Assembly (NCBI GenBank): GCA_023386955.1
Contig: JAEWIS010000030.1
Location: 1 to 64,000 of the forward strand
Reading direction: 5' to 3'
Length of the DNA: 64,000 nucleotides
Source of the DNA: Bacillota bacterium
Lineage (GTDB): Bacteria; Bacillota; Bacilli; Paenibacillales; NBRC-103111
Part shown: piece after piece, positions 1 through 64,000 of the stretch
How the letters are laid out: each line of letters starts with the position of its first letter
Position numbering within the stretch: the stretch's first letter is position 1
Position numbers and translations under genes: made by a program
The notes under the pieces: model-generated
The model's database searches: none
What the model was told of the DNA's origin: nothing
The model's input: the letters and a program-made list of their open reading frames with translations, nothing else

Positions 1-356
1 GATGGATAACGCGCCATCCTTCTACATTAGGAGTTTTTTTCAGGTTTGACCAGGTGACAACGTTCAAATTAACCCATATTTAGGAATATTGGATAATTCC
101 ATGTTAGGTTTGACGCATCGCTAGTGACAGACGATCCCTTATTCGGCTCTAAAGGTGCGCAAAACTGCTGTTTTTTCGCATATAAAGGATTCTGTGTCTG
201 TTCAGGAGAAAGATTGGCTGTTTTCAGCAGAATAACGGAACCAGGGTCCGTGAGGTAAGCCGGATTATATACAGCACCTGCATTGTTGCCTATATGGGAG
301 GTCCAAAACATGGTAAACTTGTCATGAACGTTGGAAGCCCTAAAGGAGGAACGAAT
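1..356. other. Upstream non-coding region of the STM4015-type cluster
   Basis: No gene is supported here; the long minus-strand reading frame that enters this stretch is an antisense shadow of the downstream gene. A single degenerate copy of the dyad word found elsewhere in the window (TAACGGA, 7-nt middle, TCCGTGA) lies near 233-253. The ribosome site AAAGGAGGA at about 342-350 serves the gene starting at 357. I see no convincing -35/-10 pair. Confidence 0.5.
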
Positions 357-1196
357 ATGTCCGAGGTTAAACTGGCGGTGGCGTATGAGGATTACGAAAA
401 CGGCGTCGAGATGAAGCAGCTCATCGAGGAGCTGGCGGCGAAGCCGGAGAGCAAGGAGCTGGAAAGCCTGATTATCGGCGATTGGGGCGGCTCGTATGAG
501 AACGACTCCAGTGCCGTGGTGGAGGCGTTGGTCCAGTCCAAGGATGCATTTCCCAAGCTGCGCAAGCTGTTTATCGGCGACATGGATTCGGAGGAGTGTG
601 AGGTGTCCTGGATCATGCAATCGGATCTGTCTCCGATCTTCACGGCATTTCCCGAGCTGACTTCCTTGACCATTCAGGGAAGCACAGACCTGAGCCTGAA
701 GCCTGCCCGCCATGAAAAGCTGGAGGAGCTGGTTATCATTTGCGGCGGTCTGGGCAAGAGTGTGCTGGACAGCGTTGCCCAAGCTCATTTTCCCCGCCTC
801 AAAAAGCTGGAGCTGTATCTGGGCGTGGATAATTACGGCTTCGACGGTACCCTGGAGGATGTTCTTCAGGTGGCCAAACCCGGACTATTCCCCGAACTTA
901 CATACCTTGGACTGAAGGATAGCGAGATCCAGGATGAGATTGCCGTTGCACTGGCTGATGCACCGATTCTAGACCAGCTGCATACTCTCGATTTGTCCTT
1001 GGGAACCTTGACCGATGCCGGGGCGGAGGCATTATTAAACAGTGAGCGGGTGAAGAAGCTGCACCATCTGGATTTGAGCCATCATTTTATGTCGGAAAAG
1101 ATGATCAAACGCTGGAAACAATCCGGTCTGCCTGCGGACATCAGCGATGCCCAGGATGAGGATGACGAATACCGGTATCCGGCACTGACCGAATAG
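357..1196 (+). CDS. STM4015 family leucine-rich-repeat-like protein
   Basis: 279-aa soluble protein starting MSEVKL, with several leucine-rich repeat-like segments (for example FPELTSLTIQG, FPRLKKLELYL, FPELTYLGLKD, LHTLDLS, LHHLDLSHHF) forming a solenoid. This matches the family named after Salmonella STM4015, always seen beside STM4011-STM4014 homologues. The ATG at 357 is chosen because AAAGGAGGA lies just upstream; the frame is open further 5' but has no ribosome site. It is the first gene of a tight run, with one base between its stop and the next ATG. LRR folds usually bind protein or peptide partners, so a scaffold or substrate-recognition role is an inference. The biochemical function is unknown. 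The family call is made from context plus sequence pattern. Confidence 0.85.
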   Translation: MSEVKLAVAYEDYENGVEMKQLIEELAAKPESKELESLIIGDWGGSYENDSSAVVEALVQSKDAFPKLRKLFIGDMDSEECEVSWIMQSDLSPIFTAFPELTSLTIQGSTDLSLKPARHEKLEELVIICGGLGKSVLDSVAQAHFPRLKKLELYLGVDNYGFDGTLEDVLQVAKPGLFPELTYLGLKDSEIQDEIAVALADAPILDQLHTLDLSLGTLTDAGAEALLNSERVKKLHHLDLSHHFMSEKMIKRWKQSGLPADISDAQDEDDEYRYPALTE

Positions 1197-1197
1197 G

Positions 1198-2502
1198 ATG
1201 GAGCAGCAGCTTATTCTGATTGGTAATCCTGGCAACCGCCGGACGGAAGGGCTGCAGGAGGCACGGCGGCAGCTGGGGCTGGAGCCGGCACTGGTGATTC
1301 CGTACCTGGATTTGCTCCAGGGGACAACCACTTTGGAAGAAGCGTGCCTGCGCTTTGGCCTTCCCGCGGATGCTGTTCCCATGCTGCGGCTGGATGCCCC
1401 CGGCGAGGACTTCCAGGTGGAGCGGCTTCTGATCGCCCTGGGTGCGCCGGATGCTCCTGTTGAGAAGCGGGTCGAGGGACTGTTGGTCTACGGGGTTATC
1501 CCCGATCCTCATCCGCTGGCGGAGGAAGAGGCGCTCTGCATCCGGGAGGAGGCGGGACGGCTGATCCATCCCTCCCAGTGGTTCCGCGGTTACATGCGGC
1601 TGTTGGGACGACTGGAGCGGGAAGCGGAGCAACTGTGGCCCGTCCCGTTCTGGTTGAATGCTCCTACCGATATTGCCGCCATGTTCGATAAACGGGTTAC
1701 CCACCGGATTCTGTCCGGAGCCGGGATTGCCGTCCCGAAGCCGCTGGCTCCTCCTGAGGAGCTTCCCGATTCTGAAGCTCTGCGCGAAACGATGCTTCAG
1801 AAGGGGAAACACCGGGTTTTTGTGAAGCTGGCATCCGGCTCGGGGGCATGCGGTGTAGTGGCATACCAGGTGAACCCCAGGACTGGGGCGGAGGTGGCTG
1901 TTACCACCCTGGGGGTGGAGCAGCACCTGACCCGCCCTCCGGTGTATTACAACGCCATCAAGCCGTTCCGTTATACGGAACCGAAGCTCATCCGGCTGCT
2001 GCTGAACTGGCTGCTGATCCACGGGGCTCATGTGGAGGAGTGGATAACGAAGGCCACGTACCAGGGCAGGGCTTTTGATGTGCGGCAGCTGGTGGTGGAC
2101 GGGCAGGCCTGCCACAGTATCGCGAGACTAAGCAGGACCCCCATCACCAACCTTCATTTGAGAAGTGAGCGGAAGAGTCTGGAGGAGTTGGGCCTATCGG
2201 AGGAGATCCGGCGGGGGGCGGAGGAATCTGCGGAGCGGGCGTTGTCTCTGTTCCCGCGTTCTTTGGTTGCCGGGGTGGATGTATTGCTGCGGCATGGCAC
2301 CTATGCTCCCGTTATCGGGGAGCTGAATCCCTTCGGCGATCTGTTGTACCGGGTTGACTATCAAGGTTATGGCACCTACGCCTGGGAAATGAAGCGGCTC
2401 CCGGATTACGACATGTGGAGGGCACGGGGGGGGGCGCCTGAACCGGCAGAAGTGGCAAAAGCTGAAGGGGATGCAGGAGCTTCAGGAGGTATAGCACCAT
2501 GA
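1198..2502 (+). CDS. STM4014 family ATP-grasp-like protein
   Basis: 434 aa. The central and C-terminal parts have ATP-grasp features: a lysine/glycine-rich nucleotide loop (VFVKLASGSGACGVV, about residues 203-217), an acidic residue in VEEWITKA, FDVRQLVVDG, and a C-terminal metal-binding-type ELNPFGD. ATP-grasp enzymes make an acyl-phosphate and ligate a carboxylate to an amine or thiol, so this may be the ligase of the cluster, but its substrate is unknown. The start is one base after the preceding stop, and its own stop overlaps the next ATG (ATGA), so translation is probably coupled. Its order between STM4015 and STM4013 homologues supports the family assignment. Confidence 0.85.
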   Translation: MEQQLILIGNPGNRRTEGLQEARRQLGLEPALVIPYLDLLQGTTTLEEACLRFGLPADAVPMLRLDAPGEDFQVERLLIALGAPDAPVEKRVEGLLVYGVIPDPHPLAEEEALCIREEAGRLIHPSQWFRGYMRLLGRLEREAEQLWPVPFWLNAPTDIAAMFDKRVTHRILSGAGIAVPKPLAPPEELPDSEALRETMLQKGKHRVFVKLASGSGACGVVAYQVNPRTGAEVAVTTLGVEQHLTRPPVYYNAIKPFRYTEPKLIRLLLNWLLIHGAHVEEWITKATYQGRAFDVRQLVVDGQACHSIARLSRTPITNLHLRSERKSLEELGLSEEIRRGAEESAERALSLFPRSLVAGVDVLLRHGTYAPVIGELNPFGDLLYRVDYQGYGTYAWEMKRLPDYDMWRARGGAPEPAEVAKAEGDAGASGGIAP

Positions 2503-3290
2503 CGGACATGAACCAAATCGTTGGCGACTACGACATTCTTATGATTACTCTGGATACCCTCCGGTATGATGCGGCGGTGCTGGAGGAAGCTAATTGCCCC
2601 AACCTGTGCGGCGGCGGGCATTGGGAAAAACGGCATTCGCCGGGAAGCTTCACCTATGCGGCTCACCATGCTTTTTTCGGGGGATTTTTGCCGACACCGG
2701 TCACTACGGACAAAACCGGACCTGAACACGTCAGACTGTTTCATTCCAAAAACACCGGCAAACCCACCCACCCCCACACCTGGCTGTTTGACACTCCGGA
2801 TATGGTATCCGGCCTGACGGGAGAGGGCTATAAAACCGTCTGCATCGGCGGAGTGATCTTTTTTACGAAAAAAGTGCCGTTAGCCCGTGTGCTGCCCGGG
2901 TATTTCCAGAAAAGCTACTGGCGCATGAGCTTTGGGGTGACCAACCCCCGTTCCACGGAGCATCAGGTGGACCATGCGCTGAAGCTGCTGGGGGAAACCG
3001 GGCAGGAGGAGCGGCTTTTTCTGTTTATGAACATTTCGGCTATTCATGGGCCTAATCATTATTTTGTGCCCGGGGCCAAGCGGGACTCGGTGGACACCCA
3101 ACGGGCCGCCTTACGCTATGTGGACGGCCAGCTGGGGCGGCTGTTTGCAGCGATGCGAAGCCGGAAGCGGCCTGTTTTTTGTATGGCCTTCTCCGATCAT
3201 GGCACCGCCTACGGCGAAGATGGTTATGAAGGGCACCGCCTTGCCCACGAGGTGGTATGGACGGTGCCGTACCGTGAGTTTATTCTTTAG
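2499..3290 (+). CDS. STM4013-type sulfatase/alkaline-phosphatase-superfamily hydrolase
   Basis: 263-aa cytosolic protein without signal peptide. Visible superfamily landmarks are the N-terminal metal-binding strand LMITLDTLRYD, a Ser/Thr-rich segment HSPGSFTYAAHH at the usual nucleophile position (Thr or Ser rather than the formylglycine Cys of true sulfatases), ISAIHGPNH, and the C-terminal metal pair in FSDHGTAYGEDG with a later GHR. It probably hydrolyses or transfers a phosphate or sulfate ester; the substrate is unknown. It overlaps the preceding gene by four bases. It is separated from the next cluster gene by 282 bp that holds a repeat cassette, an unusual break in an otherwise compressed operon. 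Confidence 0.85.
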   Translation: MTDMNQIVGDYDILMITLDTLRYDAAVLEEANCPNLCGGGHWEKRHSPGSFTYAAHHAFFGGFLPTPVTTDKTGPEHVRLFHSKNTGKPTHPHTWLFDTPDMVSGLTGEGYKTVCIGGVIFFTKKVPLARVLPGYFQKSYWRMSFGVTNPRSTEHQVDHALKLLGETGQEERLFLFMNISAIHGPNHYFVPGAKRDSVDTQRAALRYVDGQLGRLFAAMRSRKRPVFCMAFSDHGTAYGEDGYEGHRLAHEVVWTVPYREFIL

Positions 3291-3296
3291 GAAACG

Positions 3297-3481
3297 CTAA
3301 CGGAACTCAGAAGCACTTAGCCGCTGAAAAGGAAGCGATTGGAGTTGTAGCGGAACTCAGCGTCTCTTAGCGCGGAAATTGGAGCTCTTTTGGTCCGGTT
3401 AAGCAGGCTAAGAGTCGCTCAGTTCCGTTAGCGCGCTGAGGCAGCGGATTTCGGCCTCTAAGAGTCGCTCAGTTCCGTTAG
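3297..3481. repeat. Four-word dyad cassette (F-F-R-R), copy A
   Basis: Two forward words at 3297-3320 and 3347-3370 (both contain CGGAACTCAG and end CTTAG) are followed by two reverse-complement words at 3408-3431 and 3458-3481 (both contain CTCAGTTCCGTTAG). Word centres are 50, 61 and 50 nt apart. As RNA the first word can pair with the fourth and the second with the third, forming a long bulged hairpin. The cassette lies between two genes of the STM4015-STM4011 run. The same geometry recurs at 20.3 and 25.0 kb with other core letters. Confidence 0.8.
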
Positions 3482-3572
3482 CGCGTCAAGCTGGCGGATT
3501 GCAGCCTGGAGGTAGTGGATTCCGAGACGGCCCGCCAGTCAAAAGAGCTTCCATCGAAAGGAGGACGTTCCC

Positions 3573-4937
3573 GTGTTCGATTTAACTTTTCCCGATCCGT
3601 CGGATGATGCGGCTATTGTCCGGTGGAAGGAGGAGGTGCGGGCTGAGCCGTACCGCTCCTATTTGTACTCGTATCCCCACAAAACGGCTTACCGGGAGCT
3701 GAAGCCGGGCCTGCCTCTTGCCCAGCTGTGGGAAAAGGAACCCGCTGATAGCTTCTTTTTATATATGCATATCCCCTTTTGCGGGGCCCGCTGCGGCTTC
3801 TGCAACTTGTTTACGCTGGCGGACAGGCAGCCCGGGCTGCACCGCCAATATGTGGATGCTCTGGAGCGCCAAGCCCGGCAATGGTCGCCTTTCGTGAGCC
3901 GCAAACCCTTCGCCCGTTTTGCCATCGGCGGCGGCACACCGACACTACTGGCGCCGGAGCTCCTGGACAGGCTATTCGATATAGCCGAAGAGGTTATGGG
4001 CCTAAACCCGGAGCACGCGTCCATCTCCGTGGAGGCTTCTCCGGATACCGTCACCCCGGAGCGTCTGGATGTTCTCCGTAAGCGCCGGGTAGACCGGGTC
4101 AGCATGGGGGTGCAAAGCTTCGTGGAAGCAGAGTCCGCCGCCATCTACCGGCCGCAGAAGCCGCTGGAGGTGGAGCGGGCGCTGGAGCGCCTGAAGCGTT
4201 ACGATTTCCCCGTGCTGAATCTGGACCTGATCTATGGGCTGCCCGGGCAGACGGTAAAATCGTGGTTGTATTCCCTGGAGCGGGCTCTGGCGTTCCGGCC
4301 CGAGGAAATATTCCTTTATCCACTGTACACACGGGAGCATACCATCCTGAAACCTCAAGAAAGCCGGCGGGATGGCACCGATCTGCGAATGGAGTGTTAT
4401 CTTGCCGCCCGAGACCGGCTTGCGGCGGAGGGGTATGTCCAATCCTCTATGCGCCGGTTTGCCAAACCCCCGGCACATTCCGGCAAGACCGTATTGCCCT
4501 ACGGCTGCCAGGAGGAGGGGCTGGTTGGCCTGGGCTGCGGTGCCCGCTCCTACACCCGGCAGGTGCATTACGCAACCCGGTATGCCGTCAGCCGGGTAGC
4601 TTCGGAACGGATTATCCGGGAGTATATCAGCGCCGATAGCTATGAAACCGCGGACTACGGCATGGTGCTGGACAGCCGGGAGGAGAAACGCCGCTATATT
4701 CTAAAGGCGGTTCTGCATCAGGAAGGTTTGGCGCTTCCCGCTTATGAAGAACGGTTCGGCAGCCCGGCGCTGGAGGATTGCCCGGAGCTGCAGGTGCTGC
4801 TGAAGGCGGAGTGGGCCTCTAGCTCGGATGGCATCCTCCGGCTGACAGATGAAGGTTTTGCCCATTCCGACGCCATCGGAGACGGGCTAATCTCCCCGCA
4901 GGTACGGGAGCGGATGGAAGGATTTGTGTTCGCATGA
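3573..4937 (+). CDS. STM4012 family radical SAM protein (HemN/HemW-like)
   Basis: 454 aa. The radical SAM cluster motif is at about residues 70-77 (HIPFCGARCGFC, CX3CX2C), followed by the glycine-rich FAIGGGTPTLL and by SVEASPDTVTPERL, MGVQSF and LDLIYGLPGQT, all as in coproporphyrinogen-dehydrogenase-like HemN/HemW proteins. Genuine heme synthesis is unlikely given the neighbourhood; members next to STM4011/4013/4014/4015 homologues form their own family of unknown reaction. The GTG start at 3573 is chosen for AAAGGAGGA at about 3558-3565. The stop overlaps the next start (ATGA). Confidence 0.88.
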   Translation: MFDLTFPDPSDDAAIVRWKEEVRAEPYRSYLYSYPHKTAYRELKPGLPLAQLWEKEPADSFFLYMHIPFCGARCGFCNLFTLADRQPGLHRQYVDALERQARQWSPFVSRKPFARFAIGGGTPTLLAPELLDRLFDIAEEVMGLNPEHASISVEASPDTVTPERLDVLRKRRVDRVSMGVQSFVEAESAAIYRPQKPLEVERALERLKRYDFPVLNLDLIYGLPGQTVKSWLYSLERALAFRPEEIFLYPLYTREHTILKPQESRRDGTDLRMECYLAARDRLAAEGYVQSSMRRFAKPPAHSGKTVLPYGCQEEGLVGLGCGARSYTRQVHYATRYAVSRVASERIIREYISADSYETADYGMVLDSREEKRRYILKAVLHQEGLALPAYEERFGSPALEDCPELQVLLKAEWASSSDGILRLTDEGFAHSDAIGDGLISPQVRERMEGFVFA

Positions 4938-5809
4938 GGGCCGTATTGTATTACCGCGGCTCCTTATCCTCCTGCAATTACGACTGTCCGTATTGCCCCT
5001 TCGGCAAAAAGAAGGATACAGCGGAAACTCATGCCCGGGACCGGGAGCAGCTGTCCCGGTTTGTCCAGTGGGTGGGTGCACAGAGTGAAGCCGGGCACCG
5101 TTTGAAGATCTTTTTTAACCCTTATGGGGAGGGGCTGATCCACCGCTGGTACCAGACGGCTATGACGGAGCTTTCCCGCATGGAGCATGTGGAGAAGGTG
5201 GCCATTCAGACGAACCTGTCTGCGGGTCTGGCCTGGACGGACGGCCTCGATTCGGACAAGGCGGCCTTCTGGGCTACTTATCATCCGGGGCAGGTGGGCG
5301 AGGCGGCGTTTTTGGGCAGGTGCGGGGAGCTGCACAGCCGGGGCATTCCCTTCAGTGTGGGGACCGTAGGCGTAAAAAGCGCCTTCGAAGCCATAGCCTC
5401 GCTGCGCGGCAAGCTGCCTGCGGGGGTGTATCTCTGGGTGAACGCCTACAAGGATAAGGCGGATTATTACACGGAGGAGGACCGCTCGTTTTTAAGCGGA
5501 ATCGATCCCCATTTTGAAAGGAATCTGATGGATTATGCGAGCTCCGGCAAAAGCTGCCTGGCAGGCGAGTCTGTTTTCTACGTCCAGGGCACGGGTCTGG
5601 TGAAGAGATGCTACCAGGACCGGCAGGTGCTGGGGCATCTGTACCGGGAGGGACTGGAGGGACTGTCCCGCCGGAGGCTGTGCAGAATGGATGCCTGCGG
5701 CTGCTACATCGGGTACATCCATATGCCGGAGCTGGAGTTGGCGGAGGTGTATGGGGAGCGGCTGCTGGAGCGGATTGCTGGACCCGGCGCCGGGATAGCT
5801 CGGACCTGA
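4934..5809 (+). CDS. STM4011 family radical SAM protein
   Basis: 291 aa. The Fe4S4-binding motif is very near the N-terminus (SSCNYDCPYCPFG, CX3CX2C, about residues 14-21), followed by a TIM-barrel-like region (FFNPYGEGLIH, KVAIQTNLS, FWATYHPG). The C-terminal third has several cysteines (C205, then RRLCRMDACGCYIGY) that might hold an auxiliary cluster, as in SPASM/twitch-type enzymes; that is inference. It overlaps the preceding radical SAM gene by four bases, so the two enzymes are probably made in equal amounts. The reaction is unknown. Confidence 0.88.
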   Translation: MRAVLYYRGSLSSCNYDCPYCPFGKKKDTAETHARDREQLSRFVQWVGAQSEAGHRLKIFFNPYGEGLIHRWYQTAMTELSRMEHVEKVAIQTNLSAGLAWTDGLDSDKAAFWATYHPGQVGEAAFLGRCGELHSRGIPFSVGTVGVKSAFEAIASLRGKLPAGVYLWVNAYKDKADYYTEEDRSFLSGIDPHFERNLMDYASSGKSCLAGESVFYVQGTGLVKRCYQDRQVLGHLYREGLEGLSRRRLCRMDACGCYIGYIHMPELELAEVYGERLLERIAGPGAGIART

Positions 5810-5869
5810 GCCATTCCGTGATGTTCGGAGCTGGAAAGGGCCGTTTATTACAAGGAGGAGCGCTGATAC

Positions 5870-6427
5870 ATGCTTAGGAAGCAGCAAGGGTGGACCCTAT
5901 GGATGACGGGATTGCCAAGCGCGGGCAAAACCACCACCGCCAACGCATTGACGGAAAAGCTGGAGGAGCTCGGTTGCGCCGTGGAATGCCTGGATGGTGA
6001 CAAATTGAGGCAGCATATCGGTTCCGGCCTGGGTTTTACCCGTGAGGACCGGATGGAGAACGTACGCAGAGCGGTGTACGTATGCGGCCTTTTGAACCGG
6101 CACGGAGTGAATGCGGTTGTCGCTATGATCAGTCCGTATGCGGAAATGCGTGCGTATGCCCGCAGTCAATTGACCAACTTCATGGAGGTGCATATCGACT
6201 GTGCCTTATCCGAATGTGAACGGCGGGATGTAAAGGGGCTTTATGCCAAAGCGCGCCGGGGGGAGATTCCCCTGTTTACCGGAGTGTCCGATGTTTATGA
6301 ACGCCCGGAGAATCCCGAGCTGGCCCTTCATACGGACGGTTCCGAGGTGGGGGATAATGTGCGCCTGCTTCTGGAGATGCTGCAAACCAGAGGATATGCT
6401 GCGGCGCCCTCCGTGTTCGGGGTCTAG
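5870..6427 (+). CDS. cysC: Adenylylsulfate (APS) kinase-like protein
   Basis: 185 aa, the normal length for a stand-alone APS kinase. All diagnostic motifs are present: P-loop GLPSAGKTTTA, LDGDKLRQ, GFTREDRMENVRR, the MISPY turn, CERRDVKGLYAKARRGEI and FTGVSDVYERP. The usual reaction is ATP + APS giving PAPS + ADP. No ATP sulfurylase, PAPS reductase or sulfotransferase is nearby. Instead it follows the STM4011-type gene by 60 bp with its own AAGGAGG. A role in the unknown STM4011-4015 pathway (making or acting on a phospho- or sulfo-group beside the STM4013-type hydrolase) is possible but inferred. Confidence 0.85.
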   Translation: MLRKQQGWTLWMTGLPSAGKTTTANALTEKLEELGCAVECLDGDKLRQHIGSGLGFTREDRMENVRRAVYVCGLLNRHGVNAVVAMISPYAEMRAYARSQLTNFMEVHIDCALSECERRDVKGLYAKARRGEIPLFTGVSDVYERPENPELALHTDGSEVGDNVRLLLEMLQTRGYAAAPSVFGV

Positions 6428-6497
6428 AGTCTCATTTAACGGCGGCGCCGTTTTGCCGATATAATCCATGACGACACGGCAGAAAGGCGGTGCTGGT

Positions 6498-7940
6498 ATG
6501 AATCAAAAAGAGCTGGAGGACCAGCTGCAGGCGTTTTTTGAGCATAATCCTCTGGATGACGATATGGTGTATCTCAAGCAATTTGTGAAGGAACACCCGG
6601 AAAACAAGCTTTCCTGGTATCTCTTGGGCAAGGAGTATGCGCTGCGGGGCAAACAAGGGAAGGCGCGGTACTGCTTTGCTCAAGCGGGAGAGGTATATGA
6701 AGCCTTCGAGAAAAAGAGGGTCCGTCTAGGGCTTCTGGAGGAGCTGAAGGCGGAGGAAGGGACAGCCGCCGGAGGCACCGTCCGCAAAAAACGGGCAAGA
6801 TTGGCAATCAAGCTGGCCGGTGCAGTATTAATAGCGCTTCTGGCCGGTTCATACATATTAGGAGACGGGGTTCTTCCCCGTAAAGATTTGGACGGAACCG
6901 GGGAGTTGGCTTCGGAGGAGACCGAAACAGCTGCTCCGGGAGAAGGGGGGCTGCGGATTCTGTATACCGATCCGGTTGCCGGGCGGGGTCAGGAGCTGTG
7001 GAAGCAGGTAGTTCAGCCGGGGCAAGCTCCGGGCAGCAAAACACTGGTGGTGGAGGGGATACCCACCTCTGACGGGAAATGGGTTAACGGGCTGCGCCAG
7101 CCAACACTGCTGGCCAGTGCGGAGAGTGCTTCCGCCGGCAACGGGGTGAAGGTGGATTATCTTCAGCAGGCCTGGTGCAATTGCACTCCCCAGGTGAGTG
7201 TGGAAGCAGCGGCAGCTGTAGCCTCCTGGTACCAGAGCCAGGAGCAGGACGTGATCCTGCGCTCCGTCGTCAAAGCCTACCAAAGCAGGTACGGGGCGGC
7301 GTTGCCGGAAACCCTGGACGGGGTGGTCCGGAATTTTCCGGATAATCTCCTGCCGGGGTATACAGAGCAGATGAAAGCGGCCTATGAGGCGCTGCGGAGC
7401 GGGGCTCCTTCAGCAGGTGCTGCTCCAGGCAGCGGCGGAGGAGCCGGTGCTGGTGTTGGGCAGGACGGGGCAGGGGCAGGTCAAATCCCCGCTCTCTTCA
7501 GCGAACCGCTGGAGATTGTGGTCGACCGGCAAAACTACAGGCTTGCCTTGGTCAGCGGCCGGTTTATTCTGCGCAGCTATCCGGTTGGCCTGGGGGGAGA
7601 CAAAACGCCTGAGGGTGTTTTCACCATCACGGACAAAGTCAAAAACCCCAACGGCAGAGACGATGGGGACTTCGGCTCCAGAGGCATGCAGCTGTCGGAT
7701 ACCGACTATGCCATTCATGGAACGAAAGAGCCGAGGAGCATTGGAGAAGACCGCTCACTCGGCTGCGTTCGGATGTTGAAGGCGGATATAGAAGAGCTGT
7801 TCGACATGGTCCCCTCGGGAACTAAGGTAACCATCGGACGCGGTCTGCTGCCGGCGGATATCCTCCGGAGCGAATCGCCCTTCCGTATGCCGGCCCTGCG
7901 CCAGGAAACCAATCTCGGCAAAATCTACAGGTGGCTGTAG
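6498..7940 (+). CDS. Membrane-anchored L,D-transpeptidase (YkuD domain)
   Basis: 480 aa. A charged N-terminal cytoplasmic part (about 100 residues with a TPR-like YLLGKEYALRGKQGKARY segment) is followed by one membrane helix (LAGAVLIALLAGSYI, about residues 110-125), a long extracellular linker with a Gly/Ala-rich stretch, and a C-terminal YkuD catalytic domain from about residue 340. Catalytic signatures are AIHGTKEP and SLGCVRM, where Cys is the nucleophile. Such enzymes form 3-3 peptidoglycan cross-links or attach proteins to the wall. The start at 6498 is preferred over an in-frame ATG at 6468 because AGAAAGGCGG lies just upstream. It is 70 bp after the APS-kinase gene, so co-transcription is possible. 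Confidence 0.85.
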   Translation: MNQKELEDQLQAFFEHNPLDDDMVYLKQFVKEHPENKLSWYLLGKEYALRGKQGKARYCFAQAGEVYEAFEKKRVRLGLLEELKAEEGTAAGGTVRKKRARLAIKLAGAVLIALLAGSYILGDGVLPRKDLDGTGELASEETETAAPGEGGLRILYTDPVAGRGQELWKQVVQPGQAPGSKTLVVEGIPTSDGKWVNGLRQPTLLASAESASAGNGVKVDYLQQAWCNCTPQVSVEAAAAVASWYQSQEQDVILRSVVKAYQSRYGAALPETLDGVVRNFPDNLLPGYTEQMKAAYEALRSGAPSAGAAPGSGGGAGAGVGQDGAGAGQIPALFSEPLEIVVDRQNYRLALVSGRFILRSYPVGLGGDKTPEGVFTITDKVKNPNGRDDGDFGSRGMQLSDTDYAIHGTKEPRSIGEDRSLGCVRMLKADIEELFDMVPSGTKVTIGRGLLPADILRSESPFRMPALRQETNLGKIYRWL

Positions 7941-7941
7941 G

Positions 7942-8085
7942 TTAACCGTTTACAATGATCAGGACGGAAACAAGTACAACGATGGCGCCTACAATGGAGG
8001 CCGTCCAAATGAGCGCCTTCTTATTCACTTCGTTGTCCTTTTTCTTGGTGCGGGCCATAATAGGAGCCTGCTTCTTCACGGACAT
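7942..8085 (-). CDS. 47-aa single-pass small membrane protein
   Basis: A short gene on the minus strand: a basic, polar N-terminus (MSVKKQAPIMARTKKKDNEV) is followed by one membrane helix (IWTASIVGAIVVLVSVLIIV) and a C-terminal NG. AGAAAGGGCG is placed just before the ATG. The composition (charged head, clean hydrophobic helix, good ribosome site) supports a real gene. Its function is not recognised; similar tiny membrane proteins in spore-formers are often uncharacterised. It is convergent with the L,D-transpeptidase gene, with its stop one base beyond that gene's end. Confidence 0.75.
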   Translation of the reverse strand: MSVKKQAPIMARTKKKDNEVNKKALIWTASIVGAIVVLVSVLIIVNG

Positions 8086-8193
8086 GTATGATCGCCCTTT
8101 CTTCTCACGATATTGAACACTCCTATTTTAGCACAATCCGGCGAGGGTGTACTAGCACCCCTTTATAAATTCGCGCCAAGGCTGCCGATATTC

Positions 8194-8222
8194 TTGCAAA
8201 CCTTGGAAGGATGGGGTTTAAT
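8194..8222 (+). promoter_or_regulatory. Predicted sigma-A promoter of the (p)ppGpp synthetase operon
   Basis: TTGCAA at 8194-8199, a 17-nt spacer and TTTAAT at 8217-8222. Transcription would start near 8229, so the three stem-loops at 8242-8363 fall inside the 5' leader. Confidence 0.55.
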
Positions 8223-8241
8223 AATGAAGGAGACAGCGTAA

Positions 8242-8363
8242 GCTTACGAAGTTGAGCCTTGCTTAACAGCAAAGCTCAAGCATATGCTCACGAAGTTAGC
8301 TTTGCCCCACGGCAAAGCTTAGTCGATGCTTACGAAGTTGAGCCTTGCTTAACAGCAAAGCTC
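8242..8363 (+). repeat. Three tandem stem-loop units in the leader of the alarmone synthetase gene
   Basis: Three units of about 36 nt (8242-8277, 8286-8321, 8328-8363) each begin GCTTACGAAGTT or GCTCACGAAGTT and continue into a 9-10 bp hairpin. Units 1 and 3 are identical (GAGCCTTGCT, TAAC loop, AGCAAAGCTC). Unit 2 diverges but keeps pairing (AGCTTTGCC, CCAC loop, GGCAAAGCT), which is compensatory. The last hairpin ends just before TTGGGAGGAA, the ribosome site of the next gene. The array is either a transposed repeat or a translation-control leader. Confidence 0.8.
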
Positions 8364-8378
8364 TTGGGAGGAAGCCGG

Positions 8379-9206
8379 ATGGACGGAAGAGATTGGAGCA
8401 AGTTTTTGCTCCCGTACGAGCAGTCGGTGGAGGAGCTGAAGGTCAAGTTCAAGCTTCTACGGACAGAGCTCAAGTCCCGGGAGGAATATTCGCCTATTGA
8501 GTTCGTGACAGGGCGGGTGAAGAAAATATCGAGTATTCTGGCCAAGGCCAAAAAGCTGAGCGTGCCCATGGACCAGCTGGAAACGGGCATCGAGGATATT
8601 GCGGGTATCCGCATCATGTGCCAGTTCGAAGAGGATATTGAGCGGCTGGCGGAGCTGATCGCAGACCGCAAGGATCTGAAGGTGCTGTATTGCAAGGACT
8701 ATATCCGCAACAAGAAGGAAAGCGGGTACCGCAGCTACCATATTATTGTGGAATATCCGGTGCAAACCTCATTGGGGATGAAGAATATACTGGCCGAAGT
8801 CCAGCTGCGTACGCTGGCGATGAATTTTTGGGCCACCATCGAGCATTCCCTCAATTACAAATATCATGGCATTATTCCCGCGGATATCAGCGGGCGGTTA
8901 TCGAAAGCGGCTGAAGCGGCTTACCGGCTGGATAAGGAAATGTCCAGCATCCGGGATGAAATTGTGGAATCCCAGAAGCTGTTTGAGGACCATTCCATTC
9001 TGGTGTCCAAGATTCTGAATATGATCCAGGTGCTGTACTTCTACCGCAAGGGCAAGGAAGCGGCGGAATTTCAGCGCAGGCTTGAGGAAATCTGGGAGTC
9101 CAACGAGCTGTCCAAGCTGTACGGACTGGCGGACGAGGTGGAGAAGGCTGTGATCAAGGCAAGAGAGGCCTTTAAGACCAAGCCCGAAGGGGAACAAGGA
9201 TCATGA
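8379..9206 (+). CDS. relQ: Small alarmone synthetase, RelQ/YjbM-like GTP pyrophosphokinase
   Basis: 275 aa. It contains a synthetase-only RelA/SpoT domain without the HD hydrolase domain: EYSPIEFVTGRVKKISSI, ETGIEDIAGIRIMCQFEEDI, KDYIRNKKESGYRSYHI and VEVQ-type AEVQLRTLAMNFWATIEH (catalytic Glu). It makes (p)ppGpp from GTP/GDP and ATP. At 275 aa it is longer than the roughly 210-aa Bacillus RelQ, with a longer C-terminal helical tail of the kind used for tetramer contacts. The start at 8379 is chosen because GGGAGGAA precedes it; the frame upstream simply reads through the hairpin repeats. It overlaps the next gene by four bases. Confidence 0.88.
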   Translation: MDGRDWSKFLLPYEQSVEELKVKFKLLRTELKSREEYSPIEFVTGRVKKISSILAKAKKLSVPMDQLETGIEDIAGIRIMCQFEEDIERLAELIADRKDLKVLYCKDYIRNKKESGYRSYHIIVEYPVQTSLGMKNILAEVQLRTLAMNFWATIEHSLNYKYHGIIPADISGRLSKAAEAAYRLDKEMSSIRDEIVESQKLFEDHSILVSKILNMIQVLYFYRKGKEAAEFQRRLEEIWESNELSKLYGLADEVEKAVIKAREAFKTKPEGEQGS

Positions 9207-9616
9207 GGGGCTACGAGGAGCTGTATGTGGCCTTCATCTATTACTTCAATATCGAACGCGACTATTTCGAATGTCATGAGGTGATGGAGGCGCTGTGGCT
9301 GGAGGAGGGGCGCAATCCCATTTTCCAGGGACTGCTGCAGCTTGCAGTGGGGCTGTATCATCACCGCAACGGCAATGTCAGCGGCTCGATCAAGCTGTTC
9401 TCCCAGGGCATCGCCAAGCTGGAAGCACAGCCTGACATTCTTCACGGCATCAGGCTGCAGAAGCTTGTAGAGGATGCAAGGGTATACGTGGAGAAGCTGA
9501 ACCGGCTGGAGGAGGAGCCCTTCGAATTCTATGATCTGGATATCGAGGTTACCGATCCGGTGCTGGAAGATTTGGTGGAGGAAATGAAGCTGAATCCGCC
9601 CGAAAAAGAAGAATAG
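9203..9616 (+). CDS. DUF309 domain protein
   Basis: 137-aa helical protein with the DUF309 signature near the N-terminus (YFECHEVMEALWLEE, about residues 20-34) and LLQLAVGLYHHRNGN. The family is small and cytosolic, with unknown function. The ATGA overlap with the alarmone synthetase implies translational coupling. A rho-independent terminator follows directly, so the two genes form one short operon. Confidence 0.88.
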   Translation: MRGYEELYVAFIYYFNIERDYFECHEVMEALWLEEGRNPIFQGLLQLAVGLYHHRNGNVSGSIKLFSQGIAKLEAQPDILHGIRLQKLVEDARVYVEKLNRLEEEPFEFYDLDIEVTDPVLEDLVEEMKLNPPEKEE

Positions 9617-9652
9617 CACGGCTGCCCTGTTTGCGGGGCGGCCGTTTTTTGG
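9617..9652 (+). terminator. Terminator after the DUF309 gene
   Basis: The GC-rich stem ACGGCTGCCC / GGGGCGGCCGT is followed by TTTTTT, directly after the stop codon at 9616. Confidence 0.85.
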
Positions 9653-9665
9653 CTGTGCGGGGGCA

Positions 9666-9754
9666 AATAGCGTCCCCTGCTTCGGTTAGAATCAGATTCG
9701 TTAGGATCGGGAATATAGCCAAATTGGCAAAATAGCGTGGCTAAGATTCGTTAG
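9666..9754. repeat. Two reverse dyad words, copy E (degenerate)
   Basis: Two words of the reverse type, AATAGCG...CGGTTAG at 9666-9689 and AATAGCG...CGTTAG at 9731-9754, have centres 65 nt apart. A further AGATTCGTTAGG lies exactly 50 nt before its twin in the second word. The site sits between convergent genes. It looks like a decayed half of the four-word cassette. Confidence 0.5.
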
Positions 9755-9841
9755 GGTCACCCATGGCTCAACGAGCCATCGCCAGAAGCGAAAACCCAGA
9801 TTCAATCGGCAGCGTGCTCCCAGCGGCAGCGGCCAGCACAC

Positions 9842-9899
9842 AAAAAAACACCGGACCGCCAGAGAGGGTAAAACGCCTCTGTCAGGTATCCGGTGTTTG
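9842..9899 (-). terminator. Terminator of the thioredoxin-like gene
   Basis: A long two-part stem (AACACCGGA / TCCGGTGTT with inner AGAGAGG / CCTCTGT) is followed, in minus orientation, by a run of T residues. It lies just past the stop codon at 9905. Confidence 0.85.
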
Positions 9900-9904
9900 T
9901 CATT

Positions 9905-10408
9905 TTACGAGCCTTTGTATTTGTTGAGGAAGGCCTTAAACTTTTCGTAGGACTCGGCAGACGGTTTGTTCTTTTCCATGGAGAAGCCGCCTTCAATGCG
10001 GTCCACCTCCTGGCCGTCCTTGTAATAAACCAAAGTAGGGGTGTATTGCAGCTTGTAATCCGACCAGCCCTGCGTAAATTCCAGCACATTGTACATCTTC
10101 ATATCCACACCCAGTTCCTTGGTCAGCGGTACTAAATGAGGGGTGGTAGCGACACAGTGGACGCAGGTGGGGGAGAAGAAGTAGACGAACAAACTGGCTT
10201 TATCGGCCAGCTTCTGGGTCAGGTCAGCGGGCAATATGATGTTCTGGTAATTGGGATTGTCCAGCTGCTTGACGGTCATGGAGTTCAACTGGGATGCAGG
10301 GACACCATAAACATTGTTGTCCTTGGCCTTGAGGGAAGCTTTATTGACGAAGAACAGGATAACAAACGCACCAAGAATAATACCCAGAAATATAATCATC
10401 TTCTTCAA
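9905..10408 (-). CDS. Membrane-anchored thioredoxin-like protein
   Basis: 167 aa: an N-terminal membrane anchor (MIIFLGIILGAFVILFFV), then an extracytoplasmic thioredoxin fold with the redox pair in FFSPTCVHCVATTPH and a cis-proline segment YTPTLVYYKDG. It probably oxidises, reduces or isomerises disulfides outside the membrane. The start codon is TTG at 10406-10408, with GAGGAGG upstream in the right place. The divergent neighbour is an rRNA methyltransferase; no DsbB-like partner is visible, so the direction of electron flow is unknown. Confidence 0.85.
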   Translation of the reverse strand: MKKMIIFLGIILGAFVILFFVNKASLKAKDNNVYGVPASQLNSMTVKQLDNPNYQNIILPADLTQKLADKASLFVYFFSPTCVHCVATTPHLVPLTKELGVDMKMYNVLEFTQGWSDYKLQYTPTLVYYKDGQEVDRIEGGFSMEKNKPSAESYEKFKAFLNKYKGS

Positions 10409-10449
10409 TGTTTACGCGCCTCCTCTGCAAGGTTCCTTTGGTCAAGTTA

Positions 10450-10477
10450 TTGACTCTTATTCTTGGTATAGTATAGC
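10450..10477 (+). promoter_or_regulatory. Candidate promoter of the rRNA methyltransferase gene
   Basis: TTGACT at 10450-10455 and TATAGC at 10472-10477 with a 16-nt spacer, 64 bp upstream of the methyltransferase ATG. The AT-rich stretch could also serve the divergent thioredoxin-like gene. Confidence 0.45.
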
Positions 10478-10541
10478 ATAGAACCATTCGGGGTTGGCAA
10501 ATGAAAGCGGGCTTCCTTTTTAAAGAAAAGAGTGAGATGAG

Positions 10542-12014
10542 ATGGACAACCATTTACCGGAAGCGTTCCGCATGAAGATGCGCCTCCTGTTGGGGGAAGA
10601 GGAGTACCAGGCGTACCTGGCCTCGTTCGGCCAAGAGCGGTATTACGGTCTGCGGAGCAATCCGCTGAAGCTGGCGGCGGAGGAGCTCCTGGAGCTGGCG
10701 CCCTATAGACTTGCGCCTGTTCCGTGGTGCCCGACGGGCTATTATTATGAAGAAAGCGCAAGGCCGGGCAAACATCCCTACTACCATGCCGGGATGTACT
10801 ATATCCAGGAGCCCAGCGCCATGATTCCGGCAGAGCTTCTGGACGTGCAGCCGGGAGACCGGGTGCTGGACCTGTGTGCCGCTCCCGGAGGCAAAACCAC
10901 CCAGCTGGCAGGCAAGCTGCAGGGCCAGGGATGGCTTGTCGCCAATGACAACAGCCTGGACCGGGTGAAGGCATTAACGAAAAATGTGGAGCTGGCAGGC
11001 ATCCGCAATGCCATGGTGACCCATGAAACGCCGGACCGGCTGGCGGCGCGTTGGCCGGAGGCCTTCAATAAAATTCTGGTGGATGCCCCTTGTTCCGGGG
11101 AAGGCATGTTCCGCAAGGATGAGGATATGATCCGCCAATGGGAGAAACACTCCGTCGCTGTCTGTATGGGCATGCAGGCGGAGATTCTGCGGGACGCGGC
11201 GGCGATGCTGGCTCCGGGAGGGCGTTTGGTGTACTCCACCTGCACCTTTTCCCCGGAGGAAAATGAAAGTATGATCGCTGAGTTCCTGCGGCAGCATACC
11301 GGCTTCCGTGTGGTGCCTGCTCCGGCGGCTCACGGTTTTGTTCCCGGGCGGCCGGATTGGGCGGCGCAAACCAGAGGCGCGGACACGCCTGATGAGGCAG
11401 AGGAGCAAACGGCCGGTGCTGTGCGGCTGTGGCCCCACCGGATTAAGGGGGAGGGGCATTTTGCCGTAGTCCTGGAAAAGGACGCTACTCCCGTTGCCTC
11501 GGAACCGGAACCGGTCCGTCTGGAAAGCAAACCTGCGAAGGGGCGCAAGGGCTCCGCACCTGCCCGGACAACAGCGCCGGATTTGACTCCTTGGGAGCAA
11601 TTCGTCAAGGATAACTTGACGCAGCCGCTGCCGGGAACGCCGGTTATGTTCGGGGAGCGGTTATATTTGGCCGCAGCCGGAAGTCCGCCTGTGGCGGAGC
11701 TAAAGATCTACCGGCCCGGCTGGTATGCTGGTGAGCTGAAGCGCGGGCGCTTCGAACCCTCCCATGCTCTGGCTATGGGATTAAGCCGCGGTGATGCCCG
11801 GAGGGTATTAGCTTTGCCCCAGGACTCGTCCCGGGTGATCCGCTACCTAAAGGGAGAAACCCTGGAGGTGGAGGAGGCGGAGCTGGAATGCTCCGGCGGC
11901 GTCTCCTCCAAGGGTTATGTGCTGGTATGTGTGGACCGGTTCCCTCTGGGCTGGGGCAAATGGAACCAGGGGATGCTGAAGAATGAATATCCTGCAGGAT
12001 GGAGATGGGTATAG
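10542..12014 (+). CDS. rsmF: RsmF/RsmB-family 16S rRNA (cytosine-C5) methyltransferase, copy 1
   Basis: 490 aa. An N-terminal RNA-binding segment is followed by a Rossmann methyltransferase with the SAM motif LDLCAAPGGKTTQLA, the motif IV cysteine in VDAPCSGEGMFRKDED and the catalytic motif VI YSTCTFSPEENE. A C-terminal PUA-like part (about 370-490) has LKRGRFEPSHALAMGL. The order fits RsmF-like (NOL1/NOP2/Sun) enzymes of Firmicutes that modify 16S rRNA. A second, more diverged copy lies at 16291-17667. The stop overlaps the pseudouridine synthase start, giving an rRNA-modification operon. Confidence 0.88.
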   Translation: MDNHLPEAFRMKMRLLLGEEEYQAYLASFGQERYYGLRSNPLKLAAEELLELAPYRLAPVPWCPTGYYYEESARPGKHPYYHAGMYYIQEPSAMIPAELLDVQPGDRVLDLCAAPGGKTTQLAGKLQGQGWLVANDNSLDRVKALTKNVELAGIRNAMVTHETPDRLAARWPEAFNKILVDAPCSGEGMFRKDEDMIRQWEKHSVAVCMGMQAEILRDAAAMLAPGGRLVYSTCTFSPEENESMIAEFLRQHTGFRVVPAPAAHGFVPGRPDWAAQTRGADTPDEAEEQTAGAVRLWPHRIKGEGHFAVVLEKDATPVASEPEPVRLESKPAKGRKGSAPARTTAPDLTPWEQFVKDNLTQPLPGTPVMFGERLYLAAAGSPPVAELKIYRPGWYAGELKRGRFEPSHALAMGLSRGDARRVLALPQDSSRVIRYLKGETLEVEEAELECSGGVSSKGYVLVCVDRFPLGWGKWNQGMLKNEYPAGWRWV

Positions 12015-12748
12015 TGAAACAAACCATGCGGCTGGACAAGCTTCTGGCCCATTCCGGCTACGGGACGAGAAGCGAAATCAAGCTTCTGGTTAAGCGCGGC
12101 GGGGTTCAGGTCAACGGCAAGAAAGCCAAGGACAGCGGGCAGCAGGTTAATCCGGAGCAGGATGAGGTTTTGGTGGACGGAGAAAAGGTGGTTTACCGGG
12201 AATTCGTATACCTGATGCTGCACAAGCCTCCCGGCTATGTCTCCGCAACGGAGGACACCCGTGATCCTACTGTGCTGGATCTTATCGGCGGGGAATACAG
12301 CCATTTTGATTTATTTCCGGTAGGCAGGCTGGATAAGGATACAGAGGGTTTGCTTCTGCTGACCAATGACGGCAAGCTGGCCCACGAGCTGCTTTCGCCC
12401 AAGAAGCATGTCCCGAAAACCTACTTCGCCCGGGTATCCGGCGGCCCGGTAGGCGCGGAGGATGCTGAGGCCTTCCGTGAAGGTGTCCGGCTGGACGACG
12501 GCTATGTCACCCTGCCCGCCCAATTGAACATTCTCGAGCCCGGTGGTGCAGGGACAGAGGCGCGGATCGAGCTGACCATTATGGAGGGGAAATTCCATCA
12601 GGTTAAGCGTATGTTCGAGGCTGTGGACAAGAAGGTCGTCTATCTGAAGCGGATCAGCATGGGCTCCCTCTCGTTGGACCACACCTTGGCGTTGGGCGCT
12701 TACCGGGAGCTGACGGAGGAAGAGCTTACGGGCTTGAGACCGGAATAG
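12014..12748 (+). CDS. rsuA: RsuA-family 16S rRNA pseudouridine synthase
   Basis: About 244 aa. An N-terminal S4 RNA-binding domain (MRLDKLLAHSGYGTRSEIK) is followed by the synthase domain with LHKPPGYVSAT, the catalytic Asp in VGRLDKDTEGLLLLTNDG and EGKFHQVKRMF. Such enzymes isomerise a uridine in 16S rRNA (U516 in E. coli numbering). The start is uncertain: GTG at 12014 has GGAG nine bases upstream and overlaps the preceding TAG, while ATGs at 11999 and 12005 are in the same frame but poorly spaced. Confidence 0.85.
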   Translation: MKQTMRLDKLLAHSGYGTRSEIKLLVKRGGVQVNGKKAKDSGQQVNPEQDEVLVDGEKVVYREFVYLMLHKPPGYVSATEDTRDPTVLDLIGGEYSHFDLFPVGRLDKDTEGLLLLTNDGKLAHELLSPKKHVPKTYFARVSGGPVGAEDAEAFREGVRLDDGYVTLPAQLNILEPGGAGTEARIELTIMEGKFHQVKRMFEAVDKKVVYLKRISMGSLSLDHTLALGAYRELTEEELTGLRPE

Positions 12749-12817
12749 AAAAATTGTCCCATTTTAAGAAAAAGGGAAGGTGTCGTACTTATAGGCATAC
12801 ATCCCACAGGAGGAGAG

Positions 12818-13627
12818 ATGCGAAAGATGGATCAGCCTTACCGCTTGATTGCCCTTGACGTAGACGGCACCCTGTTGAATGATGAGCATCAGCTGACCGA
12901 TGGTACCAAGGAGGCCGTCCGGCTCGCCCATGAGGCCGGGGCCACCATTGTGCTGTGCACCGGAAGAGGGCCCAGCAATTCCTTTTATCTAATGGAGGAG
13001 CTTGGCTTCCAGGGAGTCCTGATTGCCCATAACGGCGCCGCTACGGTGATGTCGGAGGACAAGCGCCTGATTCACAGCTTCGCTTACCACATGCATGATT
13101 TGGCGGGTCTTGTGGAGTATTGCCGCAGCACCGGCATCCATTATGATGCCAACACCGCCTTCGAGATGTATATTGACCGGATTACCCCCCGGGAGCAGGA
13201 TATGTATGTGAAGTACGGCATCCGCCCCAACCGGGTGGAGGATGTGGTGTTGCTGCAGGAGCCAGTCCAAAAATTCACCATGTTCGGCACCATGGAGCAA
13301 ATGGACCGGCTGGAGGCGGAATGGCCGCAGATTGGTTGTGAGATGTCTCCTATCCGCAGCGGAGATTTCTTCGTGGATGTGATGCATCCCGAAGCAACCA
13401 AGGGAAACGCGTTGAGGAAGCTGGCGGAAAGCCTGGCTGTCCCCCGGGAGCAGGTGCTGGCCGTAGGCAATTATTATAATGATATCGCCATGCTGGAATT
13501 CGCCGGCTTGGGCATTGCCGTAGCCAACTCACCGTCTAAGGTAAAAGAGGCTGCTGACCTTGTAACGGTCTCCAATAATGAGGAGGCAGTGCGCCGCATT
13601 CTTGAAGAATATGTGCTGGGAAATTAG
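12818..13627 (+). CDS. Cof-type HAD phosphatase
   Basis: 269 aa. HAD motif I is at about residues 14-20 (ALDVDGTLLND), motif II in LCTGRGPS, motif III Lys in PEATKGNAL and motif IV in AVGNYYNDIAML. The large type-IIB cap between motifs II and III places it with YkrA/YitU-like hydrolases of Bacillus, which dephosphorylate sugar phosphates or cofactors such as FMN or PLP. The exact substrate cannot be told. AGGAGGAGAG precedes the ATG, and a terminator follows. Confidence 0.88.
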   Translation: MRKMDQPYRLIALDVDGTLLNDEHQLTDGTKEAVRLAHEAGATIVLCTGRGPSNSFYLMEELGFQGVLIAHNGAATVMSEDKRLIHSFAYHMHDLAGLVEYCRSTGIHYDANTAFEMYIDRITPREQDMYVKYGIRPNRVEDVVLLQEPVQKFTMFGTMEQMDRLEAEWPQIGCEMSPIRSGDFFVDVMHPEATKGNALRKLAESLAVPREQVLAVGNYYNDIAMLEFAGLGIAVANSPSKVKEAADLVTVSNNEEAVRRILEEYVLGN

Positions 13628-13666
13628 ATAAACGGCACCCTTCGGGAGCGCTTCCAATACATACAA

Positions 13667-13703
13667 AAAAGAACGCCTTCCTGGGGGAATGGCGTTCTTT
13701 TTT
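13667..13703. terminator. Bidirectional terminator
   Basis: The perfect stem AAGAACGCC / GGCGTTCTT has an A-run before it and a T-run after it. It separates the HAD gene from the convergent sporulation peptide gene. Confidence 0.85.
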
Positions 13704-13819
13704 GGCGCTGCACAGACGGGTTTGACAGGCAAGGACCATCTCGTCCGCACAGGCGCCTCCTTTTTGGGGAAGGCAATTTCCGTAAGCTGTCAGAGACTCA
13801 TCGGATTAACCCAGCCGGA

Positions 13820-13912
13820 TTAGTAGATGAACGGACGGGAAACGATGACCAGAAGAATGAAGAGAACCAGGATAACACCTGTAGTTGTGAAGCCGCCGCC
13901 TACTGCGCTCAT
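13820..13912 (-). CDS. YjcZ-type 30-aa sporulation membrane peptide
   Basis: A 30-residue product: MSAVGGGFTTTG, then the hydrophobic core VILVLFILLVIVSR and the terminal FIY. Length, Gly-rich head, ILVLFILLVIV core and aromatic C-terminus match the YjcZ family of tiny spore-associated membrane proteins. CTAGGAGGAATCATC gives an ideal ribosome site. The gene supports an endospore-forming Firmicute host. It lies alone between convergent and divergent neighbours. Confidence 0.85.
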   Translation of the reverse strand: MSAVGGGFTTTGVILVLFILLVIVSRPFIY

Positions 13913-14137
13913 GATGATTCCTCCTAGGGTTAATGTACCGACTGTATTGGTTCATTTGCGATCATTGCGCGGTCTTGGCAGGATTCGTATCTCTTATTCC
14001 CTGATGTCTGTCGGTCTAATGTATCATATGCGCAGGGAACTCCGCCGTCTTAGACGTTTGCCCGGGTGAATAGAAATTGGGCAGTGTAGGCATTCTTTAA
14101 TGGAGGAATACCGATAACGAGCTGGAGGCGATGCTCC

Positions 14138-15226
14138 ATGGCAGAAGTGGTGCTCAGGCCGGATCTGAAAACGGCGGGCGGAGAAGTCAGTGATATTGTA
14201 GTGAACGGCCGTTTTGCCGGGACCCTGATGCTGGTCTACCGGGAGGGGGACAGGCTTTCCGGCGCCGTGCAGCTGGAGACGGATCATCTGGACGGAAGGG
14301 AAGCCGAGCAGGTCAACCTGTTTGTGGACCGCCATATCCGGGATCTGGCCGGTGCTTTGGACATAGAGGATTATGAAGCTGTCGTTACGATGGGCAGCTA
14401 TCATCACATTCTGTCCGGAGATACCTGGCAGAGGGAAACGGAAGAGCCTATTCATCTGTATGAGGATGAGCCTGAGGTGATTTGGGTATCCGATGACGAG
14501 GACGGGTTGGGCGATTGGGATATCTATGAGCCGGAAACCTTCCGGATGGACGATGCGGAAATGGGTTATGCGGATGAGGATGACAATGAAGAGAACCCGG
14601 TCTTCTACGAGCTTGTCCCCACCCGGACTGCAGCAAGTCAATCGGAGTATCATGTCTATGATGAAGGCCGGGAGTGGGTGGCGGAGCTGATTATCCGTGA
14701 GACCGGAGGCGGGCTTGTGGCCGATGTGCATTGGATGTTCGATCCGGAAACCGAGGAGATGGACACCTTGGCCGACTACATTGCCGATGAGCTGGAGGAC
14801 CGTGTGCTAGATGGATTCCGGCTGAACCACCGGTATGAAGGAACGATTCTGGAGACTGCGGATTATGCCCAGGAGGATCTGACGGATAACGCGGATTTCA
14901 CCGGAAGCAATGCAGGCCAAAGAACCGAACAGGACTACCGTGTCACTCTAGCCCGGGACGATCAGGATATGCTGACGTATGAAATTTACGACCGCTACAA
15001 AACCCATCCTATAGGCACCGCCACAGTAGACATCAGCCGCAAGCAGCTGTCCGGCTTTATCGACTTCCGGGATTCTTCCGTTCAGTCCGTTGAGCGGGAG
15101 CGGATCGCTGCCCTGATTATGCAGGAGCTGGATAAAGAGAAGAACTATAACCGGATCAGCTTCACCATGCTTGCCCGGAACAAGCCAATTGATGAAGTGG
15201 TGTTCGAAAACGAGCCGTTTCATTAA
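14138..15226 (+). CDS. Highly acidic protein of unknown function
   Basis: 362 aa with no signal peptide or membrane helix and an extreme excess of Asp and Glu, densest in about residues 105-160 (YEDEPEVIWVSDDEDG, MGYADEDDNEEN). Two segments resemble each other in layout: an N-terminal one with FVDRHIRDLAGALDIEDYE and a later one with DTLADYIADELEDRVLDG. This suggests an internal duplication of an alpha/beta module. I do not recognise the family. GGAGGCGATGCTCC before the ATG supports the start, and a terminator follows. Confidence 0.7.
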   Translation: MAEVVLRPDLKTAGGEVSDIVVNGRFAGTLMLVYREGDRLSGAVQLETDHLDGREAEQVNLFVDRHIRDLAGALDIEDYEAVVTMGSYHHILSGDTWQRETEEPIHLYEDEPEVIWVSDDEDGLGDWDIYEPETFRMDDAEMGYADEDDNEENPVFYELVPTRTAASQSEYHVYDEGREWVAELIIRETGGGLVADVHWMFDPETEEMDTLADYIADELEDRVLDGFRLNHRYEGTILETADYAQEDLTDNADFTGSNAGQRTEQDYRVTLARDDQDMLTYEIYDRYKTHPIGTATVDISRKQLSGFIDFRDSSVQSVERERIAALIMQELDKEKNYNRISFTMLARNKPIDEVVFENEPFH

Positions 15227-15270
15227 AAAAAGCCGCGGTGCTTCCTACCGGAAGCGGTCCGCGGCTTTTG
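15227..15270. terminator. Bidirectional terminator between convergent genes
   Basis: AAAAGCCGCGG and CCGCGGCTTTT flank an inner GCTTCC / GGAAGC stem, immediately after the acidic-protein stop and before the end of the cell-wall hydrolase gene. Confidence 0.88.
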
Positions 15271-15288
15271 CTTATAGAGTGGATGGAA

Positions 15289-16110
15289 TTATTTATTCAG
15301 CTTCAGAATCTGGCCGGGATAAATGTCGGCTGTAGACAGGCCGTTGTAACCCTTCAGCATATCCACCGTCACGGAGAGCTTTTGGCTGATGCTCCAGAGG
15401 GTATCCCCGCTTTGTACGGTATACCGGGGCATTTCCTTAGAGGCATCCCCCATAAGAAGATCCGGGTTGGAAATGTACAGCTGCGCTCCCGGCATCAGTG
15501 CATCGTTTTTGACGGATTTCCAGTTCCATGTGCGAAGACTATTCAGGGAAATGCCGGTCGTCTGGCTGATTTTCCACATGGTATCGCCGCTTTGGACGGT
15601 GTAGGTCATTGGAATGACTCTCTTCACAGCCATAAACCGGTTTTGCCAATACGGTGTGGACAATGAGGTGATGGTCACACCTTTGCTCGCCGATGCGTGC
15701 AGCATTTGGTTATTGCCCAGGTATATCCCCACGTGGCCCGCTCTGTCCGGATAGGTGGTATCCCGGAAGAACAGAAGGTCTCCCGGCTGGGCTGTAGCCA
15801 TGGTAACCGCAAAACCTTCTTTCATCTGGTCATTGGAGGAGCGCGGCAGATTGATGCCGTTCTCGATAAAGGCCCGGAAGGTAAAGGAGGAGCAGTCAAA
15901 GTTGTTGGTTTGGGACGGGTCTGCACCATACAGATAGGGTGTTCCCAGGTATTTGCTGCCGGAAGCAATAATCTTATCGGCAACAGTGGTTTTGGCCGAA
16001 ACGGCGGCAGTGGCAGAGACGGATTCGGTAGCGGCAAAAGCATGAGCCGGAGCCAGGGCGCCGAAAAGAAGGACAACGCCTAGGGCAGTCTGCTGAAGTC
16101 GTTTATTCAT
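15289..16110 (-). CDS. Secreted NlpC/P60 endopeptidase with two LysM domains
   Basis: 273 aa. A signal peptide ends at about residue 26 (APAHAFA). The NlpC/P60 domain follows (about 45-160), with the catalytic Cys in NNFDCSSFTFRAF and His in AGHVGIYLGNNQMLHA. Two LysM repeats follow: YTVQSGDTMWKISQTTGI and YTVQSGDTLWSISQKLSV. It cleaves D-Glu to diamino-acid bonds of peptidoglycan stems, like CwlS/LytE-type autolysins, but here the catalytic domain precedes the LysM repeats, the reverse of LytE. Confidence 0.88.
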   Translation of the reverse strand: MNKRLQQTALGVVLLFGALAPAHAFAATESVSATAAVSAKTTVADKIIASGSKYLGTPYLYGADPSQTNNFDCSSFTFRAFIENGINLPRSSNDQMKEGFAVTMATAQPGDLLFFRDTTYPDRAGHVGIYLGNNQMLHASASKGVTITSLSTPYWQNRFMAVKRVIPMTYTVQSGDTMWKISQTTGISLNSLRTWNWKSVKNDALMPGAQLYISNPDLLMGDASKEMPRYTVQSGDTLWSISQKLSVTVDMLKGYNGLSTADIYPGQILKLNK

Positions 16111-16290
16111 AATCCGATTCCTCCCTTGTTGGACTGGCTTCTCGCCGGTAGACCCAGTATAAGGGGGGGAATGCCCAGGAACAACGCATAAATTATGGAA
16201 TCCCTTATGCCGCTGCCTGATATTGGTTAAGGAAATTGCGAAAGGGTAAAAATCCTTACGTGCATCAAAAGGCGGGTGGACTCCGTCAGT

Positions 16291-17667
16291 TTAGCGGGAA
16301 CGGAGCCCCTTGGGATAATGGTTTTTGAGCTGGCCGGCAGCACATTTGGCCCAGCCCAAGGGGTAATTTTCCACACATACGGGTACCCAGCCGTCAGGCA
16401 AATCAGCAGGCGCCGGAAGGACCTCCCCCCGGAGGTAAGCGGCCAGCTCCGGGGACTCAGCCGATAGGCTGACTGTCTGCCGGAAATTGGAAGCCGGCAT
16501 GGCCAGCGCAAGGGCGTGGGCGGGCTCCACCCGTTTTTTGCGGATGGTGGCCAGATGCAGGCCGGGCCTCGGGGATTTTAGCCCTGTAAGCAAGGTGCTG
16601 CGGAAGCGTCCCTCCCGCCCGGAAGGGAGCCAATACAGCTGTTCCCCGAAGAGTATAGGTTCTCCCGGTGGGAGCAGCTCCTTCGAGGTGAACACCGTTT
16701 CTGCAAATTCCCGGAAAAGCTTCCACGCCTCTGCCGTTTGGGCGGATGGCACAGCCGGTTTATCCTGCCGCTTTGACTTTGCGGTTTTGCGGCTCTCCAG
16801 CTCCTCCGCCTCTTCCCCATCCAGCCGGAGGACAGCGACAAAATGGCCCTCCCCTTTGACTTTGTGGGGCCAGAGCCGTTCGGTGCGGAGGAGGGTAAGT
16901 CCCGGATATTCCTTCAGGACAGCCTCTATGAGCTCCTCATTTTCCTTGCGGTTGAAGGTACAGGTGGAGTAGGCAATAGCGCCCCCGTTTTTGAGCATAG
17001 CCAGAGCATAGCGGAAGATATCCAGCTGTCTGGCGGCGCACATGTCCACATGGTCAGGCGACCATTCCTTTTGCGCCGTTTCATCCTTGCGGAACATTCC
17101 CTCTCCGGAGCAGGGGGCGTCCAGCATGATTTTATCGAAGAAGCGGGGAAAACGCTGGGCCAGCCTGTCCGGCGGAGACTGGACCACTACCGTATTAGCG
17201 GCGCCCATCCGCTCGATATTCTCCGCGAGGATCAATGACCGGGCCGGATGGATTTCATTGGCCACCAGCAGGCCTTCAGGTCCTATCTTGGCAGCCAGCT
17301 GGGTGGATTTGCCCCCCGGTGCGGCGGCCAGATCCAGCACCGTCTCCCCCGGCTGCGGGGAAAGCAGCTCCGCCGAGGACATGGCGCTGGGTTCCTGGAG
17401 GTAATACAGGCCCGCGGCATGGAAGGGGTGTTTGCCCGGCCGGGAATCCTCCCGGTAATAAAAGCCGGTGGGACACCAGGGCACCGGCTCCAAGCCGAAC
17501 TGGGCGGCAAGCCGTTCCTGCAGCGGGCTGCCGGATTGAATCTTATGGGGCTGAACCCGCAAACCATAGGTCCGCGGGGCGTCGTAGCTGGCCAGGAAAG
17601 GCTCCAGCTCATCCCCCAGTTGGATTGACATTTGTCGGATAAAATCTTCAGGCAATGTTTGAGGCAT
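16291..17667 (-). CDS. RsmF-family rRNA (cytosine-C5) methyltransferase, copy 2
   Basis: 458 aa from MPQTLPEDFI, with AAGGAGCC upstream; an open frame extends 167 codons further 5' but lacks a ribosome site. The same architecture as the gene at 10542 is present: LDLAAAPGGKSTQLA, DAPCSGEGMFRKDE, YSTCTFNRKENEE and a PUA-like C-terminal part with RVEPAHALALAM. The two copies are clearly paralogous but diverged, so they may methylate different cytosines. It is transcribed alone, opposite to its neighbours. Confidence 0.85.
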   Translation of the reverse strand: MPQTLPEDFIRQMSIQLGDELEPFLASYDAPRTYGLRVQPHKIQSGSPLQERLAAQFGLEPVPWCPTGFYYREDSRPGKHPFHAAGLYYLQEPSAMSSAELLSPQPGETVLDLAAAPGGKSTQLAAKIGPEGLLVANEIHPARSLILAENIERMGAANTVVVQSPPDRLAQRFPRFFDKIMLDAPCSGEGMFRKDETAQKEWSPDHVDMCAARQLDIFRYALAMLKNGGAIAYSTCTFNRKENEELIEAVLKEYPGLTLLRTERLWPHKVKGEGHFVAVLRLDGEEAEELESRKTAKSKRQDKPAVPSAQTAEAWKLFREFAETVFTSKELLPPGEPILFGEQLYWLPSGREGRFRSTLLTGLKSPRPGLHLATIRKKRVEPAHALALAMPASNFRQTVSLSAESPELAAYLRGEVLPAPADLPDGWVPVCVENYPLGWAKCAAGQLKNHYPKGLRSR

Positions 17668-17856
17668 ATTGGTTGAGTGGCTCCTTGCGTTGCAGTATCG
17701 TATACTCATACTAATACAAAAAGGGCCAATTTCCAAAGCGGCAGGACAAATATCTTGCCGGAAACCTTTCAAGCCCAACGCGCGTATACTACATGTAGCG
17801 ACAAAATACACCTTCGGTCTGCACTGATGCAGCCGGGCGCCGAGGAGGGGAAGCCC

Positions 17857-18339
17857 ATGAACAAAACAAGCCGGATGCTCCGGCTGGGAGCGGCGGCAGC
17901 TGCGGCAGCAGCATGTTTGGCACTGTGGGGGGCCGAGCCGCCGTCCGCTCACGCCGGTTGGGTGGACCGGGTCCGCGATGTGTTCCAGGTGCCCGGCGAA
18001 GTGGACAAGCTGAAGGAGCAATATAATGAAATGAAATCCGGCTACGATGCTACGGTGGAGCAGCTGGAGGAAACCCGGCGCCGGGCGGAGGAAGCCCAAA
18101 AGCTGACCGAGGAGTACCGCAAAACCCAGGAGCAGCTCATTACCGACAACGCGGCGCTTGCGGAGCAAAACCGCCAGCTTGCTGCCACTCTAGAGGAGCT
18201 GAAGGATTCCGAGGAGGCCCGGGCCCGGTCGGCAGCCCGTGTGAAGAGCCTCATCTGGACGGCGGTTCTGCTGGTGGGCGGATATTTCGGAATCAGCCGG
18301 GTGGCCCGGTATGTCATGCGTGCCCGGGTGAGACGCTAA
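17857..18339 (+). CDS. Exported coiled-coil protein with C-terminal membrane helix
   Basis: 160 aa. A signal peptide with an Ala-rich core (residues 1-33, ending SAHA) is followed by a continuous coiled coil (about 50-130, rich in Glu/Gln/Leu heptads such as EQLEETRRRAEEAQKLTEEY) and a membrane helix (SLIWTAVLLVGGYFGISRV), ending in a basic tail RARVRR. The layout suggests an extracytoplasmic rod anchored at its C-terminus. The family is not recognised. The start at 17857 is chosen for GAGGAGGGG. It precedes the AIM24 gene by 49 bp. Confidence 0.75.
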   Translation: MNKTSRMLRLGAAAAAAAACLALWGAEPPSAHAGWVDRVRDVFQVPGEVDKLKEQYNEMKSGYDATVEQLEETRRRAEEAQKLTEEYRKTQEQLITDNAALAEQNRQLAATLEELKDSEEARARSAARVKSLIWTAVLLVGGYFGISRVARYVMRARVRR

Positions 18340-18387
18340 TAGAGCGGGTTAAGGCGCTTATATAGAAGGAAACGGAGGTGGCGCCCT

Positions 18388-19092
18388 TTGAACATCGGTC
18401 CTCAGCAAGCGGGAGATGCCGAAAACGGCCGGGTTGAACGGTTTCTTCTGGGAGCGGGCGAACGGGTATCCTTGTTATATCCCGGACAGATTATCGCCTA
18501 TAGAGGGGCTCCCCAGGGCAGATCCGACCGTTTTATGACCCTGAAGGGGATGTACCGCAAACGGAAGCTGCTCCAGGCGGACCTGACCGGCCCCTGCGAA
18601 TTCCTGACGGCGCTTCCCCACGGCTTTTATCTGAAAACCCTGCCGATTGAAGGCAACAGCGATTTGCTGTTTGAGTTCCGCAATCTGTTTTTTTATACTC
18701 CAGGCATACATATGGAGCATAAGCTCCTGCAGTTGAAAAAAATGCTGGTGACCCGGGATTGGATGAAAATGAAGCTGTCCGGGGAGGGGCTGGTGGGTCT
18801 TCTCACCTACGGCCCTTTGTATGAAATTGAGCTGGACGAGCGGGAGCCGCTGTTTGTGGATGCCCGCTGCGTGGTGGCTATGCCGGAGAACGCCAGTCTG
18901 AAGCTGTGTGTGTATGGCAATCATCTGGCCAGCCAGCACATGAATTACCATTGGAGCATGACCGGACGCGGAGTAGCCTTGGTGCAGGGCAGCCTGGCCG
19001 GTCCGGAGCTGGAGAAGGAGCACCGCCAGGACGGTTTGATCAAGCGTGTTCTGCGGGAGGTTATCCCCTTCGGTGGGGTATTCATTAAATAA
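18388..19092 (+). CDS. AIM24 family protein
   Basis: 234 aa, TTG start with ACGGAGGTGG eight bases upstream. The double-stranded beta-helix AIM24 fold is suggested by repeated short beta segments and [54 protein letters not shown] and [14 protein letters not shown]. The molecular function of bacterial AIM24 proteins is unknown. It probably shares a transcript with the coiled-coil gene upstream. Confidence 0.78.
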
Positions 19093-19148
19093 GAGACTGC
19101 GATGAAAGAAAGTATTGGTCATTTATCAAAAGGAGGCGCAGAGCGGAA

Positions 19149-20168
19149 ATGGCGGAAACAGCTGAACATGCGGCGTATCATACACCTGTTTCGGTGTTGG
19201 ATTTGGCTCCTGTTTTGAAGGGCGGCAGTGTGGCGGAAACTTTGCATAACAGTCTGGATTTGGCGAGACATGCCGAGTCCTGGGGATACAAGCGTTATTG
19301 GCTGGCGGAGCACCACAATATGGCGGGTGTGGCCAGCTCAGCCACCTCGTTGGTCATTGGTTACATTGCTGCAGGTACGACGAGCATCCGGGTAGGCTCC
19401 GGCGGCATTATGCTGCCTAATCACGCGCCGCTGCTGATTGCCGAGCAGTTCGGCACCTTGGAGTCCCTGTATCCGGGACGGATTGATCTGGGTCTTGGCC
19501 GGGCGCCGGGCACCGACCAGCCGGCCTCCCGTGCCATCCGGCGGGGCCTGGCTTCGTCGGGCCAGGATTTCCCGGCGCTGCTGGAGGAGCTGCGCTCTTA
19601 CTTCGAAGGCACCAGCGTCGGAGTGCAGGCCGTGCCCGGAAAGGGCCTGCGGGTGCCCATCTGGCTCCTGGGCTCCAGCGGGTTCAGCGCCGAATTGGCG
19701 GGGCGCCTGGGTCTGCCCTTTGCTTTTGCCAGCCATTTTGCCCCGGATTATCTATTGCCTGCGCTGGATTTGTACCGATTGAGCTTCACCCCGTCGGAGG
19801 TGCTGGAAAAACCCCATGCCATGGTAGCCATCAACGTCTTCGCTGCCGACACGGATGAGGAGGCGGACCGGCTGTCCACCTCCCAGCAGATCCAATTCCT
19901 TCGTCTGATCCGCGGCGGGGGCGGACCGCTGGAGCCTCCGGTGAACTCCATGGATGAGCTTTGGCCGGGGGAAAGAGAACGTGCCGTGGTGGAAAGCCAG
20001 CAGCGGTATTCTGTCATCGGCAACAAGGAAACCGTGCGGAGACGGCTGCGGTACATCCAGGAGCTCACCGGCGCGGATGAATGGATTGCCTCCGGTCAAA
20101 TCTATGACCACCAGGCCCGGCTGCGCTCCTACGAGCTTTTGTCCCAGGTGGTGCAGGAGGGGTATTGA
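19149..20168 (+). CDS. LLM-class flavin-dependent oxidoreductase (luciferase-like)
   Basis: 339 aa TIM-barrel flavoprotein: [12 protein letters not shown] near the N-terminus, [53 protein letters not shown] and APGTDQ. These are typical of the YhbW-like group of bacterial-luciferase-family monooxygenases that use FMNH2 from a partner reductase. The substrate is unknown. AAAGGAGG lies 12 bases before the ATG. Confidence 0.88.
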
Positions 20169-20768
20169 CGGGGGAGGGAACCCGGGGCTAACCCGGACCC
20201 CCAGAACCCCGGACCCCCAGAACCTTCGGAAGGCTCGTTACCTCAGTCAACCAGTCCTTGCTCCGAGTTCAGCTAACGAACGGACACCAGCGCCGTTATT
20301 TCGATCAAATGCCGCCTTTTTGAAAACTAACGGACACCAAAGCCTTTATTACCGCCAAACGTGTGCCTTTACCGGACTGTTGGGCGAAATAGCGGCTCTC
20401 GTGTCCGTTAGCAATTACAAACCAGTTTTTTAAGCAAAATAACGCTTCTCGTGTCCGTTAGAATGACAATTTAACGGGAAGAATGAGGCGATTGAGGGAT
20501 TAAAGCTGATTAGTTGGTAGACTTGATGGTGCGAATGGGCCCGCATAGTTTGATGAACGATGAGATGAATGGTGCGAATGGGCCTAGCTGACCTGATTGT
20601 GTTGGTGAATGATGCGATTGATTTCAAATGTGCCGATTGGTGATGAGTAATAAGAGGTAGATGAGTAAACGAGTAAATGAGGAGCGGCTGCTGTTCCGTC
20701 ATCACGGAGTGCAAAGCCGCTTTTTGTTATGCATCCATTTGATATGCTTTCAATTGTTGCGCACCCGA
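20169..20768. other. Long non-coding region with repeat cassette and short direct repeats
   Basis: No gene is supported. Besides the four-word cassette (20277-20461) there are two copies of ATGGTGCGAATGGGCC at 20526-20541 and 20569-20584, within a stretch of GATGAA/GATGCGA-like low-complexity sequence reaching to about 20650. The promoter of the ArsR-type gene follows. Confidence 0.6.
20277..20461. repeat. Four-word dyad cassette (F-F-R-R), copy B
   Basis: Forward words are at 20277-20300 and 20327-20350 (core CGGACACCA, end TTATT); reverse words are at 20388-20411 and 20438-20461 (start AATA, core TCGTGTCCGTTAG). Centre spacings are 50, 61 and 50 nt, identical to copies A and C. The core letters differ from A (GGAACTCAG) and C (GGCAGTGAG), but forward and reverse arms agree with each other within the locus. 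Confidence 0.85.
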
Positions 20769-20797
20769 TTGACAACGGGTCAAACAAATATTATGAT
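20769..20797 (+). promoter_or_regulatory. Sigma-A promoter with overlapping inverted repeat
   Basis: TTGACA at 20769-20774 and TATGAT at 20792-20797 have an exact 17-nt spacer. The -35 box forms one arm of the inverted repeat TTGAC-AACGG-GTCAA (20769-20783), a candidate operator for the HTH protein encoded just downstream. Confidence 0.7.
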
Positions 20798-20849
20798 ACG
20801 AGTGAAAATATTTGACCGTCTCTGGCCGGGACGGCGGAAGGAGGCGCCT

Positions 20850-21482
20850 ATGAAGCTGGCCCCTGTGTTTATCATCGAGGAGTACGAGCAGCTGAAGGCG
20901 GTAAGTGACCCATTCCGCACCACCATTCTGGGCCATCTCATCGAGATGCCGTATACCGGACAGCAGCTGGCCCAGCTTCTTGCGCTTCCGCGGTCCAAGA
21001 TTCATTACCATCTGGCGGAGCTGGAGAAGAACGGCTTTATCCGCGTGGTCAAAACCGAAGTCAAAAACGGCATTATCCAAAAGTTCTACCGGGCGGTAGC
21101 CTGGAGCTTCGTGCCGGGGGAGCGGCTGTTGCCCCACCGGACCGAGGTGGAGAATTACTTCCGTGAGTTCACGCTGAACACTGTGGGCCGTGCCAGATTG
21201 CGGACGTTAACGGCTCCGGAGGAGGCCTTCCAGGTGCAAAGCGCCAACAAAGACGCCTGGCCGCGCATCGCCATGCAGATGGAAGTGCATCTTAAGCCGG
21301 AGAAGTTCGCCGGGTGGCTGGCCCGGTACCGGGCTTTGCTTCAGGAGCTGGATGACATGAACGATCCCGGCAGCGAGGAAAGCAGATTGTTTTATCTGGC
21401 TTCCGTCGGCTTTCAGGCGGAGGGGCCGCTGTTTGCGGATGGGGATGAGTATGAGGATGAAGAAGAGGCATTAAAAGAGTAA
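20850..21482 (+). CDS. ArsR-type winged-helix transcriptional regulator
   Basis: 210 aa. The N-terminal winged helix (about 10-75) has SDPFRTTILGHLIE, TGQQLAQLLALPRSKIHYHLAELEKNGFI (recognition helix) and a wing VVKTEVKNG. The C-terminal 130 residues form an unassigned effector or dimer domain ending in an acidic tail. GGAAGGAGG supports the ATG at 20850. An inverted repeat at its promoter suggests autoregulation. The aminopeptidase gene begins 63 bp later with no terminator between, so it may be a target or an operon partner. Confidence 0.82.
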   Translation: MKLAPVFIIEEYEQLKAVSDPFRTTILGHLIEMPYTGQQLAQLLALPRSKIHYHLAELEKNGFIRVVKTEVKNGIIQKFYRAVAWSFVPGERLLPHRTEVENYFREFTLNTVGRARLRTLTAPEEAFQVQSANKDAWPRIAMQMEVHLKPEKFAGWLARYRALLQELDDMNDPGSEESRLFYLASVGFQAEGPLFADGDEYEDEEEALKE

Positions 21483-21545
21483 GACTGCAATGATGCTGGC
21501 AATGTCATAACCCATAAACCAATTATCCAAAGGATGGTGCAACCC

Positions 21546-22664
21546 ATGGTAGATCCCCGTTTGACACGGCTGGCCGAGGTGCTGGTCCATTATTCCGTAA
21601 GAGCCCAGAAGGGCGAGAATGTTCTGATCGAAGCCTTCAACATTGACAATCCGCTGGTCAAGGAACTGGTGAAGCAGGTGTACAAGGCAGGCGCCAATCC
21701 CTTCGTAAATCTGCGGGATCAGCAGGTCATCCGCCAACTGGTGCTGGAGGGGACCGAAGAGCAGCTGACCACCATGGCCAAGGTGGATGACTTCCAGATG
21801 CAGCAGATGCAATGCTACATCGGCGTCCGCGGCAGCCTGAACATTACCGAAATGGCCGATGTGCCCGCCGACAAGCTGAAGCAGTATAACGCCCTGTACC
21901 AGACGCCGGTTCATTTTGAAACCCGGGTGAAGAAAACCCGCTGGGTGGTACTCCGTTACCCGACCGCTTCCATGGCCCAACTGTCCAACATGAGCACAGA
22001 AGCCTTCGAAAACTTCTACTTCGATGTGTGCACGCTGGACTACGGCAAAATGAACGATGCGATGGATTCCCTTAAAGCACTGATGGACCGCACCGACAAG
22101 GTCCGGATTACCGGTCCCGGCACCGATCTTACCTTCTCCATCAAGGGAATCGGAGCCATCAAATGCGCAGGCGAAATGAACATTCCGGACGGCGAAGTAT
22201 ATACCGCTCCTGTGCGTGACAGCATCAACGGCACCCTGCAGTACAATGCGCCCACACCGTACAATGGCTTTACCTTCGAGAACGTACTCCTGGAGTTTAA
22301 GGACGGCAAAATTGTGAAGGCAACCGCCAATGACACTGAACGCCTGAACAGCATTCTGGATACCGACGAAGGCGCCCGTTATGTGGGTGAATTCGCCATC
22401 GGCGTTAATCCGTACATCAAAACTCCGATGAAGGACATCCTGTTCGACGAAAAAATCGACGGCAGCTTCCACTTCACTCCGGGCAGATGTTATGACGAGG
22501 CATACAACGGCAACCATTCCGCCATCCACTGGGATATGGTTTGTATCCAACGCCCGGAATACGGCGGCGGAGAAATCTGGTTTGATGACGTTCTGATCCG
22601 CAAGGACGGCCGTTTTGTCATTCCGGAGCTGGAAGTTCTGAACCCCGAAAACCTGATTTCTTAA
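21546..22664 (+). CDS. M29-family metallo-aminopeptidase (AmpS/aminopeptidase T type)
   Basis: 372 aa, cytosolic. Family features include the N-terminal KGENVLIEAF, the central GTDLTFSIKG, and the metal-ligand segments DGEVYTAP, EFAIGVNP and CYDEAYNGNHSAIHWDMV. M29 enzymes are co-catalytic metal (Zn/Co) exopeptidases with broad N-terminal specificity. The start at 21546 is preferred to an in-frame ATG at 21534 because AAAGGATGG overlaps the latter and is well spaced for the former. A terminator follows. Confidence 0.88.
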   Translation: MVDPRLTRLAEVLVHYSVRAQKGENVLIEAFNIDNPLVKELVKQVYKAGANPFVNLRDQQVIRQLVLEGTEEQLTTMAKVDDFQMQQMQCYIGVRGSLNITEMADVPADKLKQYNALYQTPVHFETRVKKTRWVVLRYPTASMAQLSNMSTEAFENFYFDVCTLDYGKMNDAMDSLKALMDRTDKVRITGPGTDLTFSIKGIGAIKCAGEMNIPDGEVYTAPVRDSINGTLQYNAPTPYNGFTFENVLLEFKDGKIVKATANDTERLNSILDTDEGARYVGEFAIGVNPYIKTPMKDILFDEKIDGSFHFTPGRCYDEAYNGNHSAIHWDMVCIQRPEYGGGEIWFDDVLIRKDGRFVIPELEVLNPENLIS

Positions 22665-22682
22665 TAAAACGGTTTTCTTACG

Positions 22683-22732
22683 CAAAACGCCGCTTTCCAA
22701 CCCCATCCGCGGGCAGGAAATCGGCGTTTTTT
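22683..22732 (+). terminator. Terminator after the M29 aminopeptidase gene
   Basis: AAAACGCCG and CGGCGTTTTTT with inner TTTCC / GGAAA pairing form an imperfect stem, followed by the T-run. Confidence 0.8.
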
Positions 22733-22862
22733 ACGGCCATAGGGTAAAAAGGGATCAGTAACGTTGCCAGATAGATTTTGGAGGAGCAAATGGGTTATCA
22801 TTACAGCATAATCAGATTTACCGAAAGAAAATTTCCGCCTGGGGCGAAAGGGTTGTTCATAT

Positions 22863-23909
22863 ATGTCCATGGATTCCATCAAATTAACCTCTTATTCCAC
22901 CAAAGGAGGCTGCGGCTGCAAAATCGGCCCCGGGGACCTGTCCCAGGTTATCCGTTCTCTGCCGGCTCCCCTGCCGGACCCGAATCTGCTGGTGGGCATC
23001 GATACCAGCGATGACGCCGGTGTGTACCGCTTGACAGACGAGCTTGCGCTTGTGCAGACGGTGGATTTTTTTACGCCGATTGTGGATGATCCGTATTCCT
23101 TCGGGCAGGTGGCCGCCGCCAATGCCATTAGCGATATCTACGCCATGGGCGGCAAACCTCTGACGGCGCTGAATATTGTGGCGTTTCCCATCAGTAAGCT
23201 GGACAAGCAGGTGCTGGTAGAGATTCTGCGGGGTGCCGGGGACAAAATGCGGGAGGCTGGAGTGACGCTGGTTGGCGGGCACTCCATCGACGACAATGAG
23301 CCCAAATTCGGATTGGCGGTTACTGGGCTGGTCCATCCGGACAAGGTCCGCACCAATGCAGGAGCGAAACCGGGGGACTGCCTGATTCTGACCAAACCCA
23401 TCGGAGTGGGGATCCTGACCACCTCCATTAAGAAGGACCTGCTTTCGCAGGAGGAGATCGCTAGGGTCACCCAGGTTATGGCAACACTCAACAAAAAAGC
23501 AGCCGAAATAATGGAGCCTTACCGGGTCCACGCCTGTACGGATGTGACGGGCTTCGGTCTATTGGGGCATGCTCTGGAGATGGCCAAGGGGAGTGGCAAC
23601 GGCATTCGCATCGAAGCCGAACGGGTTCCCGTCCTGCCTAGGGCCAGAGAGCTGGCGGAAGCCGGATCGGTGCCCGGCGGCACACGCAACAACTTTAAGC
23701 ATGTGGAGCCTTCGGTCATGTTCCCTGAGGAGATGGACCAGACAGGACGATACATTCTCTGTGATGCGGTTACCTCCGGCGGCCTCCTAATTGCTGTAGA
23801 CGAGGCGGACAGTGCAGAGCTTTTGGAGAAGCTTGTGGCGGACGGAGTGGAAGCCCATTTGATCGGACGGGTTACCGAAGAGCATCCAGGACAAATTCAG
23901 GTGGTATAG
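22863..23909 (+). CDS. selD: Selenide, water dikinase
   Basis: 348 aa. It makes selenophosphate from selenide and ATP. The catalytic motif is GGCGCKIGP, with Cys (not selenocysteine) and Lys at the active site; VGIDTSDDAGVY, TVDFFTPIVDDPY, VGGHSIDDNEPKFGL and CTDVTGFGLLGH bind metal and ATP. The direct neighbour is mnmH, so the selenophosphate is probably used for 2-selenouridine in tRNA. The ATG at 22863 has only a weak AAAGGG upstream. A stronger GGAGGAGCAA-ATG at 22790 opens a different frame that overlaps it. Confidence 0.92.
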   Translation: MSMDSIKLTSYSTKGGCGCKIGPGDLSQVIRSLPAPLPDPNLLVGIDTSDDAGVYRLTDELALVQTVDFFTPIVDDPYSFGQVAAANAISDIYAMGGKPLTALNIVAFPISKLDKQVLVEILRGAGDKMREAGVTLVGGHSIDDNEPKFGLAVTGLVHPDKVRTNAGAKPGDCLILTKPIGVGILTTSIKKDLLSQEEIARVTQVMATLNKKAAEIMEPYRVHACTDVTGFGLLGHALEMAKGSGNGIRIEAERVPVLPRARELAEAGSVPGGTRNNFKHVEPSVMFPEEMDQTGRYILCDAVTSGGLLIAVDEADSAELLEKLVADGVEAHLIGRVTEEHPGQIQVV

Positions 23910-23922
23910 AGGAGTGGCAGGC

Positions 23923-24957
23923 GTGTTTCAGGACATCAGCGTAGAAGATCTGCTTATCCGCAGAAAAAACGGGGATCTGGTCACAGTAGACGTCAGGTCC
24001 CCGTCGGAATTCCGGGACGGCACCATTCCCGACAGCATCAACATTCCTTTTTTCAACGATGAGGAACGGGCGGAAATCGGTACTCTGTACACCCGGGTGA
24101 GCGTTCAGGCTGCCAAGGACCGGGGGCTGGAGATTGCCTCTGCCAAGCTTCCCGCACTGGTGAAGGAATTCCAAAGCATTGGCCGGGAAAAAGGGGTGTT
24201 CTGCTGGAGAGGAGGGATGCGCAGCCGGACGGTTTCCACCGTGCTTTCTCTGATGGGTATCCGCGTATACCGGCTGGAAGGCGGTTACAGGGATTACCGG
24301 AGATGGACAACGGCCCGTTTGGAGCATATGGCACAGCGGCCGTGGCCTTCTTATGTTCTCCAAGGGAATACCGGCACCGGCAAAACCGCCATTCTTCAAG
24401 CGCTGCAGGCGGAGGGTTATCCGGTAGCGGACCTGGAGGGGATGGCAGGACACCGCGGATCTATTTTTGGAGGAGTCGGAGTGCTGCCCCATAACCAAAA
24501 AACCTTCGATGCTTATTTGGCGGAAAGGCTGGGAACGTTGGAGCACTCCCCTTGGATTCTGCTGGAGGCCGAAAGCCGGAAGGTTGGCAAGATTACCCTG
24601 CCGGAGTTTATTATGCACAGCAAGGAGGAGGGCAGAACGATTCTGCTGGAGCTCCCTCTGGAGGTCCGGGCCAAACACATTGTAGCGGACTATCAGCCCG
24701 ATCTTTACGGGGAAGCGCTGCTGGCGGCCTACCGCTTCATAAAGGAGCGGATTCATACACCTATAGCCAAGGAAATTGAGAGCAAGCTTTTGTCCGGAGC
24801 GTATAAGGAGGCGGTGCTGCTGCTTCTGGAGTATTATTACGATCCTCTATACGCCCATTCCGAGGGGGTGTACAAGGAGGCGCCTATGGTAGTCAAGGCT
24901 GCGACAATAGAAGAGGCACTGGACCGGGTCAGGGAGCTGCTGCCTCCGTTGGGTTAG
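23923..24957 (+). CDS. mnmH: tRNA 2-selenouridine synthase
   Basis: 344 aa (SelU/YbbB). The N-terminal rhodanese domain has the active Cys in VFCWRGGMRSRT, and the C-terminal P-loop domain has LQGNTGTGKTAIL and ADLEGMAGHRGS. It replaces sulfur by selenium in the wobble mnm5s2U of tRNAs for Lys, Glu and Gln, through a geranylated intermediate. The GTG at 23923 is nine bases after GAGGAG; an in-frame GTG at 23914 is too close to it. Only 13 bp separate it from selD, indicating an operon. No selA or selB is in the window. Confidence 0.9.
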   Translation: MFQDISVEDLLIRRKNGDLVTVDVRSPSEFRDGTIPDSINIPFFNDEERAEIGTLYTRVSVQAAKDRGLEIASAKLPALVKEFQSIGREKGVFCWRGGMRSRTVSTVLSLMGIRVYRLEGGYRDYRRWTTARLEHMAQRPWPSYVLQGNTGTGKTAILQALQAEGYPVADLEGMAGHRGSIFGGVGVLPHNQKTFDAYLAERLGTLEHSPWILLEAESRKVGKITLPEFIMHSKEEGRTILLELPLEVRAKHIVADYQPDLYGEALLAAYRFIKERIHTPIAKEIESKLLSGAYKEAVLLLLEYYYDPLYAHSEGVYKEAPMVVKAATIEEALDRVRELLPPLG

Positions 24958-25045
24958 AGCGGGATTGCGGACATAATTCCTGGAGTAGTTACGGTCAGCG
25001 ATGAATGCAGGTGGGGGAGTCGTGGCAGGCTGCTGCTAATAATTC

Positions 25046-25230
25046 CTAACGGCAGTGAGAGACGTTATTTGCTCCAAAACGGGGTGCCTCGAAATCTTAC
25101 GGAAGCAGGGGACGCTATTGGACGAAAAAGAGGCCTACAGCGGGGCAAGTGGTTCGAATAAAGGCTGTGGCCGCCGTTAGATTTTCTGAAGGGGTGTTTT
25201 CGACGTAATAAGGGCTCTCACCGCCGTTAG
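25046..25230. repeat. Four-word dyad cassette (F-F-R-R), copy C
   Basis: Forward words are at 25046-25069 (CTAACGGCAGTGAGAGACG, TTATT) and 25096-25119; reverse words are at 25157-25180 and 25207-25230, both ending CCGCCGTTAG. Centre spacings are 50, 61 and 50 nt. The cassette lies between convergent genes, 88 bp past the mnmH stop. No other gene or terminator is evident in 24958-25272. Confidence 0.83.
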
Positions 25231-25272
25231 AATTTGTCCGGACAAACCCTAGGGTGTGTATGCAAACCCGCC

Positions 25273-25875
25273 CTAGAACCGGAAGCCGCTGCCTGCGAGC
25301 CACGTGAAGCCCAATCCCGTCAGCCTGTTCAAGGCATCCAGCTCCCCGGGGTCAAGGCAGACGATCAAGGCGTCCGGTCCGCCCAAGGCGGCATAGGCAA
25401 ATTGGCGCGGGCCTGCCGACTCCTGGAGTATATCTGCGGTTCTAAGCAGGAGCTCCGGGTTCAAGGCGTTTGGGGAGCCGGAGAGCTCCCATTCGCAGAT
25501 TCGGGCGTCCAGCCTGAACCGGAGGAGAACGTTCTGCCCGGAGGGAAGGGCTTGCGCATCAGCAACGGGCAGCGCCGCCCCCGAGGCTTCGGCTACCCCG
25601 GCCAGCCGCATTAGGGCATGCACATAATCCCCCGCCTGCCGGATGCTGTCCCTGTGTACATGCCAGATACGCTCCGATATAGGCCCTCCATCCCCGGCGG
25701 TACCGCCCAGGGCGATCAGCAGCAGCAGATACGGCTTCTCCATATAGACTTCCTTGCGGAACTTTACCAGCTCCCGCTCTCCGATTTCCGGACGGGGGCG
25801 GAAGCCCAAAAGAGCCAGCTTTTTCAGCTGGACGGCAGGATCTAACGGATCTTTTTTACGGAACCACCCTAGCAT
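25273..25875 (-). CDS. Conserved-type protein of unknown function (200 aa)
   Basis: 200-aa soluble protein starting MLGWFRKKDPLDPA, with a mixed alpha/beta composition and no recognised motif. Features are a buried-looking segment PYLLLLIALGG (about 49-59), a DALIVCLDPGELDAL strand-turn near the C-terminus and a terminal GSGFRF. It lies 36 bp downstream of the diguanylate cyclase gene on the same strand, so it may be co-transcribed with it. Codon use and GC resemble the neighbours. Confidence 0.65.
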   Translation of the reverse strand: MLGWFRKKDPLDPAVQLKKLALLGFRPRPEIGERELVKFRKEVYMEKPYLLLLIALGGTAGDGGPISERIWHVHRDSIRQAGDYVHALMRLAGVAEASGAALPVADAQALPSGQNVLLRFRLDARICEWELSGSPNALNPELLLRTADILQESAGPRQFAYAALGGPDALIVCLDPGELDALNRLTGLGFTWLAGSGFRF

Positions 25876-25911
25876 CTTCGTTACCGCCTCCCATTGAAGC
25901 TAAGGCATAGA

Positions 25912-27081
25912 TTATCCGGCGTGACCGCCAGCGTTGAGCTGCTTTTGCTTCATATATTTGCAGACCTTGTTCTTGCCTGTGGTTTTGGCCTGGTACATAG
26001 CTTCATCCGCCTGCTTCACCAGGGCGTCCGGAGAAATTCCCTTCTTCGCCTTGCTGTAGCCAACACTAACCGTAACCCCGGCCTCCGCTTCAATCCGTTT
26101 GCGGATCAGCTCCGCCAATTCGCCCGGATGGACCTCCGGGTCAGTCACCAGCACCACCATTTCCTCGCCGCCCAGACGTCCCGCCACTCCGATTTCCTCC
26201 ACACATTCCCGAAGGATCAGGGCCACCTTTTTCAATGCTTCATCACCCTTGTCATGGCCTTGTGTATCGTTCAGCTTCTTGAAGTTGTCAATATCCGTAA
26301 AAATAACGGTGACCGGCACCTCATGGGACAGATACTGCTTCAGGCGGTTCATAAAATACAGCCGGTTATACAGCCCGGTGAGGGCATCGGTAATGGATTT
26401 GGTATACACAGCCTGAAGCAGCTCCACCACGCGCTCGAACACGATGAGAAACAGCGTCATATAATACAAAACGAGGAAGGTGCTGCCCGCCGCTGCCAGA
26501 GCCGGATAAGCACTGCCCGTAATAAACACATCCGCCAGATGGATCAGTTGGTAGATGAAATAAAAGGACAAACTCAGCTGGTACCGGTTCCATTGGCCAA
26601 CCCATGGCGAAATCCATTGGTGGCACAGGAAAAGCATCAGAAACATATACAGCTCAATGCCCAGATTCTGCAGCAGCACCACCTGCCCCGGATTTCCCTC
26701 AAACCCATCCACCAGGAAGTACATCAGGGATAGCAGTACCGCAATAACCACGGCCGACCAGGTCAAAACATGCTGCCGGGTCCGTGAGGAATTGTACATT
26801 TGGTAGATGCCCAGGTTCAGGAAGATAAAGGAAACCGCCTTCAAAAGAATCGTGGCGTAGCCCGTCCAATTACCTGTGCCAGGGGCGTCGGTTCCAGCCG
26901 AGATGATGAGGATATGCTGGGCCATCACCACCAGAATCGACAGGGACAGCGAGAAATAAGCCTTCTTCCGCCGGCTCACAAACAGCCTGAACGTCATCAC
27001 CAGCATCAGCAGAAGGATCACCAGAATAATCGTGGAAAAATAAACGGGACGCATCGGTCCGCACAAAAGCTCGTACAGCAT
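25912..27081 (-). CDS. Membrane diguanylate cyclase (GGDEF)
   Basis: 389 aa. About seven membrane helices fill residues 1-215 (for example STIILVILLLMLVMTF, VVIAVLLSLMYFLV, TFLVLYYMTLFLIVF), then a GGDEF domain: DALTGLYNRLYF, FTDIDNFKKLNDTQGHDKGDEALK, and the active-site loop as GRLGGEEM (Met for the usual Phe). No EAL domain is present. It makes cyclic di-GMP from GTP in response to an unknown membrane signal. The start is chosen at ATG 27081, seven bases after AAGGGAG; ATGs six bases and further upstream share the frame. Confidence 0.85.
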   Translation of the reverse strand: MLYELLCGPMRPVYFSTIILVILLLMLVMTFRLFVSRRKKAYFSLSLSILVVMAQHILIISAGTDAPGTGNWTGYATILLKAVSFIFLNLGIYQMYNSSRTRQHVLTWSAVVIAVLLSLMYFLVDGFEGNPGQVVLLQNLGIELYMFLMLFLCHQWISPWVGQWNRYQLSLSFYFIYQLIHLADVFITGSAYPALAAAGSTFLVLYYMTLFLIVFERVVELLQAVYTKSITDALTGLYNRLYFMNRLKQYLSHEVPVTVIFTDIDNFKKLNDTQGHDKGDEALKKVALILRECVEEIGVAGRLGGEEMVVLVTDPEVHPGELAELIRKRIEAEAGVTVSVGYSKAKKGISPDALVKQADEAMYQAKTTGKNKVCKYMKQKQLNAGGHAG

Positions 27082-27211
27082 GTCCATTCTCCCTTCAACC
27101 CATTCTTTCATTATACCAAAAACTTTGTCGGTGTGTTCTCTTTTCAATTGCCGCCGGCAGGCGCTACAATAGGGATGAAACAGGATTTCTTGCACCATGA
27201 AGGAGGAAATC

Positions 27212-28399
27212 ATGAAAATCTTGCAGGCGCTGTTTTTTCCGCCGGAACAGCCTGGTGGGGTATCGTCCATGGTGCCGTATATCCAGGAGCGGTTTATTAA
27301 GAAGGGCTGGGATATGGAGCTGTTTTCCCTGCCTAAACGCATACGCAGCAAAGGGACGGAGGATGTAGAGTTCCACACCTTTGACTGGAAGCAGTATGCC
27401 GGCAATCCGATTATCGATAAATATATCCAAACCTATAAGGATTACATATGGTGGACCAAGCTGCGCCTGAAGGGCTCGTATGACCTGATCCATGCCCATC
27501 ATCCCATTGCGGCGCTGGCCATGAAGCGGATTTTTCCCGAGACCCCCGTGATGATCACCATCCACTCCAGCTATGAGAAGGAGTTGATGTTAAACGGACG
27601 GATTCAGGAGGGGGGGCCGGAGGAGAAGTTCCTCACGTCGATTTATGGCGAGCTGGAATACAGCCTGGACCGTATCATAACCGCTTCCCACGCATTCCGC
27701 ATGTATCTCGGGAACTATATGGAGGATTGCAGCCGGGTTGAAGTGATTCCGAACGGCTTCGACCAGCGGCGCTTCCGTCCTTATTCCCATGAAAATGCAG
27801 TGACCCAGCTGATTTCCGTCTGTCGTCTGGTACCGGCCAAGGGGCTGGATACCCTTCTTGAGGCATGTGCCCGCTTGAAAAAGAAGGGTGTCCCCTTTGT
27901 GCTTCACCTGATCGGAGACGGTCCGATCCGGGAGGAATTGGAGCAGATGGCGGTGGATTTGGGCATTTATGAGGATACCATTTTCTACGGCTATATGCTG
28001 CATCCCGAGGAATTCATGCCCTTCTTCGATATATTCGTCCTGCCCTCCCGGGCGGAGGCCTTCGGCTCCGTATTCGCTGAAGCGGCTCTGTGTCTGTTGG
28101 CCCTGGTGGGGACTCAGGTTGGGGGCATCCCGGAGCAGATTGAGGACGGGCGCAACGGCCTGCTGGTCCCGTCAGGGGATTCCGAGGCTCTGGCAGACGC
28201 TCTGGAAACCTTGATCGAGGATCCCGGCTACCGTTACGAGCTGGCCCGCGCCGCATGGGAAAAGGCCAAAAAATCCTACTCGCTTACCCGGGTGATCCAA
28301 CAGCTGGCGGCGGTATACCGGAGCTTCGGGACTGCAGCCGCTGACGGTGCGGAGGAGTTCGAGGGTGAGGGTGAAAACGAAGGAGGCGGCGGAGTGTGA
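27212..28399 (+). CDS. Family-4-type glycosyltransferase (GT-B)
   Basis: 395 aa. The N-terminal acceptor half has MKILQALFFPPEQPGGVSSM (Gly-rich loop). The C-terminal nucleotide-sugar half has IPNGFDQRRFRP, SVCRLVPAKGLDTLLEA, HLIGDGPIREELE and the EX7E-like region PSRAEAFGSVFAEAALC, then GTQVGGIPEQIEDGRNGLLV. It transfers a sugar with retention to an unknown acceptor. AAGGAGGAA directs the ATG at 27212. Its stop overlaps the GTG of the YhaO-like gene, which is unusual because the functions look unrelated. Confidence 0.88.
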   Translation: MKILQALFFPPEQPGGVSSMVPYIQERFIKKGWDMELFSLPKRIRSKGTEDVEFHTFDWKQYAGNPIIDKYIQTYKDYIWWTKLRLKGSYDLIHAHHPIAALAMKRIFPETPVMITIHSSYEKELMLNGRIQEGGPEEKFLTSIYGELEYSLDRIITASHAFRMYLGNYMEDCSRVEVIPNGFDQRRFRPYSHENAVTQLISVCRLVPAKGLDTLLEACARLKKKGVPFVLHLIGDGPIREELEQMAVDLGIYEDTIFYGYMLHPEEFMPFFDIFVLPSRAEAFGSVFAEAALCLLALVGTQVGGIPEQIEDGRNGLLVPSGDSEALADALETLIEDPGYRYELARAAWEKAKKSYSLTRVIQQLAAVYRSFGTAAADGAEEFEGEGENEGGGGV

Positions 28400-29742
28400 T
28401 TCCGTTCCGGTTTATCCATGCCGCCGATCTTCATCTGGACAGCCCCTTCGCGGGACTGTCCGGCGTGCCGGAGGCGGTGCGGCAGCTTCTTCGCGGCTCT
28501 ACCTTCGCTGCGCTGGATAGCCTCACGGAGCTGGCTATCCGGGAGAAGGCGGATTTTGTGCTGATTGCAGGAGATGTTTATGATTCCGCTGACCGGTCGC
28601 TCAGGGCGCAGCTCCGGTTCCATAATGCAATGAAACGGCTGGCGGAGAACGGGATCTCCGCTTTTGTCGTTCATGGGAACCATGATCCGCTAGATGGCCG
28701 GGAGGCGAAGCTGGGCTGGCCATCAGGAATACATATGTTTAAGCCGGGAGAGGTGGAGCGTGTTCCTGTGGTTTTGGAGGGGCGCGGCCATGTGGCGGAT
28801 ATTCAGGGGATTTCGTACCCGACGGCGGCGGTGCGGGAGAATTATGCGCAGCGTTTCGGAGCGGGGGCAGGCGGTGTTTACCAGATCGGGCTGCTGCATG
28901 CCAATGTGGACGGTTCACCGGAGCATGCGGATTATGCCCCTTGTTCGTTAAAGGAGCTGGCAGCGGCCGGGTTGGACTATTGGGCTTTGGGCCATGTCCA
29001 TACCCGCAGGGTGCTGTCGGAGAAGCCTTGGGTGGTGTATCCGGGCAATATCCAGGGCAGGAGCGTCCGTGAAACCGGGGCGAAAGGCTGCTATGTGGTA
29101 GAGGTGGACGGAAGCGGGGCGACGGAATTGCAGTTCCGGGTGCTGGACGCGGTCCGCTGGTTGGCCCGGGAGGTGTCCATTGCGGATTGCTCCACAGAGC
29201 AGGAGCTGAAGGAGGCGCTGGAGCGGGCAATGGAGGAGGCCCGCATGGAGGCAGAGGGGCGGCCTTCCGTGTTGCGGCTTGTCCTGACCGGCAGAGGGCG
29301 GCTTCACGGGAAACTCCAAGGCGGTTACGCCCGGGATTTGGCGGAGGAGCTGCGGAGAGCGGAGCTGGAGCGTTGGGAGCTGACAGAGGAGGAATCCGGT
29401 GCAGGGGAAGGGATGCCGCTGGTCTGGCTGGAAAAGCTGACTGTGCGCACCGGTGTGGCGGCAGACCGGGAAGCCCTGCTGCAATCCGAAGGGTTCCTGG
29501 GGGAGCTTCTGCGTTTGGCCGCTGATCTGGGGAGTGAGCCGGAGGCTCTGCATGATTTTGCCGGAGAATGCCTGGAGCCGCTGTTGGGCCATCACCGCGC
29601 GGGTGCACTTCTGCGCAAAACAGGCTTGGCGGCGGACGGAACTGCTGTACCGGGTATCGAGACGGAGTTTGCGTCGGAGCTCTTGAAGCAGGCTTCGGAA
29701 TGGCTGTTGGACCATCTGCTGGATGAAGAGGAGGGAGCGTAG
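28396..29742 (+). CDS. yhaO: YhaO/SbcD-like DNA repair exonuclease subunit
   Basis: 448 aa, GTG start overlapping the preceding stop. A calcineurin-like phosphoesterase core shows all metal motifs: HAADLHLDSPF, IAGDVYDSAD, VVHGNHDPLDG, LLHANVD and WALGHVHTR. The C-terminal part contains capping and helical regions that contact the ATPase partner. With YhaN it should form an Mre11-Rad50-like nuclease complex acting on DNA ends or structures. The next gene starts directly after its stop. Confidence 0.88.
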   Translation: MIPFRFIHAADLHLDSPFAGLSGVPEAVRQLLRGSTFAALDSLTELAIREKADFVLIAGDVYDSADRSLRAQLRFHNAMKRLAENGISAFVVHGNHDPLDGREAKLGWPSGIHMFKPGEVERVPVVLEGRGHVADIQGISYPTAAVRENYAQRFGAGAGGVYQIGLLHANVDGSPEHADYAPCSLKELAAAGLDYWALGHVHTRRVLSEKPWVVYPGNIQGRSVRETGAKGCYVVEVDGSGATELQFRVLDAVRWLAREVSIADCSTEQELKEALERAMEEARMEAEGRPSVLRLVLTGRGRLHGKLQGGYARDLAEELRRAELERWELTEEESGAGEGMPLVWLEKLTVRTGVAADREALLQSEGFLGELLRLAADLGSEPEALHDFAGECLEPLLGHHRAGALLRKTGLAADGTAVPGIETEFASELLKQASEWLLDHLLDEEEGA

Positions 29743-32700
29743 GTGAGAATCCGGGAAATCCGCGTGGAGGGTTTCGGCGGGCTGCAGAACCGGACGGTGG
29801 AGCTGCATGGCCCGATGACGGTTCTGTACGGCCCTAATGAAGCAGGCAAAAGCACGTTATTGCACCTGATCCGTGCGGTGCTGTTCGGCTTCCCCTCCCG
29901 CCAGTCGGGTATGGAGCGGTTCGAACCCGCCAAAGGCGGCGTTCATGGCGGCTCTTTGGTGCTGGAGCTGGAGCCGGGCAGCCAGGTGCGTGTGTTCCGG
30001 CGCTCGGCGGATGCTGCTGTCGCCGGCGGCAGGGGACGTATTCCCTCCGCCGGGCTAGTGACGGTTACGCTGCCGGATGGGCGCGAGGGAGGCGAGGAGC
30101 TGCTGCGGGAGCTGTTGGGGGGCGTAACGGCGGAGCAGTTCCGCAATTTGTTCGCCTTTACTCTGACGGAGCTTCAGGCGCTGCATACTCTGACCTCTGA
30201 GGAGCTGGGCGGGTTTCTGCACAGCGCCGGACTGGGGGTTCGGGCCTCACTGGTCCGGGAGACGGAGAAAAGGCTAGCTCAGGAGCTGGAGAGCCGTTTC
30301 CGGCCCAAGGGGCGGAACCAGGGGATCAGCCAGCTGCTGGGGGAGTGGGATACGCTGGACAGCGCCTGGCGGAAAAGCCTGGCCCAAGCCGGGCGGTATA
30401 ACCAGCTGACAGCGGAAATAGGGGCTTTGACGGAGCGGATTGCGGAGGCCGGAGAAAAGCTGACTGACGGGAAAGCCCGGTTGGAGCTGCTGGAGGCGGC
30501 TGGGGCCCAGCGGGAGCGCTGGCTGCGTCTGAGTCATGTGACGGAGTCGCTCCGGGGGATACCGGCTGGGGGAGAGGGCCCTTTTCCCGAGGATGGGCTG
30601 TCCCGGCAGGACGTGCTGCTGGGCGAGCTGGAGAAGCGGGAGGAAACGCTGGCTGGGCTTCGGATAAGGCAAACCGCGCTGGAAGATGTTGTCGCGGCCT
30701 ATTCGGAAGCGGATGCCGGGTTGGTTCGTCTGCGTGAAAGAGTGCAGGCTTTGACGGAGGAGCTGAGCCTGTACAAGGCGGGCTTCGGCCAGGAGGAGGA
30801 GCTGCTCCTGGAGCTTGGGCGCCTGGAGCGGCTGCTGCAGGGGAAGCTGCAGGAGGCGGGGCTTCCTTGCGGTGGTTTGCCCGGCGAAGCGGATTGGAGT
30901 GAATTTCCCGAAATTGCCACTGCCGTGCCCCCGGAGTCTTGTCTTCCTCCCGTTACCCTGCAGAACCGGGAGGAGGCTGCACACTTCAAGGAGCTGTGGG
31001 GGGAGCGGGAGCTGGCCCGGGTCCGGCTGGACAATGCGGTGGACGCTGCAGAGGCGGAGCTGGCGCAGGCCGCTGCCCTGGTGCAGGAGCGGCGGGAGCT
31101 GCTTGCCGGGGCGGAGCGGACGCTTGCGGCGGCGTATCCGCCGGAAGCGGACAGGCTGGCTGCGGAGCTGCCTGCGGTAATTCGGGAGCTGCGCCGGGAG
31201 TACGGCCAACTGGCCGAGGCCGGACGGGAATACAGGCATCTGCGCGAACGGGAGCTGGAGCATCGCCTGTCGGTGGAGCAGCTTCAGGCTCAGGCGGAGG
31301 CAAATGGACGGATGGTGTCCCGGCCGGAGGGGACGGATGGGCGTATGGTGCTGCTTTGGGCGCTGCTTCTGGGTGTAGGAGGCGGAGCAGGTCTGTTCTT
31401 CGGGCTGGAGGGCAATTGGTTGCTGGCGGCTGCAGGTTTGGTAGTGATGGGTGCTGGCGGAGGGGGACTGCTGCTTGGTGGCAGGGGAACCTCATCTTCG
31501 GGTAGAGGCAGCCGTTCCTCCAGGCGGTACCGCCCCGGTGATGAATCGGCGGCGGGACTGGCGGCAGACACGCCGCTTGCCGCCCGGCGCCAAGAGCTGG
31601 AGCAGGAGCTGGAACGCTTGCGCGGGAAGCTGGGAGCACGGCTGCAGACTTTGAAAAGCAGCCTAGAAGGCAGCAGCGGAGGTCAACTGGTGCTGGACTC
31701 CGGCAATGAAGCGCTGCCGGAGCAACTCGAGGAGTGGCTCAACCGGCTGAATCAGGCCTTGCGGGATTATTATCAGCTGGAGGAGAAATGGAAGGCTGCC
31801 CATGAAGCGGAAACCCGCCTGCGGCGCCAAGTTGACCAGTTGGGCCGGGAGCAGCGGAAGACGGAGCAGGAGCAAAGGGAGCTTTTGGCGGAATGGAGGC
31901 AATGGCTGGCCCAATGGAATGCGGCGATTGGGGAGATTTCCCCTGAGGCGGCCATGGAGTTTGTGGCCTTGCTGGATCAAGCGGCGGAGCTTCGGCTGCG
32001 CCAGGAGGAGAGCCGTGGGCGGCTGGACCGTATCCGCAGAAACCGGGCGGCCTTCGAAGCGTCCGCCGGGGCGGTGCTCGGTACGGCGTTCGGCACGCCG
32101 GAGGAGCTTCAGCTTGCCTTGCAGGGCTTCCGCAAGGCGGTAGAGCAGGCGGCGGAGCGCCAAAGCCGCTGCCGCGAGGCGGAGGCAGAGCTGGAGGGGC
32201 TGGCGCCGCGGCTGCGGCTGGAGGAGGAGGCGCTGATCCGCTGCCGGGATAGGCTGGCGGAATTATGGCGCCAGGCCGGTGCGGACGGCGAGGAGGACTT
32301 CCGGCGGCTGGGTGCCCGGGAGGCGGCCCGCCGTGAGCTGGAGGCAGAGGCGAATAACCTCAGGGAGCTGCTTGCTGCGGCTGTAGGCGGCTCCCGGCTG
32401 GACAGGCTGGGCGAGGTGCTGGAGGGCGGATCTCCCGCGGAGTTGGGGGCGGAAACGGAGCAGCTCCGGCGGGAGCTTTTGGAGCTGGAGGCGGCCGTGG
32501 ATGGATGGAAAGAAGAGAAGGGCCGGCTCCATGCGGACTATGCCCGTTTGGCGGATGGCACCGATCATGGGGCGCTGCGGGATAAGCAGGAGGAGCTGCT
32601 GGCCCGGTTCGGGGACGAGGCGTCCCAATGGGCGGTGTTCGCCATGGCGGCAGGGCTGTTGGCCCGCACCAAATCGCGCTATGAGCGGGAAAAGCAGCCG

Positions 32701-33108
32701 GAGGTGATGCGCCGGGCATCGGAGCATTTTGCCCGGCTGACGGGCGGGCGCTATGTCCGCATCGCCGCGCCTATGGGCGAGGAGCGCCTGCTCGCCATCC
32801 GTCCCGGCGGGGAAGCGGTGGATTCCGCCCGCCTGAGCCGCGGGACCGCAGAGCAGATGTACCTGGCTCTCCGCTTCGCTCTTGCAGCGGAATTCGCTAG
32901 AAACAACCCATTGCCTCTCGTCATGGATGATATCTTCGTCAATTTTGACGGAGAGCGCCTGCTGCTGGCGCTCCGGGAGCTGGCTGCGCTGTCGGAGCAG
33001 CATCAGGTGCTGCTCTTCACGTGCCACCGCCATGTGCTGGACGCGCTGGCGGAAGCAGCCCCCTCGGCGCAGCGGATTCTGCTGCCGGGGGCTTCCGGCG
33101 CCGGCTGA
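29743..33108 (+). CDS. yhaN: YhaN-like SMC/SbcC-family ATPase with internal membrane hairpin
   Basis: 1121 aa, GTG start. ABC-ATPase halves lie at both ends: Walker A YGPNEAGKSTLL (about 29-40), ABC signature LSRGTAEQMYLALR (about 1030) and Walker B PLVMDDIFVNFD (about 1057-1068), joined by long Glu/Leu/Arg-rich coiled coils. In place of a zinc hook, residues about 535-585 contain two hydrophobic stretches (VLLWALLLGVGGGAGLFFG and LLAAAGLVVMGAGGGGLLLG), which would tether the coil apex to the membrane. It is partner of the YhaO-like nuclease immediately upstream. Confidence 0.87.
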   Translation: MRIREIRVEGFGGLQNRTVELHGPMTVLYGPNEAGKSTLLHLIRAVLFGFPSRQSGMERFEPAKGGVHGGSLVLELEPGSQVRVFRRSADAAVAGGRGRIPSAGLVTVTLPDGREGGEELLRELLGGVTAEQFRNLFAFTLTELQALHTLTSEELGGFLHSAGLGVRASLVRETEKRLAQELESRFRPKGRNQGISQLLGEWDTLDSAWRKSLAQAGRYNQLTAEIGALTERIAEAGEKLTDGKARLELLEAAGAQRERWLRLSHVTESLRGIPAGGEGPFPEDGLSRQDVLLGELEKREETLAGLRIRQTALEDVVAAYSEADAGLVRLRERVQALTEELSLYKAGFGQEEELLLELGRLERLLQGKLQEAGLPCGGLPGEADWSEFPEIATAVPPESCLPPVTLQNREEAAHFKELWGERELARVRLDNAVDAAEAELAQAAALVQERRELLAGAERTLAAAYPPEADRLAAELPAVIRELRREYGQLAEAGREYRHLRERELEHRLSVEQLQAQAEANGRMVSRPEGTDGRMVLLWALLLGVGGGAGLFFGLEGNWLLAAAGLVVMGAGGGGLLLGGRGTSSSGRGSRSSRRYRPGDESAAGLAADTPLAARRQELEQELERLRGKLGARLQTLKSSLEGSSGGQLVLDSGNEALPEQLEEWLNRLNQALRDYYQLEEKWKAAHEAETRLRRQVDQLGREQRKTEQEQRELLAEWRQWLAQWNAAIGEISPEAAMEFVALLDQAAELRLRQEESRGRLDRIRRNRAAFEASAGAVLGTAFGTPEELQLALQGFRKAVEQAAERQSRCREAEAELEGLAPRLRLEEEALIRCRDRLAELWRQAGADGEEDFRRLGAREAARRELEAEANNLRELLAAAVGGSRLDRLGEVLEGGSPAELGAETEQLRRELLELEAAVDGWKEEKGRLHADYARLADGTDHGALRDKQEELLARFGDEASQWAVFAMAAGLLARTKSRYEREKQPEVMRRASEHFARLTGGRYVRIAAPMGEERLLAIRPGGEAVDSARLSRGTAEQMYLALRFALAAEFARNNPLPLVMDDIFVNFDGERLLLALRELAALSEQHQVLLFTCHRHVLDALAEAAPSAQRILLPGASGAG

Positions 33109-33185
33109 GCAACGGCGCCGGCGGCTGCTCCGGCTGGCGGTGCTTCCTCAGCCGGAGCGTGATGGCGCATCCGCGGCGTGGCTCC

Positions 33186-33667
33186 AATAGCGGAAGCGGA
33201 CCTTCCGCTATTGCGCAGCCGCACTGGAAAATCAGGGCATAAGAGCAGCCAAGCTTCCGCTATTGGCCGATAAAGCTGCAGCCTAAGCCTGGAAGAAGGG
33301 GAATAGCGGATATGCCCCTTCCCTTATCCTTGTTATACAGGCGGTGCCGGGAGAATAGCGGAAGGTTCGCTTCCCTTATTGGGGGTGGCCAATCATTGGG
33401 TGCACCTCGCGCCGAATAGCGGCAGGTTAGCTTCCCTTATTGGGGATAGCCAATCATCGGATGCACTTCGCGCCGAATAGCGGAAGCTATGTTCCGTTAT
33501 CCGGGCGTCCAGGTGCAGCGGCGTCTGATTAGCGGAACGCAATTTCCGCTATGGCTGCTGAAACCCCGCCAACGCAGGGGCGATCTGGATGATAACGGAA
33601 AAACCTTTCCGTTATCGCTTTATTTCCACACATGCATAAGCAATAGCGGAACTCCGGTTCCGCTATT
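33186..33667. repeat. Nine-word palindrome array, copy G
   Basis: Nine palindromic words of type AATAGCGGAA / TTCCGCTATT (second only half kept, third and fifth diverged) are centred near 33199, 33251, 33314, 33367, 33428, 33488, 33540, 33603 and 33654. Spacings are 52, 63, 53, 61, 60, 52, 63 and 51 nt. Words 4 and 5 belong to a 61-bp tandem duplication (33353-33413 and 33414-33474, about 87% identical by eye). The spacing rule is the same as in the four-word cassettes elsewhere. Confidence 0.85.
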
Positions 33668-33816
33668 TTTGTTCTTTTTATCAACCAGAGGGTGTGCAAA
33701 TGCAGAAAATGGAGGTTGACCCAGCAGCCAAGGGTGCCGGGTGCGGACGGAGCTTCTAAGGCCGGGGCATGGGTGAATGGGAGGTGGTGCTGCAACTATC
33801 CCTCCCTATTTAAGTC

Positions 33817-33863
33817 TTGCGCGTTTAGAAAGGATGTGTTTTAATAGTAAATATTACGATTAA
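33817..33863 (+). promoter_or_regulatory. Zur-controlled promoter
   Basis: TTGCGC at 33817-33822, a 17-nt spacer and TTTAAT at 33840-33845 form a sigma-A promoter. A 23-nt Zur-box-like dyad covers 33841-33863: left TTAATAGTAAA, centre T, right ATTACGATTAA. Against the Bacillus consensus TAAATCGTAAT-N-ATTACGATTTA I count 8/11 and 10/11 matches. The box overlaps the -10, so zinc-bound Zur should block transcription. Confidence 0.8.
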
Positions 33864-33972
33864 ACAGCGAAGTACCCACATGTATTCCGGATAATCGCGT
33901 ATAACAAGCGCGTATAACATGCGAGTATATGACGAGTGGATACCAAGCGATTACAAGGAGTGAGCAAAAGAA

Positions 33973-35202
33973 ATGAGTATATTGACTGATAACCGGATTC
34001 CCGTTACCGTCCTTTGCGGCTATTTGGGCTCGGGCAAAACCACGCTGCTGAACCATGTGCTGAACAACCGGGAGGGCTTGCGTGTAGCCGTCATTGTAAA
34101 CGATATGGGCGAGGTCAACATTGATGCATCCCTGATTCAGTCCGGTGCGTCCCTGTCGCGTACGGAGGAGAAGCTGGTTTCCTTGTCCAACGGCTGCATC
34201 TGTTGCACCCTGCGGGAGGACCTGCTGCTGGAGGTGAAGAAGCTGGCGGAGGAGAAGCGGTTTGACTATATTCTCATCGAATCCACGGGGATTGGGGAGC
34301 CTGTGCCCATCGCCCAAACCTTCACCTACCGGGATGAAGCCAACGGTGTTGATCTGACGGACTATTGCCGGCTGGATTGTATGGTTACAGTGGTGGATGC
34401 GTATACCCTGTGGCAGAATTTTTCCTCAGGAAACCAGCTCCTGGAGCGCACTAAAGCGGAGGAGAGCGGGGAGGAGCCGGATATCATCGATCTCCTCATA
34501 GACCAGATTGAGTTCTGCGATGTGCTTATTATGAATAAATGCGACAGGCTGCAGGAAACCGAGCTGGAGCAGCTGGAGGGAGTGCTTCGTGCCCTTCAGC
34601 CCAGAGCCAAGCTGCTTCGCAGCATATACGGCAAGATCGATGCCGCCGAAATCCTCAATACCGGCCGCTTTGACTTCGAGGAGGCCAGCTCCTCCGCAGG
34701 CTGGATGCGGGAGCTGCAGAAGGAGGAGCATACACCGGAAACGGAGGAATACGGCATCAGCTCCTTCGTGTACCGCAGGCGGCGTCCGTTCCACCCGGGC
34801 CGGCTTTACAAGTTCCTGACCAAGCTGCCCCAGGAGATTGTCCGCTCTAAGGGATTTCTCTGGCTCGCCTCCCGCCCGGATATGGCCACCTCCATCGGAC
34901 AGGCCGGTCCTTCCATCCAGTTTGGCCCGGCGGGTTATTGGCTGGCGACTCTACCGGAGAAGGAGCGGGAGCGTTATTTCCAGGAAAGCCCGGAGCTTCT
35001 GAAAACATGGGACCCGGAGTGGGGCGACCGGATCAACGAGCTGGTACTCATCGGCATCCGTCTGGACCGGGATGCTCTCACCGCACAGCTGGATCAATGT
35101 CTGCTTACCGACGGGGAAATGGCGGCAGACTGGAAGACGCTGCGTGATCCGTTCCCCTCCTGGGAAACCCCCGAGCCTGTCAGAGAGGAAATCGGCCAAT
35201 AG
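33973..35202 (+). CDS. zagA: COG0523 GTPase, zinc-stress metallochaperone (ZagA/YciC-like)
   Basis: 409 aa. The G3E GTPase core has Walker [14 protein letters not shown], the metal-binding GCICC (CXCC) motif at about residues 75-79, ESTGIGEP and MNKCDR (NKXD); the CobW C-terminal domain follows from about 270. Such proteins bind Zn(II) and GTP and deliver zinc to client enzymes during zinc starvation. Bacillus ZagA (YciC) is Zur-regulated, and this gene has a clear Zur box on its promoter, which separates it from cobalt or nickel COG0523 members. Confidence 0.88.
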
Positions 35203-35266
35203 CAGCATGAATTAGTAGTAAAAATTATCATTAATTTTACCGGAACATGACGACTTTGATTAAAAT

Positions 35267-35324
35267 AAGCCCTTTTCCACCGGACGGGCAGGTGTTGGCC
35301 TGCTGCTGCCGGGGAAAAGGGCTT
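35267..35324. terminator. Terminator between convergent zagA-like and rsgA-like genes
   Basis: The 12-bp arms AAGCCCTTTTCC / GGAAAAGGGCTT enclose a GC-rich loop. A TTATTTTA tract follows in the minus direction, so it fits the rsgA-like gene best. Confidence 0.65.
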
Positions 35325-35350
35325 CCGGGTCTTAACGGTCTTAACAGGTC

Positions 35351-36418
35351 TTAACGCGGCTTATGGGTGCGCATTTGCTTGTGAATCTGCTTCCACTTGG
35401 ATTTTTCCTGAAGCTGAAGCTGCTTATCTTCCTTCCGTGCCAGATAAGCAAGCTCCTTCTGGAGCTTCAGGTAGCTGTTGTAACGCTCCTCCTCCAGGCT
35501 GCCGTCCTGCAGGGCGGCTTGAACCGCACAGCCCGGCTCCCGGTTATGGGAGCAGTTGTGGAAGCGGCATTGGCCGGACAAGGTTTCCACATCGGCAAAA
35601 CCTGCGCTTATCCCTTGGTCCGCATCCCACAGCTGCAGCTCCCGCATGCCGGGTGTATCCAGCAGCAGTCCGCCGTCAGGCAAAAGCAAAAGCTCACGGT
35701 GGGTGGTCGTATGCCGTCCCCGGCCATCATCCTCGCGGATGCCGCCGGTATCCATGGCTTCATGGCCGATGAGCCGGTTAATCAGGGTTGATTTGCCTAC
35801 ACCGGAGGAGCCCATAAGTGCCACAGTTTTTCCTTTGCCGATGTAAGGCGCCAGCTCCTCCAGCCCGATTCCGTCCAATGCGCTTACGGCATGGACAGGA
35901 ACTCCAGCAGCTACCATATGCACCTGCGCCATCAGCTCGTCCCGCTCTTCACACAGATCCGCTTTGCTCAGGATCACCACCGGGTTGGCCCCGCTTTCCC
36001 AGGCCAGGATCAGGTAACGCTCCAGTCTGCGCAGATTAAAGTCCTGATTCAGCGCCTGTACCAGGAAGATCGTATCCACATTCACCGCCACGATCTGCTC
36101 TTCCGTTACTGCCCCGGCAACCTTGCGGGAAAATTTGCTGAAGCGGGGGAGCAGTCCGCGGATGGTGGCCCGCCCGTCGGATTCCCGAAGGTTGGCCATT
36201 ACCCAATCACCCACTGCCGGGAAATCCTCCCGGCCATCCGCCTGATAACGGAACTTGCCGGTGACCTCCGCCAAATATTCGCCGTTCTCCGAGACGATCC
36301 GGTACATATGCTTGTGCTCCAGTATGACACGGGCGGGAATACATCCCTGGGCCCGGTAAACGTCCGCATCCTCATCAAATAAGGGGCGCCAGCCCCATTG
36401 TGTCAAAAAGTCGTTCAA
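35351..36418 (-). CDS. rsgA: RsgA-type ribosome-associated GTPase (paralogue)
   Basis: 355 aa. An N-terminal OB fold is followed by the circularly permuted GTPase typical of RsgA: G4 LSKADL, G5 SALDG, Walker A GSSGVGKSTLIN, TTTHRELLLL and DTPGMRELQL. The C-terminal zinc knuckle has C-X4-C-X-H-X5-C (CRFHNCSHNREPGC). The family matures the 30S subunit. The start is TTG at 36418, eight bases after CAGGAGGAA; the frame stays open to 36625 but the upstream ATGs have no ribosome site. The length exceeds the roughly 300-aa YloQ, matching the longer second RsgA found in many Firmicutes. Confidence 0.87.
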   Translation of the reverse strand: MNDFLTQWGWRPLFDEDADVYRAQGCIPARVILEHKHMYRIVSENGEYLAEVTGKFRYQADGREDFPAVGDWVMANLRESDGRATIRGLLPRFSKFSRKVAGAVTEEQIVAVNVDTIFLVQALNQDFNLRRLERYLILAWESGANPVVILSKADLCEERDELMAQVHMVAAGVPVHAVSALDGIGLEELAPYIGKGKTVALMGSSGVGKSTLINRLIGHEAMDTGGIREDDGRGRHTTTHRELLLLPDGGLLLDTPGMRELQLWDADQGISAGFADVETLSGQCRFHNCSHNREPGCAVQAALQDGSLEEERYNSYLKLQKELAYLARKEDKQLQLQEKSKWKQIHKQMRTHKPR

Positions 36419-36712
36419 ATGTTTTTCCTCCTGCCAAGATAAATTAGGGTGGCCGGGTTCCGGTGGAACCATGCCGATTTTCTTCGCAGGAGTCCGATTA
36501 CATGTGGTCAGGATAAGACCTCCAGCCTCGGACACCTGCGGCCGTCTTTTCCATTCGTCAGCAAGTGCATACAACATCATCCTTCCGAAAAATTCATAGT
36601 GAGGTACGTATGTTAGTATACGCAAAAAAAGCCGCTTCCGCAGGGGAACGGATGATTATAACCAAATATTATTTCCAAGAGGCTATGGGTTGGTTGGAGC
36701 AGGCTATCCAAG

Positions 36713-36900
36713 AATACCGGAAAGATATTTCCGCTATTCATAGATTGTAACCAACCCAAAAGGCATAACGGAAAGCAAGTTCCGCTATCGGTCCTCCGCA
36801 GCCTGCCAAACGGCAAAAAAGAAGGAATAGCGGAAAACCGTTTCCGCTATTCCCCGTATATCCACTGCCGGTTACCAATAGCGGAAGAATATTTCCGCTA
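36713..36900. repeat. Four-word palindrome array, copy H
   Basis: Four words of type AATAGCGGAAA / TTTCCGCTATT are centred at 36725.5, 36776.5, 36838.5 and 36889.5; spacings are 51, 62 and 51 nt, one nucleotide from the F-F-R-R cassettes (50, 61, 50). The array lies in the gap between the EamA-type and RsgA-type genes. The rest of 36419-36945 shows no gene. Confidence 0.83.
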
Positions 36901-36945
36901 ACACCGCTCCCAGCCCAGTTTCTCCCCAGAAACAGTCGGCACCGT

Positions 36946-37869
36946 TTACCCCAGCAGCCGCAAAGCCAGCACCCCGGCGAAGGCCAGGATCATCCCGGCC
37001 AGCTCCATGGGCTTCACCCGCTCCCGGAGGATGATCCAGGCGTACAACATAATAATCAGTGCATTAAGCGCTACAATGGCAGAAACCAGACCGGTGATGC
37101 CCATTTTCATGGCAGGCATCATCAGGATCATCCCGGAGATGTTGCTGATGCCCACAGCCATGCCGATTCCCACGGTTTTGCCGAGACTCCAGCGCGGCGT
37201 ATGCACCCCTTCAGCAGCGGCGGCCGTTTCTTTCCGGGCCAAACCGGCCTCTGCACCCCCGCGGGCCTCCGCAGCCAGCTGCCGCTTCCGGTCCACACCT
37301 GCGGATACGGCGAACAGCAGACTGCCGGTCACGTACATCAGCACAAGGGTGGGCAGCGTTTCGCCGCCGGACAAGGCCGCTTGTTTGCTGGACAAATCCG
37401 TAAAGGCGAAGGTGACCATAGCCAGAAGACCCCACTGGGCACCCTCCATATTGCGCAGGCTCAAGCCTCCGGCACTTTTGACTAGCAGGCCGCCGCCCAG
37501 AATCACCACAAAGCATAGGGTTTGGCCCATGCTCAGATGTTCCTTCCACAGCACCATCGCCGCCAGGACGACAATGAGAGGAGGCAGTCCCACCAACAAC
37601 GCCACCAGGGAGGCCTTGCCCACCGCAAAGCCCTTATGCATGGCGGAGTTGGACACAAAGGAGAACAGCCCCATGGCGATGCCGACTGCCGCACCCGCCG
37701 TCCAAGGCTGTCCCCAGAACAGATTCAAAGCCAAAGCCACCACTGCTCCGCAGGCATACACACCGAACAGCAGCACATTCCGGTCCGCCGGCTGCCGGGA
37801 GGTCCATTGGTACAGAATCCCCCTTAAGCCGAAACAGACTGCAGCCGAAGCCGCCAATAACAACCACAT
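36946..37869 (-). CDS. EamA/DMT-family membrane transporter
   Basis: 307 aa with ten predicted membrane helices in two five-helix halves, as in drug/metabolite exporters: N-half from WLLLAASAAVCFGLRGILY to about 145, C-half from GLLAMVTFAFTDLSSKQA to LAGMILAFAGVLALRLLG. The halves are joined by a long charged cytoplasmic loop (about 185-225). Substrate unknown. No ribosome-site problem at the ATG. It lies downstream of the SDR gene on the same strand, separated by a long hairpin. Confidence 0.83.
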   Translation of the reverse strand: MWLLLAASAAVCFGLRGILYQWTSRQPADRNVLLFGVYACGAVVALALNLFWGQPWTAGAAVGIAMGLFSFVSNSAMHKGFAVGKASLVALLVGLPPLIVVLAAMVLWKEHLSMGQTLCFVVILGGGLLVKSAGGLSLRNMEGAQWGLLAMVTFAFTDLSSKQAALSGGETLPTLVLMYVTGSLLFAVSAGVDRKRQLAAEARGGAEAGLARKETAAAAEGVHTPRWSLGKTVGIGMAVGISNISGMILMMPAMKMGITGLVSAIVALNALIIMLYAWIILRERVKPMELAGMILAFAGVLALRLLG

Positions 37870-37921
37870 GAATAATCAGGTCCTCTCCAGATGTCATCAC
37901 ACTGCATAATAAACAATTACT

Positions 37922-38027
37922 TAGAGACTGCGACGAAATAAAGTACCGCTAATTTGCTGACAAAACTCCCAAAACCGTGGAGATTTTGTCAGCAAAAGCG
38001 GGTACTAATTTCCTCGCAGCTCCTTAT
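37922..38027. repeat. About 105-bp fold-back element
   Basis: The two halves are near-perfect inverted copies: GAGACTGCGACGAAAT...GTACCGCTAATTTGCTGACAAAACTC against GAGATTTTGTCAGCAAAAGCGGGTAC...ATTTCCTCGCAGCTC (each shown in parts), with a loop of about 10 nt. The innermost stem GCTGACAAAA / TTTTGTCAGC is perfect. It overlaps the last codons of the SDR gene. The left-end word AGAGACTGCGAYGAAA recurs at 19094-19110. A MITE-like remnant or a large terminator hairpin are the two readings. Confidence 0.7.
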
Positions 38028-38788
38028 TCCTCATAAATCATCTTGACGGTCATACCGCCGTCCACCACCAGATTCTGACCGGTGATGAAACCCGCCGAAG
38101 CCCCGCATAAATAAAGGCAGGCGGCCGCAATGTCCTCCGGAGTGCCCACACGGCCTGCGGGATGCTGAAGCCGGTCCTTTTCGCTGTGGAAAGGAGTGAC
38201 CGACCGGGAGCCCAGCTGCCAATCCCGGGTCTCGATCCATCCGGGGCTAACGGCATTCACGCGGATTCCGTATTCGCCGAGGCTGACAGCCATGGCATGG
38301 GTAAGAGCCAGGATGCCGCCTTTGGAGGCCGAATATGCTTCGGTTCCCGGCTCCGACATCAGTGCGCGGGTAGAGGCGATATGGACGATGCTGCCGCCTG
38401 TTTCCTGCTCCCGCATCCGTCTGGCAGCCAGCTGGGAGGCATGGAAGGTACCGGTCAGATTCACCGCAATGACCCGGCTCCAATCCTCAAGAGACAGCTC
38501 CAGGACAGGCGCATTTTTCCCGATGCCCGCATTATTGATCAGTACATGGATGTCCCCCAGCTCCAGAGCCGTGACCCGGAACCACCGCTCCACATCCTCC
38601 CGGACACCCATATCTGCGCAGCAGAAAATCCCCGTTCCGCCCGCCTCATGAATCATTCGGATGACCTCCAGCCCGGCTTCCCGGTCCGTATCGCACAGGG
38701 ACACGGCATATCCCGCTTCAGCCAGACGCAGCGCCACACAGCGGCCAATTCCTTGGGCGCCTCCAGACACAAGCGCTGTTTTCGCCAT
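38024..38788 (-). CDS. SDR-family oxidoreductase
   Basis: 254 aa classical short-chain dehydrogenase: the NAD(P) loop TALVSGGAQGIGRCVA, LINNAGIGKNA, catalytic Ser in HIASTRA and YSASKGG (Tyr-X3-Lys), then VNAVSPGWIET, and SAGFITGQNLVVDGGMTV near the end. The Asp in LCDTDREA after beta-2 suggests NAD preference. Substrate unknown. The ATG at 38788 follows GGAGGTTGGCGA; an in-frame ATG 36 bp upstream is less well placed. Confidence 0.88.
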   Translation of the reverse strand: MAKTALVSGGAQGIGRCVALRLAEAGYAVSLCDTDREAGLEVIRMIHEAGGTGIFCCADMGVREDVERWFRVTALELGDIHVLINNAGIGKNAPVLELSLEDWSRVIAVNLTGTFHASQLAARRMREQETGGSIVHIASTRALMSEPGTEAYSASKGGILALTHAMAVSLGEYGIRVNAVSPGWIETRDWQLGSRSVTPFHSEKDRLQHPAGRVGTPEDIAAACLYLCGASAGFITGQNLVVDGGMTVKMIYEE

Positions 38789-38947
38789 TCGCCAACCTCC
38801 CTCCGAAAGATAGACTACCAACATATTACCACAATCGGCTGATATGACTCTATCCCTTTCACCAAAAGCGTTGCTTTTTGGGAGCGGCTTGGAATACTAT
38901 AGAAGTAGCCTATCGCATTCCATAGGTTATGAAAGGAGGCCGCCGCA

Positions 38948-39244
38948 GTGACCTTGCCGGAGCAATCCCAATCCGACAGAGAAATCAGCTACCGCATCGG
39001 CTGGAAGAAAGGTAAGATCCATGTTTCCGACCAAACCTCCCGGGAAGCAGGCCAGTCATTTCCTGCCCACAATGCTCCACATCCGGATACGAATGATATC
39101 CATAACCATGACCCGCTGCTTGGGCTGATCTGGAAAAGCGCTCCCTATCCCGGCTGGAAAGCCGTTTTTTGGGCTGCCGCGGTGCTGCCTGCCGCCGGTT
39201 TTGCCGCTGTAGTCTGGCTGGTATCCAGACTAACCGAGGGCTGA
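38948..39244 (+). CDS. 98-aa C-tail-anchored membrane protein, unknown
   Basis: GTG start with AAAGGAGG eight bases upstream. A polar, His/Asn-rich N-terminal 65 residues (HNAPHPDTNDIHNHD) precede one membrane helix (VFWAAAVLPAAGFAAVVWLV) near the C-terminus. Family not recognised. The next gene, also a small membrane protein, starts 48 bp downstream in the same direction. Confidence 0.65.
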   Translation: MTLPEQSQSDREISYRIGWKKGKIHVSDQTSREAGQSFPAHNAPHPDTNDIHNHDPLLGLIWKSAPYPGWKAVFWAAAVLPAAGFAAVVWLVSRLTEG

Positions 39245-39292
39245 AAAGGCCCGGGGCGAATTGATTATGAATTGGATAGGAGGCTCTTGTTT

Positions 39293-39697
39293 ATGTTGTA
39301 TACCATCCTGCAGATATTTGCAGCGGTTCTTGCTTTGGCTGTCACCGGCGGAGCTGTATATACCGTATGGAGGATGTTCCAGGCCAAAGGAAAAACCGGC
39401 GCTCCCGGGAAGCTGGAACGCCAGCTCTTGCTCCGCTGGACCGTATTCGACTATGCCGTTCTGGCTTTGGTGCTGATCGGTTTGGTATTCCTGCTGGCCG
39501 ACGTAATCGGTGTTATCAACGACCGGGACCAATACCCGTATTACCATTATGGTTATCTGCTGTCCGGATTTATATTTTCATTAGTGGGACTTATTTTTTT
39601 GCTGGTCCGGCTTATGATGGTGCTACGCCTTGCGAACCCAGACCCGTCGGCGGTAGATCAGGGCAACAAACCAGACCAGGCTTACCACGCCGAATAG
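39293..39697 (+). CDS. 134-aa three-helix membrane protein, unknown
   Basis: Three hydrophobic segments: LQIFAAVLALAVTGGAVYTV, AVLALVLIGLVFLLADVIGV and LLSGFIFSLVGLIFLLVRLM; a soluble tail follows. ATG 39293 is nine bases after TAGGAGG. Its last 75 bp overlap, tail to tail, with the YkvI-like gene on the opposite strand, so part of the C-terminus is also antisense coding. The function is not recognised. Confidence 0.68.
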   Translation: MLYTILQIFAAVLALAVTGGAVYTVWRMFQAKGKTGAPGKLERQLLLRWTVFDYAVLALVLIGLVFLLADVIGVINDRDQYPYYHYGYLLSGFIFSLVGLIFLLVRLMMVLRLANPDPSAVDQGNKPDQAYHAE

Positions 39698-40669
39698 GGG
39701 ATAAAGCACCTCCAGCAGGCGTCCAAAGCCGATTTGGCTGATCAGATAACAGCCCAAGAGGATAATGGGGACCAGCACAGCCATCCGCAGACCGGAGCGC
39801 TGCTTCAGCTGCAGCCCCAGCCCGTACACATTGGAAAGAAAAGTGGTCAGGATTTCCCCGAAGATGACCAGCACATATAAGAGCTGCACAACACGTCCCA
39901 GGGGCTGAATTAAATGACCCATGGGGATTTCATAACGGATAATGCCGGGCATCTGCGCGGAAAGGGTGTAGTGGCAAGCAAGGAGAAGCAAGCCGATGCC
40001 TACGCCTCCTGCAATTCCGCCCCAATAAAGGACCTTTTTGTCGTGGATTGCTTTGCCCAACGGCACCAGCACCGCCTGCGCCATAGCCAGGTTGTAGGAA
40101 GTGTAGAGAATCGGTGAAAACCAGGCCTTATGCCATGGAAGATCTCCCTGCAGGGTAACCCAGTTACCAGACCCGGGGGAACGCAGTGTAATCCATACGA
40201 TGGCCGCGGTGAACAATATCATGATGGGCACCACCACCGAGTTGACGGCGAGGATAGCCGCCATTCCCTTGTTCAGCAGCAGGTAGGTCAAGAAAACCGT
40301 CAGGAATAGGCCCACTTGAACATGCAGGTTCATATGCTCCTGAAACAGAGACCCTGCAGCAGCCAGCATAACGGAGGTAACACCGAACAGAGTCAGCAGG
40401 GTGAATAAACTTACCGCATCCCCGATTTTGGGACCGAACAGCTCTTTGTTCAGATCCTCATACGATTCGGCGCCGATTTCATGGGCGATCATCATCAGCT
40501 TGCAGCCCACCCACACAAAAAGGACCGTTGCAATCCCGATGGTCGCCACGGCTACCCAACCATATCTGGTGAAGAACAAAAGAATTTCCTTGCCGGTTGC
40601 GAAGCCCGCGCCAACTATGGTTCCCATATAGGTGAAAGCGATCTGGAGAATTTGCTTCAAATTGCGCAT
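39623..40669 (-). CDS. YkvI-like multipass membrane transporter
   Basis: 348 aa with about ten membrane helices, beginning AFTYMGTIVGAGFATGKEIL, a Gly-rich unwound first helix typical of the LeuT/APC fold. It resembles Bacillus YkvI (a family of spore-formers' membrane proteins of unknown cargo, distantly related to amino-acid/Na+ symporters). It overlaps convergently with the preceding small membrane protein gene by 75 bp. GGAGGCGGATGCGCCG lies before the ATG. Confidence 0.8.
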   Translation of the reverse strand: MRNLKQILQIAFTYMGTIVGAGFATGKEILLFFTRYGWVAVATIGIATVLFVWVGCKLMMIAHEIGAESYEDLNKELFGPKIGDAVSLFTLLTLFGVTSVMLAAAGSLFQEHMNLHVQVGLFLTVFLTYLLLNKGMAAILAVNSVVVPIMILFTAAIVWITLRSPGSGNWVTLQGDLPWHKAWFSPILYTSYNLAMAQAVLVPLGKAIHDKKVLYWGGIAGGVGIGLLLLACHYTLSAQMPGIIRYEIPMGHLIQPLGRVVQLLYVLVIFGEILTTFLSNVYGLGLQLKQRSGLRMAVLVPIILLGCYLISQIGFGRLLEVLYPLFGVVSLVWFVALIYRRRVWVRKA

Positions 40670-40781
40670 CGGCGCATCCGCCTCCTTTCCATTCCGTTAG
40701 TACAAGGGTATGATAGAAGGGACAGGCGCATGACTGGCATCTTGAAATGCCTAAATGAAAAATGAACTGGAGCGTGTATCA

Positions 40782-41381
40782 GTGCTGGAATTGCTTAAGG
40801 AGTGGATACTGGAGTTCGGTTACCTTGCCATGTACGGTTTTCTTGCCGTGGGGATCATCGGGTTGCCCGTTCCGGACGAAATCCTGATGACCTTCATCGG
40901 ATATTTGACATCGCTGAATTGGTTTTCGTACTCACTTTCCATAGCCGTTTGCTTTTTCGGCTCTATGACAGGCATGCTGGTCAGCTACGCCATCGGGCAT
41001 AAAGTAGGCAAGCCCTTTCTTACCCGGTACGGCAAGTGGATTAAACTGACGCCCAAAAGGCTGGACAAGGCGGAGGAATGGTTCAGACGCTTCGGATTAT
41101 GGACTGTCACCTTCGGCTATTTCGTTCCGGGTGTGCGCCATTTTACCTGCTATCTGGCAGGCATCAGCGGCGTCCGGATTTGGCGCTATATTGCGTATGC
41201 CGGCTCCGGAGCACTGGTCTGGACAGTGACCTTTATTACTCTGGGCCGTTTTATTGGCCATAATTTGGACTTCGCCATGAAGGTGGTCCACCGTTACATC
41301 GGGATTGGCGTAGGGGCAGTGGCGGTTATTGCCTGCCTGGCCGCTTTGATCGTTCTCCGCAGCCGCAAGCGGATTATCTGA
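40782..41381 (+). CDS. DedA-family membrane protein
   Basis: About 200 aa. The DedA signatures are IIGLPVPDEILMTF near the N-terminus and RFGLWTVTFGYFVPGVRHFTCYLAGISGV (broken by catalytic-like Arg), with five or so hydrophobic segments and a basic C-tail RSRKRII. DedA/VTT proteins act as lipid (undecaprenyl phosphate or phosphatidylethanolamine) scramblases or translocases. Start uncertain: GTG 40782 follows CTGGAGCG and fits family length; ATG 40755 is in frame but has no ribosome site. Confidence 0.85.
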   Translation: MLELLKEWILEFGYLAMYGFLAVGIIGLPVPDEILMTFIGYLTSLNWFSYSLSIAVCFFGSMTGMLVSYAIGHKVGKPFLTRYGKWIKLTPKRLDKAEEWFRRFGLWTVTFGYFVPGVRHFTCYLAGISGVRIWRYIAYAGSGALVWTVTFITLGRFIGHNLDFAMKVVHRYIGIGVGAVAVIACLAALIVLRSRKRII

Positions 41382-41397
41382 GATGTTGGACGCAACG

Positions 41398-41457
41398 GCA
41401 AAAAGCCACCGCTGGCTGCTCTCCCGAGGGAAGGCATAGGCGGTGGCTGTTTTTTTG
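41398..41457. terminator. Terminator after the DedA gene
   Basis: AAAAAGCCACCGC / GCGGTGGCTGTTTTTTT with a roughly 30-nt apical region holding an inner CTCCC / GGGAAG pairing. It also faces the end of the convergent lipoprotein gene. Confidence 0.85.
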
Positions 41458-41472
41458 GATCTGCACTTTGGT

Positions 41473-42165
41473 TTATTCGCTTCTTCCGAACAGCTTGATG
41501 GATTGGATGGTTTTGCTCTTCGTATCGATATCCAGCTTAAGGACAGTGGTTTTGGTTTTGTAGGTCATAACATAGTCTGTGCTGGAATCGGGTTTACCCA
41601 AAGCCTTGGCGGCTTCTGCAGTGGTTTGGCCTAAGCGGAGACTGTTCAGTCCGGGATCCTCCTCGGAGCTGGCCACTTCTACGAATTCCACCTGTTTCTG
41701 GGGATTCAAACCGATATGAAAGCCATCATATTCATATACGTTAATCGGGTCTTCGGCATCGTCCATCAGATAATGGCTTTTGGGGGTGCCATGGAGCTTA
41801 ACAACGCTGTCCTGGGAGTCGCCAATCGCTACACCCATGAGCAGGGGTTTTTCCACCGTATAGGAGTCGTAGGTTCTCTTGGGTTTGGAGGTTGCCGCGG
41901 TAGTGGGTTTGGCTTCATTGCCTGCTTGTTGAACATAGTTGTTGACTCCTGGTGCCTTCTCGGGAGGAGCCATAGTATCCGACGCTGCAGTAACGGTGCC
42001 GGCTGCAGGGCTGCCGGTTGGGGCGGTTGTTTTGACTGTAGCAACGGTTGCCTGTGCAGGAGACGGTGATTGGGCAGCATTATCTCCGCCGCATGCAGCC
42101 ACTGTTACGGCAAGGGCAATCATCATTCCGGCTGCTGCCGCCTGGCTGAACCATTTCTTTAACAT
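41473..42165 (-). CDS. Lipoprotein with Ala/Thr-rich linker
   Basis: 230 aa. The signal peptide ends in the lipobox VAAC (Cys about residue 25). A low-complexity Thr/Ala/Pro/Ser linker (about 30-95) spaces a C-terminal domain of about 130 residues with two similar halves: LLMGVAIGDSQDSVVKLHGTPKSHY and LNSLRLGQTTAEAAKALGKPDSS. Each half resembles the SmpA/OmlA or DUF4309-like repeat found in extracytoplasmic lipoproteins. Function unknown. It stands alone, facing the DedA gene terminator. Confidence 0.8.
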   Translation of the reverse strand: MLKKWFSQAAAAGMMIALAVTVAACGGDNAAQSPSPAQATVATVKTTAPTGSPAAGTVTAASDTMAPPEKAPGVNNYVQQAGNEAKPTTAATSKPKRTYDSYTVEKPLLMGVAIGDSQDSVVKLHGTPKSHYLMDDAEDPINVYEYDGFHIGLNPQKQVEFVEVASSEEDPGLNSLRLGQTTAEAAKALGKPDSSTDYVMTYKTKTTVLKLDIDTKSKTIQSIKLFGRSE

Positions 42166-42509
42166 GGAGAATCGATCCCTTCTATAGAACCTGTGTCTCT
42201 CGAGTAAACGCCCGACGGCGTCAGCTGTGACACCGGATGTAATCCATCATACCTCCAAAGGGTTGCCATAAACAATACTCAATTGGCACTAACTTATTCT
42301 CCCAAAAGTGAGGCGCTGCTTCAATTCAATTCCAAGTGTGGTTAGAGGATAAATCTCCCTATTGGTTATATAGACAGTCCGTCCCCGGAAAAAGTTGCGG
42401 TTTTAATGAAAAAAATAACAAACGTACTTGAAAAGCTTGAATTCCCTGTGGTAATGTTACAAGGATTAAGACAGCGAATAAAGGCGATGCGCGCGGAGGG
42501 GTTTTGGTT
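42166..42509. other. Intergenic region upstream of xpt
   Basis: Divergent upstream region. A possible promoter for xpt is TTGAAA (42428-42433), an 18-nt spacer and TAATGT (42452-42457). I looked for the purine riboswitch core that precedes xpt in Bacillus and do not see it, nor an obvious PurBox. Nothing else is evident. Confidence 0.4.
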
Positions 42510-43082
42510 ATGGATCGGTTAAAGGAAGCAATCATGCGTCAAGGGACGGTGCAATCCGGCAAAGTCCTCCAGTTGGATGCCATCCTCAATCATCAGGTGG
42601 ATCCTGAGCTGATCATGGAAATGGGCGAGGAATTCGCACGGCTTTACCGGGAGTCGGGCGTCACCAAGGTCGTGACCATCGAATCGTCGGGAATTCCCAT
42701 CGGCTTTGCTGCCGCCTACAAGCTGGGTGTGCCCATGGTGTTTGCGCGCCGCAAAAAAACGTTGACCACTGACAATGACTCTTACTGTGAGCGGGTTCCT
42801 TCCTTTACGAAGGGCATTGTGACGGATTTGATGATTTCCAAAAAGCTGCTCAGCTCCGAGGACCGGGTGCTTATTATTGATGACATTATTGCCAATGGTG
42901 ATGCGGTACGCGGGGTAATCCGGATCCTGGAGCAGGCCGGGTGTACCCTGGTAGGCTTAGGTATCGCAGTAGAGAAGGCCTTCGAGAAGGGGGCGCCTGC
43001 CCTGCGGGAGGCCGGGGTGCGGTTGGATTCTCTTGTCCGGGTAGCGTCTGTAGACGGCAGTGAGGTCCGTTTTACCGATTAG
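42510..43082 (+). CDS. xpt: Xanthine phosphoribosyltransferase
   Basis: 190 aa. It salvages xanthine to XMP with PRPP. The sequence aligns along its length with Bacillus Xpt: MDRLKEAIMRQGTVQSGKVL, NHQVDPELIMEMGEEFA, VTIESSGIP, FARRKKTLTT and the PRPP loop VLIIDDIIANGDAVRG. The ATG at 42510 is placed by GCGGAGGGG. Unlike in Bacillus subtilis no pbuX permease gene follows; the next genes are small unknowns. Confidence 0.92.
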   Translation: MDRLKEAIMRQGTVQSGKVLQLDAILNHQVDPELIMEMGEEFARLYRESGVTKVVTIESSGIPIGFAAAYKLGVPMVFARRKKTLTTDNDSYCERVPSFTKGIVTDLMISKKLLSSEDRVLIIDDIIANGDAVRGVIRILEQAGCTLVGLGIAVEKAFEKGAPALREAGVRLDSLVRVASVDGSEVRFTD

Positions 43083-43194
43083 TTGACATTGAAACGGACA
43101 TGAAAAAGCAACATTTTCAAGTTCTCTTCGGCTTCCCCGATTTGACATTTTCGATTATAATGGGGGGTAAGAAGGCAGAGAGGAGGCACTTGAC

Positions 43195-43512
43195 ATGGGG
43201 GAGAATACCATTCCGGCAGAATACCTGCTGTCTAAGCTGGTTGAAGCAAAGGTACATTTTGAGCGTGCCCTTGAATGCAAGCATACTGAATTTGACGATC
43301 TTTATCCTTATATGATCGAGCATCCGCAGTTTTTTTGGTATAAACGGTATGTCGCCTGGTCCGAACTGTTGACCATCGTGAAGCTGTGCAACGAGCTTCA
43401 AGTGGACTGGAGCGGGGAGTTTTCGGAGAAGCAGTCCGAATATATCGCCAAGCGTGTTATGTCCGCGACAGTGCTGGATTACTGGTTCGAATCTAAGGAG
43501 CATGTCGGCTGA
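43195..43512 (+). CDS. 105-aa protein of unknown function
   Basis: A helical, aromatic-rich small protein (FDDLYPYMIEHPQFFWYKRYVAW, shown within the family-like middle) with no signal peptide. AGAGAGGAGGC lies just before the ATG at 43195. Family not recognised. A TTGACA and a TATAAT occur upstream but only eight bases apart, so they do not form a normal promoter together. Confidence 0.6.
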   Translation: MGENTIPAEYLLSKLVEAKVHFERALECKHTEFDDLYPYMIEHPQFFWYKRYVAWSELLTIVKLCNELQVDWSGEFSEKQSEYIAKRVMSATVLDYWFESKEHVG

Positions 43513-43617
43513 CCGTGAACGTATAGAGCGCAATTAATCGATCGATACTTACAAGTACGACGGCAGAGGATCTGGACGGACACCCGTTCAGGTCTTTTTT
43601 GCGGAAAAGGAGGGTAT

Positions 43618-43821
43618 ATGGTTACTGCAGATTTGCTTCAGCAATTCCGTCTGTCCGGGGCCCGGATCCGGGTCCGCCGGGATGCCGATCCTGCCAATGA
43701 TGTGTTGGGGATTGTGGTGGCTTGGGACGAAGAGATGGTGCTGCTCCGCAAGGCCAACCGGAAGCTGGTGAAGCTCAGCCGGGAGTATAGCTTTGAGGCG
43801 GAGAACGCGGAGAAGGAATAG
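43618..43821 (+). CDS. 67-aa protein of unknown function (SH3-like?)
   Basis: Short, charged protein; alternating strands (ARIRVRRDADPANDVLG, IVVAWDEEMVLLRKANRKLVKL) resemble a small Sm- or SH3-like barrel, which is only an impression. AAAAGGAGGGT before the ATG and the terminator after the stop argue for a real gene. Confidence 0.6.
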   Translation: MVTADLLQQFRLSGARIRVRRDADPANDVLGIVVAWDEEMVLLRKANRKLVKLSREYSFEAENAEKE

Positions 43822-43841
43822 GGATAAGGCTGCTTATCCTA

Positions 43842-43880
43842 TGAAACCGGGGATTTCCTAAAAGAAGCCCCGGTTTTTGG
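43842..43880 (+). terminator. Terminator after the 67-aa gene
   Basis: AAACCGGGG / CCCCGGTTTTT stem with a 15-nt loop. Confidence 0.85.
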
Positions 43881-44020
43881 CGTTTTCATTATTTGTTCCG
43901 TTTGCACTTTCTTGATTGGCGGGGAAAATCAAGAATGTCCGATTGCCTGCAAGCCGGATAGGGCATAAGGTAGACATGTGTAATGGAGATTATGAAGCCT
44001 TATGATGCAGGAGGATACAC

Positions 44021-46228
44021 ATGAGTGTGCAAATGGAACAATTGAACCGGGGGCTGGCGGCAGTCCGCACCCCGGAGGGAATATTCGTCAGCTGGCGGCT
44101 GTTGGGCAATGAAGTAACAGGTGCTTCGGCGCAGGGACTCACCGCTCCGGATTTCCGTCTGTACCGGAATGGCGTGAAGCTGGCCGACGTGACGGACAGC
44201 ACCAACTATCTGGACCGCTCCGGCAGCGCAGAATCGGTGTATGCAGTGGCAGCGGTGGTAAACGGGATCGAGCAGGAGCGTAGTGCCGAAGTGAAGGCGT
44301 GGGAAGCCCCTTATCTGGAGATCCCGCTGCAAAAACCCGCCGATGGGATCACCCCCGCAGGCCAAGCCTATACCTACAGTGCCAACGACATGAGTGTGGG
44401 CGATGTGGATGGTGACGGCGAGTATGAATATATCGTCAAGTGGGATCCGTCCAACTCCCATGATGTTTCCCATGTGGGTTATACCGGCAATGTTTATCTG
44501 GACTGCTATAAGCAGGACGGTCGGCTTTTGTACCGCATCGACTTGGGCGTGAACATCCGGGCGGGGGCGCATTACACGCAATTTTTGGTGTATGACTTCG
44601 ACGGCGACGGCAAAGCGGAGATCATGTTCAAAACCGCGCCGGGTACCAAGGTGGTCCGATACGAGGACGGCAAGCCGGTCTCCGAGGCGTATATTACCCT
44701 GATGCCAGAGGACGTGGCGGCTGGGTATAGCCACTCCGACGATTATCGCATGAATGGCGCGGATTACGTGGCTCATGTGGCGGACATGTTCCAGAGCTGG
44801 CATAATCATGAGGAAGTAGCTGCGGGACACTGGCCCGCTACGCTGGAGGATTGCTTTGGCATCGCGCCTCAGTACAGCTATCCGCTGTCCCGGGAGGATG
44901 CGGAGAAGCTGGCAGACTATTTCGTAGACGTGTATGCCCCCAGCCGGAGTCCCCGGAACAAGCTGCGGGAGTTTGAGGGTTTTATCCTGAAAGGACCGGA
45001 ATACCTGACTGTGTTCCGCGGCGACACTGGCGAAGAGCTCTCCACCGTAGGCTACAAGCCGGGACGCCATGACGACGGGCTGATGTGGGGCGATTATTCC
45101 TGGAACCGGATTGAACCGGGCAACCGGGTGGACCGTTTCCTGGCCGGGGTGGCGTACCTGGATGGACGCACCCCTTCGGCACTGTTTGCCCGCGGGTATT
45201 ACACCCGGGCGACGATGGCCGCCTACAACTGGGATGGCAAGGAGCTCACGGAGCTGTGGTATACCGACAGCGGTTGGGTGACCATGAACAATCCCTTCGC
45301 GGATACGCTCCATGAGCCCAATGGCCGCAACCCGGGCTTCGGCAGCTTCGCCAAACAAGGCGCCCATGCTCTGTCCACAGCGGATGTGGACGGGGACGGC
45401 TGCCAGGAGATTGTCTATGGCTCGGTGACCATTGACCAGGACGGCAGCATTCTGTACAGCTCCGGCGGCATTCTGCCGGAGGGCGGTATCGCACCCGGCG
45501 AATACGCCAAGCTGGGCCACGGGGACGCGCTGCATGTAGCGGTGGTGGACCCGGACCTGGACGGCTTGCAGATTTACATGGTCCACGAAGAGGGAGCCCA
45601 TGCGCCATACGGCTACACCCTGCGTGACGCGGCTACCGGCGAGGTGCTGTACGGCGCCTTCGCCACCGAGGACGTGGGGCGGGGGATGGTAGGCAAGGTA
45701 GAGCCGGCTGTGCCGGGTCTGCAAACCTGGTGCAGCGAAAGCCATCTGGCCCATGAGCCCTCCCGGGGCTTGCGTTCGGCCAAAGGCGAGAAGCTGAGCG
45801 AAGCCGCCCCGGGCACCAACATGAGCATCAAGTGGGGAGCGGACATGACCACCCAGATCGTCAGCGGCACCTTTGATCAGGATGTGACCATCGAGGACTG
45901 GAAACATGGCACCGTGCTCACCGCAGAAGGCACCCGCTCCAACAACGGCACCAAGGGCAACCCGTGTCTGGTAGCCGACCTGTTCGGCGACTGGCGGGAG
46001 GAGCTGGTGGTGCGCACCGCGGACAGCACCGCCATCCGCATCTACATGAGCACCGAGGTAACGGACCGGAAGCTGTATACGCTGATGCATGATGCCCAAT
46101 ACCGGACAGGTGTGGCGTGGCAGAATGTAGTGTACAATCAGCCGTGTTATACCAGCTTCTACTTCGGCACCGATATGAGATGGGACAAGGTGCCGGTTCC
46201 CGATTTGAATCTGCCTAAATCCAAGTAA
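44021..46228 (+). CDS. Rhamnogalacturonan lyase, family PL11
   Basis: 735 aa without a signal peptide. It starts with a fibronectin-like segment (LNRGLAAVRTPEGIFVSWRL) followed by an eight-bladed propeller with many calcium-type Asp loops: DVDGDGEYEY, DFDGDGKAEI, DVDGDGCQEI, DPDLDGLQ. Family PL11 (Bacillus YesW and YesX) cleaves the rhamnose-galacturonate bond of rhamnogalacturonan I by beta-elimination. The lack of a signal suggests an intracellular exo-type role, as proposed for YesX-like members. AGGAGGATACAC places the ATG. Confidence 0.9.
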   Translation: MSVQMEQLNRGLAAVRTPEGIFVSWRLLGNEVTGASAQGLTAPDFRLYRNGVKLADVTDSTNYLDRSGSAESVYAVAAVVNGIEQERSAEVKAWEAPYLEIPLQKPADGITPAGQAYTYSANDMSVGDVDGDGEYEYIVKWDPSNSHDVSHVGYTGNVYLDCYKQDGRLLYRIDLGVNIRAGAHYTQFLVYDFDGDGKAEIMFKTAPGTKVVRYEDGKPVSEAYITLMPEDVAAGYSHSDDYRMNGADYVAHVADMFQSWHNHEEVAAGHWPATLEDCFGIAPQYSYPLSREDAEKLADYFVDVYAPSRSPRNKLREFEGFILKGPEYLTVFRGDTGEELSTVGYKPGRHDDGLMWGDYSWNRIEPGNRVDRFLAGVAYLDGRTPSALFARGYYTRATMAAYNWDGKELTELWYTDSGWVTMNNPFADTLHEPNGRNPGFGSFAKQGAHALSTADVDGDGCQEIVYGSVTIDQDGSILYSSGGILPEGGIAPGEYAKLGHGDALHVAVVDPDLDGLQIYMVHEEGAHAPYGYTLRDAATGEVLYGAFATEDVGRGMVGKVEPAVPGLQTWCSESHLAHEPSRGLRSAKGEKLSEAAPGTNMSIKWGADMTTQIVSGTFDQDVTIEDWKHGTVLTAEGTRSNNGTKGNPCLVADLFGDWREELVVRTADSTAIRIYMSTEVTDRKLYTLMHDAQYRTGVAWQNVVYNQPCYTSFYFGTDMRWDKVPVPDLNLPKSK

Positions 46229-46247
46229 AGACGCCGAAAAATCCATG

Positions 46248-46290
46248 TCCATAGCGGGCAGGCAGCTCAAGCCGGCCGCCCGCTATGGCT
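46248..46290 (+). terminator. Terminator after the PL11 gene
   Basis: CCATAGCGGGC / GCCCGCTATGG perfect outer stem, followed by CTGATTTTT. Confidence 0.8.
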
Positions 46291-46325
46291 GATTTTTCTG
46301 AAAAATAGAACTTTATTTCAGGGGT

Positions 46326-46354
46326 TTGACTTTTCTCTGAGCCCATGGTATATT
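46326..46354 (+). promoter_or_regulatory. tRNA-Leu promoter
   Basis: TTGACT (46326-46331), 17-nt spacer, TATATT (46349-46354); predicted start about 30 nt before the tRNA. Confidence 0.7.
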
Positions 46355-46390
46355 TCTATTTGTCCTCCTCGAGAGGAAACAACAAAGCAT

Positions 46391-46474
46391 GCGGTCGTGG
46401 CGGAATTGGCAGACGCGCTAGATTCAGGTTCTAGTGGTGTAACAGCCGTGGAGGTTCGAGTCCTCTCGACCGCA
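46391..46474 (+). tRNA. tRNA-Leu (anticodon CAG)
   Basis: 84-nt class II tRNA. The acceptor stem GCGGTCG pairs with CGACCGC, with discriminator A at 46474. The D-arm contains TGGCGGAATTGGCAGACGC. The anticodon arm CTAGA-TTCAGGT-TCTAG has anticodon CAG (reads CUG). A long variable arm and the T-arm GAGGTTCGAGTCCTC follow. The CCA end is not encoded (CTAC follows), so it must be added enzymatically. Confidence 0.95.
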
Positions 46475-46485
46475 CTACATGCAGT

Positions 46486-46520
46486 AAGGGCTTCAGCGGT
46501 TTCCGCTGGAGCCCTTTTTT
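46486..46520 (+). terminator. Terminator of the tRNA-Leu unit
   Basis: AAGGGCTTCAGCGG / CCGCTGGAGCCCTTTTTT, 12 bases after the tRNA. Confidence 0.88.
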
Positions 46521-46607
46521 GCTTTTGATAAGCCATTATCACCACTTTTGCTTTTCGCCACCTTCAAAAGTATTCACCCACGCTCTCCACCGAACCGGAA
46601 CAAAAAT

Positions 46608-46691
46608 CTAACGGTGGCCAGCGCCGTTATTTGGCCCAAAAAGCCTGCTAGACAGCTCATTTTCGATAATAACGTCTCCTGCTTCCGTTAG
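46608..46691. repeat. Two-word dyad (F-R), copy D
   Basis: Forward word 46608-46631 (CTAACGGTGGCCAGCGCCG, TTATT) and reverse word 46668-46691 (AATAACGTCTCCTGCTTCC, GTTAG), centres 60 nt apart. This equals the inner pair of the four-word cassettes; the outer words are absent. It lies between the tRNA terminator and the VOC gene. Confidence 0.7.
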
Positions 46692-46737
46692 AATGTGACT
46701 AAGGGACTAACTTTGAACATACGAGGAGGGTAAAACA

Positions 46738-47193
46738 ATGGAAAATAACCAATTGCTGCGAATGGACAATGTCGGCATCGTTGTGGAATCCCTTGATAAG
46801 GCCATCTCTTTCTTCAAGGAGATTGGTTTGAGGCTTGAAGGACGAACCACTGTGGAAGGGGAGTGGGCTGGCCGCGTAACCGGACTGGGTTCTCAGTGCG
46901 TAGAGATTGCGATGATGGTTACCCCGGATGGCCACAGCCGAATTGAGTTGTCGCGGTTTCTCACTCCGCCCATTCAAGCTGACCACCGGGCTGCACCTGT
47001 AAACGCCCTCGGTTATTTACGGGTTATGTTTACCGTGGAAGATATTGACGAGATGGTAGCCAGACTCACAAAATCTGGTGCAGAACTTGTTGGCGAAGTG
47101 GTTCAGTATGGGAACTCGTACCGGCTCTGCTACATACGCGGCGTAGAAGGGATTCTCATCGGGTTAGCGGAACAGCTAAGCAGCAGCAATTGA
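46738..47193 (+). CDS. VOC/glyoxalase-superfamily protein
   Basis: 151 aa with paired beta-alpha-beta-beta-beta modules: MDNVGIVVESLDKAISFFKEIGL in the first half and LRVMFTVEDIDEMVARL in the second. Candidate metal ligands are few (an N-terminal Asp/Asn where His is usual), so catalytic identity is open; it could be a dioxygenase-, lyase- or resistance-type member. GAGGAGGGTAAAACA precedes the ATG. Confidence 0.82.
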   Translation: MENNQLLRMDNVGIVVESLDKAISFFKEIGLRLEGRTTVEGEWAGRVTGLGSQCVEIAMMVTPDGHSRIELSRFLTPPIQADHRAAPVNALGYLRVMFTVEDIDEMVARLTKSGAELVGEVVQYGNSYRLCYIRGVEGILIGLAEQLSSSN

Positions 47194-47203
47194 GCAGCTG
47201 TTT

Positions 47204-47950
47204 TCATAACCCCTGGTACTGCTGGGGAGACATGCCCACCCGGCTGCGGAATTGTCTGCAGAAGTGCTCCCCATTTTTATAGCCGCATTGGCTGGCGATT
47301 TCGTTGATTTTCATCTGCCGGGTGGTCAGCAGGCTGCGGGCCAGGGCAAGCCGCATTTCGATCACATCGTCGATGCAGGAGCTGCCAAACATTTTTTTGT
47401 ACATGCGGTGAAAGTAGCCTTCGCTCAGGTTGACCAGGCTGGACATATAGGTGGCCGTCCACGGGAAGCCGGGGTTGCACTCTATTTCCTGGCGCAGGTT
47501 GAACAGCTTATCCTCGACGGTTCTTTTCTCATGGGTTTGGTTGGTGTTCAGAATCATAAGCAGCGCCTTCAATAAATAAATGGAGGAGGCGCTGTTTCCG
47601 CCTGCATGCTCATGGGCAATAAATTGCGTCAGCTGATGACACTGAATGTAGTCGGCCATATGCAGCGGCATGCCGTATTCGATGGGACACAGGTCGAAAA
47701 AGCTGGGATTTAAATTAAAGCGGATCCAACCGTTGATGTAGCTTTCGGCGCAGGCGGTATATTTGATAGGCTGGCCTGGGCGAAACAGGACGGCATGGTT
47801 TTTGTTGTACCGCTTCAGCTGCCCGTTCACCTGGATCATCGCTGGGGTTTTGGTAAGAATCAGCAGCCAACAGTCATGCCCGTGGGGCTGATGGAAGACG
47901 AAGTCCGCAGTATGCTCAGCGTGGTTATCCGCAAAGAAGATTTTCTCCAT
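47204..47950 (-). CDS. AraC-family transcriptional regulator
   Basis: 248 aa. The N-terminal cupin-like sensor (HQPHGHDCWLLILTKTPAM) is followed by two C-terminal HTH motifs: ATYMSSLVNLSEGYFHRMYKK and KINEIASQCGYKNGEHFCRQFRSRVGMSP. GGGGAGAAAACA precedes the ATG at 47950. It is divergent from the first GH43-type gene (118 bp gap), the usual layout for a sugar-responsive activator of that operon. Confidence 0.88.
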   Translation of the reverse strand: MEKIFFADNHAEHTADFVFHQPHGHDCWLLILTKTPAMIQVNGQLKRYNKNHAVLFRPGQPIKYTACAESYINGWIRFNLNPSFFDLCPIEYGMPLHMADYIQCHQLTQFIAHEHAGGNSASSIYLLKALLMILNTNQTHEKRTVEDKLFNLRQEIECNPGFPWTATYMSSLVNLSEGYFHRMYKKMFGSSCIDDVIEMRLALARSLLTTRQMKINEIASQCGYKNGEHFCRQFRSRVGMSPQQYQGL

Positions 47951-48068
47951 TGTTTTCTCCCCGATGTCAGAATAGGTCAACGTTAAGTTACTATAGATCA
48001 TGGACGATCGTCAATGGTTTTCTTTATAATAAAAGGGTATTTATACCATCCAAAGGAAGGTGTATCCC

Positions 48069-49859
48069 TTGTCATCCGAAAATAAATATCAGCTTTTATC
48101 ATATACCCGCCAACCGGCCGGGCTTTACGAGGAGAAGCTGGCCTACAGCATGCATCTTGCTGTTTGTGTGAATGAAGGCGGTTTCATTCCGCTCAATCAC
48201 AATACCGGTGTGCTTTATGTCAAGGCAGCGGAGCAGGAGAATCGCACCCTCAAGGCCAAGTGTCTGGCCAATCCCTACATTTTCAAGCTGGGCGGGGAGG
48301 GATATGGGGTGGTGGCCGTACGGGTGGAAGCTGACGGTCAGGCGGATGAATCCAGCAAGGGCCAGGTCATGCTGTTCACCACCAAGGATTTCCTGGAGTA
48401 TACGGAATGGGCGCCTCTGGATCTGAAAACCGGCGGTTATGTCCGCCATGTGGCCTGTACGTATTTGCCCGTGGAGGAGCGGTATTGCCTGCAGTGGTGC
48501 GATGTGGCCAACCGGCGCTACCAGGCTTATGTGACGGAGCTTGGAACAGAAGAGATTTCTCCGGAGCCGGCGGCAAGCTTCACCTCTGAGGTGGTGGCAT
48601 CCGGCATTGAAGGAGCCCGGCCGGTAAACGTGCTGGAAATTCCCGCTCGCGTGGCGGAGAAGCTTCTGGAGCGGTTAACAGTGCCGTATAATACCGGAGT
48701 CGGTTTGCCTGATGCGATTACGGTGTCCTCCAGGGAGGAACTGGACGCTGTCCAAGCAGCATTCCATTACAGCGACGGCACAACGGTGACTAAACCGGTC
48801 ACTTGGGAGGCTGATGGCATCCGTTGGGATGCTGCCGGTCAATACATGATTGCCGGAGAGGTGAATCAACCCTCCTTTTTTTTTCCGGTTTCCATCAACC
48901 GGGCGGACCCTTGTATCTTCAAGTGGCAGGGTTATTATTACTTCATCGCCACCAATGATGCGGACAATAACAGCAGTATATCTGTCCGGCGCGGGGAGAC
49001 GATCCAACAGCTTGCCACGGCTGCCGAATACGAGATTCTGAATACGAAGATGTACCCTCATATGGTCCAATTCCTGTGGGCCCCCGAGTTTCACCAGGTG
49101 GACGGGGAATTATACATATTCCTGGCAAGCAGTCCCGAGGGCTTCGGGCAGATCCGCTCCCATGTGATGAAGCTTAAGCCTGGCGGGGATATCCGCAGCA
49201 AGGGAGACTGGGAGAAGCCGGAGCCGGTTCTGAAGAGCAGCGGCGAGGTGCTGAGCGACATCGGATTAACCCTGGACATGACCACGGTTTGCATCCGCGA
49301 GAGATATTATGCCGTATGGGCCCAGCGGGACCTGAAGCCGGTTGATCTGGGCTCCTGGATCTATATTGCCGAAATCAACAAGAAGGAGCCGTGGAAGCTG
49401 ATTTCTGAGCCGATGCTGCTATCCAAGCCGGATTACAGCTGGGCGAATAACCATACCTTTGTGGATGAGGGGCCATATCCGTTATTTGCCGGGGATACCC
49501 TCTACATCACCTTCTCCAGTGCGCTGGTGGATTACACGTATTGTGTGGGGTATCTGTCCATTCACAAGGATGCCGATCTGTTGGATGCCGCCAACTGGAC
49601 CAAAGGCAACTATCCGCTGTTAACTGCCTTTTCCGTCCCCGGGGAATGCGGTCCGGGCCATAACGCCTACGTGGAGGACGACTCGGGGATGGTTTGGAAC
49701 ACTTATCATGCTCGTCCCGGCAAGGATGGCCCCAGAAGTACGGGCATCCGGCGGGTGCATTTCCACAAGGACGGGTTCCCCGTGCTGGATATGACGGAGG
49801 ACAAGGACATTGACCGTTCCTTCCGAAAGCTGAACCTGACCGTGAAGGTGAAACCATAA
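48069..49859 (+). CDS. GH43-type glycoside hydrolase with internal Ig-like domain, copy 1
   Basis: 596 aa, TTG start (AAAGGAAGG eight bases upstream), no signal peptide. Residues 1-170 form an N-terminal part (YSMHLAVCVNEGGFIPLNHN). A bacterial Ig-like (Big_4-type) segment follows (about 215-275, AITVSSREELDAVQAAFHYS and AAGQYMIAGEV), then a five-bladed GH43-like domain from about 280 (RADPCIFKWQGYYYFIATND, VQFLWAPEFHQVDGELYIF, VDEGPYPLFAGDTLYITFS). It probably removes arabinose, xylose or galactose side chains from pectic fragments inside the cell. Paralogous to the next gene. Confidence 0.83.
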   Translation: MSSENKYQLLSYTRQPAGLYEEKLAYSMHLAVCVNEGGFIPLNHNTGVLYVKAAEQENRTLKAKCLANPYIFKLGGEGYGVVAVRVEADGQADESSKGQVMLFTTKDFLEYTEWAPLDLKTGGYVRHVACTYLPVEERYCLQWCDVANRRYQAYVTELGTEEISPEPAASFTSEVVASGIEGARPVNVLEIPARVAEKLLERLTVPYNTGVGLPDAITVSSREELDAVQAAFHYSDGTTVTKPVTWEADGIRWDAAGQYMIAGEVNQPSFFFPVSINRADPCIFKWQGYYYFIATNDADNNSSISVRRGETIQQLATAAEYEILNTKMYPHMVQFLWAPEFHQVDGELYIFLASSPEGFGQIRSHVMKLKPGGDIRSKGDWEKPEPVLKSSGEVLSDIGLTLDMTTVCIRERYYAVWAQRDLKPVDLGSWIYIAEINKKEPWKLISEPMLLSKPDYSWANNHTFVDEGPYPLFAGDTLYITFSSALVDYTYCVGYLSIHKDADLLDAANWTKGNYPLLTAFSVPGECGPGHNAYVEDDSGMVWNTYHARPGKDGPRSTGIRRVHFHKDGFPVLDMTEDKDIDRSFRKLNLTVKVKP

Positions 49860-49877
49860 AGCAAGGAGCGATCATTC

Positions 49878-51710
49878 ATGGAATTATCCAATCAGCAGGA
49901 TGTTATCCTGGTATATACGCGAAAACCGGACAATGACTATACGGAGTCGCTTGCCAACAGCATTCATTTGGCTCTGCGCCAAGGAGAAGGGGAGCTTCAG
50001 CCACTGAACCGCAATTACGGTATTCTGTTTGCGGAAGCAACGGTGGACGAACGGAGTGTGATTCAGGAAAAAGGGGTCCAGCAACCGTATCTGTTCCAGA
50101 CGGCAGAGGGCGGCTTTGGGCTTGTGGCCGTACGGGTGGATAAAACCGGCGCCCCTGATGAGGAAAGCAGGGGGCAGCTGCTGCTCTGGACCTCAACGGA
50201 TCTGGCCACGTTTCAGAGCTGCGGTCTGCTGCGGCTGCATCCGGAGGCCTACATAAAGAGGGCGGTCTGCGAATATAAAGCGGCGGAGCGCGCTTATGAA
50301 ATCCGCTGGCAGGATGAAGCGGGCAAGGCCTACGTGAACAGACTGGCTGACCTTGCTGCGCCGGACGGAATTTCGGAGGCAGAGGAGGCGACGGAGGTGC
50401 GCACAGACGAGGCCTCTGTCGAAGTGCCTTTGCCTGGTATTCTCCCCGGCAACATGCTTCCTGTGGAAAGCCATGTCCGGGAATCGGTCATAGCCGCCTG
50501 GCTGCCTCTTTACCATACGGAAACTCGGGTGCCGGAGCGGATTCACGCTTCCTCCGTCGAGCAAGTGAAGGCAGTAACGGCCACGGCGGTTTATTCCGAC
50601 GGGTCCAGCGACGAGAAGCAGGTCGATTGGGATGTCAGCGGGGTGGATTTTACCCGGCCTGGTGTGTACACCGTAAGCGGTACTGTGGCGAACCGCCGCT
50701 TCCTGTTCCCGTTAGCCGAAGGGTATGCTGACCCGGTGATTCTTCCGTGGGAAGGCAAATATTACTTTCTGGCAACCAATGACAATATGAATGATATCGG
50801 GTTGTATGTGCGGGAGGCGGATACGCTGGAAGCATTATTCGCTCCCGGCTTTAAAGAGGCCGTCATTCTGGATGTGGATGAGGAGCGGGGCTTCATCCAG
50901 ACCTTCTGGGCGCCCGAATTCCATGTGATCAGCGGTGAACTGTATATCCTGTTTGCCGTTGGAGGCCGTCAATGGGGGCCGCAATGCCATTTGATGAAGC
51001 TGCGCAAGGGCGGCAGTATCATGGAAGCGGCAGATTGGCAATCACCGGAGCGGGTAAGGCGGGCTAACGGCAGATTTTTGGCTGAGGACGGAATTACTCT
51101 GGATATGACCTATTTCCGGAGCGGTGAAACCTCCTATGTAGCCTGGTCCTACCGCAAGGGCATCGGAACATCCATGGATACCGGTTCTATGATCTATATC
51201 GCTTCGGTGGAGGCGAGGAATCCTGTTGTGCTGACCAGTGAGCCGGTCTTGCTGACACGGCCGCTGCTGGGATGGGAGAACATTCAAGGCACCATCAACA
51301 ACGAAGGCCCTTATCCGCTGGTGACGGAGGATACGGTGTATCTGGCCTATTCCGGCGGGGCGGCCAGGGGCTACACCTATTCCGTTGGGCTTTTGAGCAT
51401 TCCGCGCGGAGCAGACTGTCTGGAAGCCGCCAACTGGACCAAAGCAGGCACACCTGTGCTGTCCTATTATTCTCTTAAGGGACTATACGGCGCCGGCCAT
51501 AATTCCTTCTTCCGGGATACAGACGGCACCGTCTACATCCTGTATCACGGAGAGGAGCGGCTGGTGAAGCATGGAGTCTGCAGCTCGGCCATGCACCGCG
51601 TTCATTTCAACAAGCAGGACAAGCCTGTCTTCGATGTGGCAGGGGATCGGGATGTTCATCCGGCGCTGACTGCATGTACGATTCAAGTGGTGGTGCAGCC
51701 GCAGCCTTAA
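49878..51710 (+). CDS. GH43-type glycoside hydrolase with internal Ig-like domain, copy 2
   Basis: 610 aa, paralogue of the preceding gene with the same domain order: N-terminal part (YTESLANSIHLALRQGEGEL), Ig-like segment (about 225-275, VEQVKAVTATAVYSDGSSDE and RPGVYTVSGTV), then GH43-like domain (YADPVILPWEGKYYFLATND, FIQTFWAPEFHVISGELYIL, NNEGPYPLVTEDTVYLAYS). Its start is 18 bp after the first copy's stop with CAAGGAGCG. A tandem duplication with subsequent divergence is evident by eye; the pair may act on different linkages of the same side chain. Confidence 0.83.
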   Translation: MELSNQQDVILVYTRKPDNDYTESLANSIHLALRQGEGELQPLNRNYGILFAEATVDERSVIQEKGVQQPYLFQTAEGGFGLVAVRVDKTGAPDEESRGQLLLWTSTDLATFQSCGLLRLHPEAYIKRAVCEYKAAERAYEIRWQDEAGKAYVNRLADLAAPDGISEAEEATEVRTDEASVEVPLPGILPGNMLPVESHVRESVIAAWLPLYHTETRVPERIHASSVEQVKAVTATAVYSDGSSDEKQVDWDVSGVDFTRPGVYTVSGTVANRRFLFPLAEGYADPVILPWEGKYYFLATNDNMNDIGLYVREADTLEALFAPGFKEAVILDVDEERGFIQTFWAPEFHVISGELYILFAVGGRQWGPQCHLMKLRKGGSIMEAADWQSPERVRRANGRFLAEDGITLDMTYFRSGETSYVAWSYRKGIGTSMDTGSMIYIASVEARNPVVLTSEPVLLTRPLLGWENIQGTINNEGPYPLVTEDTVYLAYSGGAARGYTYSVGLLSIPRGADCLEAANWTKAGTPVLSYYSLKGLYGAGHNSFFRDTDGTVYILYHGEERLVKHGVCSSAMHRVHFNKQDKPVFDVAGDRDVHPALTACTIQVVVQPQP

Positions 51711-51761
51711 CGGGGGAGCCGGCCATCCGCGTTCTATACGCACGATAAGGAGAGGGTCACG

Positions 51762-53180
51762 ATGAAAAAGCAAGGTGTAAACCCCTATCTGCCCTCCTGG
51801 GAATATATTCCTGACGGAGAGCCCCATGTCTATGACGGACGGGTATATGTGTACGGCTCCCATGACCGGTTCAACGGGCATGTGTTCTGCTTGAACGACT
51901 ATGTATGCTGGTCTGCGCCGGTGGATGATCTGGGCGATTGGCGTTATGAAGGAGTCATCTACCCCAAAACCGAAGATCCCCTCAACCGGGACGGAAGCAT
52001 GTGTCTCTATGCGCCGGATGTGACCGTCGGGCCGGACGGCCGGTATTATCTGTATTACGTGCTGGATAAGGTATCTGTGGTTTCGGTGGCGGTTTGTGAC
52101 AAACCGGCAGGGCGGTATGCATATTACGGTTATGTGTCGTATGCCGACGGCACCCGCCTGGGGGAGAAGGAGGAGGACGAGCCCCAATTTGACCCGGCTG
52201 TGCTGACAGAAGGGGATAGAACCTACCTCTATACGGGCTTCTGTGCGGTGGGAGACCGGTCCCGGAAAGGCGCCAGCGTGACGGTTCTGGGCCCGGATAT
52301 GCTGACCATTCTGGAGGAGCCGGCCACGCTTATGCCCAGTCAGCCTTACAGCGGGGGCAGCGGTTTTGAGGGGCATGAATTTTTCGAGGCTTCCTCCATC
52401 CGCAAAATAAGGGACACCTATTATTTCGTTTATTCCTCCGTGGTGATGCATGAGCTGTGTTATGCCACAAGCCCATCTCCCACAGGCGGCTTCGTATACA
52501 GGGGCGTAATCGTCAGCAATAATGATTTGCATATCGGTTCTTATAAACCTGCGGATAAACCCATGTTCTACGGCGGCAACAACCATGGGGGCTTGGCGGA
52601 AATCAACGGGGAGTGGTACATCTTCTACCACCGCCAGACCAACGGCACCCATTTCAGCCGCCAGGGCTGTGCGGAACGGCTTCGGCTTCATCCGGACGGT
52701 TCGATTCCTCAGGTGGAGATGACCTCCTGCGGGCTGAACGACGGGCCATTGGCGGGAAAGGGAGAATATCCCGCTTATCTGGCCTGCAATCTGTTCTACA
52801 AGGATGAGGCCAAGTATGTGGGGGGTGAGGGGATTTGGATGGACAGCCGCTTCCCCAGAATTACCCAGGATGGCAAGGACGGGGATGAAGAGCCCGGTTA
52901 TATCGCCAACATGCTGGATTCCGCAACGGCCGGGTTCAAGTATTTCCACTGTGAGGGAGTCAAACGGGTGAAAATTCGGGTACGGGGCTACTGCCGCGGG
53001 AGCTTCCAGGTGAAAACCGCATGGGATGGCCCGGTGCTGGGCGAGATTCCGGTGGTGTTCACCAATGTGTGGAAGGAATATGTAGCGGATATCGCCATAC
53101 CCGATGGCGTGCAGGCCATCTACCTGACGTATACCGGCTCCGGCAGCGCCGGACTGGCCTCCTTCACGCTGGAGGTATAA
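51762..53180 (+). CDS. GH43 glycoside hydrolase with C-terminal CBM6-like domain
   Basis: 472 aa, no signal peptide. Catalytic propeller: GEPHVYDGRVYVYGSHDRFNG, LYAPDVTVGPDGRYYLYYV (with the conserved Asp) and HEFFEASSIRKIRDTYYFVYS (conserved Glu). From about residue 345 a beta-sandwich like CBM6 follows (FKYFHCEGVKRVKIRVRGY, VWKEYVADIAIPDGVQ, YLTYTGSGSAGLASFTLEV), typical of arabinoxylan- or arabinan-active GH43 enzymes. GGAGAGGGTCACG places the ATG. Third gene of the GH43 operon. Confidence 0.88.
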   Translation: MKKQGVNPYLPSWEYIPDGEPHVYDGRVYVYGSHDRFNGHVFCLNDYVCWSAPVDDLGDWRYEGVIYPKTEDPLNRDGSMCLYAPDVTVGPDGRYYLYYVLDKVSVVSVAVCDKPAGRYAYYGYVSYADGTRLGEKEEDEPQFDPAVLTEGDRTYLYTGFCAVGDRSRKGASVTVLGPDMLTILEEPATLMPSQPYSGGSGFEGHEFFEASSIRKIRDTYYFVYSSVVMHELCYATSPSPTGGFVYRGVIVSNNDLHIGSYKPADKPMFYGGNNHGGLAEINGEWYIFYHRQTNGTHFSRQGCAERLRLHPDGSIPQVEMTSCGLNDGPLAGKGEYPAYLACNLFYKDEAKYVGGEGIWMDSRFPRITQDGKDGDEEPGYIANMLDSATAGFKYFHCEGVKRVKIRVRGYCRGSFQVKTAWDGPVLGEIPVVFTNVWKEYVADIAIPDGVQAIYLTYTGSGSAGLASFTLEV

Positions 53181-53203
53181 CTAGCGGTGGTATGCTGCCC
53201 GCG

Positions 53204-53338
53204 GTAACGGACCGGTAAGACGCTATTTTATCAAAAGTAGAGAATTTGCCAATTTAACGGACTCCAGTGACGCTAATTGCAGCTATGGAGACGGTGGAGC
53301 GCCTTTTTCGACCGAATAAGATCCCCTGTGTCCGCAAG
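53204..53338. repeat. Three-word dyad cassette (F-F-R), copy F
   Basis: Forward words 53204-53227 and 53254-53277, reverse word 53315-53338; centres 50 and 61 nt apart, exactly the geometry of copies A-C. The fourth word, expected near 53365-53388, is replaced by a terminator hairpin. Letters have drifted more than in A-C. Confidence 0.7.
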
Positions 53339-53345
53339 AATCACC

Positions 53346-53386
53346 TGAAGCTGCCGGATGTTTTCAATGTTCCGGCAGCTTTTCCA
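53346..53386 (+). terminator. Hairpin/terminator downstream of the GH43 operon
   Basis: GAAGCTGCCGGA / TCCGGCAGCTTTT, 12-nt loop. It lies 166 bp after the last GH43 stop, beyond the repeat words. Confidence 0.65.
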
Positions 53387-53539
53387 TGCTGCGCGGGGAA
53401 ACCAGGAATGATGAATGCTATTTGCCCTATTGGGATTGTTGCCGCTGGAGCGATCTTGCAAATTTGTTTCGTATAAAGCGGGTCCCGCCGGGGACAATAC
53501 TGCCGAACAAAGGAGGAATTAAAATCCAGGGGGCGGACG

Positions 53540-54811
53540 ATGGAGAATGAATTGATCCATGAAATCAAGAAGCTGGCCAAGCCGTATGCCGAAGAAGGAG
53601 TCCGGGAGGAGCTGGTAAATCGGGCAGGTGCCACCAAGTATATTCTGATCGGGGAGGCCTCCCACGGGACGATGGAATTTTACCGCGACCGCGCTGAGTT
53701 GACCAAACGTCTGATCACCGGCGGCGGTATCCGCTTCGTAGCGGTGGAGGGGGACTGGCCTGCCTGTTTTGCTCTGAACCGGTATGTGAAGGGAAGCCCG
53801 GACGCGGCGGACAATGTGTATGAGGCGCTGCAGGATTTCAGCCGTTGGCCAACCTGGATGTGGGCCAACGGAGAGGTGGCCGCCTTTGCGGAATGGCTAC
53901 GGGAATATAACAAGGATAAACCCCGGGAAGAGAAGGTTGGCTTCTACGGGATCGATGTGTACAGCCTTTGGGAATCGATGGATGAAATTCTGAACATTCT
54001 GCGGTTCCGTCCGGGGATAGATCTGGAGGCGGCGAAACGCGCCTTCGAATGTTTTGACCCTTTTAACAGGGACGGGCAATCATACGGCATTTCGGCTTCT
54101 CTGTATGGGGAGGGCTGCGAGGATGAAGTGGTGAAGCTTCTTGCCGGCCTGCAGGATAAATGGAAGGAAGCCCAAAGCGTGGATGAGCGGGAGCGTGCCT
54201 TAAACGGGGAGATGAATGCCTTGGCCGTACGGAACGCCGAGGCGTATTACCGGATCATGATCCGTCATGATGCTGAATCCTGGAATGTCCGGGACCGCCA
54301 TATGGTATCCGCGCTGGAGAAGCTTACAGCCTTTTATGGAGAGACTGCCCGGGCTGTGGTTTGGGAGCACAACACCCATATCGGCGATGCCCGGGCCACT
54401 GATATGGCGGAGGACGGGATGGTTAACGTAGGCCAATTGTTGCGGGAGCATCACGGACTCGATGCCGTATATGCAATCGGCTACGGAACCTGCCGGGGGA
54501 CGGTAACCGCGGCGCGCAGTTGGGGAGAACCGCCGGAGATGATGACCGTACCGGAAGCCCAATTGAACAGCTGGGAGGAAATACTGCATCGCATCGGTCC
54601 TGAGGATAAGCTGTTCCTGTTTGGACAGGAAGAAGCGCGGTTACTGGAGCAGACGACCCTTGGCCACCGCGCCATCGGGGTCGTGTATCATCCGGAGCGG
54701 GAGCGGGGCAATTATGTGCCTACGATCATCCCCAAACGGTATAACGCGTTTATCTATCTGGACACAACCAGCGCTTTGGAGCCTATGGAGGCTCATGTGC
54801 TTTTGTCCTAA
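53540..54811 (+). CDS. Erythromycin-esterase-family protein
   Basis: 423 aa, cytosolic. Family motifs are LIGEASHGTMEFYRDRAELT (His and Glu of the presumed active site), FVAVEGDWPACFALNRYV, GFYGIDVYSLWESM, VVWEHNTHIGDARATDM and a C-terminal HRAIGVVYHPERE. Known Ere enzymes hydrolyse the macrolactone ring, but many chromosomal relatives are not macrolide esterases, so resistance is not certain. Near AGGGGGCGG before the ATG; a stronger AAAGGAGG is 22 bases upstream. Confidence 0.85.
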   Translation: MENELIHEIKKLAKPYAEEGVREELVNRAGATKYILIGEASHGTMEFYRDRAELTKRLITGGGIRFVAVEGDWPACFALNRYVKGSPDAADNVYEALQDFSRWPTWMWANGEVAAFAEWLREYNKDKPREEKVGFYGIDVYSLWESMDEILNILRFRPGIDLEAAKRAFECFDPFNRDGQSYGISASLYGEGCEDEVVKLLAGLQDKWKEAQSVDERERALNGEMNALAVRNAEAYYRIMIRHDAESWNVRDRHMVSALEKLTAFYGETARAVVWEHNTHIGDARATDMAEDGMVNVGQLLREHHGLDAVYAIGYGTCRGTVTAARSWGEPPEMMTVPEAQLNSWEEILHRIGPEDKLFLFGQEEARLLEQTTLGHRAIGVVYHPERERGNYVPTIIPKRYNAFIYLDTTSALEPMEAHVLLS

Positions 54812-54814
54812 ATG

Positions 54815-54850
54815 TGAGAAGCAGGTGCAAGGGCCACCTGCTTCTTTGTT
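54815..54850 (+). terminator. Terminator after the erythromycin-esterase-type gene
   Basis: AGAAGCAGGTG / CACCTGCTTCT perfect 11-bp stem followed by TTGTTTT. Confidence 0.82.
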
Positions 54851-54877
54851 TTGGCGCCCGCAATCCCCGCTGGAAAG

Positions 54878-54909
54878 CAAAAAAGAACCTGCACAAAAGC
54901 AGGTTCTAC
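54878..54909. other. Second hairpin in the rph upstream region
   Basis: AAAAAAGAACCTGC / GCAGGTTCT with a six-base loop. The T-run lies on the minus strand, where no gene needs it. Its right arm (AAGCAGGT) could also pair with ACCTGCTT of the previous terminator, so the two hairpins are mutually exclusive. Confidence 0.5.
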
Positions 54910-55067
54910 ATTTCAATTGCAAATCCATAAACCCAATGCTATAATCGGATCACCACTGCGTTTTTACCGAGTAGAAGACAAAAATATCTTATTTTACACT
55001 TTAATCGTACCATGACTGTACGCTCTTGTCAACGGTTTTCTCATTTCAGGGGTTAGGGGAGATTCGA

Positions 55068-57686
55068 ATGGGCTCTTTGGTTCTCGGGTTTCAGGAAATC
55101 GATGAAACGCAGCTGGCTTTGGTCGGCGGAAAAGGGATGCATCTGGGGAGATTGTCACGTTTGGAAGGAGTGATTGTACCGGAGGGCTTTTGCATCACCA
55201 CGGAGGCGTTCCAGCAAGCAACCGCACACAACGAAGCTTATCATGCTTTGCTTGACCAGCTGGCTATACTGAAGCCGGAAGACCGGGAATCTGTCCGGGA
55301 AATCTGCAGTAAAATCCGCCATGCCATTACGGAGGTGGAAATTCCCGCTGCGATCACAGATGCTGTTGGCGGTTATCTGTGCCGCTTCGGGGAGGAGCAT
55401 GCATATGCCGTGCGGTCCAGTGCGACGGCTGAGGATTTGCCGCATGCTTCTTTTGCGGGGCAGCAGGATTCCTACCTGAATATCAAGGGCAAGGCTGCTA
55501 TCCTGGAGCATATCCGCCAGTGCTGGGCTTCGTTGTTTACGGACCGGGCTGTGGTTTACCGCATGCAGAACGGTTTTCCGCACCACCAGGTTTATGCAGC
55601 CGTAATCGTTCAAAGAATGGTTTTTCCCGAAGCCTCGGGCATATTATTCACCGCAGACCCGGTCACCTTCAACCGCACGGTACTGTCCATTGATGCCGGC
55701 TTTGGACTTGGGGAGGCGCTGGTTTCGGGCCTGGTTTCGGCAGATTGTTATAACGTGCAGAATGGGCATATCATCGGGAAACGTCTGGCTGCCAAACACC
55801 AGGCTGTTTATGCCCGGACGGAAGGCGGAACGGAAATCCGGCCGGTTGACCCCGCCCGCCAAACATCTCCGGCGCTAACGGACGGGGAGATTCTGGAGCT
55901 GGCGCGTATAGGAAGAAGAATTGAGGCGTATTTCGGCTGCCCCCAGGATATTGAATGGGGGTTGGCAGACGGGGTGTTTTATATCCTTCAAAGCCGTCCT
56001 ATCACTACCTTGTTTCCGGTTCCCGAAACGAAGGACGAGGGCAGGCAGGTTTATTTGTCTGTGGGCCACCAGCAAATGATGACGGACCCGATCAAACCGT
56101 TGGGGCTGTCTTTTTATCTGATGGTCACTCCTGCACGTATGCGTACAGCAGGTGGCAGGCTGTTTGTGGATGTGGCCCCCATGCTGGCTTCACCCGCCAC
56201 CAGAGACATGCTGTTAACCTCCTTCGGCCAGTCGGACCCGTTGATCAAGGACGCTCTTCTGAATCTGATTGAACGGGATTATATTCCCTTGCCGTCTGAC
56301 ATCAACGAGGCGTCCTCTGCGGGCAAACGGGAAAATCCGCTTCCCGAAACCCATCCGCTGCCTGAACCGGACGCTGAGCTGGTTTCCGCTTTAATAAGAA
56401 AGACGGAAGACTCCATCGCAGAGCTGAAACAGATTATATCGGCCAAATCCGGCCCTGACTTGTTTGATTTTATTCTGGGGGATATCCCTGTGCTGAAGAA
56501 ATTCCTCTTTGATCCGAAGGCTGCAAGTGTGTATATGGCAGCAATGAATGCTTCGGTGTGGTTGAATGAGCACATGAATCAATGGTTGGGGGAAAAGGGT
56601 GCGGCAGATATACTGTCCCAATCCGTACCCCATAATATCACCTCGGAGATGGGCTTGGCCCTGTTGGAGCTGGCGGATGTTATTCGTCCATATCCGCAGG
56701 TCATCGCTTATTTGCAGCAGGCAAAAAGCAGCTGCTTTTTGGAGGAGCTTGATCCCCTGGAGGGAGGCCGGGAAGTAAAGGAGGCCTTCGGGGATTTTCT
56801 CGACCAATATGGGATGCGCTGCCCCGGTGAGATCGATATCACAAGAACACGCTGGAGTGAACATCCCCTTGCGCTGGTTCCTTTGCTTCTCGGGAATCTC
56901 AAGCAATTCGGCCCTGAAGCCGGCATTCGGAAATATGAGCAAGGGCAGCAGGCAGCCCGGGAAAAGGAGCGGGAGCTCTTGGAGAGGATCAGGCTGTTGC
57001 CTGACGGCGGCGAAAAAGCAGCAGAAGCCCAACGGATGATTCGTATTCTACGGACCTGCAGCGGGTTCAGGGAATACCCCAAATACGGAATGATCTGCCG
57101 TTATTTCGTTTACAAGCAAGCCTTGCTGAGGGAAGCGGAGCAGCTGGTGCAGGCTCAGGTGATCCGGGAAAAGGACGACATGTATTACCTGACGTTTGAG
57201 GAGCTTCATGAGGCTGTGCGTACACAACGTCTTGATTATGCCATCATAGGCAGGCGGAAGGAGGAATACCGGGGTTATGAAAAGCTGACTCCTCCCCGAG
57301 TGATGACGTCTGAAGGTGAAATTGTGACGGGGGCGTACAAGCGGGAGAATCTCCCGGACCGGGCGGTTATCGGGCTGCCTGTATCCGCCGGGGTGGCAGA
57401 GGGGCGAGCACGGGTTATTCTGAGCCTGGAGGATGCGGACCTGGAGGAGGGGGATATCCTGATCACCTCCTTTACGGACCCGGGCTGGACCCCCTTGTTT
57501 ATTTCCATCAAGGGTCTGGTTACCGAGGTTGGCGGTCTAATGACCCACGGAGCGGTTATCGCACGGGAATACGGCCTGCCTGCTGTAGTGGGGGTGGAGA
57601 ATGCCACCAGGCTGATCAAGGACGGACAGCGGATCCGCATTAACGGCACAGACGGGTACATCGAAATACTGGATGAGCAGGCTTGA
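55068..57686 (+). CDS. rph: Rifampin phosphotransferase
   Basis: 872 aa, the size of characterised Rph enzymes. The N-terminal ATP-grasp domain (about 1-315) has LVGGKGMHLGRLSRL, AYAVRSSATAEDLPHASFAGQQDSYL (in parts) and QDIEWGLADGVFYILQSRP. A large middle rifamycin-binding region follows (about 325-750). The C-terminal swivelling domain has the phospho-histidine in GGLMTHGAVIAREYG. The enzyme phosphorylates the ansa-chain 21-hydroxyl of rifampin with ATP's beta phosphate. ATG 55068 follows GGGGAGATTCGA; the open frame upstream to 55026 lacks a ribosome site. It resembles Listeria/Paenibacillus-type Rph more than PEP synthase. Confidence 0.88.
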   Translation: MGSLVLGFQEIDETQLALVGGKGMHLGRLSRLEGVIVPEGFCITTEAFQQATAHNEAYHALLDQLAILKPEDRESVREICSKIRHAITEVEIPAAITDAVGGYLCRFGEEHAYAVRSSATAEDLPHASFAGQQDSYLNIKGKAAILEHIRQCWASLFTDRAVVYRMQNGFPHHQVYAAVIVQRMVFPEASGILFTADPVTFNRTVLSIDAGFGLGEALVSGLVSADCYNVQNGHIIGKRLAAKHQAVYARTEGGTEIRPVDPARQTSPALTDGEILELARIGRRIEAYFGCPQDIEWGLADGVFYILQSRPITTLFPVPETKDEGRQVYLSVGHQQMMTDPIKPLGLSFYLMVTPARMRTAGGRLFVDVAPMLASPATRDMLLTSFGQSDPLIKDALLNLIERDYIPLPSDINEASSAGKRENPLPETHPLPEPDAELVSALIRKTEDSIAELKQIISAKSGPDLFDFILGDIPVLKKFLFDPKAASVYMAAMNASVWLNEHMNQWLGEKGAADILSQSVPHNITSEMGLALLELADVIRPYPQVIAYLQQAKSSCFLEELDPLEGGREVKEAFGDFLDQYGMRCPGEIDITRTRWSEHPLALVPLLLGNLKQFGPEAGIRKYEQGQQAAREKERELLERIRLLPDGGEKAAEAQRMIRILRTCSGFREYPKYGMICRYFVYKQALLREAEQLVQAQVIREKDDMYYLTFEELHEAVRTQRLDYAIIGRRKEEYRGYEKLTPPRVMTSEGEIVTGAYKRENLPDRAVIGLPVSAGVAEGRARVILSLEDADLEEGDILITSFTDPGWTPLFISIKGLVTEVGGLMTHGAVIAREYGLPAVVGVENATRLIKDGQRIRINGTDGYIEILDEQA

Positions 57687-57741
57687 CTCCTTTCTGTTTG
57701 GGTTAAAGTAGATATGAGCCATAGAAAGGGGATGATTTCAG

Positions 57742-58518
57742 ATGAAACGCAAGCTTCTGCTTACTGGGGCTGCAGGTGTAATCGGAAATGCTATCTACAA
57801 CAATCTGAAGCAGGACGGCAGGTATGACGTTATTGGGGTAGACATCAAAGCGGATGAGGACCAGGGAATCCTGGAGGCGGACGTTGCGGACGAGAAACAG
57901 CTGGCCGACCTCACCAAAGATGTGGATACAATTCTGCATTTTGCCTGGATCAAGGATGAGGATGATTTTCTGGGCAAGGTGTTAAACGGTAACGTCAGCA
58001 ATGCGTATAAGCTGTTTGAAGCCGCGGTGGGCAACGGGGTGCGGCGGCTGGTGTTTGCCAGCTCCAACCATGCGACGGGGTTTTATAAGACGGAACAGAA
58101 GGTAGATCCCGATGATCCCTACCGCCCGGACAGCTTTTATGGCCTGAGCAAATGTTATATTGAGCTCTTGGGACGTTTGTATGCGGATCAGGGCAAAATT
58201 TCCTCGTTTAATATTAGAATCGGCAATTTCCCCGGAGATGACCGCCCCCATTCGGAGCGCGCCGGGAAGATTTGGATCTCCGAGCGGGATATGACCCAAT
58301 TGGTCACGTGCTGCATCGAGGCAAACGACCAACTGAGGTATGTGAACCTGTACGGCACGTCGGCCAACAGCGACAGCTACTATAATATTGACTATCTGCA
58401 GGACCTTATCGGCTATAAGCCGCAGGATGACGCCACGGAGCTGCTGGAAAAGGCGAAGGAAGCGGGGGCCCGGGTGAAGCAGGATGAGACGCAATTCCAG
58501 GGCGGGCAGAAGAAGTAA
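57742..58518 (+). CDS. Uronate-dehydrogenase-like NAD-dependent epimerase/dehydratase-family protein
   Basis: 258 aa extended-SDR. NAD loop TGAAGVIGNAIY; Asp in IGVDIKADED (NAD preference); FAWIKDEDD; active-site SSNHATGFY and YGLSKCYIE (Tyr-X3-Lys); RIGNFPGDDRPHSERAGKIWIS. Length and motifs are closest to uronate dehydrogenases (oxidation of galacturonate or glucuronate to aldarate lactone), which would fit the pectin lyases around it. Other NAD-dependent sugar enzymes remain possible. AGAAAGGGGATG precedes the ATG; a terminator follows. Confidence 0.78.
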   Translation: MKRKLLLTGAAGVIGNAIYNNLKQDGRYDVIGVDIKADEDQGILEADVADEKQLADLTKDVDTILHFAWIKDEDDFLGKVLNGNVSNAYKLFEAAVGNGVRRLVFASSNHATGFYKTEQKVDPDDPYRPDSFYGLSKCYIELLGRLYADQGKISSFNIRIGNFPGDDRPHSERAGKIWISERDMTQLVTCCIEANDQLRYVNLYGTSANSDSYYNIDYLQDLIGYKPQDDATELLEKAKEAGARVKQDETQFQGGQKK

Positions 58519-58526
58519 CACGAGGG

Positions 58527-58562
58527 GACTTTAAGCAGGATTTCTGCTTAAAGTCTTTTTAT
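58527..58562 (+). terminator. Terminator after the uronate-dehydrogenase-like gene
   Basis: GACTTTAAGCAG / CTGCTTAAAGTC, five-base loop, then TTTTTATT. Confidence 0.88.
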
Positions 58563-58623
58563 TATCAATAATATATAATAATTTAAAGGAATTTCATTAT
58601 ATTTGACTTCTTATTGGCGATAA

Positions 58624-58679
58624 TTGACAAAAGGAAGATATTGGAATACAATCAAGTTGTCCATATGTAAACGCTAACA
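58624..58679 (+). promoter_or_regulatory. Pectate lyase promoter with cre (CcpA) site
   Basis: TTGACA (58624-58629), 17-nt spacer, TACAAT (58647-58652). TGTAAACGCTAACA at 58666-58679 matches the cre consensus TGWAANCGNTNWCA at every position. The site starts about seven bases after the predicted start point, where CcpA binding represses by blocking polymerase. Confidence 0.85.
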
Positions 58680-58754
58680 AAAAGGCGGTGATTCACAACC
58701 GGCACGGTTGAAGAGCAGTTCAATTATTCATACAAACAAAGGAGAATCAATGAG

Positions 58755-59729
58755 ATGAACATGTTCAATTTGAAAAAAAGCACTCTTGCCATTGCTGTAG
58801 CCTTTACGATGGCTTTGTCTGTACCGGCCGTTATTCTCCACCCCACGGGGACCGTATATGCGGCAGATGCTTCCGGCGCCACAGCCAGCATTGCCGACAT
58901 TATCAAAAACCAGCAGTCCGACGGCGGCTGGAAGAAGGATTATTCGGTCACTAGCGGCGATTGGGCCAAGTCCACCATTGACAATAAGGCTACATACACG
59001 GAAATCAGAAGATTGGCGGCGGAATTCAAAAAAACCAACAACAGCCAATATTCGGCTGCGGCTATTAAGGGCATCAATTTCCTGCTCAGTATGCAATACG
59101 CCAATGGCGGCTTTCCCCAAATCTATAAAAGTACAGGCTATCATACCCATATTACCTACAATGACAATGCTATGGTGAATGTAGTCATTTTGTTGGATGA
59201 GGTTGCGGGCAAAAAGGGCGATTTCTCCTTCATCGACAGCACCTTGGCCGGCAAGAGCAAACAAGCCGTAGATAAAGCCATTGATTGCATCCTGAAAACC
59301 CAGGTTACGGTCAACGGCAAGCTGACGGTATGGGGGCAGCAGCATGATGCCAGCACCCTGAAGCCGGCAGGGGCCAGAGCGTATGAGGTCCCTTCCCTCT
59401 GCTCAAGCGAAAGCGTGGCGATTGTTAACTTCCTGAAAACCAGGACCGCCACGACACAAATCACCGCTTCCATCAATGCTGCTGTGGACTGGTTCAAGGC
59501 AGTGAAAATTACCGGAATCAAAGTGGTCAAAACAGCGGATGATGTTGTGGTTGTGCAAGACCCCAGCGTAACCACTCCGATTTGGGCGCGGTTCTATGAA
59601 ATTGGCACCAACAAGCCGATTTTTGTGGGCCGTGACGGCGTTGTGAAGTACAAGCTCAGTGACATTGAGCAGGAGAGAAGAACAGGCTATTCATGGTACG
59701 GAAACTGGCCGTCAAATCTGATCAAGTAG
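58755..59729 (+). CDS. pelA: Secreted pectate lyase, family PL10
   Basis: 324 aa. A signal peptide (residues 1-35, ending VYAADA) is followed by the PL10 alpha/alpha-toroid: NQQSDGGWKKDY, TIDNKATYTEIRRLA, MQYANGGFPQIY, HITYNDNAMVNV and LKPAGARAYEVPSLCSSES, then IWARFYEIGTNKPIFVGRDG and RRTGYSWYGNWP. It cleaves polygalacturonate outside the cell by calcium-assisted beta-elimination. AAAGGAGAATCA places the ATG. A perfect -35/-10 and a cre site at the start point predict catabolite repression. Confidence 0.92.
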   Translation: MNMFNLKKSTLAIAVAFTMALSVPAVILHPTGTVYAADASGATASIADIIKNQQSDGGWKKDYSVTSGDWAKSTIDNKATYTEIRRLAAEFKKTNNSQYSAAAIKGINFLLSMQYANGGFPQIYKSTGYHTHITYNDNAMVNVVILLDEVAGKKGDFSFIDSTLAGKSKQAVDKAIDCILKTQVTVNGKLTVWGQQHDASTLKPAGARAYEVPSLCSSESVAIVNFLKTRTATTQITASINAAVDWFKAVKITGIKVVKTADDVVVVQDPSVTTPIWARFYEIGTNKPIFVGRDGVVKYKLSDIEQERRTGYSWYGNWPSNLIK

Positions 59730-59735
59730 TTTCTG

Positions 59736-59774
59736 TAAAAAGGGCTTCAGCCTCCGGGCTGAGGCCTTTTTTGA
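59736..59774 (+). terminator. Terminator after the pectate lyase gene
   Basis: AAAAAGGGCTTCAGCC / GGCTGAGGCCTTTTTT stem; also at the end of the convergent AraC gene. Confidence 0.85.
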
Positions 59775-59778
59775 TTTT

Positions 59779-60600
59779 TCAGTGATGAATTTTTCTGAAT
59801 TGGTTGGGGCTGATCTGTTCCTGCTTCTTGAAGACGGAGCAGAAATAGTTGGCGTCCTCAAAGCCGGAGAGTAAAGCGATTTCCTTCACTTGCATATGGG
59901 GATGCTGCAGCAGAAGCTCCTTGCTTTTTTGGATCCGGACCGAGTTGATGTATTGGAAAATCCGGATGTTGGTGGTTTTCTTGAAGACGGTGCATAAATG
60001 CTGCGGGGTCATGCCGGCAATACCGGCCATAGCGTCAAGGGTGAGCGGCTTCCCGTAATTGTGATCAATATATTGGAAAAGCGGCTTCAGCTTGTAATTG
60101 AGATTGGTTGGGCTGTTGTTAGGATGCACGGATGTATGCTGCATGATATCGGTCAGAAGGGAATAAATCACGGCGGAGCTTTTGAGGCTCTTAAGGGCAG
60201 CATCGGAATGGCCGATATCCAGAAGCTGCTGGACCCGGGTTAAGAGAATATCCGGCCGGGACACATATAAGGCACAGGAGCCCGGGATGCCGGCCGTTTG
60301 CTGCAGGAAAGGGCCAACCTGCCTGCCGTCAAACACAATCCAGTCCGTGATCCATGTGGAGCTGATGGCGTAATATTCGTGAGGCTCGCCCTTAAACAGA
60401 AGCATGCCGGAGCCTTCCTTCAGCCGGCAGGTTTTGCCGCCGGTAATCAATTCCCCTTCACCCTGGACACATTGAATCCATTGGTACAAATATCCGTTAG
60501 GCCGGACGATGTGCTCCTGGTTCCATTGATGCCCCGCATCCACCAGGTAATAAGGAAGCTCCCTGTCTGATTCCGTAATGACTGACATGTATCGTTTCAT
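59779..60600 (-). CDS. AraC-family transcriptional regulator
   Basis: 273 aa. A cupin-type sensor (IQCVQGEGELITGGKTCRLKEGSG in parts) is followed by two HTH motifs (TLDAMAGIAGMTPQHLCTVFKK; VKEIALLSGFEDANYFCSVFKK) and the closing ISPNQFRKIHH. Divergent from the GH2 gene (121 bp apart) and convergent with pelA, so it is placed to control either. Sugar ligand unknown. Confidence 0.88.
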   Translation of the reverse strand: MKRYMSVITESDRELPYYLVDAGHQWNQEHIVRPNGYLYQWIQCVQGEGELITGGKTCRLKEGSGMLLFKGEPHEYYAISSTWITDWIVFDGRQVGPFLQQTAGIPGSCALYVSRPDILLTRVQQLLDIGHSDAALKSLKSSAVIYSLLTDIMQHTSVHPNNSPTNLNYKLKPLFQYIDHNYGKPLTLDAMAGIAGMTPQHLCTVFKKTTNIRIFQYINSVRIQKSKELLLQHPHMQVKEIALLSGFEDANYFCSVFKKQEQISPNQFRKIHH

Positions 60601-60647
60601 CGGCTATCAACCCTTAATATTTTAATATAATGCTTAATATCCTCAGA

Positions 60648-60676
60648 TTGCTGGCTGTATTCGTGTTTAATATAAT
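60648..60676 (+). promoter_or_regulatory. Candidate promoter of the GH2 gene
   Basis: TTGCTG (60648-60653), 17-nt spacer, TATAAT (60671-60676), in the AT-rich divergent region next to the AraC gene. Confidence 0.6.
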
Positions 60677-60721
60677 CAAAATATAACAAAGCTTTCAAGA
60701 ACGCAAGAGGAGGGTTTACAG

Positions 60722-63025
60722 ATGGGCCGGATAGAAACGGCTATTATGAAGGATTGGGAATTTACCTTACAGGAGCCGCAGGACCCGTATTTCCAGCCTG
60801 TGCAGCTGCCCCATGATTGGGCGATTTACGCCCCTATTAATACCAATATGAAGCAGGGAGCGGCTCAAGGCTTCCGGGACAGATGGGGAATCGGCTGGTA
60901 CAAGAAGAAGCTGGTGATTCCGGACGTTACCGAAGGGCATGTGTATCAGCTTCAATTTGACGGTGTGTATGAAAATAGCACGGTCTGGGTGAACGGTGTG
61001 GAGGTGGGGGGCCATAAATACGGCTATTCCCGGTTTACACTGGATATTACGGGTGTGATTCATGAAGGGGAAAACCTGATTCTCGTCAAGGTGGACAACA
61101 CCTCGTTCCCGGCGGACCGCTGGTATTCCGGCGCGGGCATCTACCGGACGGTGAAGCTGCTGGAGCTGCACCGCAACCATCTGAAGCCGGAAGAGATTCA
61201 GGTGAAATATGCGGTACAGGGCAGCAGTGCTTCCGTTTCGATTGCCACAGGCACTTTTTCCTTGGTGAAGGCCGTCATTTCGGATGGGGATATACGGCTG
61301 ACAGGTGAATCGGAGAACGGGGTCATCCATTTGGAGATTCCGGATGTGAAACGGTGGAGTCCCGACCAGCCGTATTTGTACCAGGTGGAGCTGTTCTTAT
61401 ATGAAGGAAACGAAATAGTGGATACGTACAGCCTGCGGGTTGGCGTACGGGAAATCGGGATGATTCCTGACCAGGGGATGTTTCTGAACGGCAACCCGGT
61501 TAAGATTAAGGGCTTGTGCATCCATCAGGATGCAAGCTGTCTGGGCATTGCCGTCACCTCTGAAATTTGGCGGGACAGATTGGTGAAGTTTAAGGAGATA
61601 GGCTGTAATGCCATCCGCACAGCCCACCATATTTTTGCGCCGGAAATTCTGGATATCTGTGATGAAATCGGGCTGTTGGTATACGAGGAGCCCTTCGACA
61701 AGTGGGTTGGCGGGCTGTACAGAAGGTACTTCGAGACGGAATGGCAATATGATCTGGAGTGTATGGTAAAGCGGGACCGGAATCACGCCTGTATCTTCAT
61801 GTGGGGTGTAGGCAATGAGGTGGAGAACCAGGGGCAGGAATCCATGCTGCAGATTCTGCGGATGCTTAAAAGTCATCTGTTAACCCTGGATGATACCCGG
61901 CCGGTGTCGTATGCGATGAATCCCCATTTTAAATATGAGAGCAATGCGGACCTGTCCAAGGTGAAGGACATCCAGCAGTTTGTAGATGAGGTCAGCGACA
62001 CGGAAATCTATAATCTGGAGCACCGGATCGAGCGGATCAAGCGGATTGCCGATATTGTGGATGTAATCAGCTGCAACTACCAGGAGCAATGGTATCCCGC
62101 TATTCATGAGGCGATTCCCGACAAGCTGATTCTCGGGACGGAAACCTACCAGTATTTCAGAGGGCATCCCGATCAAATGCAGAACTTCAGCGAGGATGTT
62201 CCCTGGATGGACGTGGAGAAGCATGACTATGTTATAGGAGGAATGCTGTGGACCGGCATCGATTACCTGGGGGAATCCATGGGTTATCCGGCCAAAGGCT
62301 GGGCAGGGTCCCTGTTCTGGACCAACAGTGAGCGCAAGCCGCTGTCTTATCTCTATGAAAGCTATTGGACGGAAAAGCCGATGGTCTATATGGCGGTGCT
62401 GGACTATTCCCTGGCGGATGAAGGTGTGAAGGAGCATTGGGATGCGCCGCGGTATGCCAGCCACTGGAACTTCCCGCAGTTTAACAAAACGGTAATCCCG
62501 TATATGATTGCCACCAACTGTGAGGAGGCTACTGTCGAGCTGAACGGCAAGCTGATTCATGTCAAGAAGCCGTCCGAGTTCCCCAACCGGATGATTACGG
62601 GTTACCTTCCTTATCTGCCGGGAACGGTTGTGGTAAAGGGGTTGAATGGCGGTCAGGAGGTATGCCGCTATACGCTCAAGACTGCAGCCCCGGCGGTGAA
62701 GCTGGAGTTTGATGCGGAGGAAATAAGCGTAAATCGTGCGGAGGTGGTTCACAAGCTGTTTACGGTCCGGGCCAAGGATGCGGAGGGGATTCCCGTATTC
62801 CGGGAGAGCGCCAAGGTGACCTTCCAGGTGAGCGGACCGGCAGAAATCGCTGGGGTAGATAACGGCGATCTGTGCTCCAGCGAGCCGTATGACCGGAGCT
62901 GGATGCATCTGTACCACGGGCAGGTTAGCACGGTGCTCCGGTTTACGGGTGAAGCGGGGCGTGTTGTGCTCACCGCGGGGGCGGAGGGGATGTATGCCGC
63001 CAGGATGATCATCCGCGTGGAATAG
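60722..63025 (+). CDS. GH2-family beta-galactosidase-like enzyme
   Basis: 767 aa, no signal peptide. Sugar-binding domain (PVQLPHDWAIYAP, FDGVYENSTVWVNG, GYSRFTLDITG), Ig-like domain (about 165-245), then the TIM barrel with KIKGLCIHQD, CNAIRTAHH, the acid/base Glu in WGVGNEVENQG and the presumed nucleophile Glu in LGTETYQYFRG. Two further C-terminal beta domains follow. It probably releases galactose (or a related sugar) from imported pectic oligosaccharides; the exact sugar is not fixed by sequence. GAGGAGGGTTTACAG precedes the ATG. An AraC gene follows 88 bp later. Confidence 0.87.
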   Translation: MGRIETAIMKDWEFTLQEPQDPYFQPVQLPHDWAIYAPINTNMKQGAAQGFRDRWGIGWYKKKLVIPDVTEGHVYQLQFDGVYENSTVWVNGVEVGGHKYGYSRFTLDITGVIHEGENLILVKVDNTSFPADRWYSGAGIYRTVKLLELHRNHLKPEEIQVKYAVQGSSASVSIATGTFSLVKAVISDGDIRLTGESENGVIHLEIPDVKRWSPDQPYLYQVELFLYEGNEIVDTYSLRVGVREIGMIPDQGMFLNGNPVKIKGLCIHQDASCLGIAVTSEIWRDRLVKFKEIGCNAIRTAHHIFAPEILDICDEIGLLVYEEPFDKWVGGLYRRYFETEWQYDLECMVKRDRNHACIFMWGVGNEVENQGQESMLQILRMLKSHLLTLDDTRPVSYAMNPHFKYESNADLSKVKDIQQFVDEVSDTEIYNLEHRIERIKRIADIVDVISCNYQEQWYPAIHEAIPDKLILGTETYQYFRGHPDQMQNFSEDVPWMDVEKHDYVIGGMLWTGIDYLGESMGYPAKGWAGSLFWTNSERKPLSYLYESYWTEKPMVYMAVLDYSLADEGVKEHWDAPRYASHWNFPQFNKTVIPYMIATNCEEATVELNGKLIHVKKPSEFPNRMITGYLPYLPGTVVVKGLNGGQEVCRYTLKTAAPAVKLEFDAEEISVNRAEVVHKLFTVRAKDAEGIPVFRESAKVTFQVSGPAEIAGVDNGDLCSSEPYDRSWMHLYHGQVSTVLRFTGEAGRVVLTAGAEGMYAARMIIRVE

Positions 63026-63113
63026 GCCGGTTGCCCGTCAGAAGGTTTCCTGTTACACTTGCAGCAACGAGCTGTGCGGGCGAACCTTCGGAAGAGAAAC
63101 GGGGAAAATTCTC

Positions 63114-63923
63114 ATGGAACGAGGCTATACGTTATCCCACTATCCCGCAGGTGATCTGCGCTACCTGGCAGGCGGCTACAAATCTGCCAACCTGCACCGG
63201 TGGGGACCTGGTGTGCGTGAGGTTTATGCTCTGCACTATATCATCAGCGGCTGTGGCACGCTGGAGACGGGCGGGGTGATGTATCATATCCGGGAAGGAG
63301 AGAGCTTTCTCATTTTTCCTCACACGGAGGTCTACTATTACCCTGATCCCGAGCAGCCTTGGGAATATGTCTGGAACGAGTTCAGCGGAGAGGAGGCACG
63401 ACAGCTGCTGGCGATGACAAAGCTGGAGAAGAGCTGTCCTGCTGTGGGCGCAGCTCCCGGAGAACTGAGGTCATTATTTCATATTGCCTGGAATCCCGGC
63501 GTACAGCCGTATGAGCGGCTTCGGTCGGATGCCCGTCTCCGGCTGCTGCTTTCCTGCTATCTGGAGTTCTATCCTTGTGAGGAGGCGGCTCCAACGGATT
63601 ACGCCGGGATGGCCAAGGCCTACATCGAGCATAATTATTGGAAGCCGTCCCTGAAGGTTTCCGACATTGTCCAAGCCGTTAATATCGAACGCAGCTATCT
63701 CTTCCGCCTGTTCAAAGAATCCACCGGCCAATCCGTGTCCGGCTATATCACCTGGTTTCGCATCCGGCGTGCCCGGGAGCTGCTGAAGTCCTCAGGCTTA
63801 TCCGTCCAGTCGGTAGCCTATTCCATCGGTTATCATGACCCGCTGCATTTTTCCCGGGTGTTCAAAAAAGCAACCTCCTATTCCCCCACCGCTTTCCGCT
63901 TAATGCACCGGCAGGAGAGTTAA
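63114..63923 (+). CDS. AraC-family transcriptional regulator
   Basis: 269 aa. A cupin-type ligand domain (REVYALHYIISGCGTLETGG, FPHTEVYYYPDPEQPWEYVW) is followed by two HTH motifs: VSDIVQAVNIERSYLFRLFKE and VQSVAYSIGYHDPLHFSRVFKK. Same direction as the GH2 gene and 88 bp behind it. The ribosome site is weak (GGGGAAA). Its stop codon overlaps the stop of a gene on the other strand. Confidence 0.87.
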   Translation: MERGYTLSHYPAGDLRYLAGGYKSANLHRWGPGVREVYALHYIISGCGTLETGGVMYHIREGESFLIFPHTEVYYYPDPEQPWEYVWNEFSGEEARQLLAMTKLEKSCPAVGAAPGELRSLFHIAWNPGVQPYERLRSDARLRLLLSCYLEFYPCEEAAPTDYAGMAKAYIEHNYWKPSLKVSDIVQAVNIERSYLFRLFKESTGQSVSGYITWFRIRRARELLKSSGLSVQSVAYSIGYHDPLHFSRVFKKATSYSPTAFRLMHRQES

Positions 63924-64000
63924 CGGAACAAGGCGCAATTGCCCGATTGCCGGTAGTAGGCGATCAGCTTCTCCAGAGGCTCACGGCCGCATTGCAGCTT
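63920..64000 (-). CDS. C-terminal end of a gene that runs past the window
   Basis: An open frame on the minus strand enters from the right edge and ends with TAA at 63920-63922. The visible last 26 residues read KLQCGREPLEKL then IAYYRQSGNCALFR. Composition looks coding, but the family cannot be told. Its stop overlaps that of the AraC gene by two bases. Confidence 0.5.
   Translation of the reverse strand, partial: KLQCGREPLEKLIAYYRQSGNCALFR

Follow-up and report, generated by a model that had tools for sequence, protein, structure and literature searches.

The window, by which we mean the whole 64-kb stretch of DNA analysed here, carries dyad words (TARCGG...CCGYTA) in eight regions, each of them between called genes (Table 1). 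The unit is a discrete intergenic element of 183–190 bp with four such dyads, whose centres follow a short-long-short order (S-L-S, with S of 49–53 bp and L of either 60–64 or 70–74 bp). The sequence-only reading that drew attention to these words had listed their centre distances, which a scripted word listing reproduced to within 1–2 bases; the 65-bp copy at 9.7 kb, singled out there as deviant, is a degenerate two-word copy.

Table 1. Dyad-word elements of the window, with distances between word centres in bp
Feature	Position	Strand	Words	Distances	Neighbouring genes	Remarks
Four-word element	3297..3481	.	3298–3319, 3348–3369, 3409–3430, 3459–3480	50/61/50	between STM4013-family and STM4012-family genes	
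Degenerate copy	9668..9753	.	two	65		
Four-word element	20277..20461	.		50/62/50	after MsnO8-family monooxygenase gene	3-mismatch word between W2 and W3 left out
Four-word element	25046..25230	.		50/62/50	after mnmH	
Compound run	33186..33667	.	nine	52/64/52/61/60.5/52/63/51	between Rad50/SbcC-like and ZigA-like genes	one 3-mismatch word left out
Four-word element, palindromic kind (TARCGGAA-N6-TTCCGYTA)	36713..36902	.		51/62/51	beside RsgA-like gene	
Two-word partial element	46608..46691	.	two	61	between tRNA gene and glyoxalase-family gene	
Partial element	53204..53338	.	53205–53225, 53255–53275	50		third word near 53317–53337, degenerate and identified by eye, at a distance of 62; a word with 2 mismatches at 53182, adjoining the first word, left out

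The run at 33 kb looks like two four-word elements plus a 61-bp tandem duplication, and the gap that holds it is occupied by elements in the loci L001 and L002 too.

Words were modelled as two hexamers, TARCGG and CCGYTA, with no more than 2 mismatches and a core of 20–23 bp, and chains as runs of at least three words. The window and the loci of eight relatives yielded 131 chains, 105 of which have exactly four words in the S-L-S order. Among 300 nearest-neighbour distances of up to 140 bp, 275 fall within 49–53, 60.5–64 or 71–73 bp, another 21 lie at 111–117 bp, where one word had been missed, and 4 lie elsewhere. These distances come from stretches that were picked by single words irrespective of spacing (G001 and G002), by a pattern that allowed a wide gap, 15–45 (G013, G020, G003 and G014), or by a narrow-gap pattern that is biased for S and unbiased for L (G011 and G025). 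Counts of half-site distances gave identical peaks in the window and in the loci of four relatives, and the long L of 70–74 bp is also used by relatives. The window has five chains of at least three words at legal spacing vs none after block shuffling, and shuffled G013 and G003 loci likewise gave none. The observation made in the window is real and extends across the family.

The sequence types of the words vary between genomes: CTAACGG-N10-CGYTATT in G001 and G002, TARCGGAAA-WWW-TTTCCGYTA in G011, and TARCGGAA-N5-TTCCGYTA in G013, G003 and G020.

Helical phasing, constraint in place and the hairpin question

In every group examined, the A+T content of the spacers has a period of 10–10.5 bp that keeps a fixed phase relative to the dyads. 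Copies within one genome share ancestry, which inflates z, and a test that took a single locus per genome from 27 genomes, which guards against that, gave z 16, compared with z 0.1 for control intergenic DNA. S, L and long L step by about one helical turn each, and the A+T profile of long L has one more peak than that of short L (in this comparison of 61 vs 72 bp, 13 of the 17 G002 copies come from loci fetched by similarity to a window copy with L of 61). The periodicity continues beyond the element in weaker form, with z of 1.1–4.0 over 80 bp and, with the first 10 bp excluded, an amplitude of 1.89 vs a null of 0.41 at 11 bp. The spectra carry extra peaks near 8.75–9 and 12 bp, which we interpret as side lobes arising from the masked windows.

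Comparison of four orthologous pairs of elements showed that 151 of 168 half-site letters have been kept vs 202 of 331 spacer letters (p 2e-12). In two of the pairs, one in the SbcC-like/ZigA-like gap (L001 and L002) and the other L046/L082, L is 72 in one member and 61 in the other, a difference of exactly 11 bp, and the remaining spacers differ by at most 1 base. Spacer identity ranks the L001/L002 pair first among 24 of its subfamily (0.55, the next being 0.41), and the orthology of L046 and L082 is based on synteny and on one spacer in which 22 of 28 letters agree, as counted by eye. A pair of palindromic elements in the SbcC-like/ZigA-like gap has a spacer identity of 49/101 with zero length change. 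Such comparisons show selection on the orthologous copies in situ. The proposal that geometry rather than sequence is conserved therefore stands for the geometry and has to be amended for the sequence, since the half-sites are conserved too. The idea of phased sites on one DNA face is borne out by separations of about 5, 6 or 7 turns, by the 11-bp indels in situ and by the 10-bp A+T phasing.

A folded RNA had also been suggested, and a structured RNA or hairpin acting in transcripts at the 3' ends of genes would agree with where the elements lie (see below) and with the folding of 26 copies as RNA at -50 to -95 kcal/mol (raw folding energies). The third arm letter, which is A or G, offers a direct test of pairing. 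The pairs number 85 A-T, 65 A-C, 64 G-T and 41 G-C, so that matched arms (126) and mixed arms (129) are almost equally frequent among the 255 words (p 0.52); the choices in the two arms are independent overall, which argues against a hairpin. Words with 21-bp cores, taken alone, have a negative association between the arms (odds ratio 0.44, p 0.009), in agreement with the asymmetric words of one subfamily, and those with 22-bp cores tend towards matching arms (25 words, p 0.07). On the transcript strand, A..C mismatches (49) and G..T wobbles (45) are about equally common (p 0.76). In favour of pairing, the inner arm positions 7–9 match above expectation once the palindromic groups are pooled (z 3.0, 2.3 and 7.6), an excess that may be caused by the pooling of genomes with different words.

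Covariation between W2 and W3 was absent (z 0.3 in word middles) in a set of 41 elements from G001, G002, the window and G014, in which it was weak for W1-W4 (2.1) and reached 3.2 for W3-W4, or 5.1 with whole words; the elements of G013, G003 and G020 gave 3.8 for W1-W2. Local duplication fits this likeness of adjacent words better than pairing does. At the gathering score, Rfam returned only tRNA in the window and nothing at an element, and in five G011 loci only a cobalamin riboswitch located away from the element. One-turn steps and A+T phasing are not predicted by an RNA structure either, and we consider the RNA reading highly improbable.

Genomic placement and dispersal

Only one of the 131 elements falls inside a called gene (genes were called with a simple custom caller, and gaps counted if they were at least 60 bp long). 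Elements are borne by 37 of 134 convergent gaps, 85 of 558 tandem gaps and 1 of 174 divergent gaps, that is, they sit at the 3' ends of genes.

This placement, with its near absence between divergent genes, would suit an element of host architecture, a wrapping site at which gyrase or a nucleoid protein manages supercoils behind genes, a role proposed for BIME-2 in E. coli, and for which the linked protein described below would be secondary. Selection on the orthologous copies in situ speaks for it as well, and so does the 10-bp phased G/C content that we found in the elements: according to PMC6379681, such content is characteristic of the gyrase motif of E. coli, and BIME-2 elements act as strong gyrase sites. 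Like the sites described there, ours are long, phased, probably bent and located downstream of genes; unlike them, they have sequence-specific dyads, a length of about 185 vs 130 bp, two central lengths and a restricted range. Against a host architecture stands, furthermore, that a change of L from 62 to 72 would move each arm half a turn about the centre, and therefore a single two-fold complex on the middle could not fit both. The elements are restricted to a lineage: of 397 further genomes sampled from the phylum, none of which appears to belong to the Paenibacillus family, three had one match each and the rest had none. Gyrase is universal, to our knowledge. Host architecture predicts neither the linked gene nor the match between protein class and geometry, and we regard this explanation as unlikely.

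Within the family, pattern matches occur in 72 of 104 genomes, with at least 10 in 26 of them and a maximum of 419 (reversed-pattern controls summed to 0–16 per genome). Copies are dispersed in both orientations and have shared ends; in many BLAST pairs the match stops at the outer words, and in others it continues into larger units. The gap between the STM4013 and STM4012 genes is longer in the window by the element and roughly 70 bp, its counterparts in G001 and G002 being empty. At the site of the 25.1-kb element neither L001 nor L002 has a complete copy, the L001 site being a short gap with a lone CTAACGGCGG half-word; at the site of the 36.7-kb element L002 has none, and in L001 three words stand 38 and 51 bp apart (by eye). 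By eye, some G001 copies are carried as cargo by an ISL3-like MITE that has 8-bp target repeats, and some G025 copies lie inside a different inverted-repeat unit.

Dispersed copies with inverted ends, shared boundaries and empty sites are features of IS-family MITEs, and the elements could be nothing but such a family, i.e. non-autonomous copies with long inverted ends whose geometry reflects common descent alone. The elements differ from these MITEs, though, in lacking a target-site duplication (a direct repeat of at least 6 bp near the ends was seen in 1 of 107, with a null of 2%) and in the selection on their internal geometry. Common descent alone is also hard to reconcile with one 25-copy subfamily in which the spacers are on average 35% identical vs 78% for the half-sites and yet have kept their lengths, with the selection on orthologous copies and with the 10-bp phasing across 27 genomes. 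A plain MITE family is thus improbable. A mixed form, with mobile origin and selection, is part of the best explanation. The suggestion of a mobile element with structural constraint has support in part, from dispersal, shared ends, the site empty in two relatives and the linked gene, but the element shows no target-site duplication.

A linked nuclease-like protein and the nature of the system

In G001 and G002 the candidate partner gene is flanked by elements, and it is present in 85 of the 104 family genomes. Phased words were found within 300 bp after its stop codon in 20 of 30 loci, one per genome (one of which, L256, has too little sequence beyond the stop codon for words to be seen), compared with 0 of 150 shuffled loci, and before its start in 3 of 30. 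Downstream elements accompany 21 of 60 further homologues: 5 of 20 in class I (close), 12 of 20 in class II (distant, 33–42% identical) and 4 of 20 in the last distant set. The 19 genomes that do not have the gene gave pattern counts of 0 except for 3, 2, 1 and 1, and 17 of the 85 genomes that have it contain no pattern match. The S spacing of the element tracks the class of the protein with p 5e-7, a test computed without kinship correction, as were those of linkage and co-occurrence. The G011 paralogue on C36 adjoins the geometry of a dispersed subfamily in its own genome, and so does the G001/G002 pair. In the 64-kb window itself the protein is not encoded (best tblastn E 0.26).

The best 120 of 557 database relatives of this protein are mostly called 'transcriptional regulator' or 'hypothetical protein' or are unnamed, and sequence searches of class I proteins against Pfam, NCBIfam, PADLOC and PDB returned nothing at cut-offs. 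The structure model of a class I protein (mean pLDDT 87.9, pTM 0.65) had a single Foldseek match below 0.001 in PDB, an R2 retrotransposon protein (6.7e-4, TM 0.27), along with winged-helix proteins, and a second structural comparison revealed a nuclease core like that of I-Bth0305I plus a winged helix. On this model, the partner is predicted to consist of a nuclease-like domain with the DUF559/EDxHD fold and a C-terminal winged helix, although likeness of fold is no evidence of activity. All nine aligned class II proteins read E-x-D-G-x-x-x-H-x-x-D (E-I-D), a putative acidic/histidine active site. Class I proteins have E-I-Q (5 of 6) or E-I-H (1 of 6) in place of E-I-D and, because of this replacement, may be unable to cut DNA.

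Geometry, phasing, constraint in situ, linkage and co-occurrence were each computed directly, and the explanation that we favour, and consider reasonably likely, is that the linked nuclease-like protein reads a phased double-stranded DNA element and helps the copies to spread. The element would be a DNA site of about 18 helical turns whose four dyads (TARCGG arms), separated by about 5, 6 (or 7) and 5 turns, all face the same side of the helix, and A+T in register at every turn would allow the whole stretch to be bent or wrapped by the bound protein. The reader would most likely be the linked winged-helix protein, whose gene often lies directly upstream of an element. Paralogues would tend to own a private element type, the copies of which would be scattered through the genome with the help of the paralogue. 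Such a pair, selfish or domesticated, would follow a logic like that of RAYT and REP with an unrelated protein and no hairpin constraint, and its copies would persist at the 3' ends of genes, where they may be harmless or somewhat beneficial. We are fairly confident that the linked protein binds the element, and it is likely, if a shade less so, that the element DNA is wrapped by protein; whether the linked protein mobilises the element is an even question, and a useful role for the host at the 3' ends of genes is conceivable but somewhat doubtful. Purifying selection in situ is not expected for dead selfish copies and tells against this explanation. Alternatively, the gene and the element could be linked as co-riders on one mobile unit, without any binding.

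The logic of a repeat with a cognate gene is already known from RAYT/REP. The elements share with REP/BIME sequences, REPINs and RAYT genes the short palindromes, clustered outside genes in a set layout, with up to hundreds of copies, a lineage-specific sequence, a location at the 3' ends of genes and, in several loci, a gene flanked by elements. They differ in that there is no hairpin constraint at the arm letter tested, in that four words stand at whole helical turns with phased spacers, and in the fold of the partner. The GTAG/CGTC tag of REPs, as defined in PMC3733652, was not seen by eye in the aligned words. A RAYT partner was rejected, as Y1 transposases (PF01797) do not track the elements: 5 of 12 genomes with elements gave no PF01797 match (G002, G058, G014, G039 and G046; these drafts may miss genes), whereas 2 of 12 genomes with no pattern matches did. 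EDxHD homing endonucleases, whose known logic is to spread through DNA breaks, offer another comparison. According to PMC3943268, I-Bth0305I has a long DNA target of nearly 60 bp; it resembles the partner protein in this length of target and in the fold of its catalytic domain. The partner differs in having a winged helix as its binding part, a candidate target that is multi-copy and intergenic, and, in class I, no acidic residue of E-x-D.

We claim novelty because RAYT-linked REPs and MITEs each differ from the elements in a diagnostic feature, the hairpin constraint and the Y1 transposase for the former and the target-site duplication for the latter. A literature search, which missed most subscription papers, revealed no description of the element or of the gene–element pair, and the evidence points to a DNA-wrapping or mobile-DNA system that has not been described before. 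More specifically, and tentatively, since we put it slightly below even chances, this may be a new genetic system in which a winged-helix nuclease-like protein is paired with a nucleosome-like wrapping site of four helically phased dyads, with a geometry private to each paralogue, up to hundreds of copies at the 3' ends of genes, where the nucleoprotein would wrap DNA, and co-evolution of protein and geometry in one-turn steps. If this holds, a bacterial genome could contain as many as hundreds of sequence-coded sites for wrapping DNA, together with a protein dedicated to reading them. The system would then provide a natural test-bed for selection on helical phasing, and the protein, mostly labelled 'transcriptional regulator' or 'hypothetical protein' in databases, would gain a target that can be tested.

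A phage or plasmid origin was considered and rejected: of 67 viral stretches with matches, 65 had a single match and two had 2 and 4, and neither plasmid DNA similar to one element nor phage DNA similar to another was found. A specific regulon was rejected as well, with only 7 clusters shared between genomes among 245 element-adjacent proteins; in the cluster shared by L046 and L111, the elements occupy different gaps.

Larger repeats enclosing the element

Among related bacteria, the genome G001 carries the element inside a MITE, which we take to be ISL3-like, at three loci (L053, with two copies, L054 and L050). This MITE has the ends GGCTCTACGCCAAAATCAGTG..., and target repeats of 8 bp, among them TCTTTTCT and TTTTTTAT, could be seen by eye. 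A larger unit, recognized by eye at L123, L130 and L124 of the genome G025, also encloses elements and has the inverted ends AATGTTGTCAGGTTA / TAACCTGACAACATT. In G011, a dispersed unit roughly 400 bp long encloses the element (L102, L105, L107, L108, L110 and L119); this unit is closed by a terminator-like hairpin and T-run and had no match in an Rfam scan of the first five of these loci.

Coordinates of features in the window and related loci
Feature	Coordinates
Element-carrying MITE, G001	L053:9140-9495
Element-carrying MITE, G001	L053:17395-17750
Interruption of ZigA-like gene	L001:14513-18251
EreB-family match	window:53540-54811
Class II gene locus L281	G084:C1:1116950-1120576
Tandem 50-bp units, G025	L129:3597-3900

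Neighbouring genes

Compared with the window and L002, the ZigA-like gene of the related locus L001 is interrupted by about 3.7 kb. One stretch of the window weakly matches the EreB family of erythromycin esterases (25.8 bits, far short of the cut-off of 750), which does not imply a resistance gene.

Tandem arrays of words

The class II gene in L281 adjoins a long tandem array of 36 phased words; those listed are all the identical palindrome TAGCGCACGAACCGTGCGCTA, in steps of 63-64 bp. At L129, a 50-bp unit made of word plus spacer is repeated in tandem, which lengthens the element and leaves its spacing unchanged.
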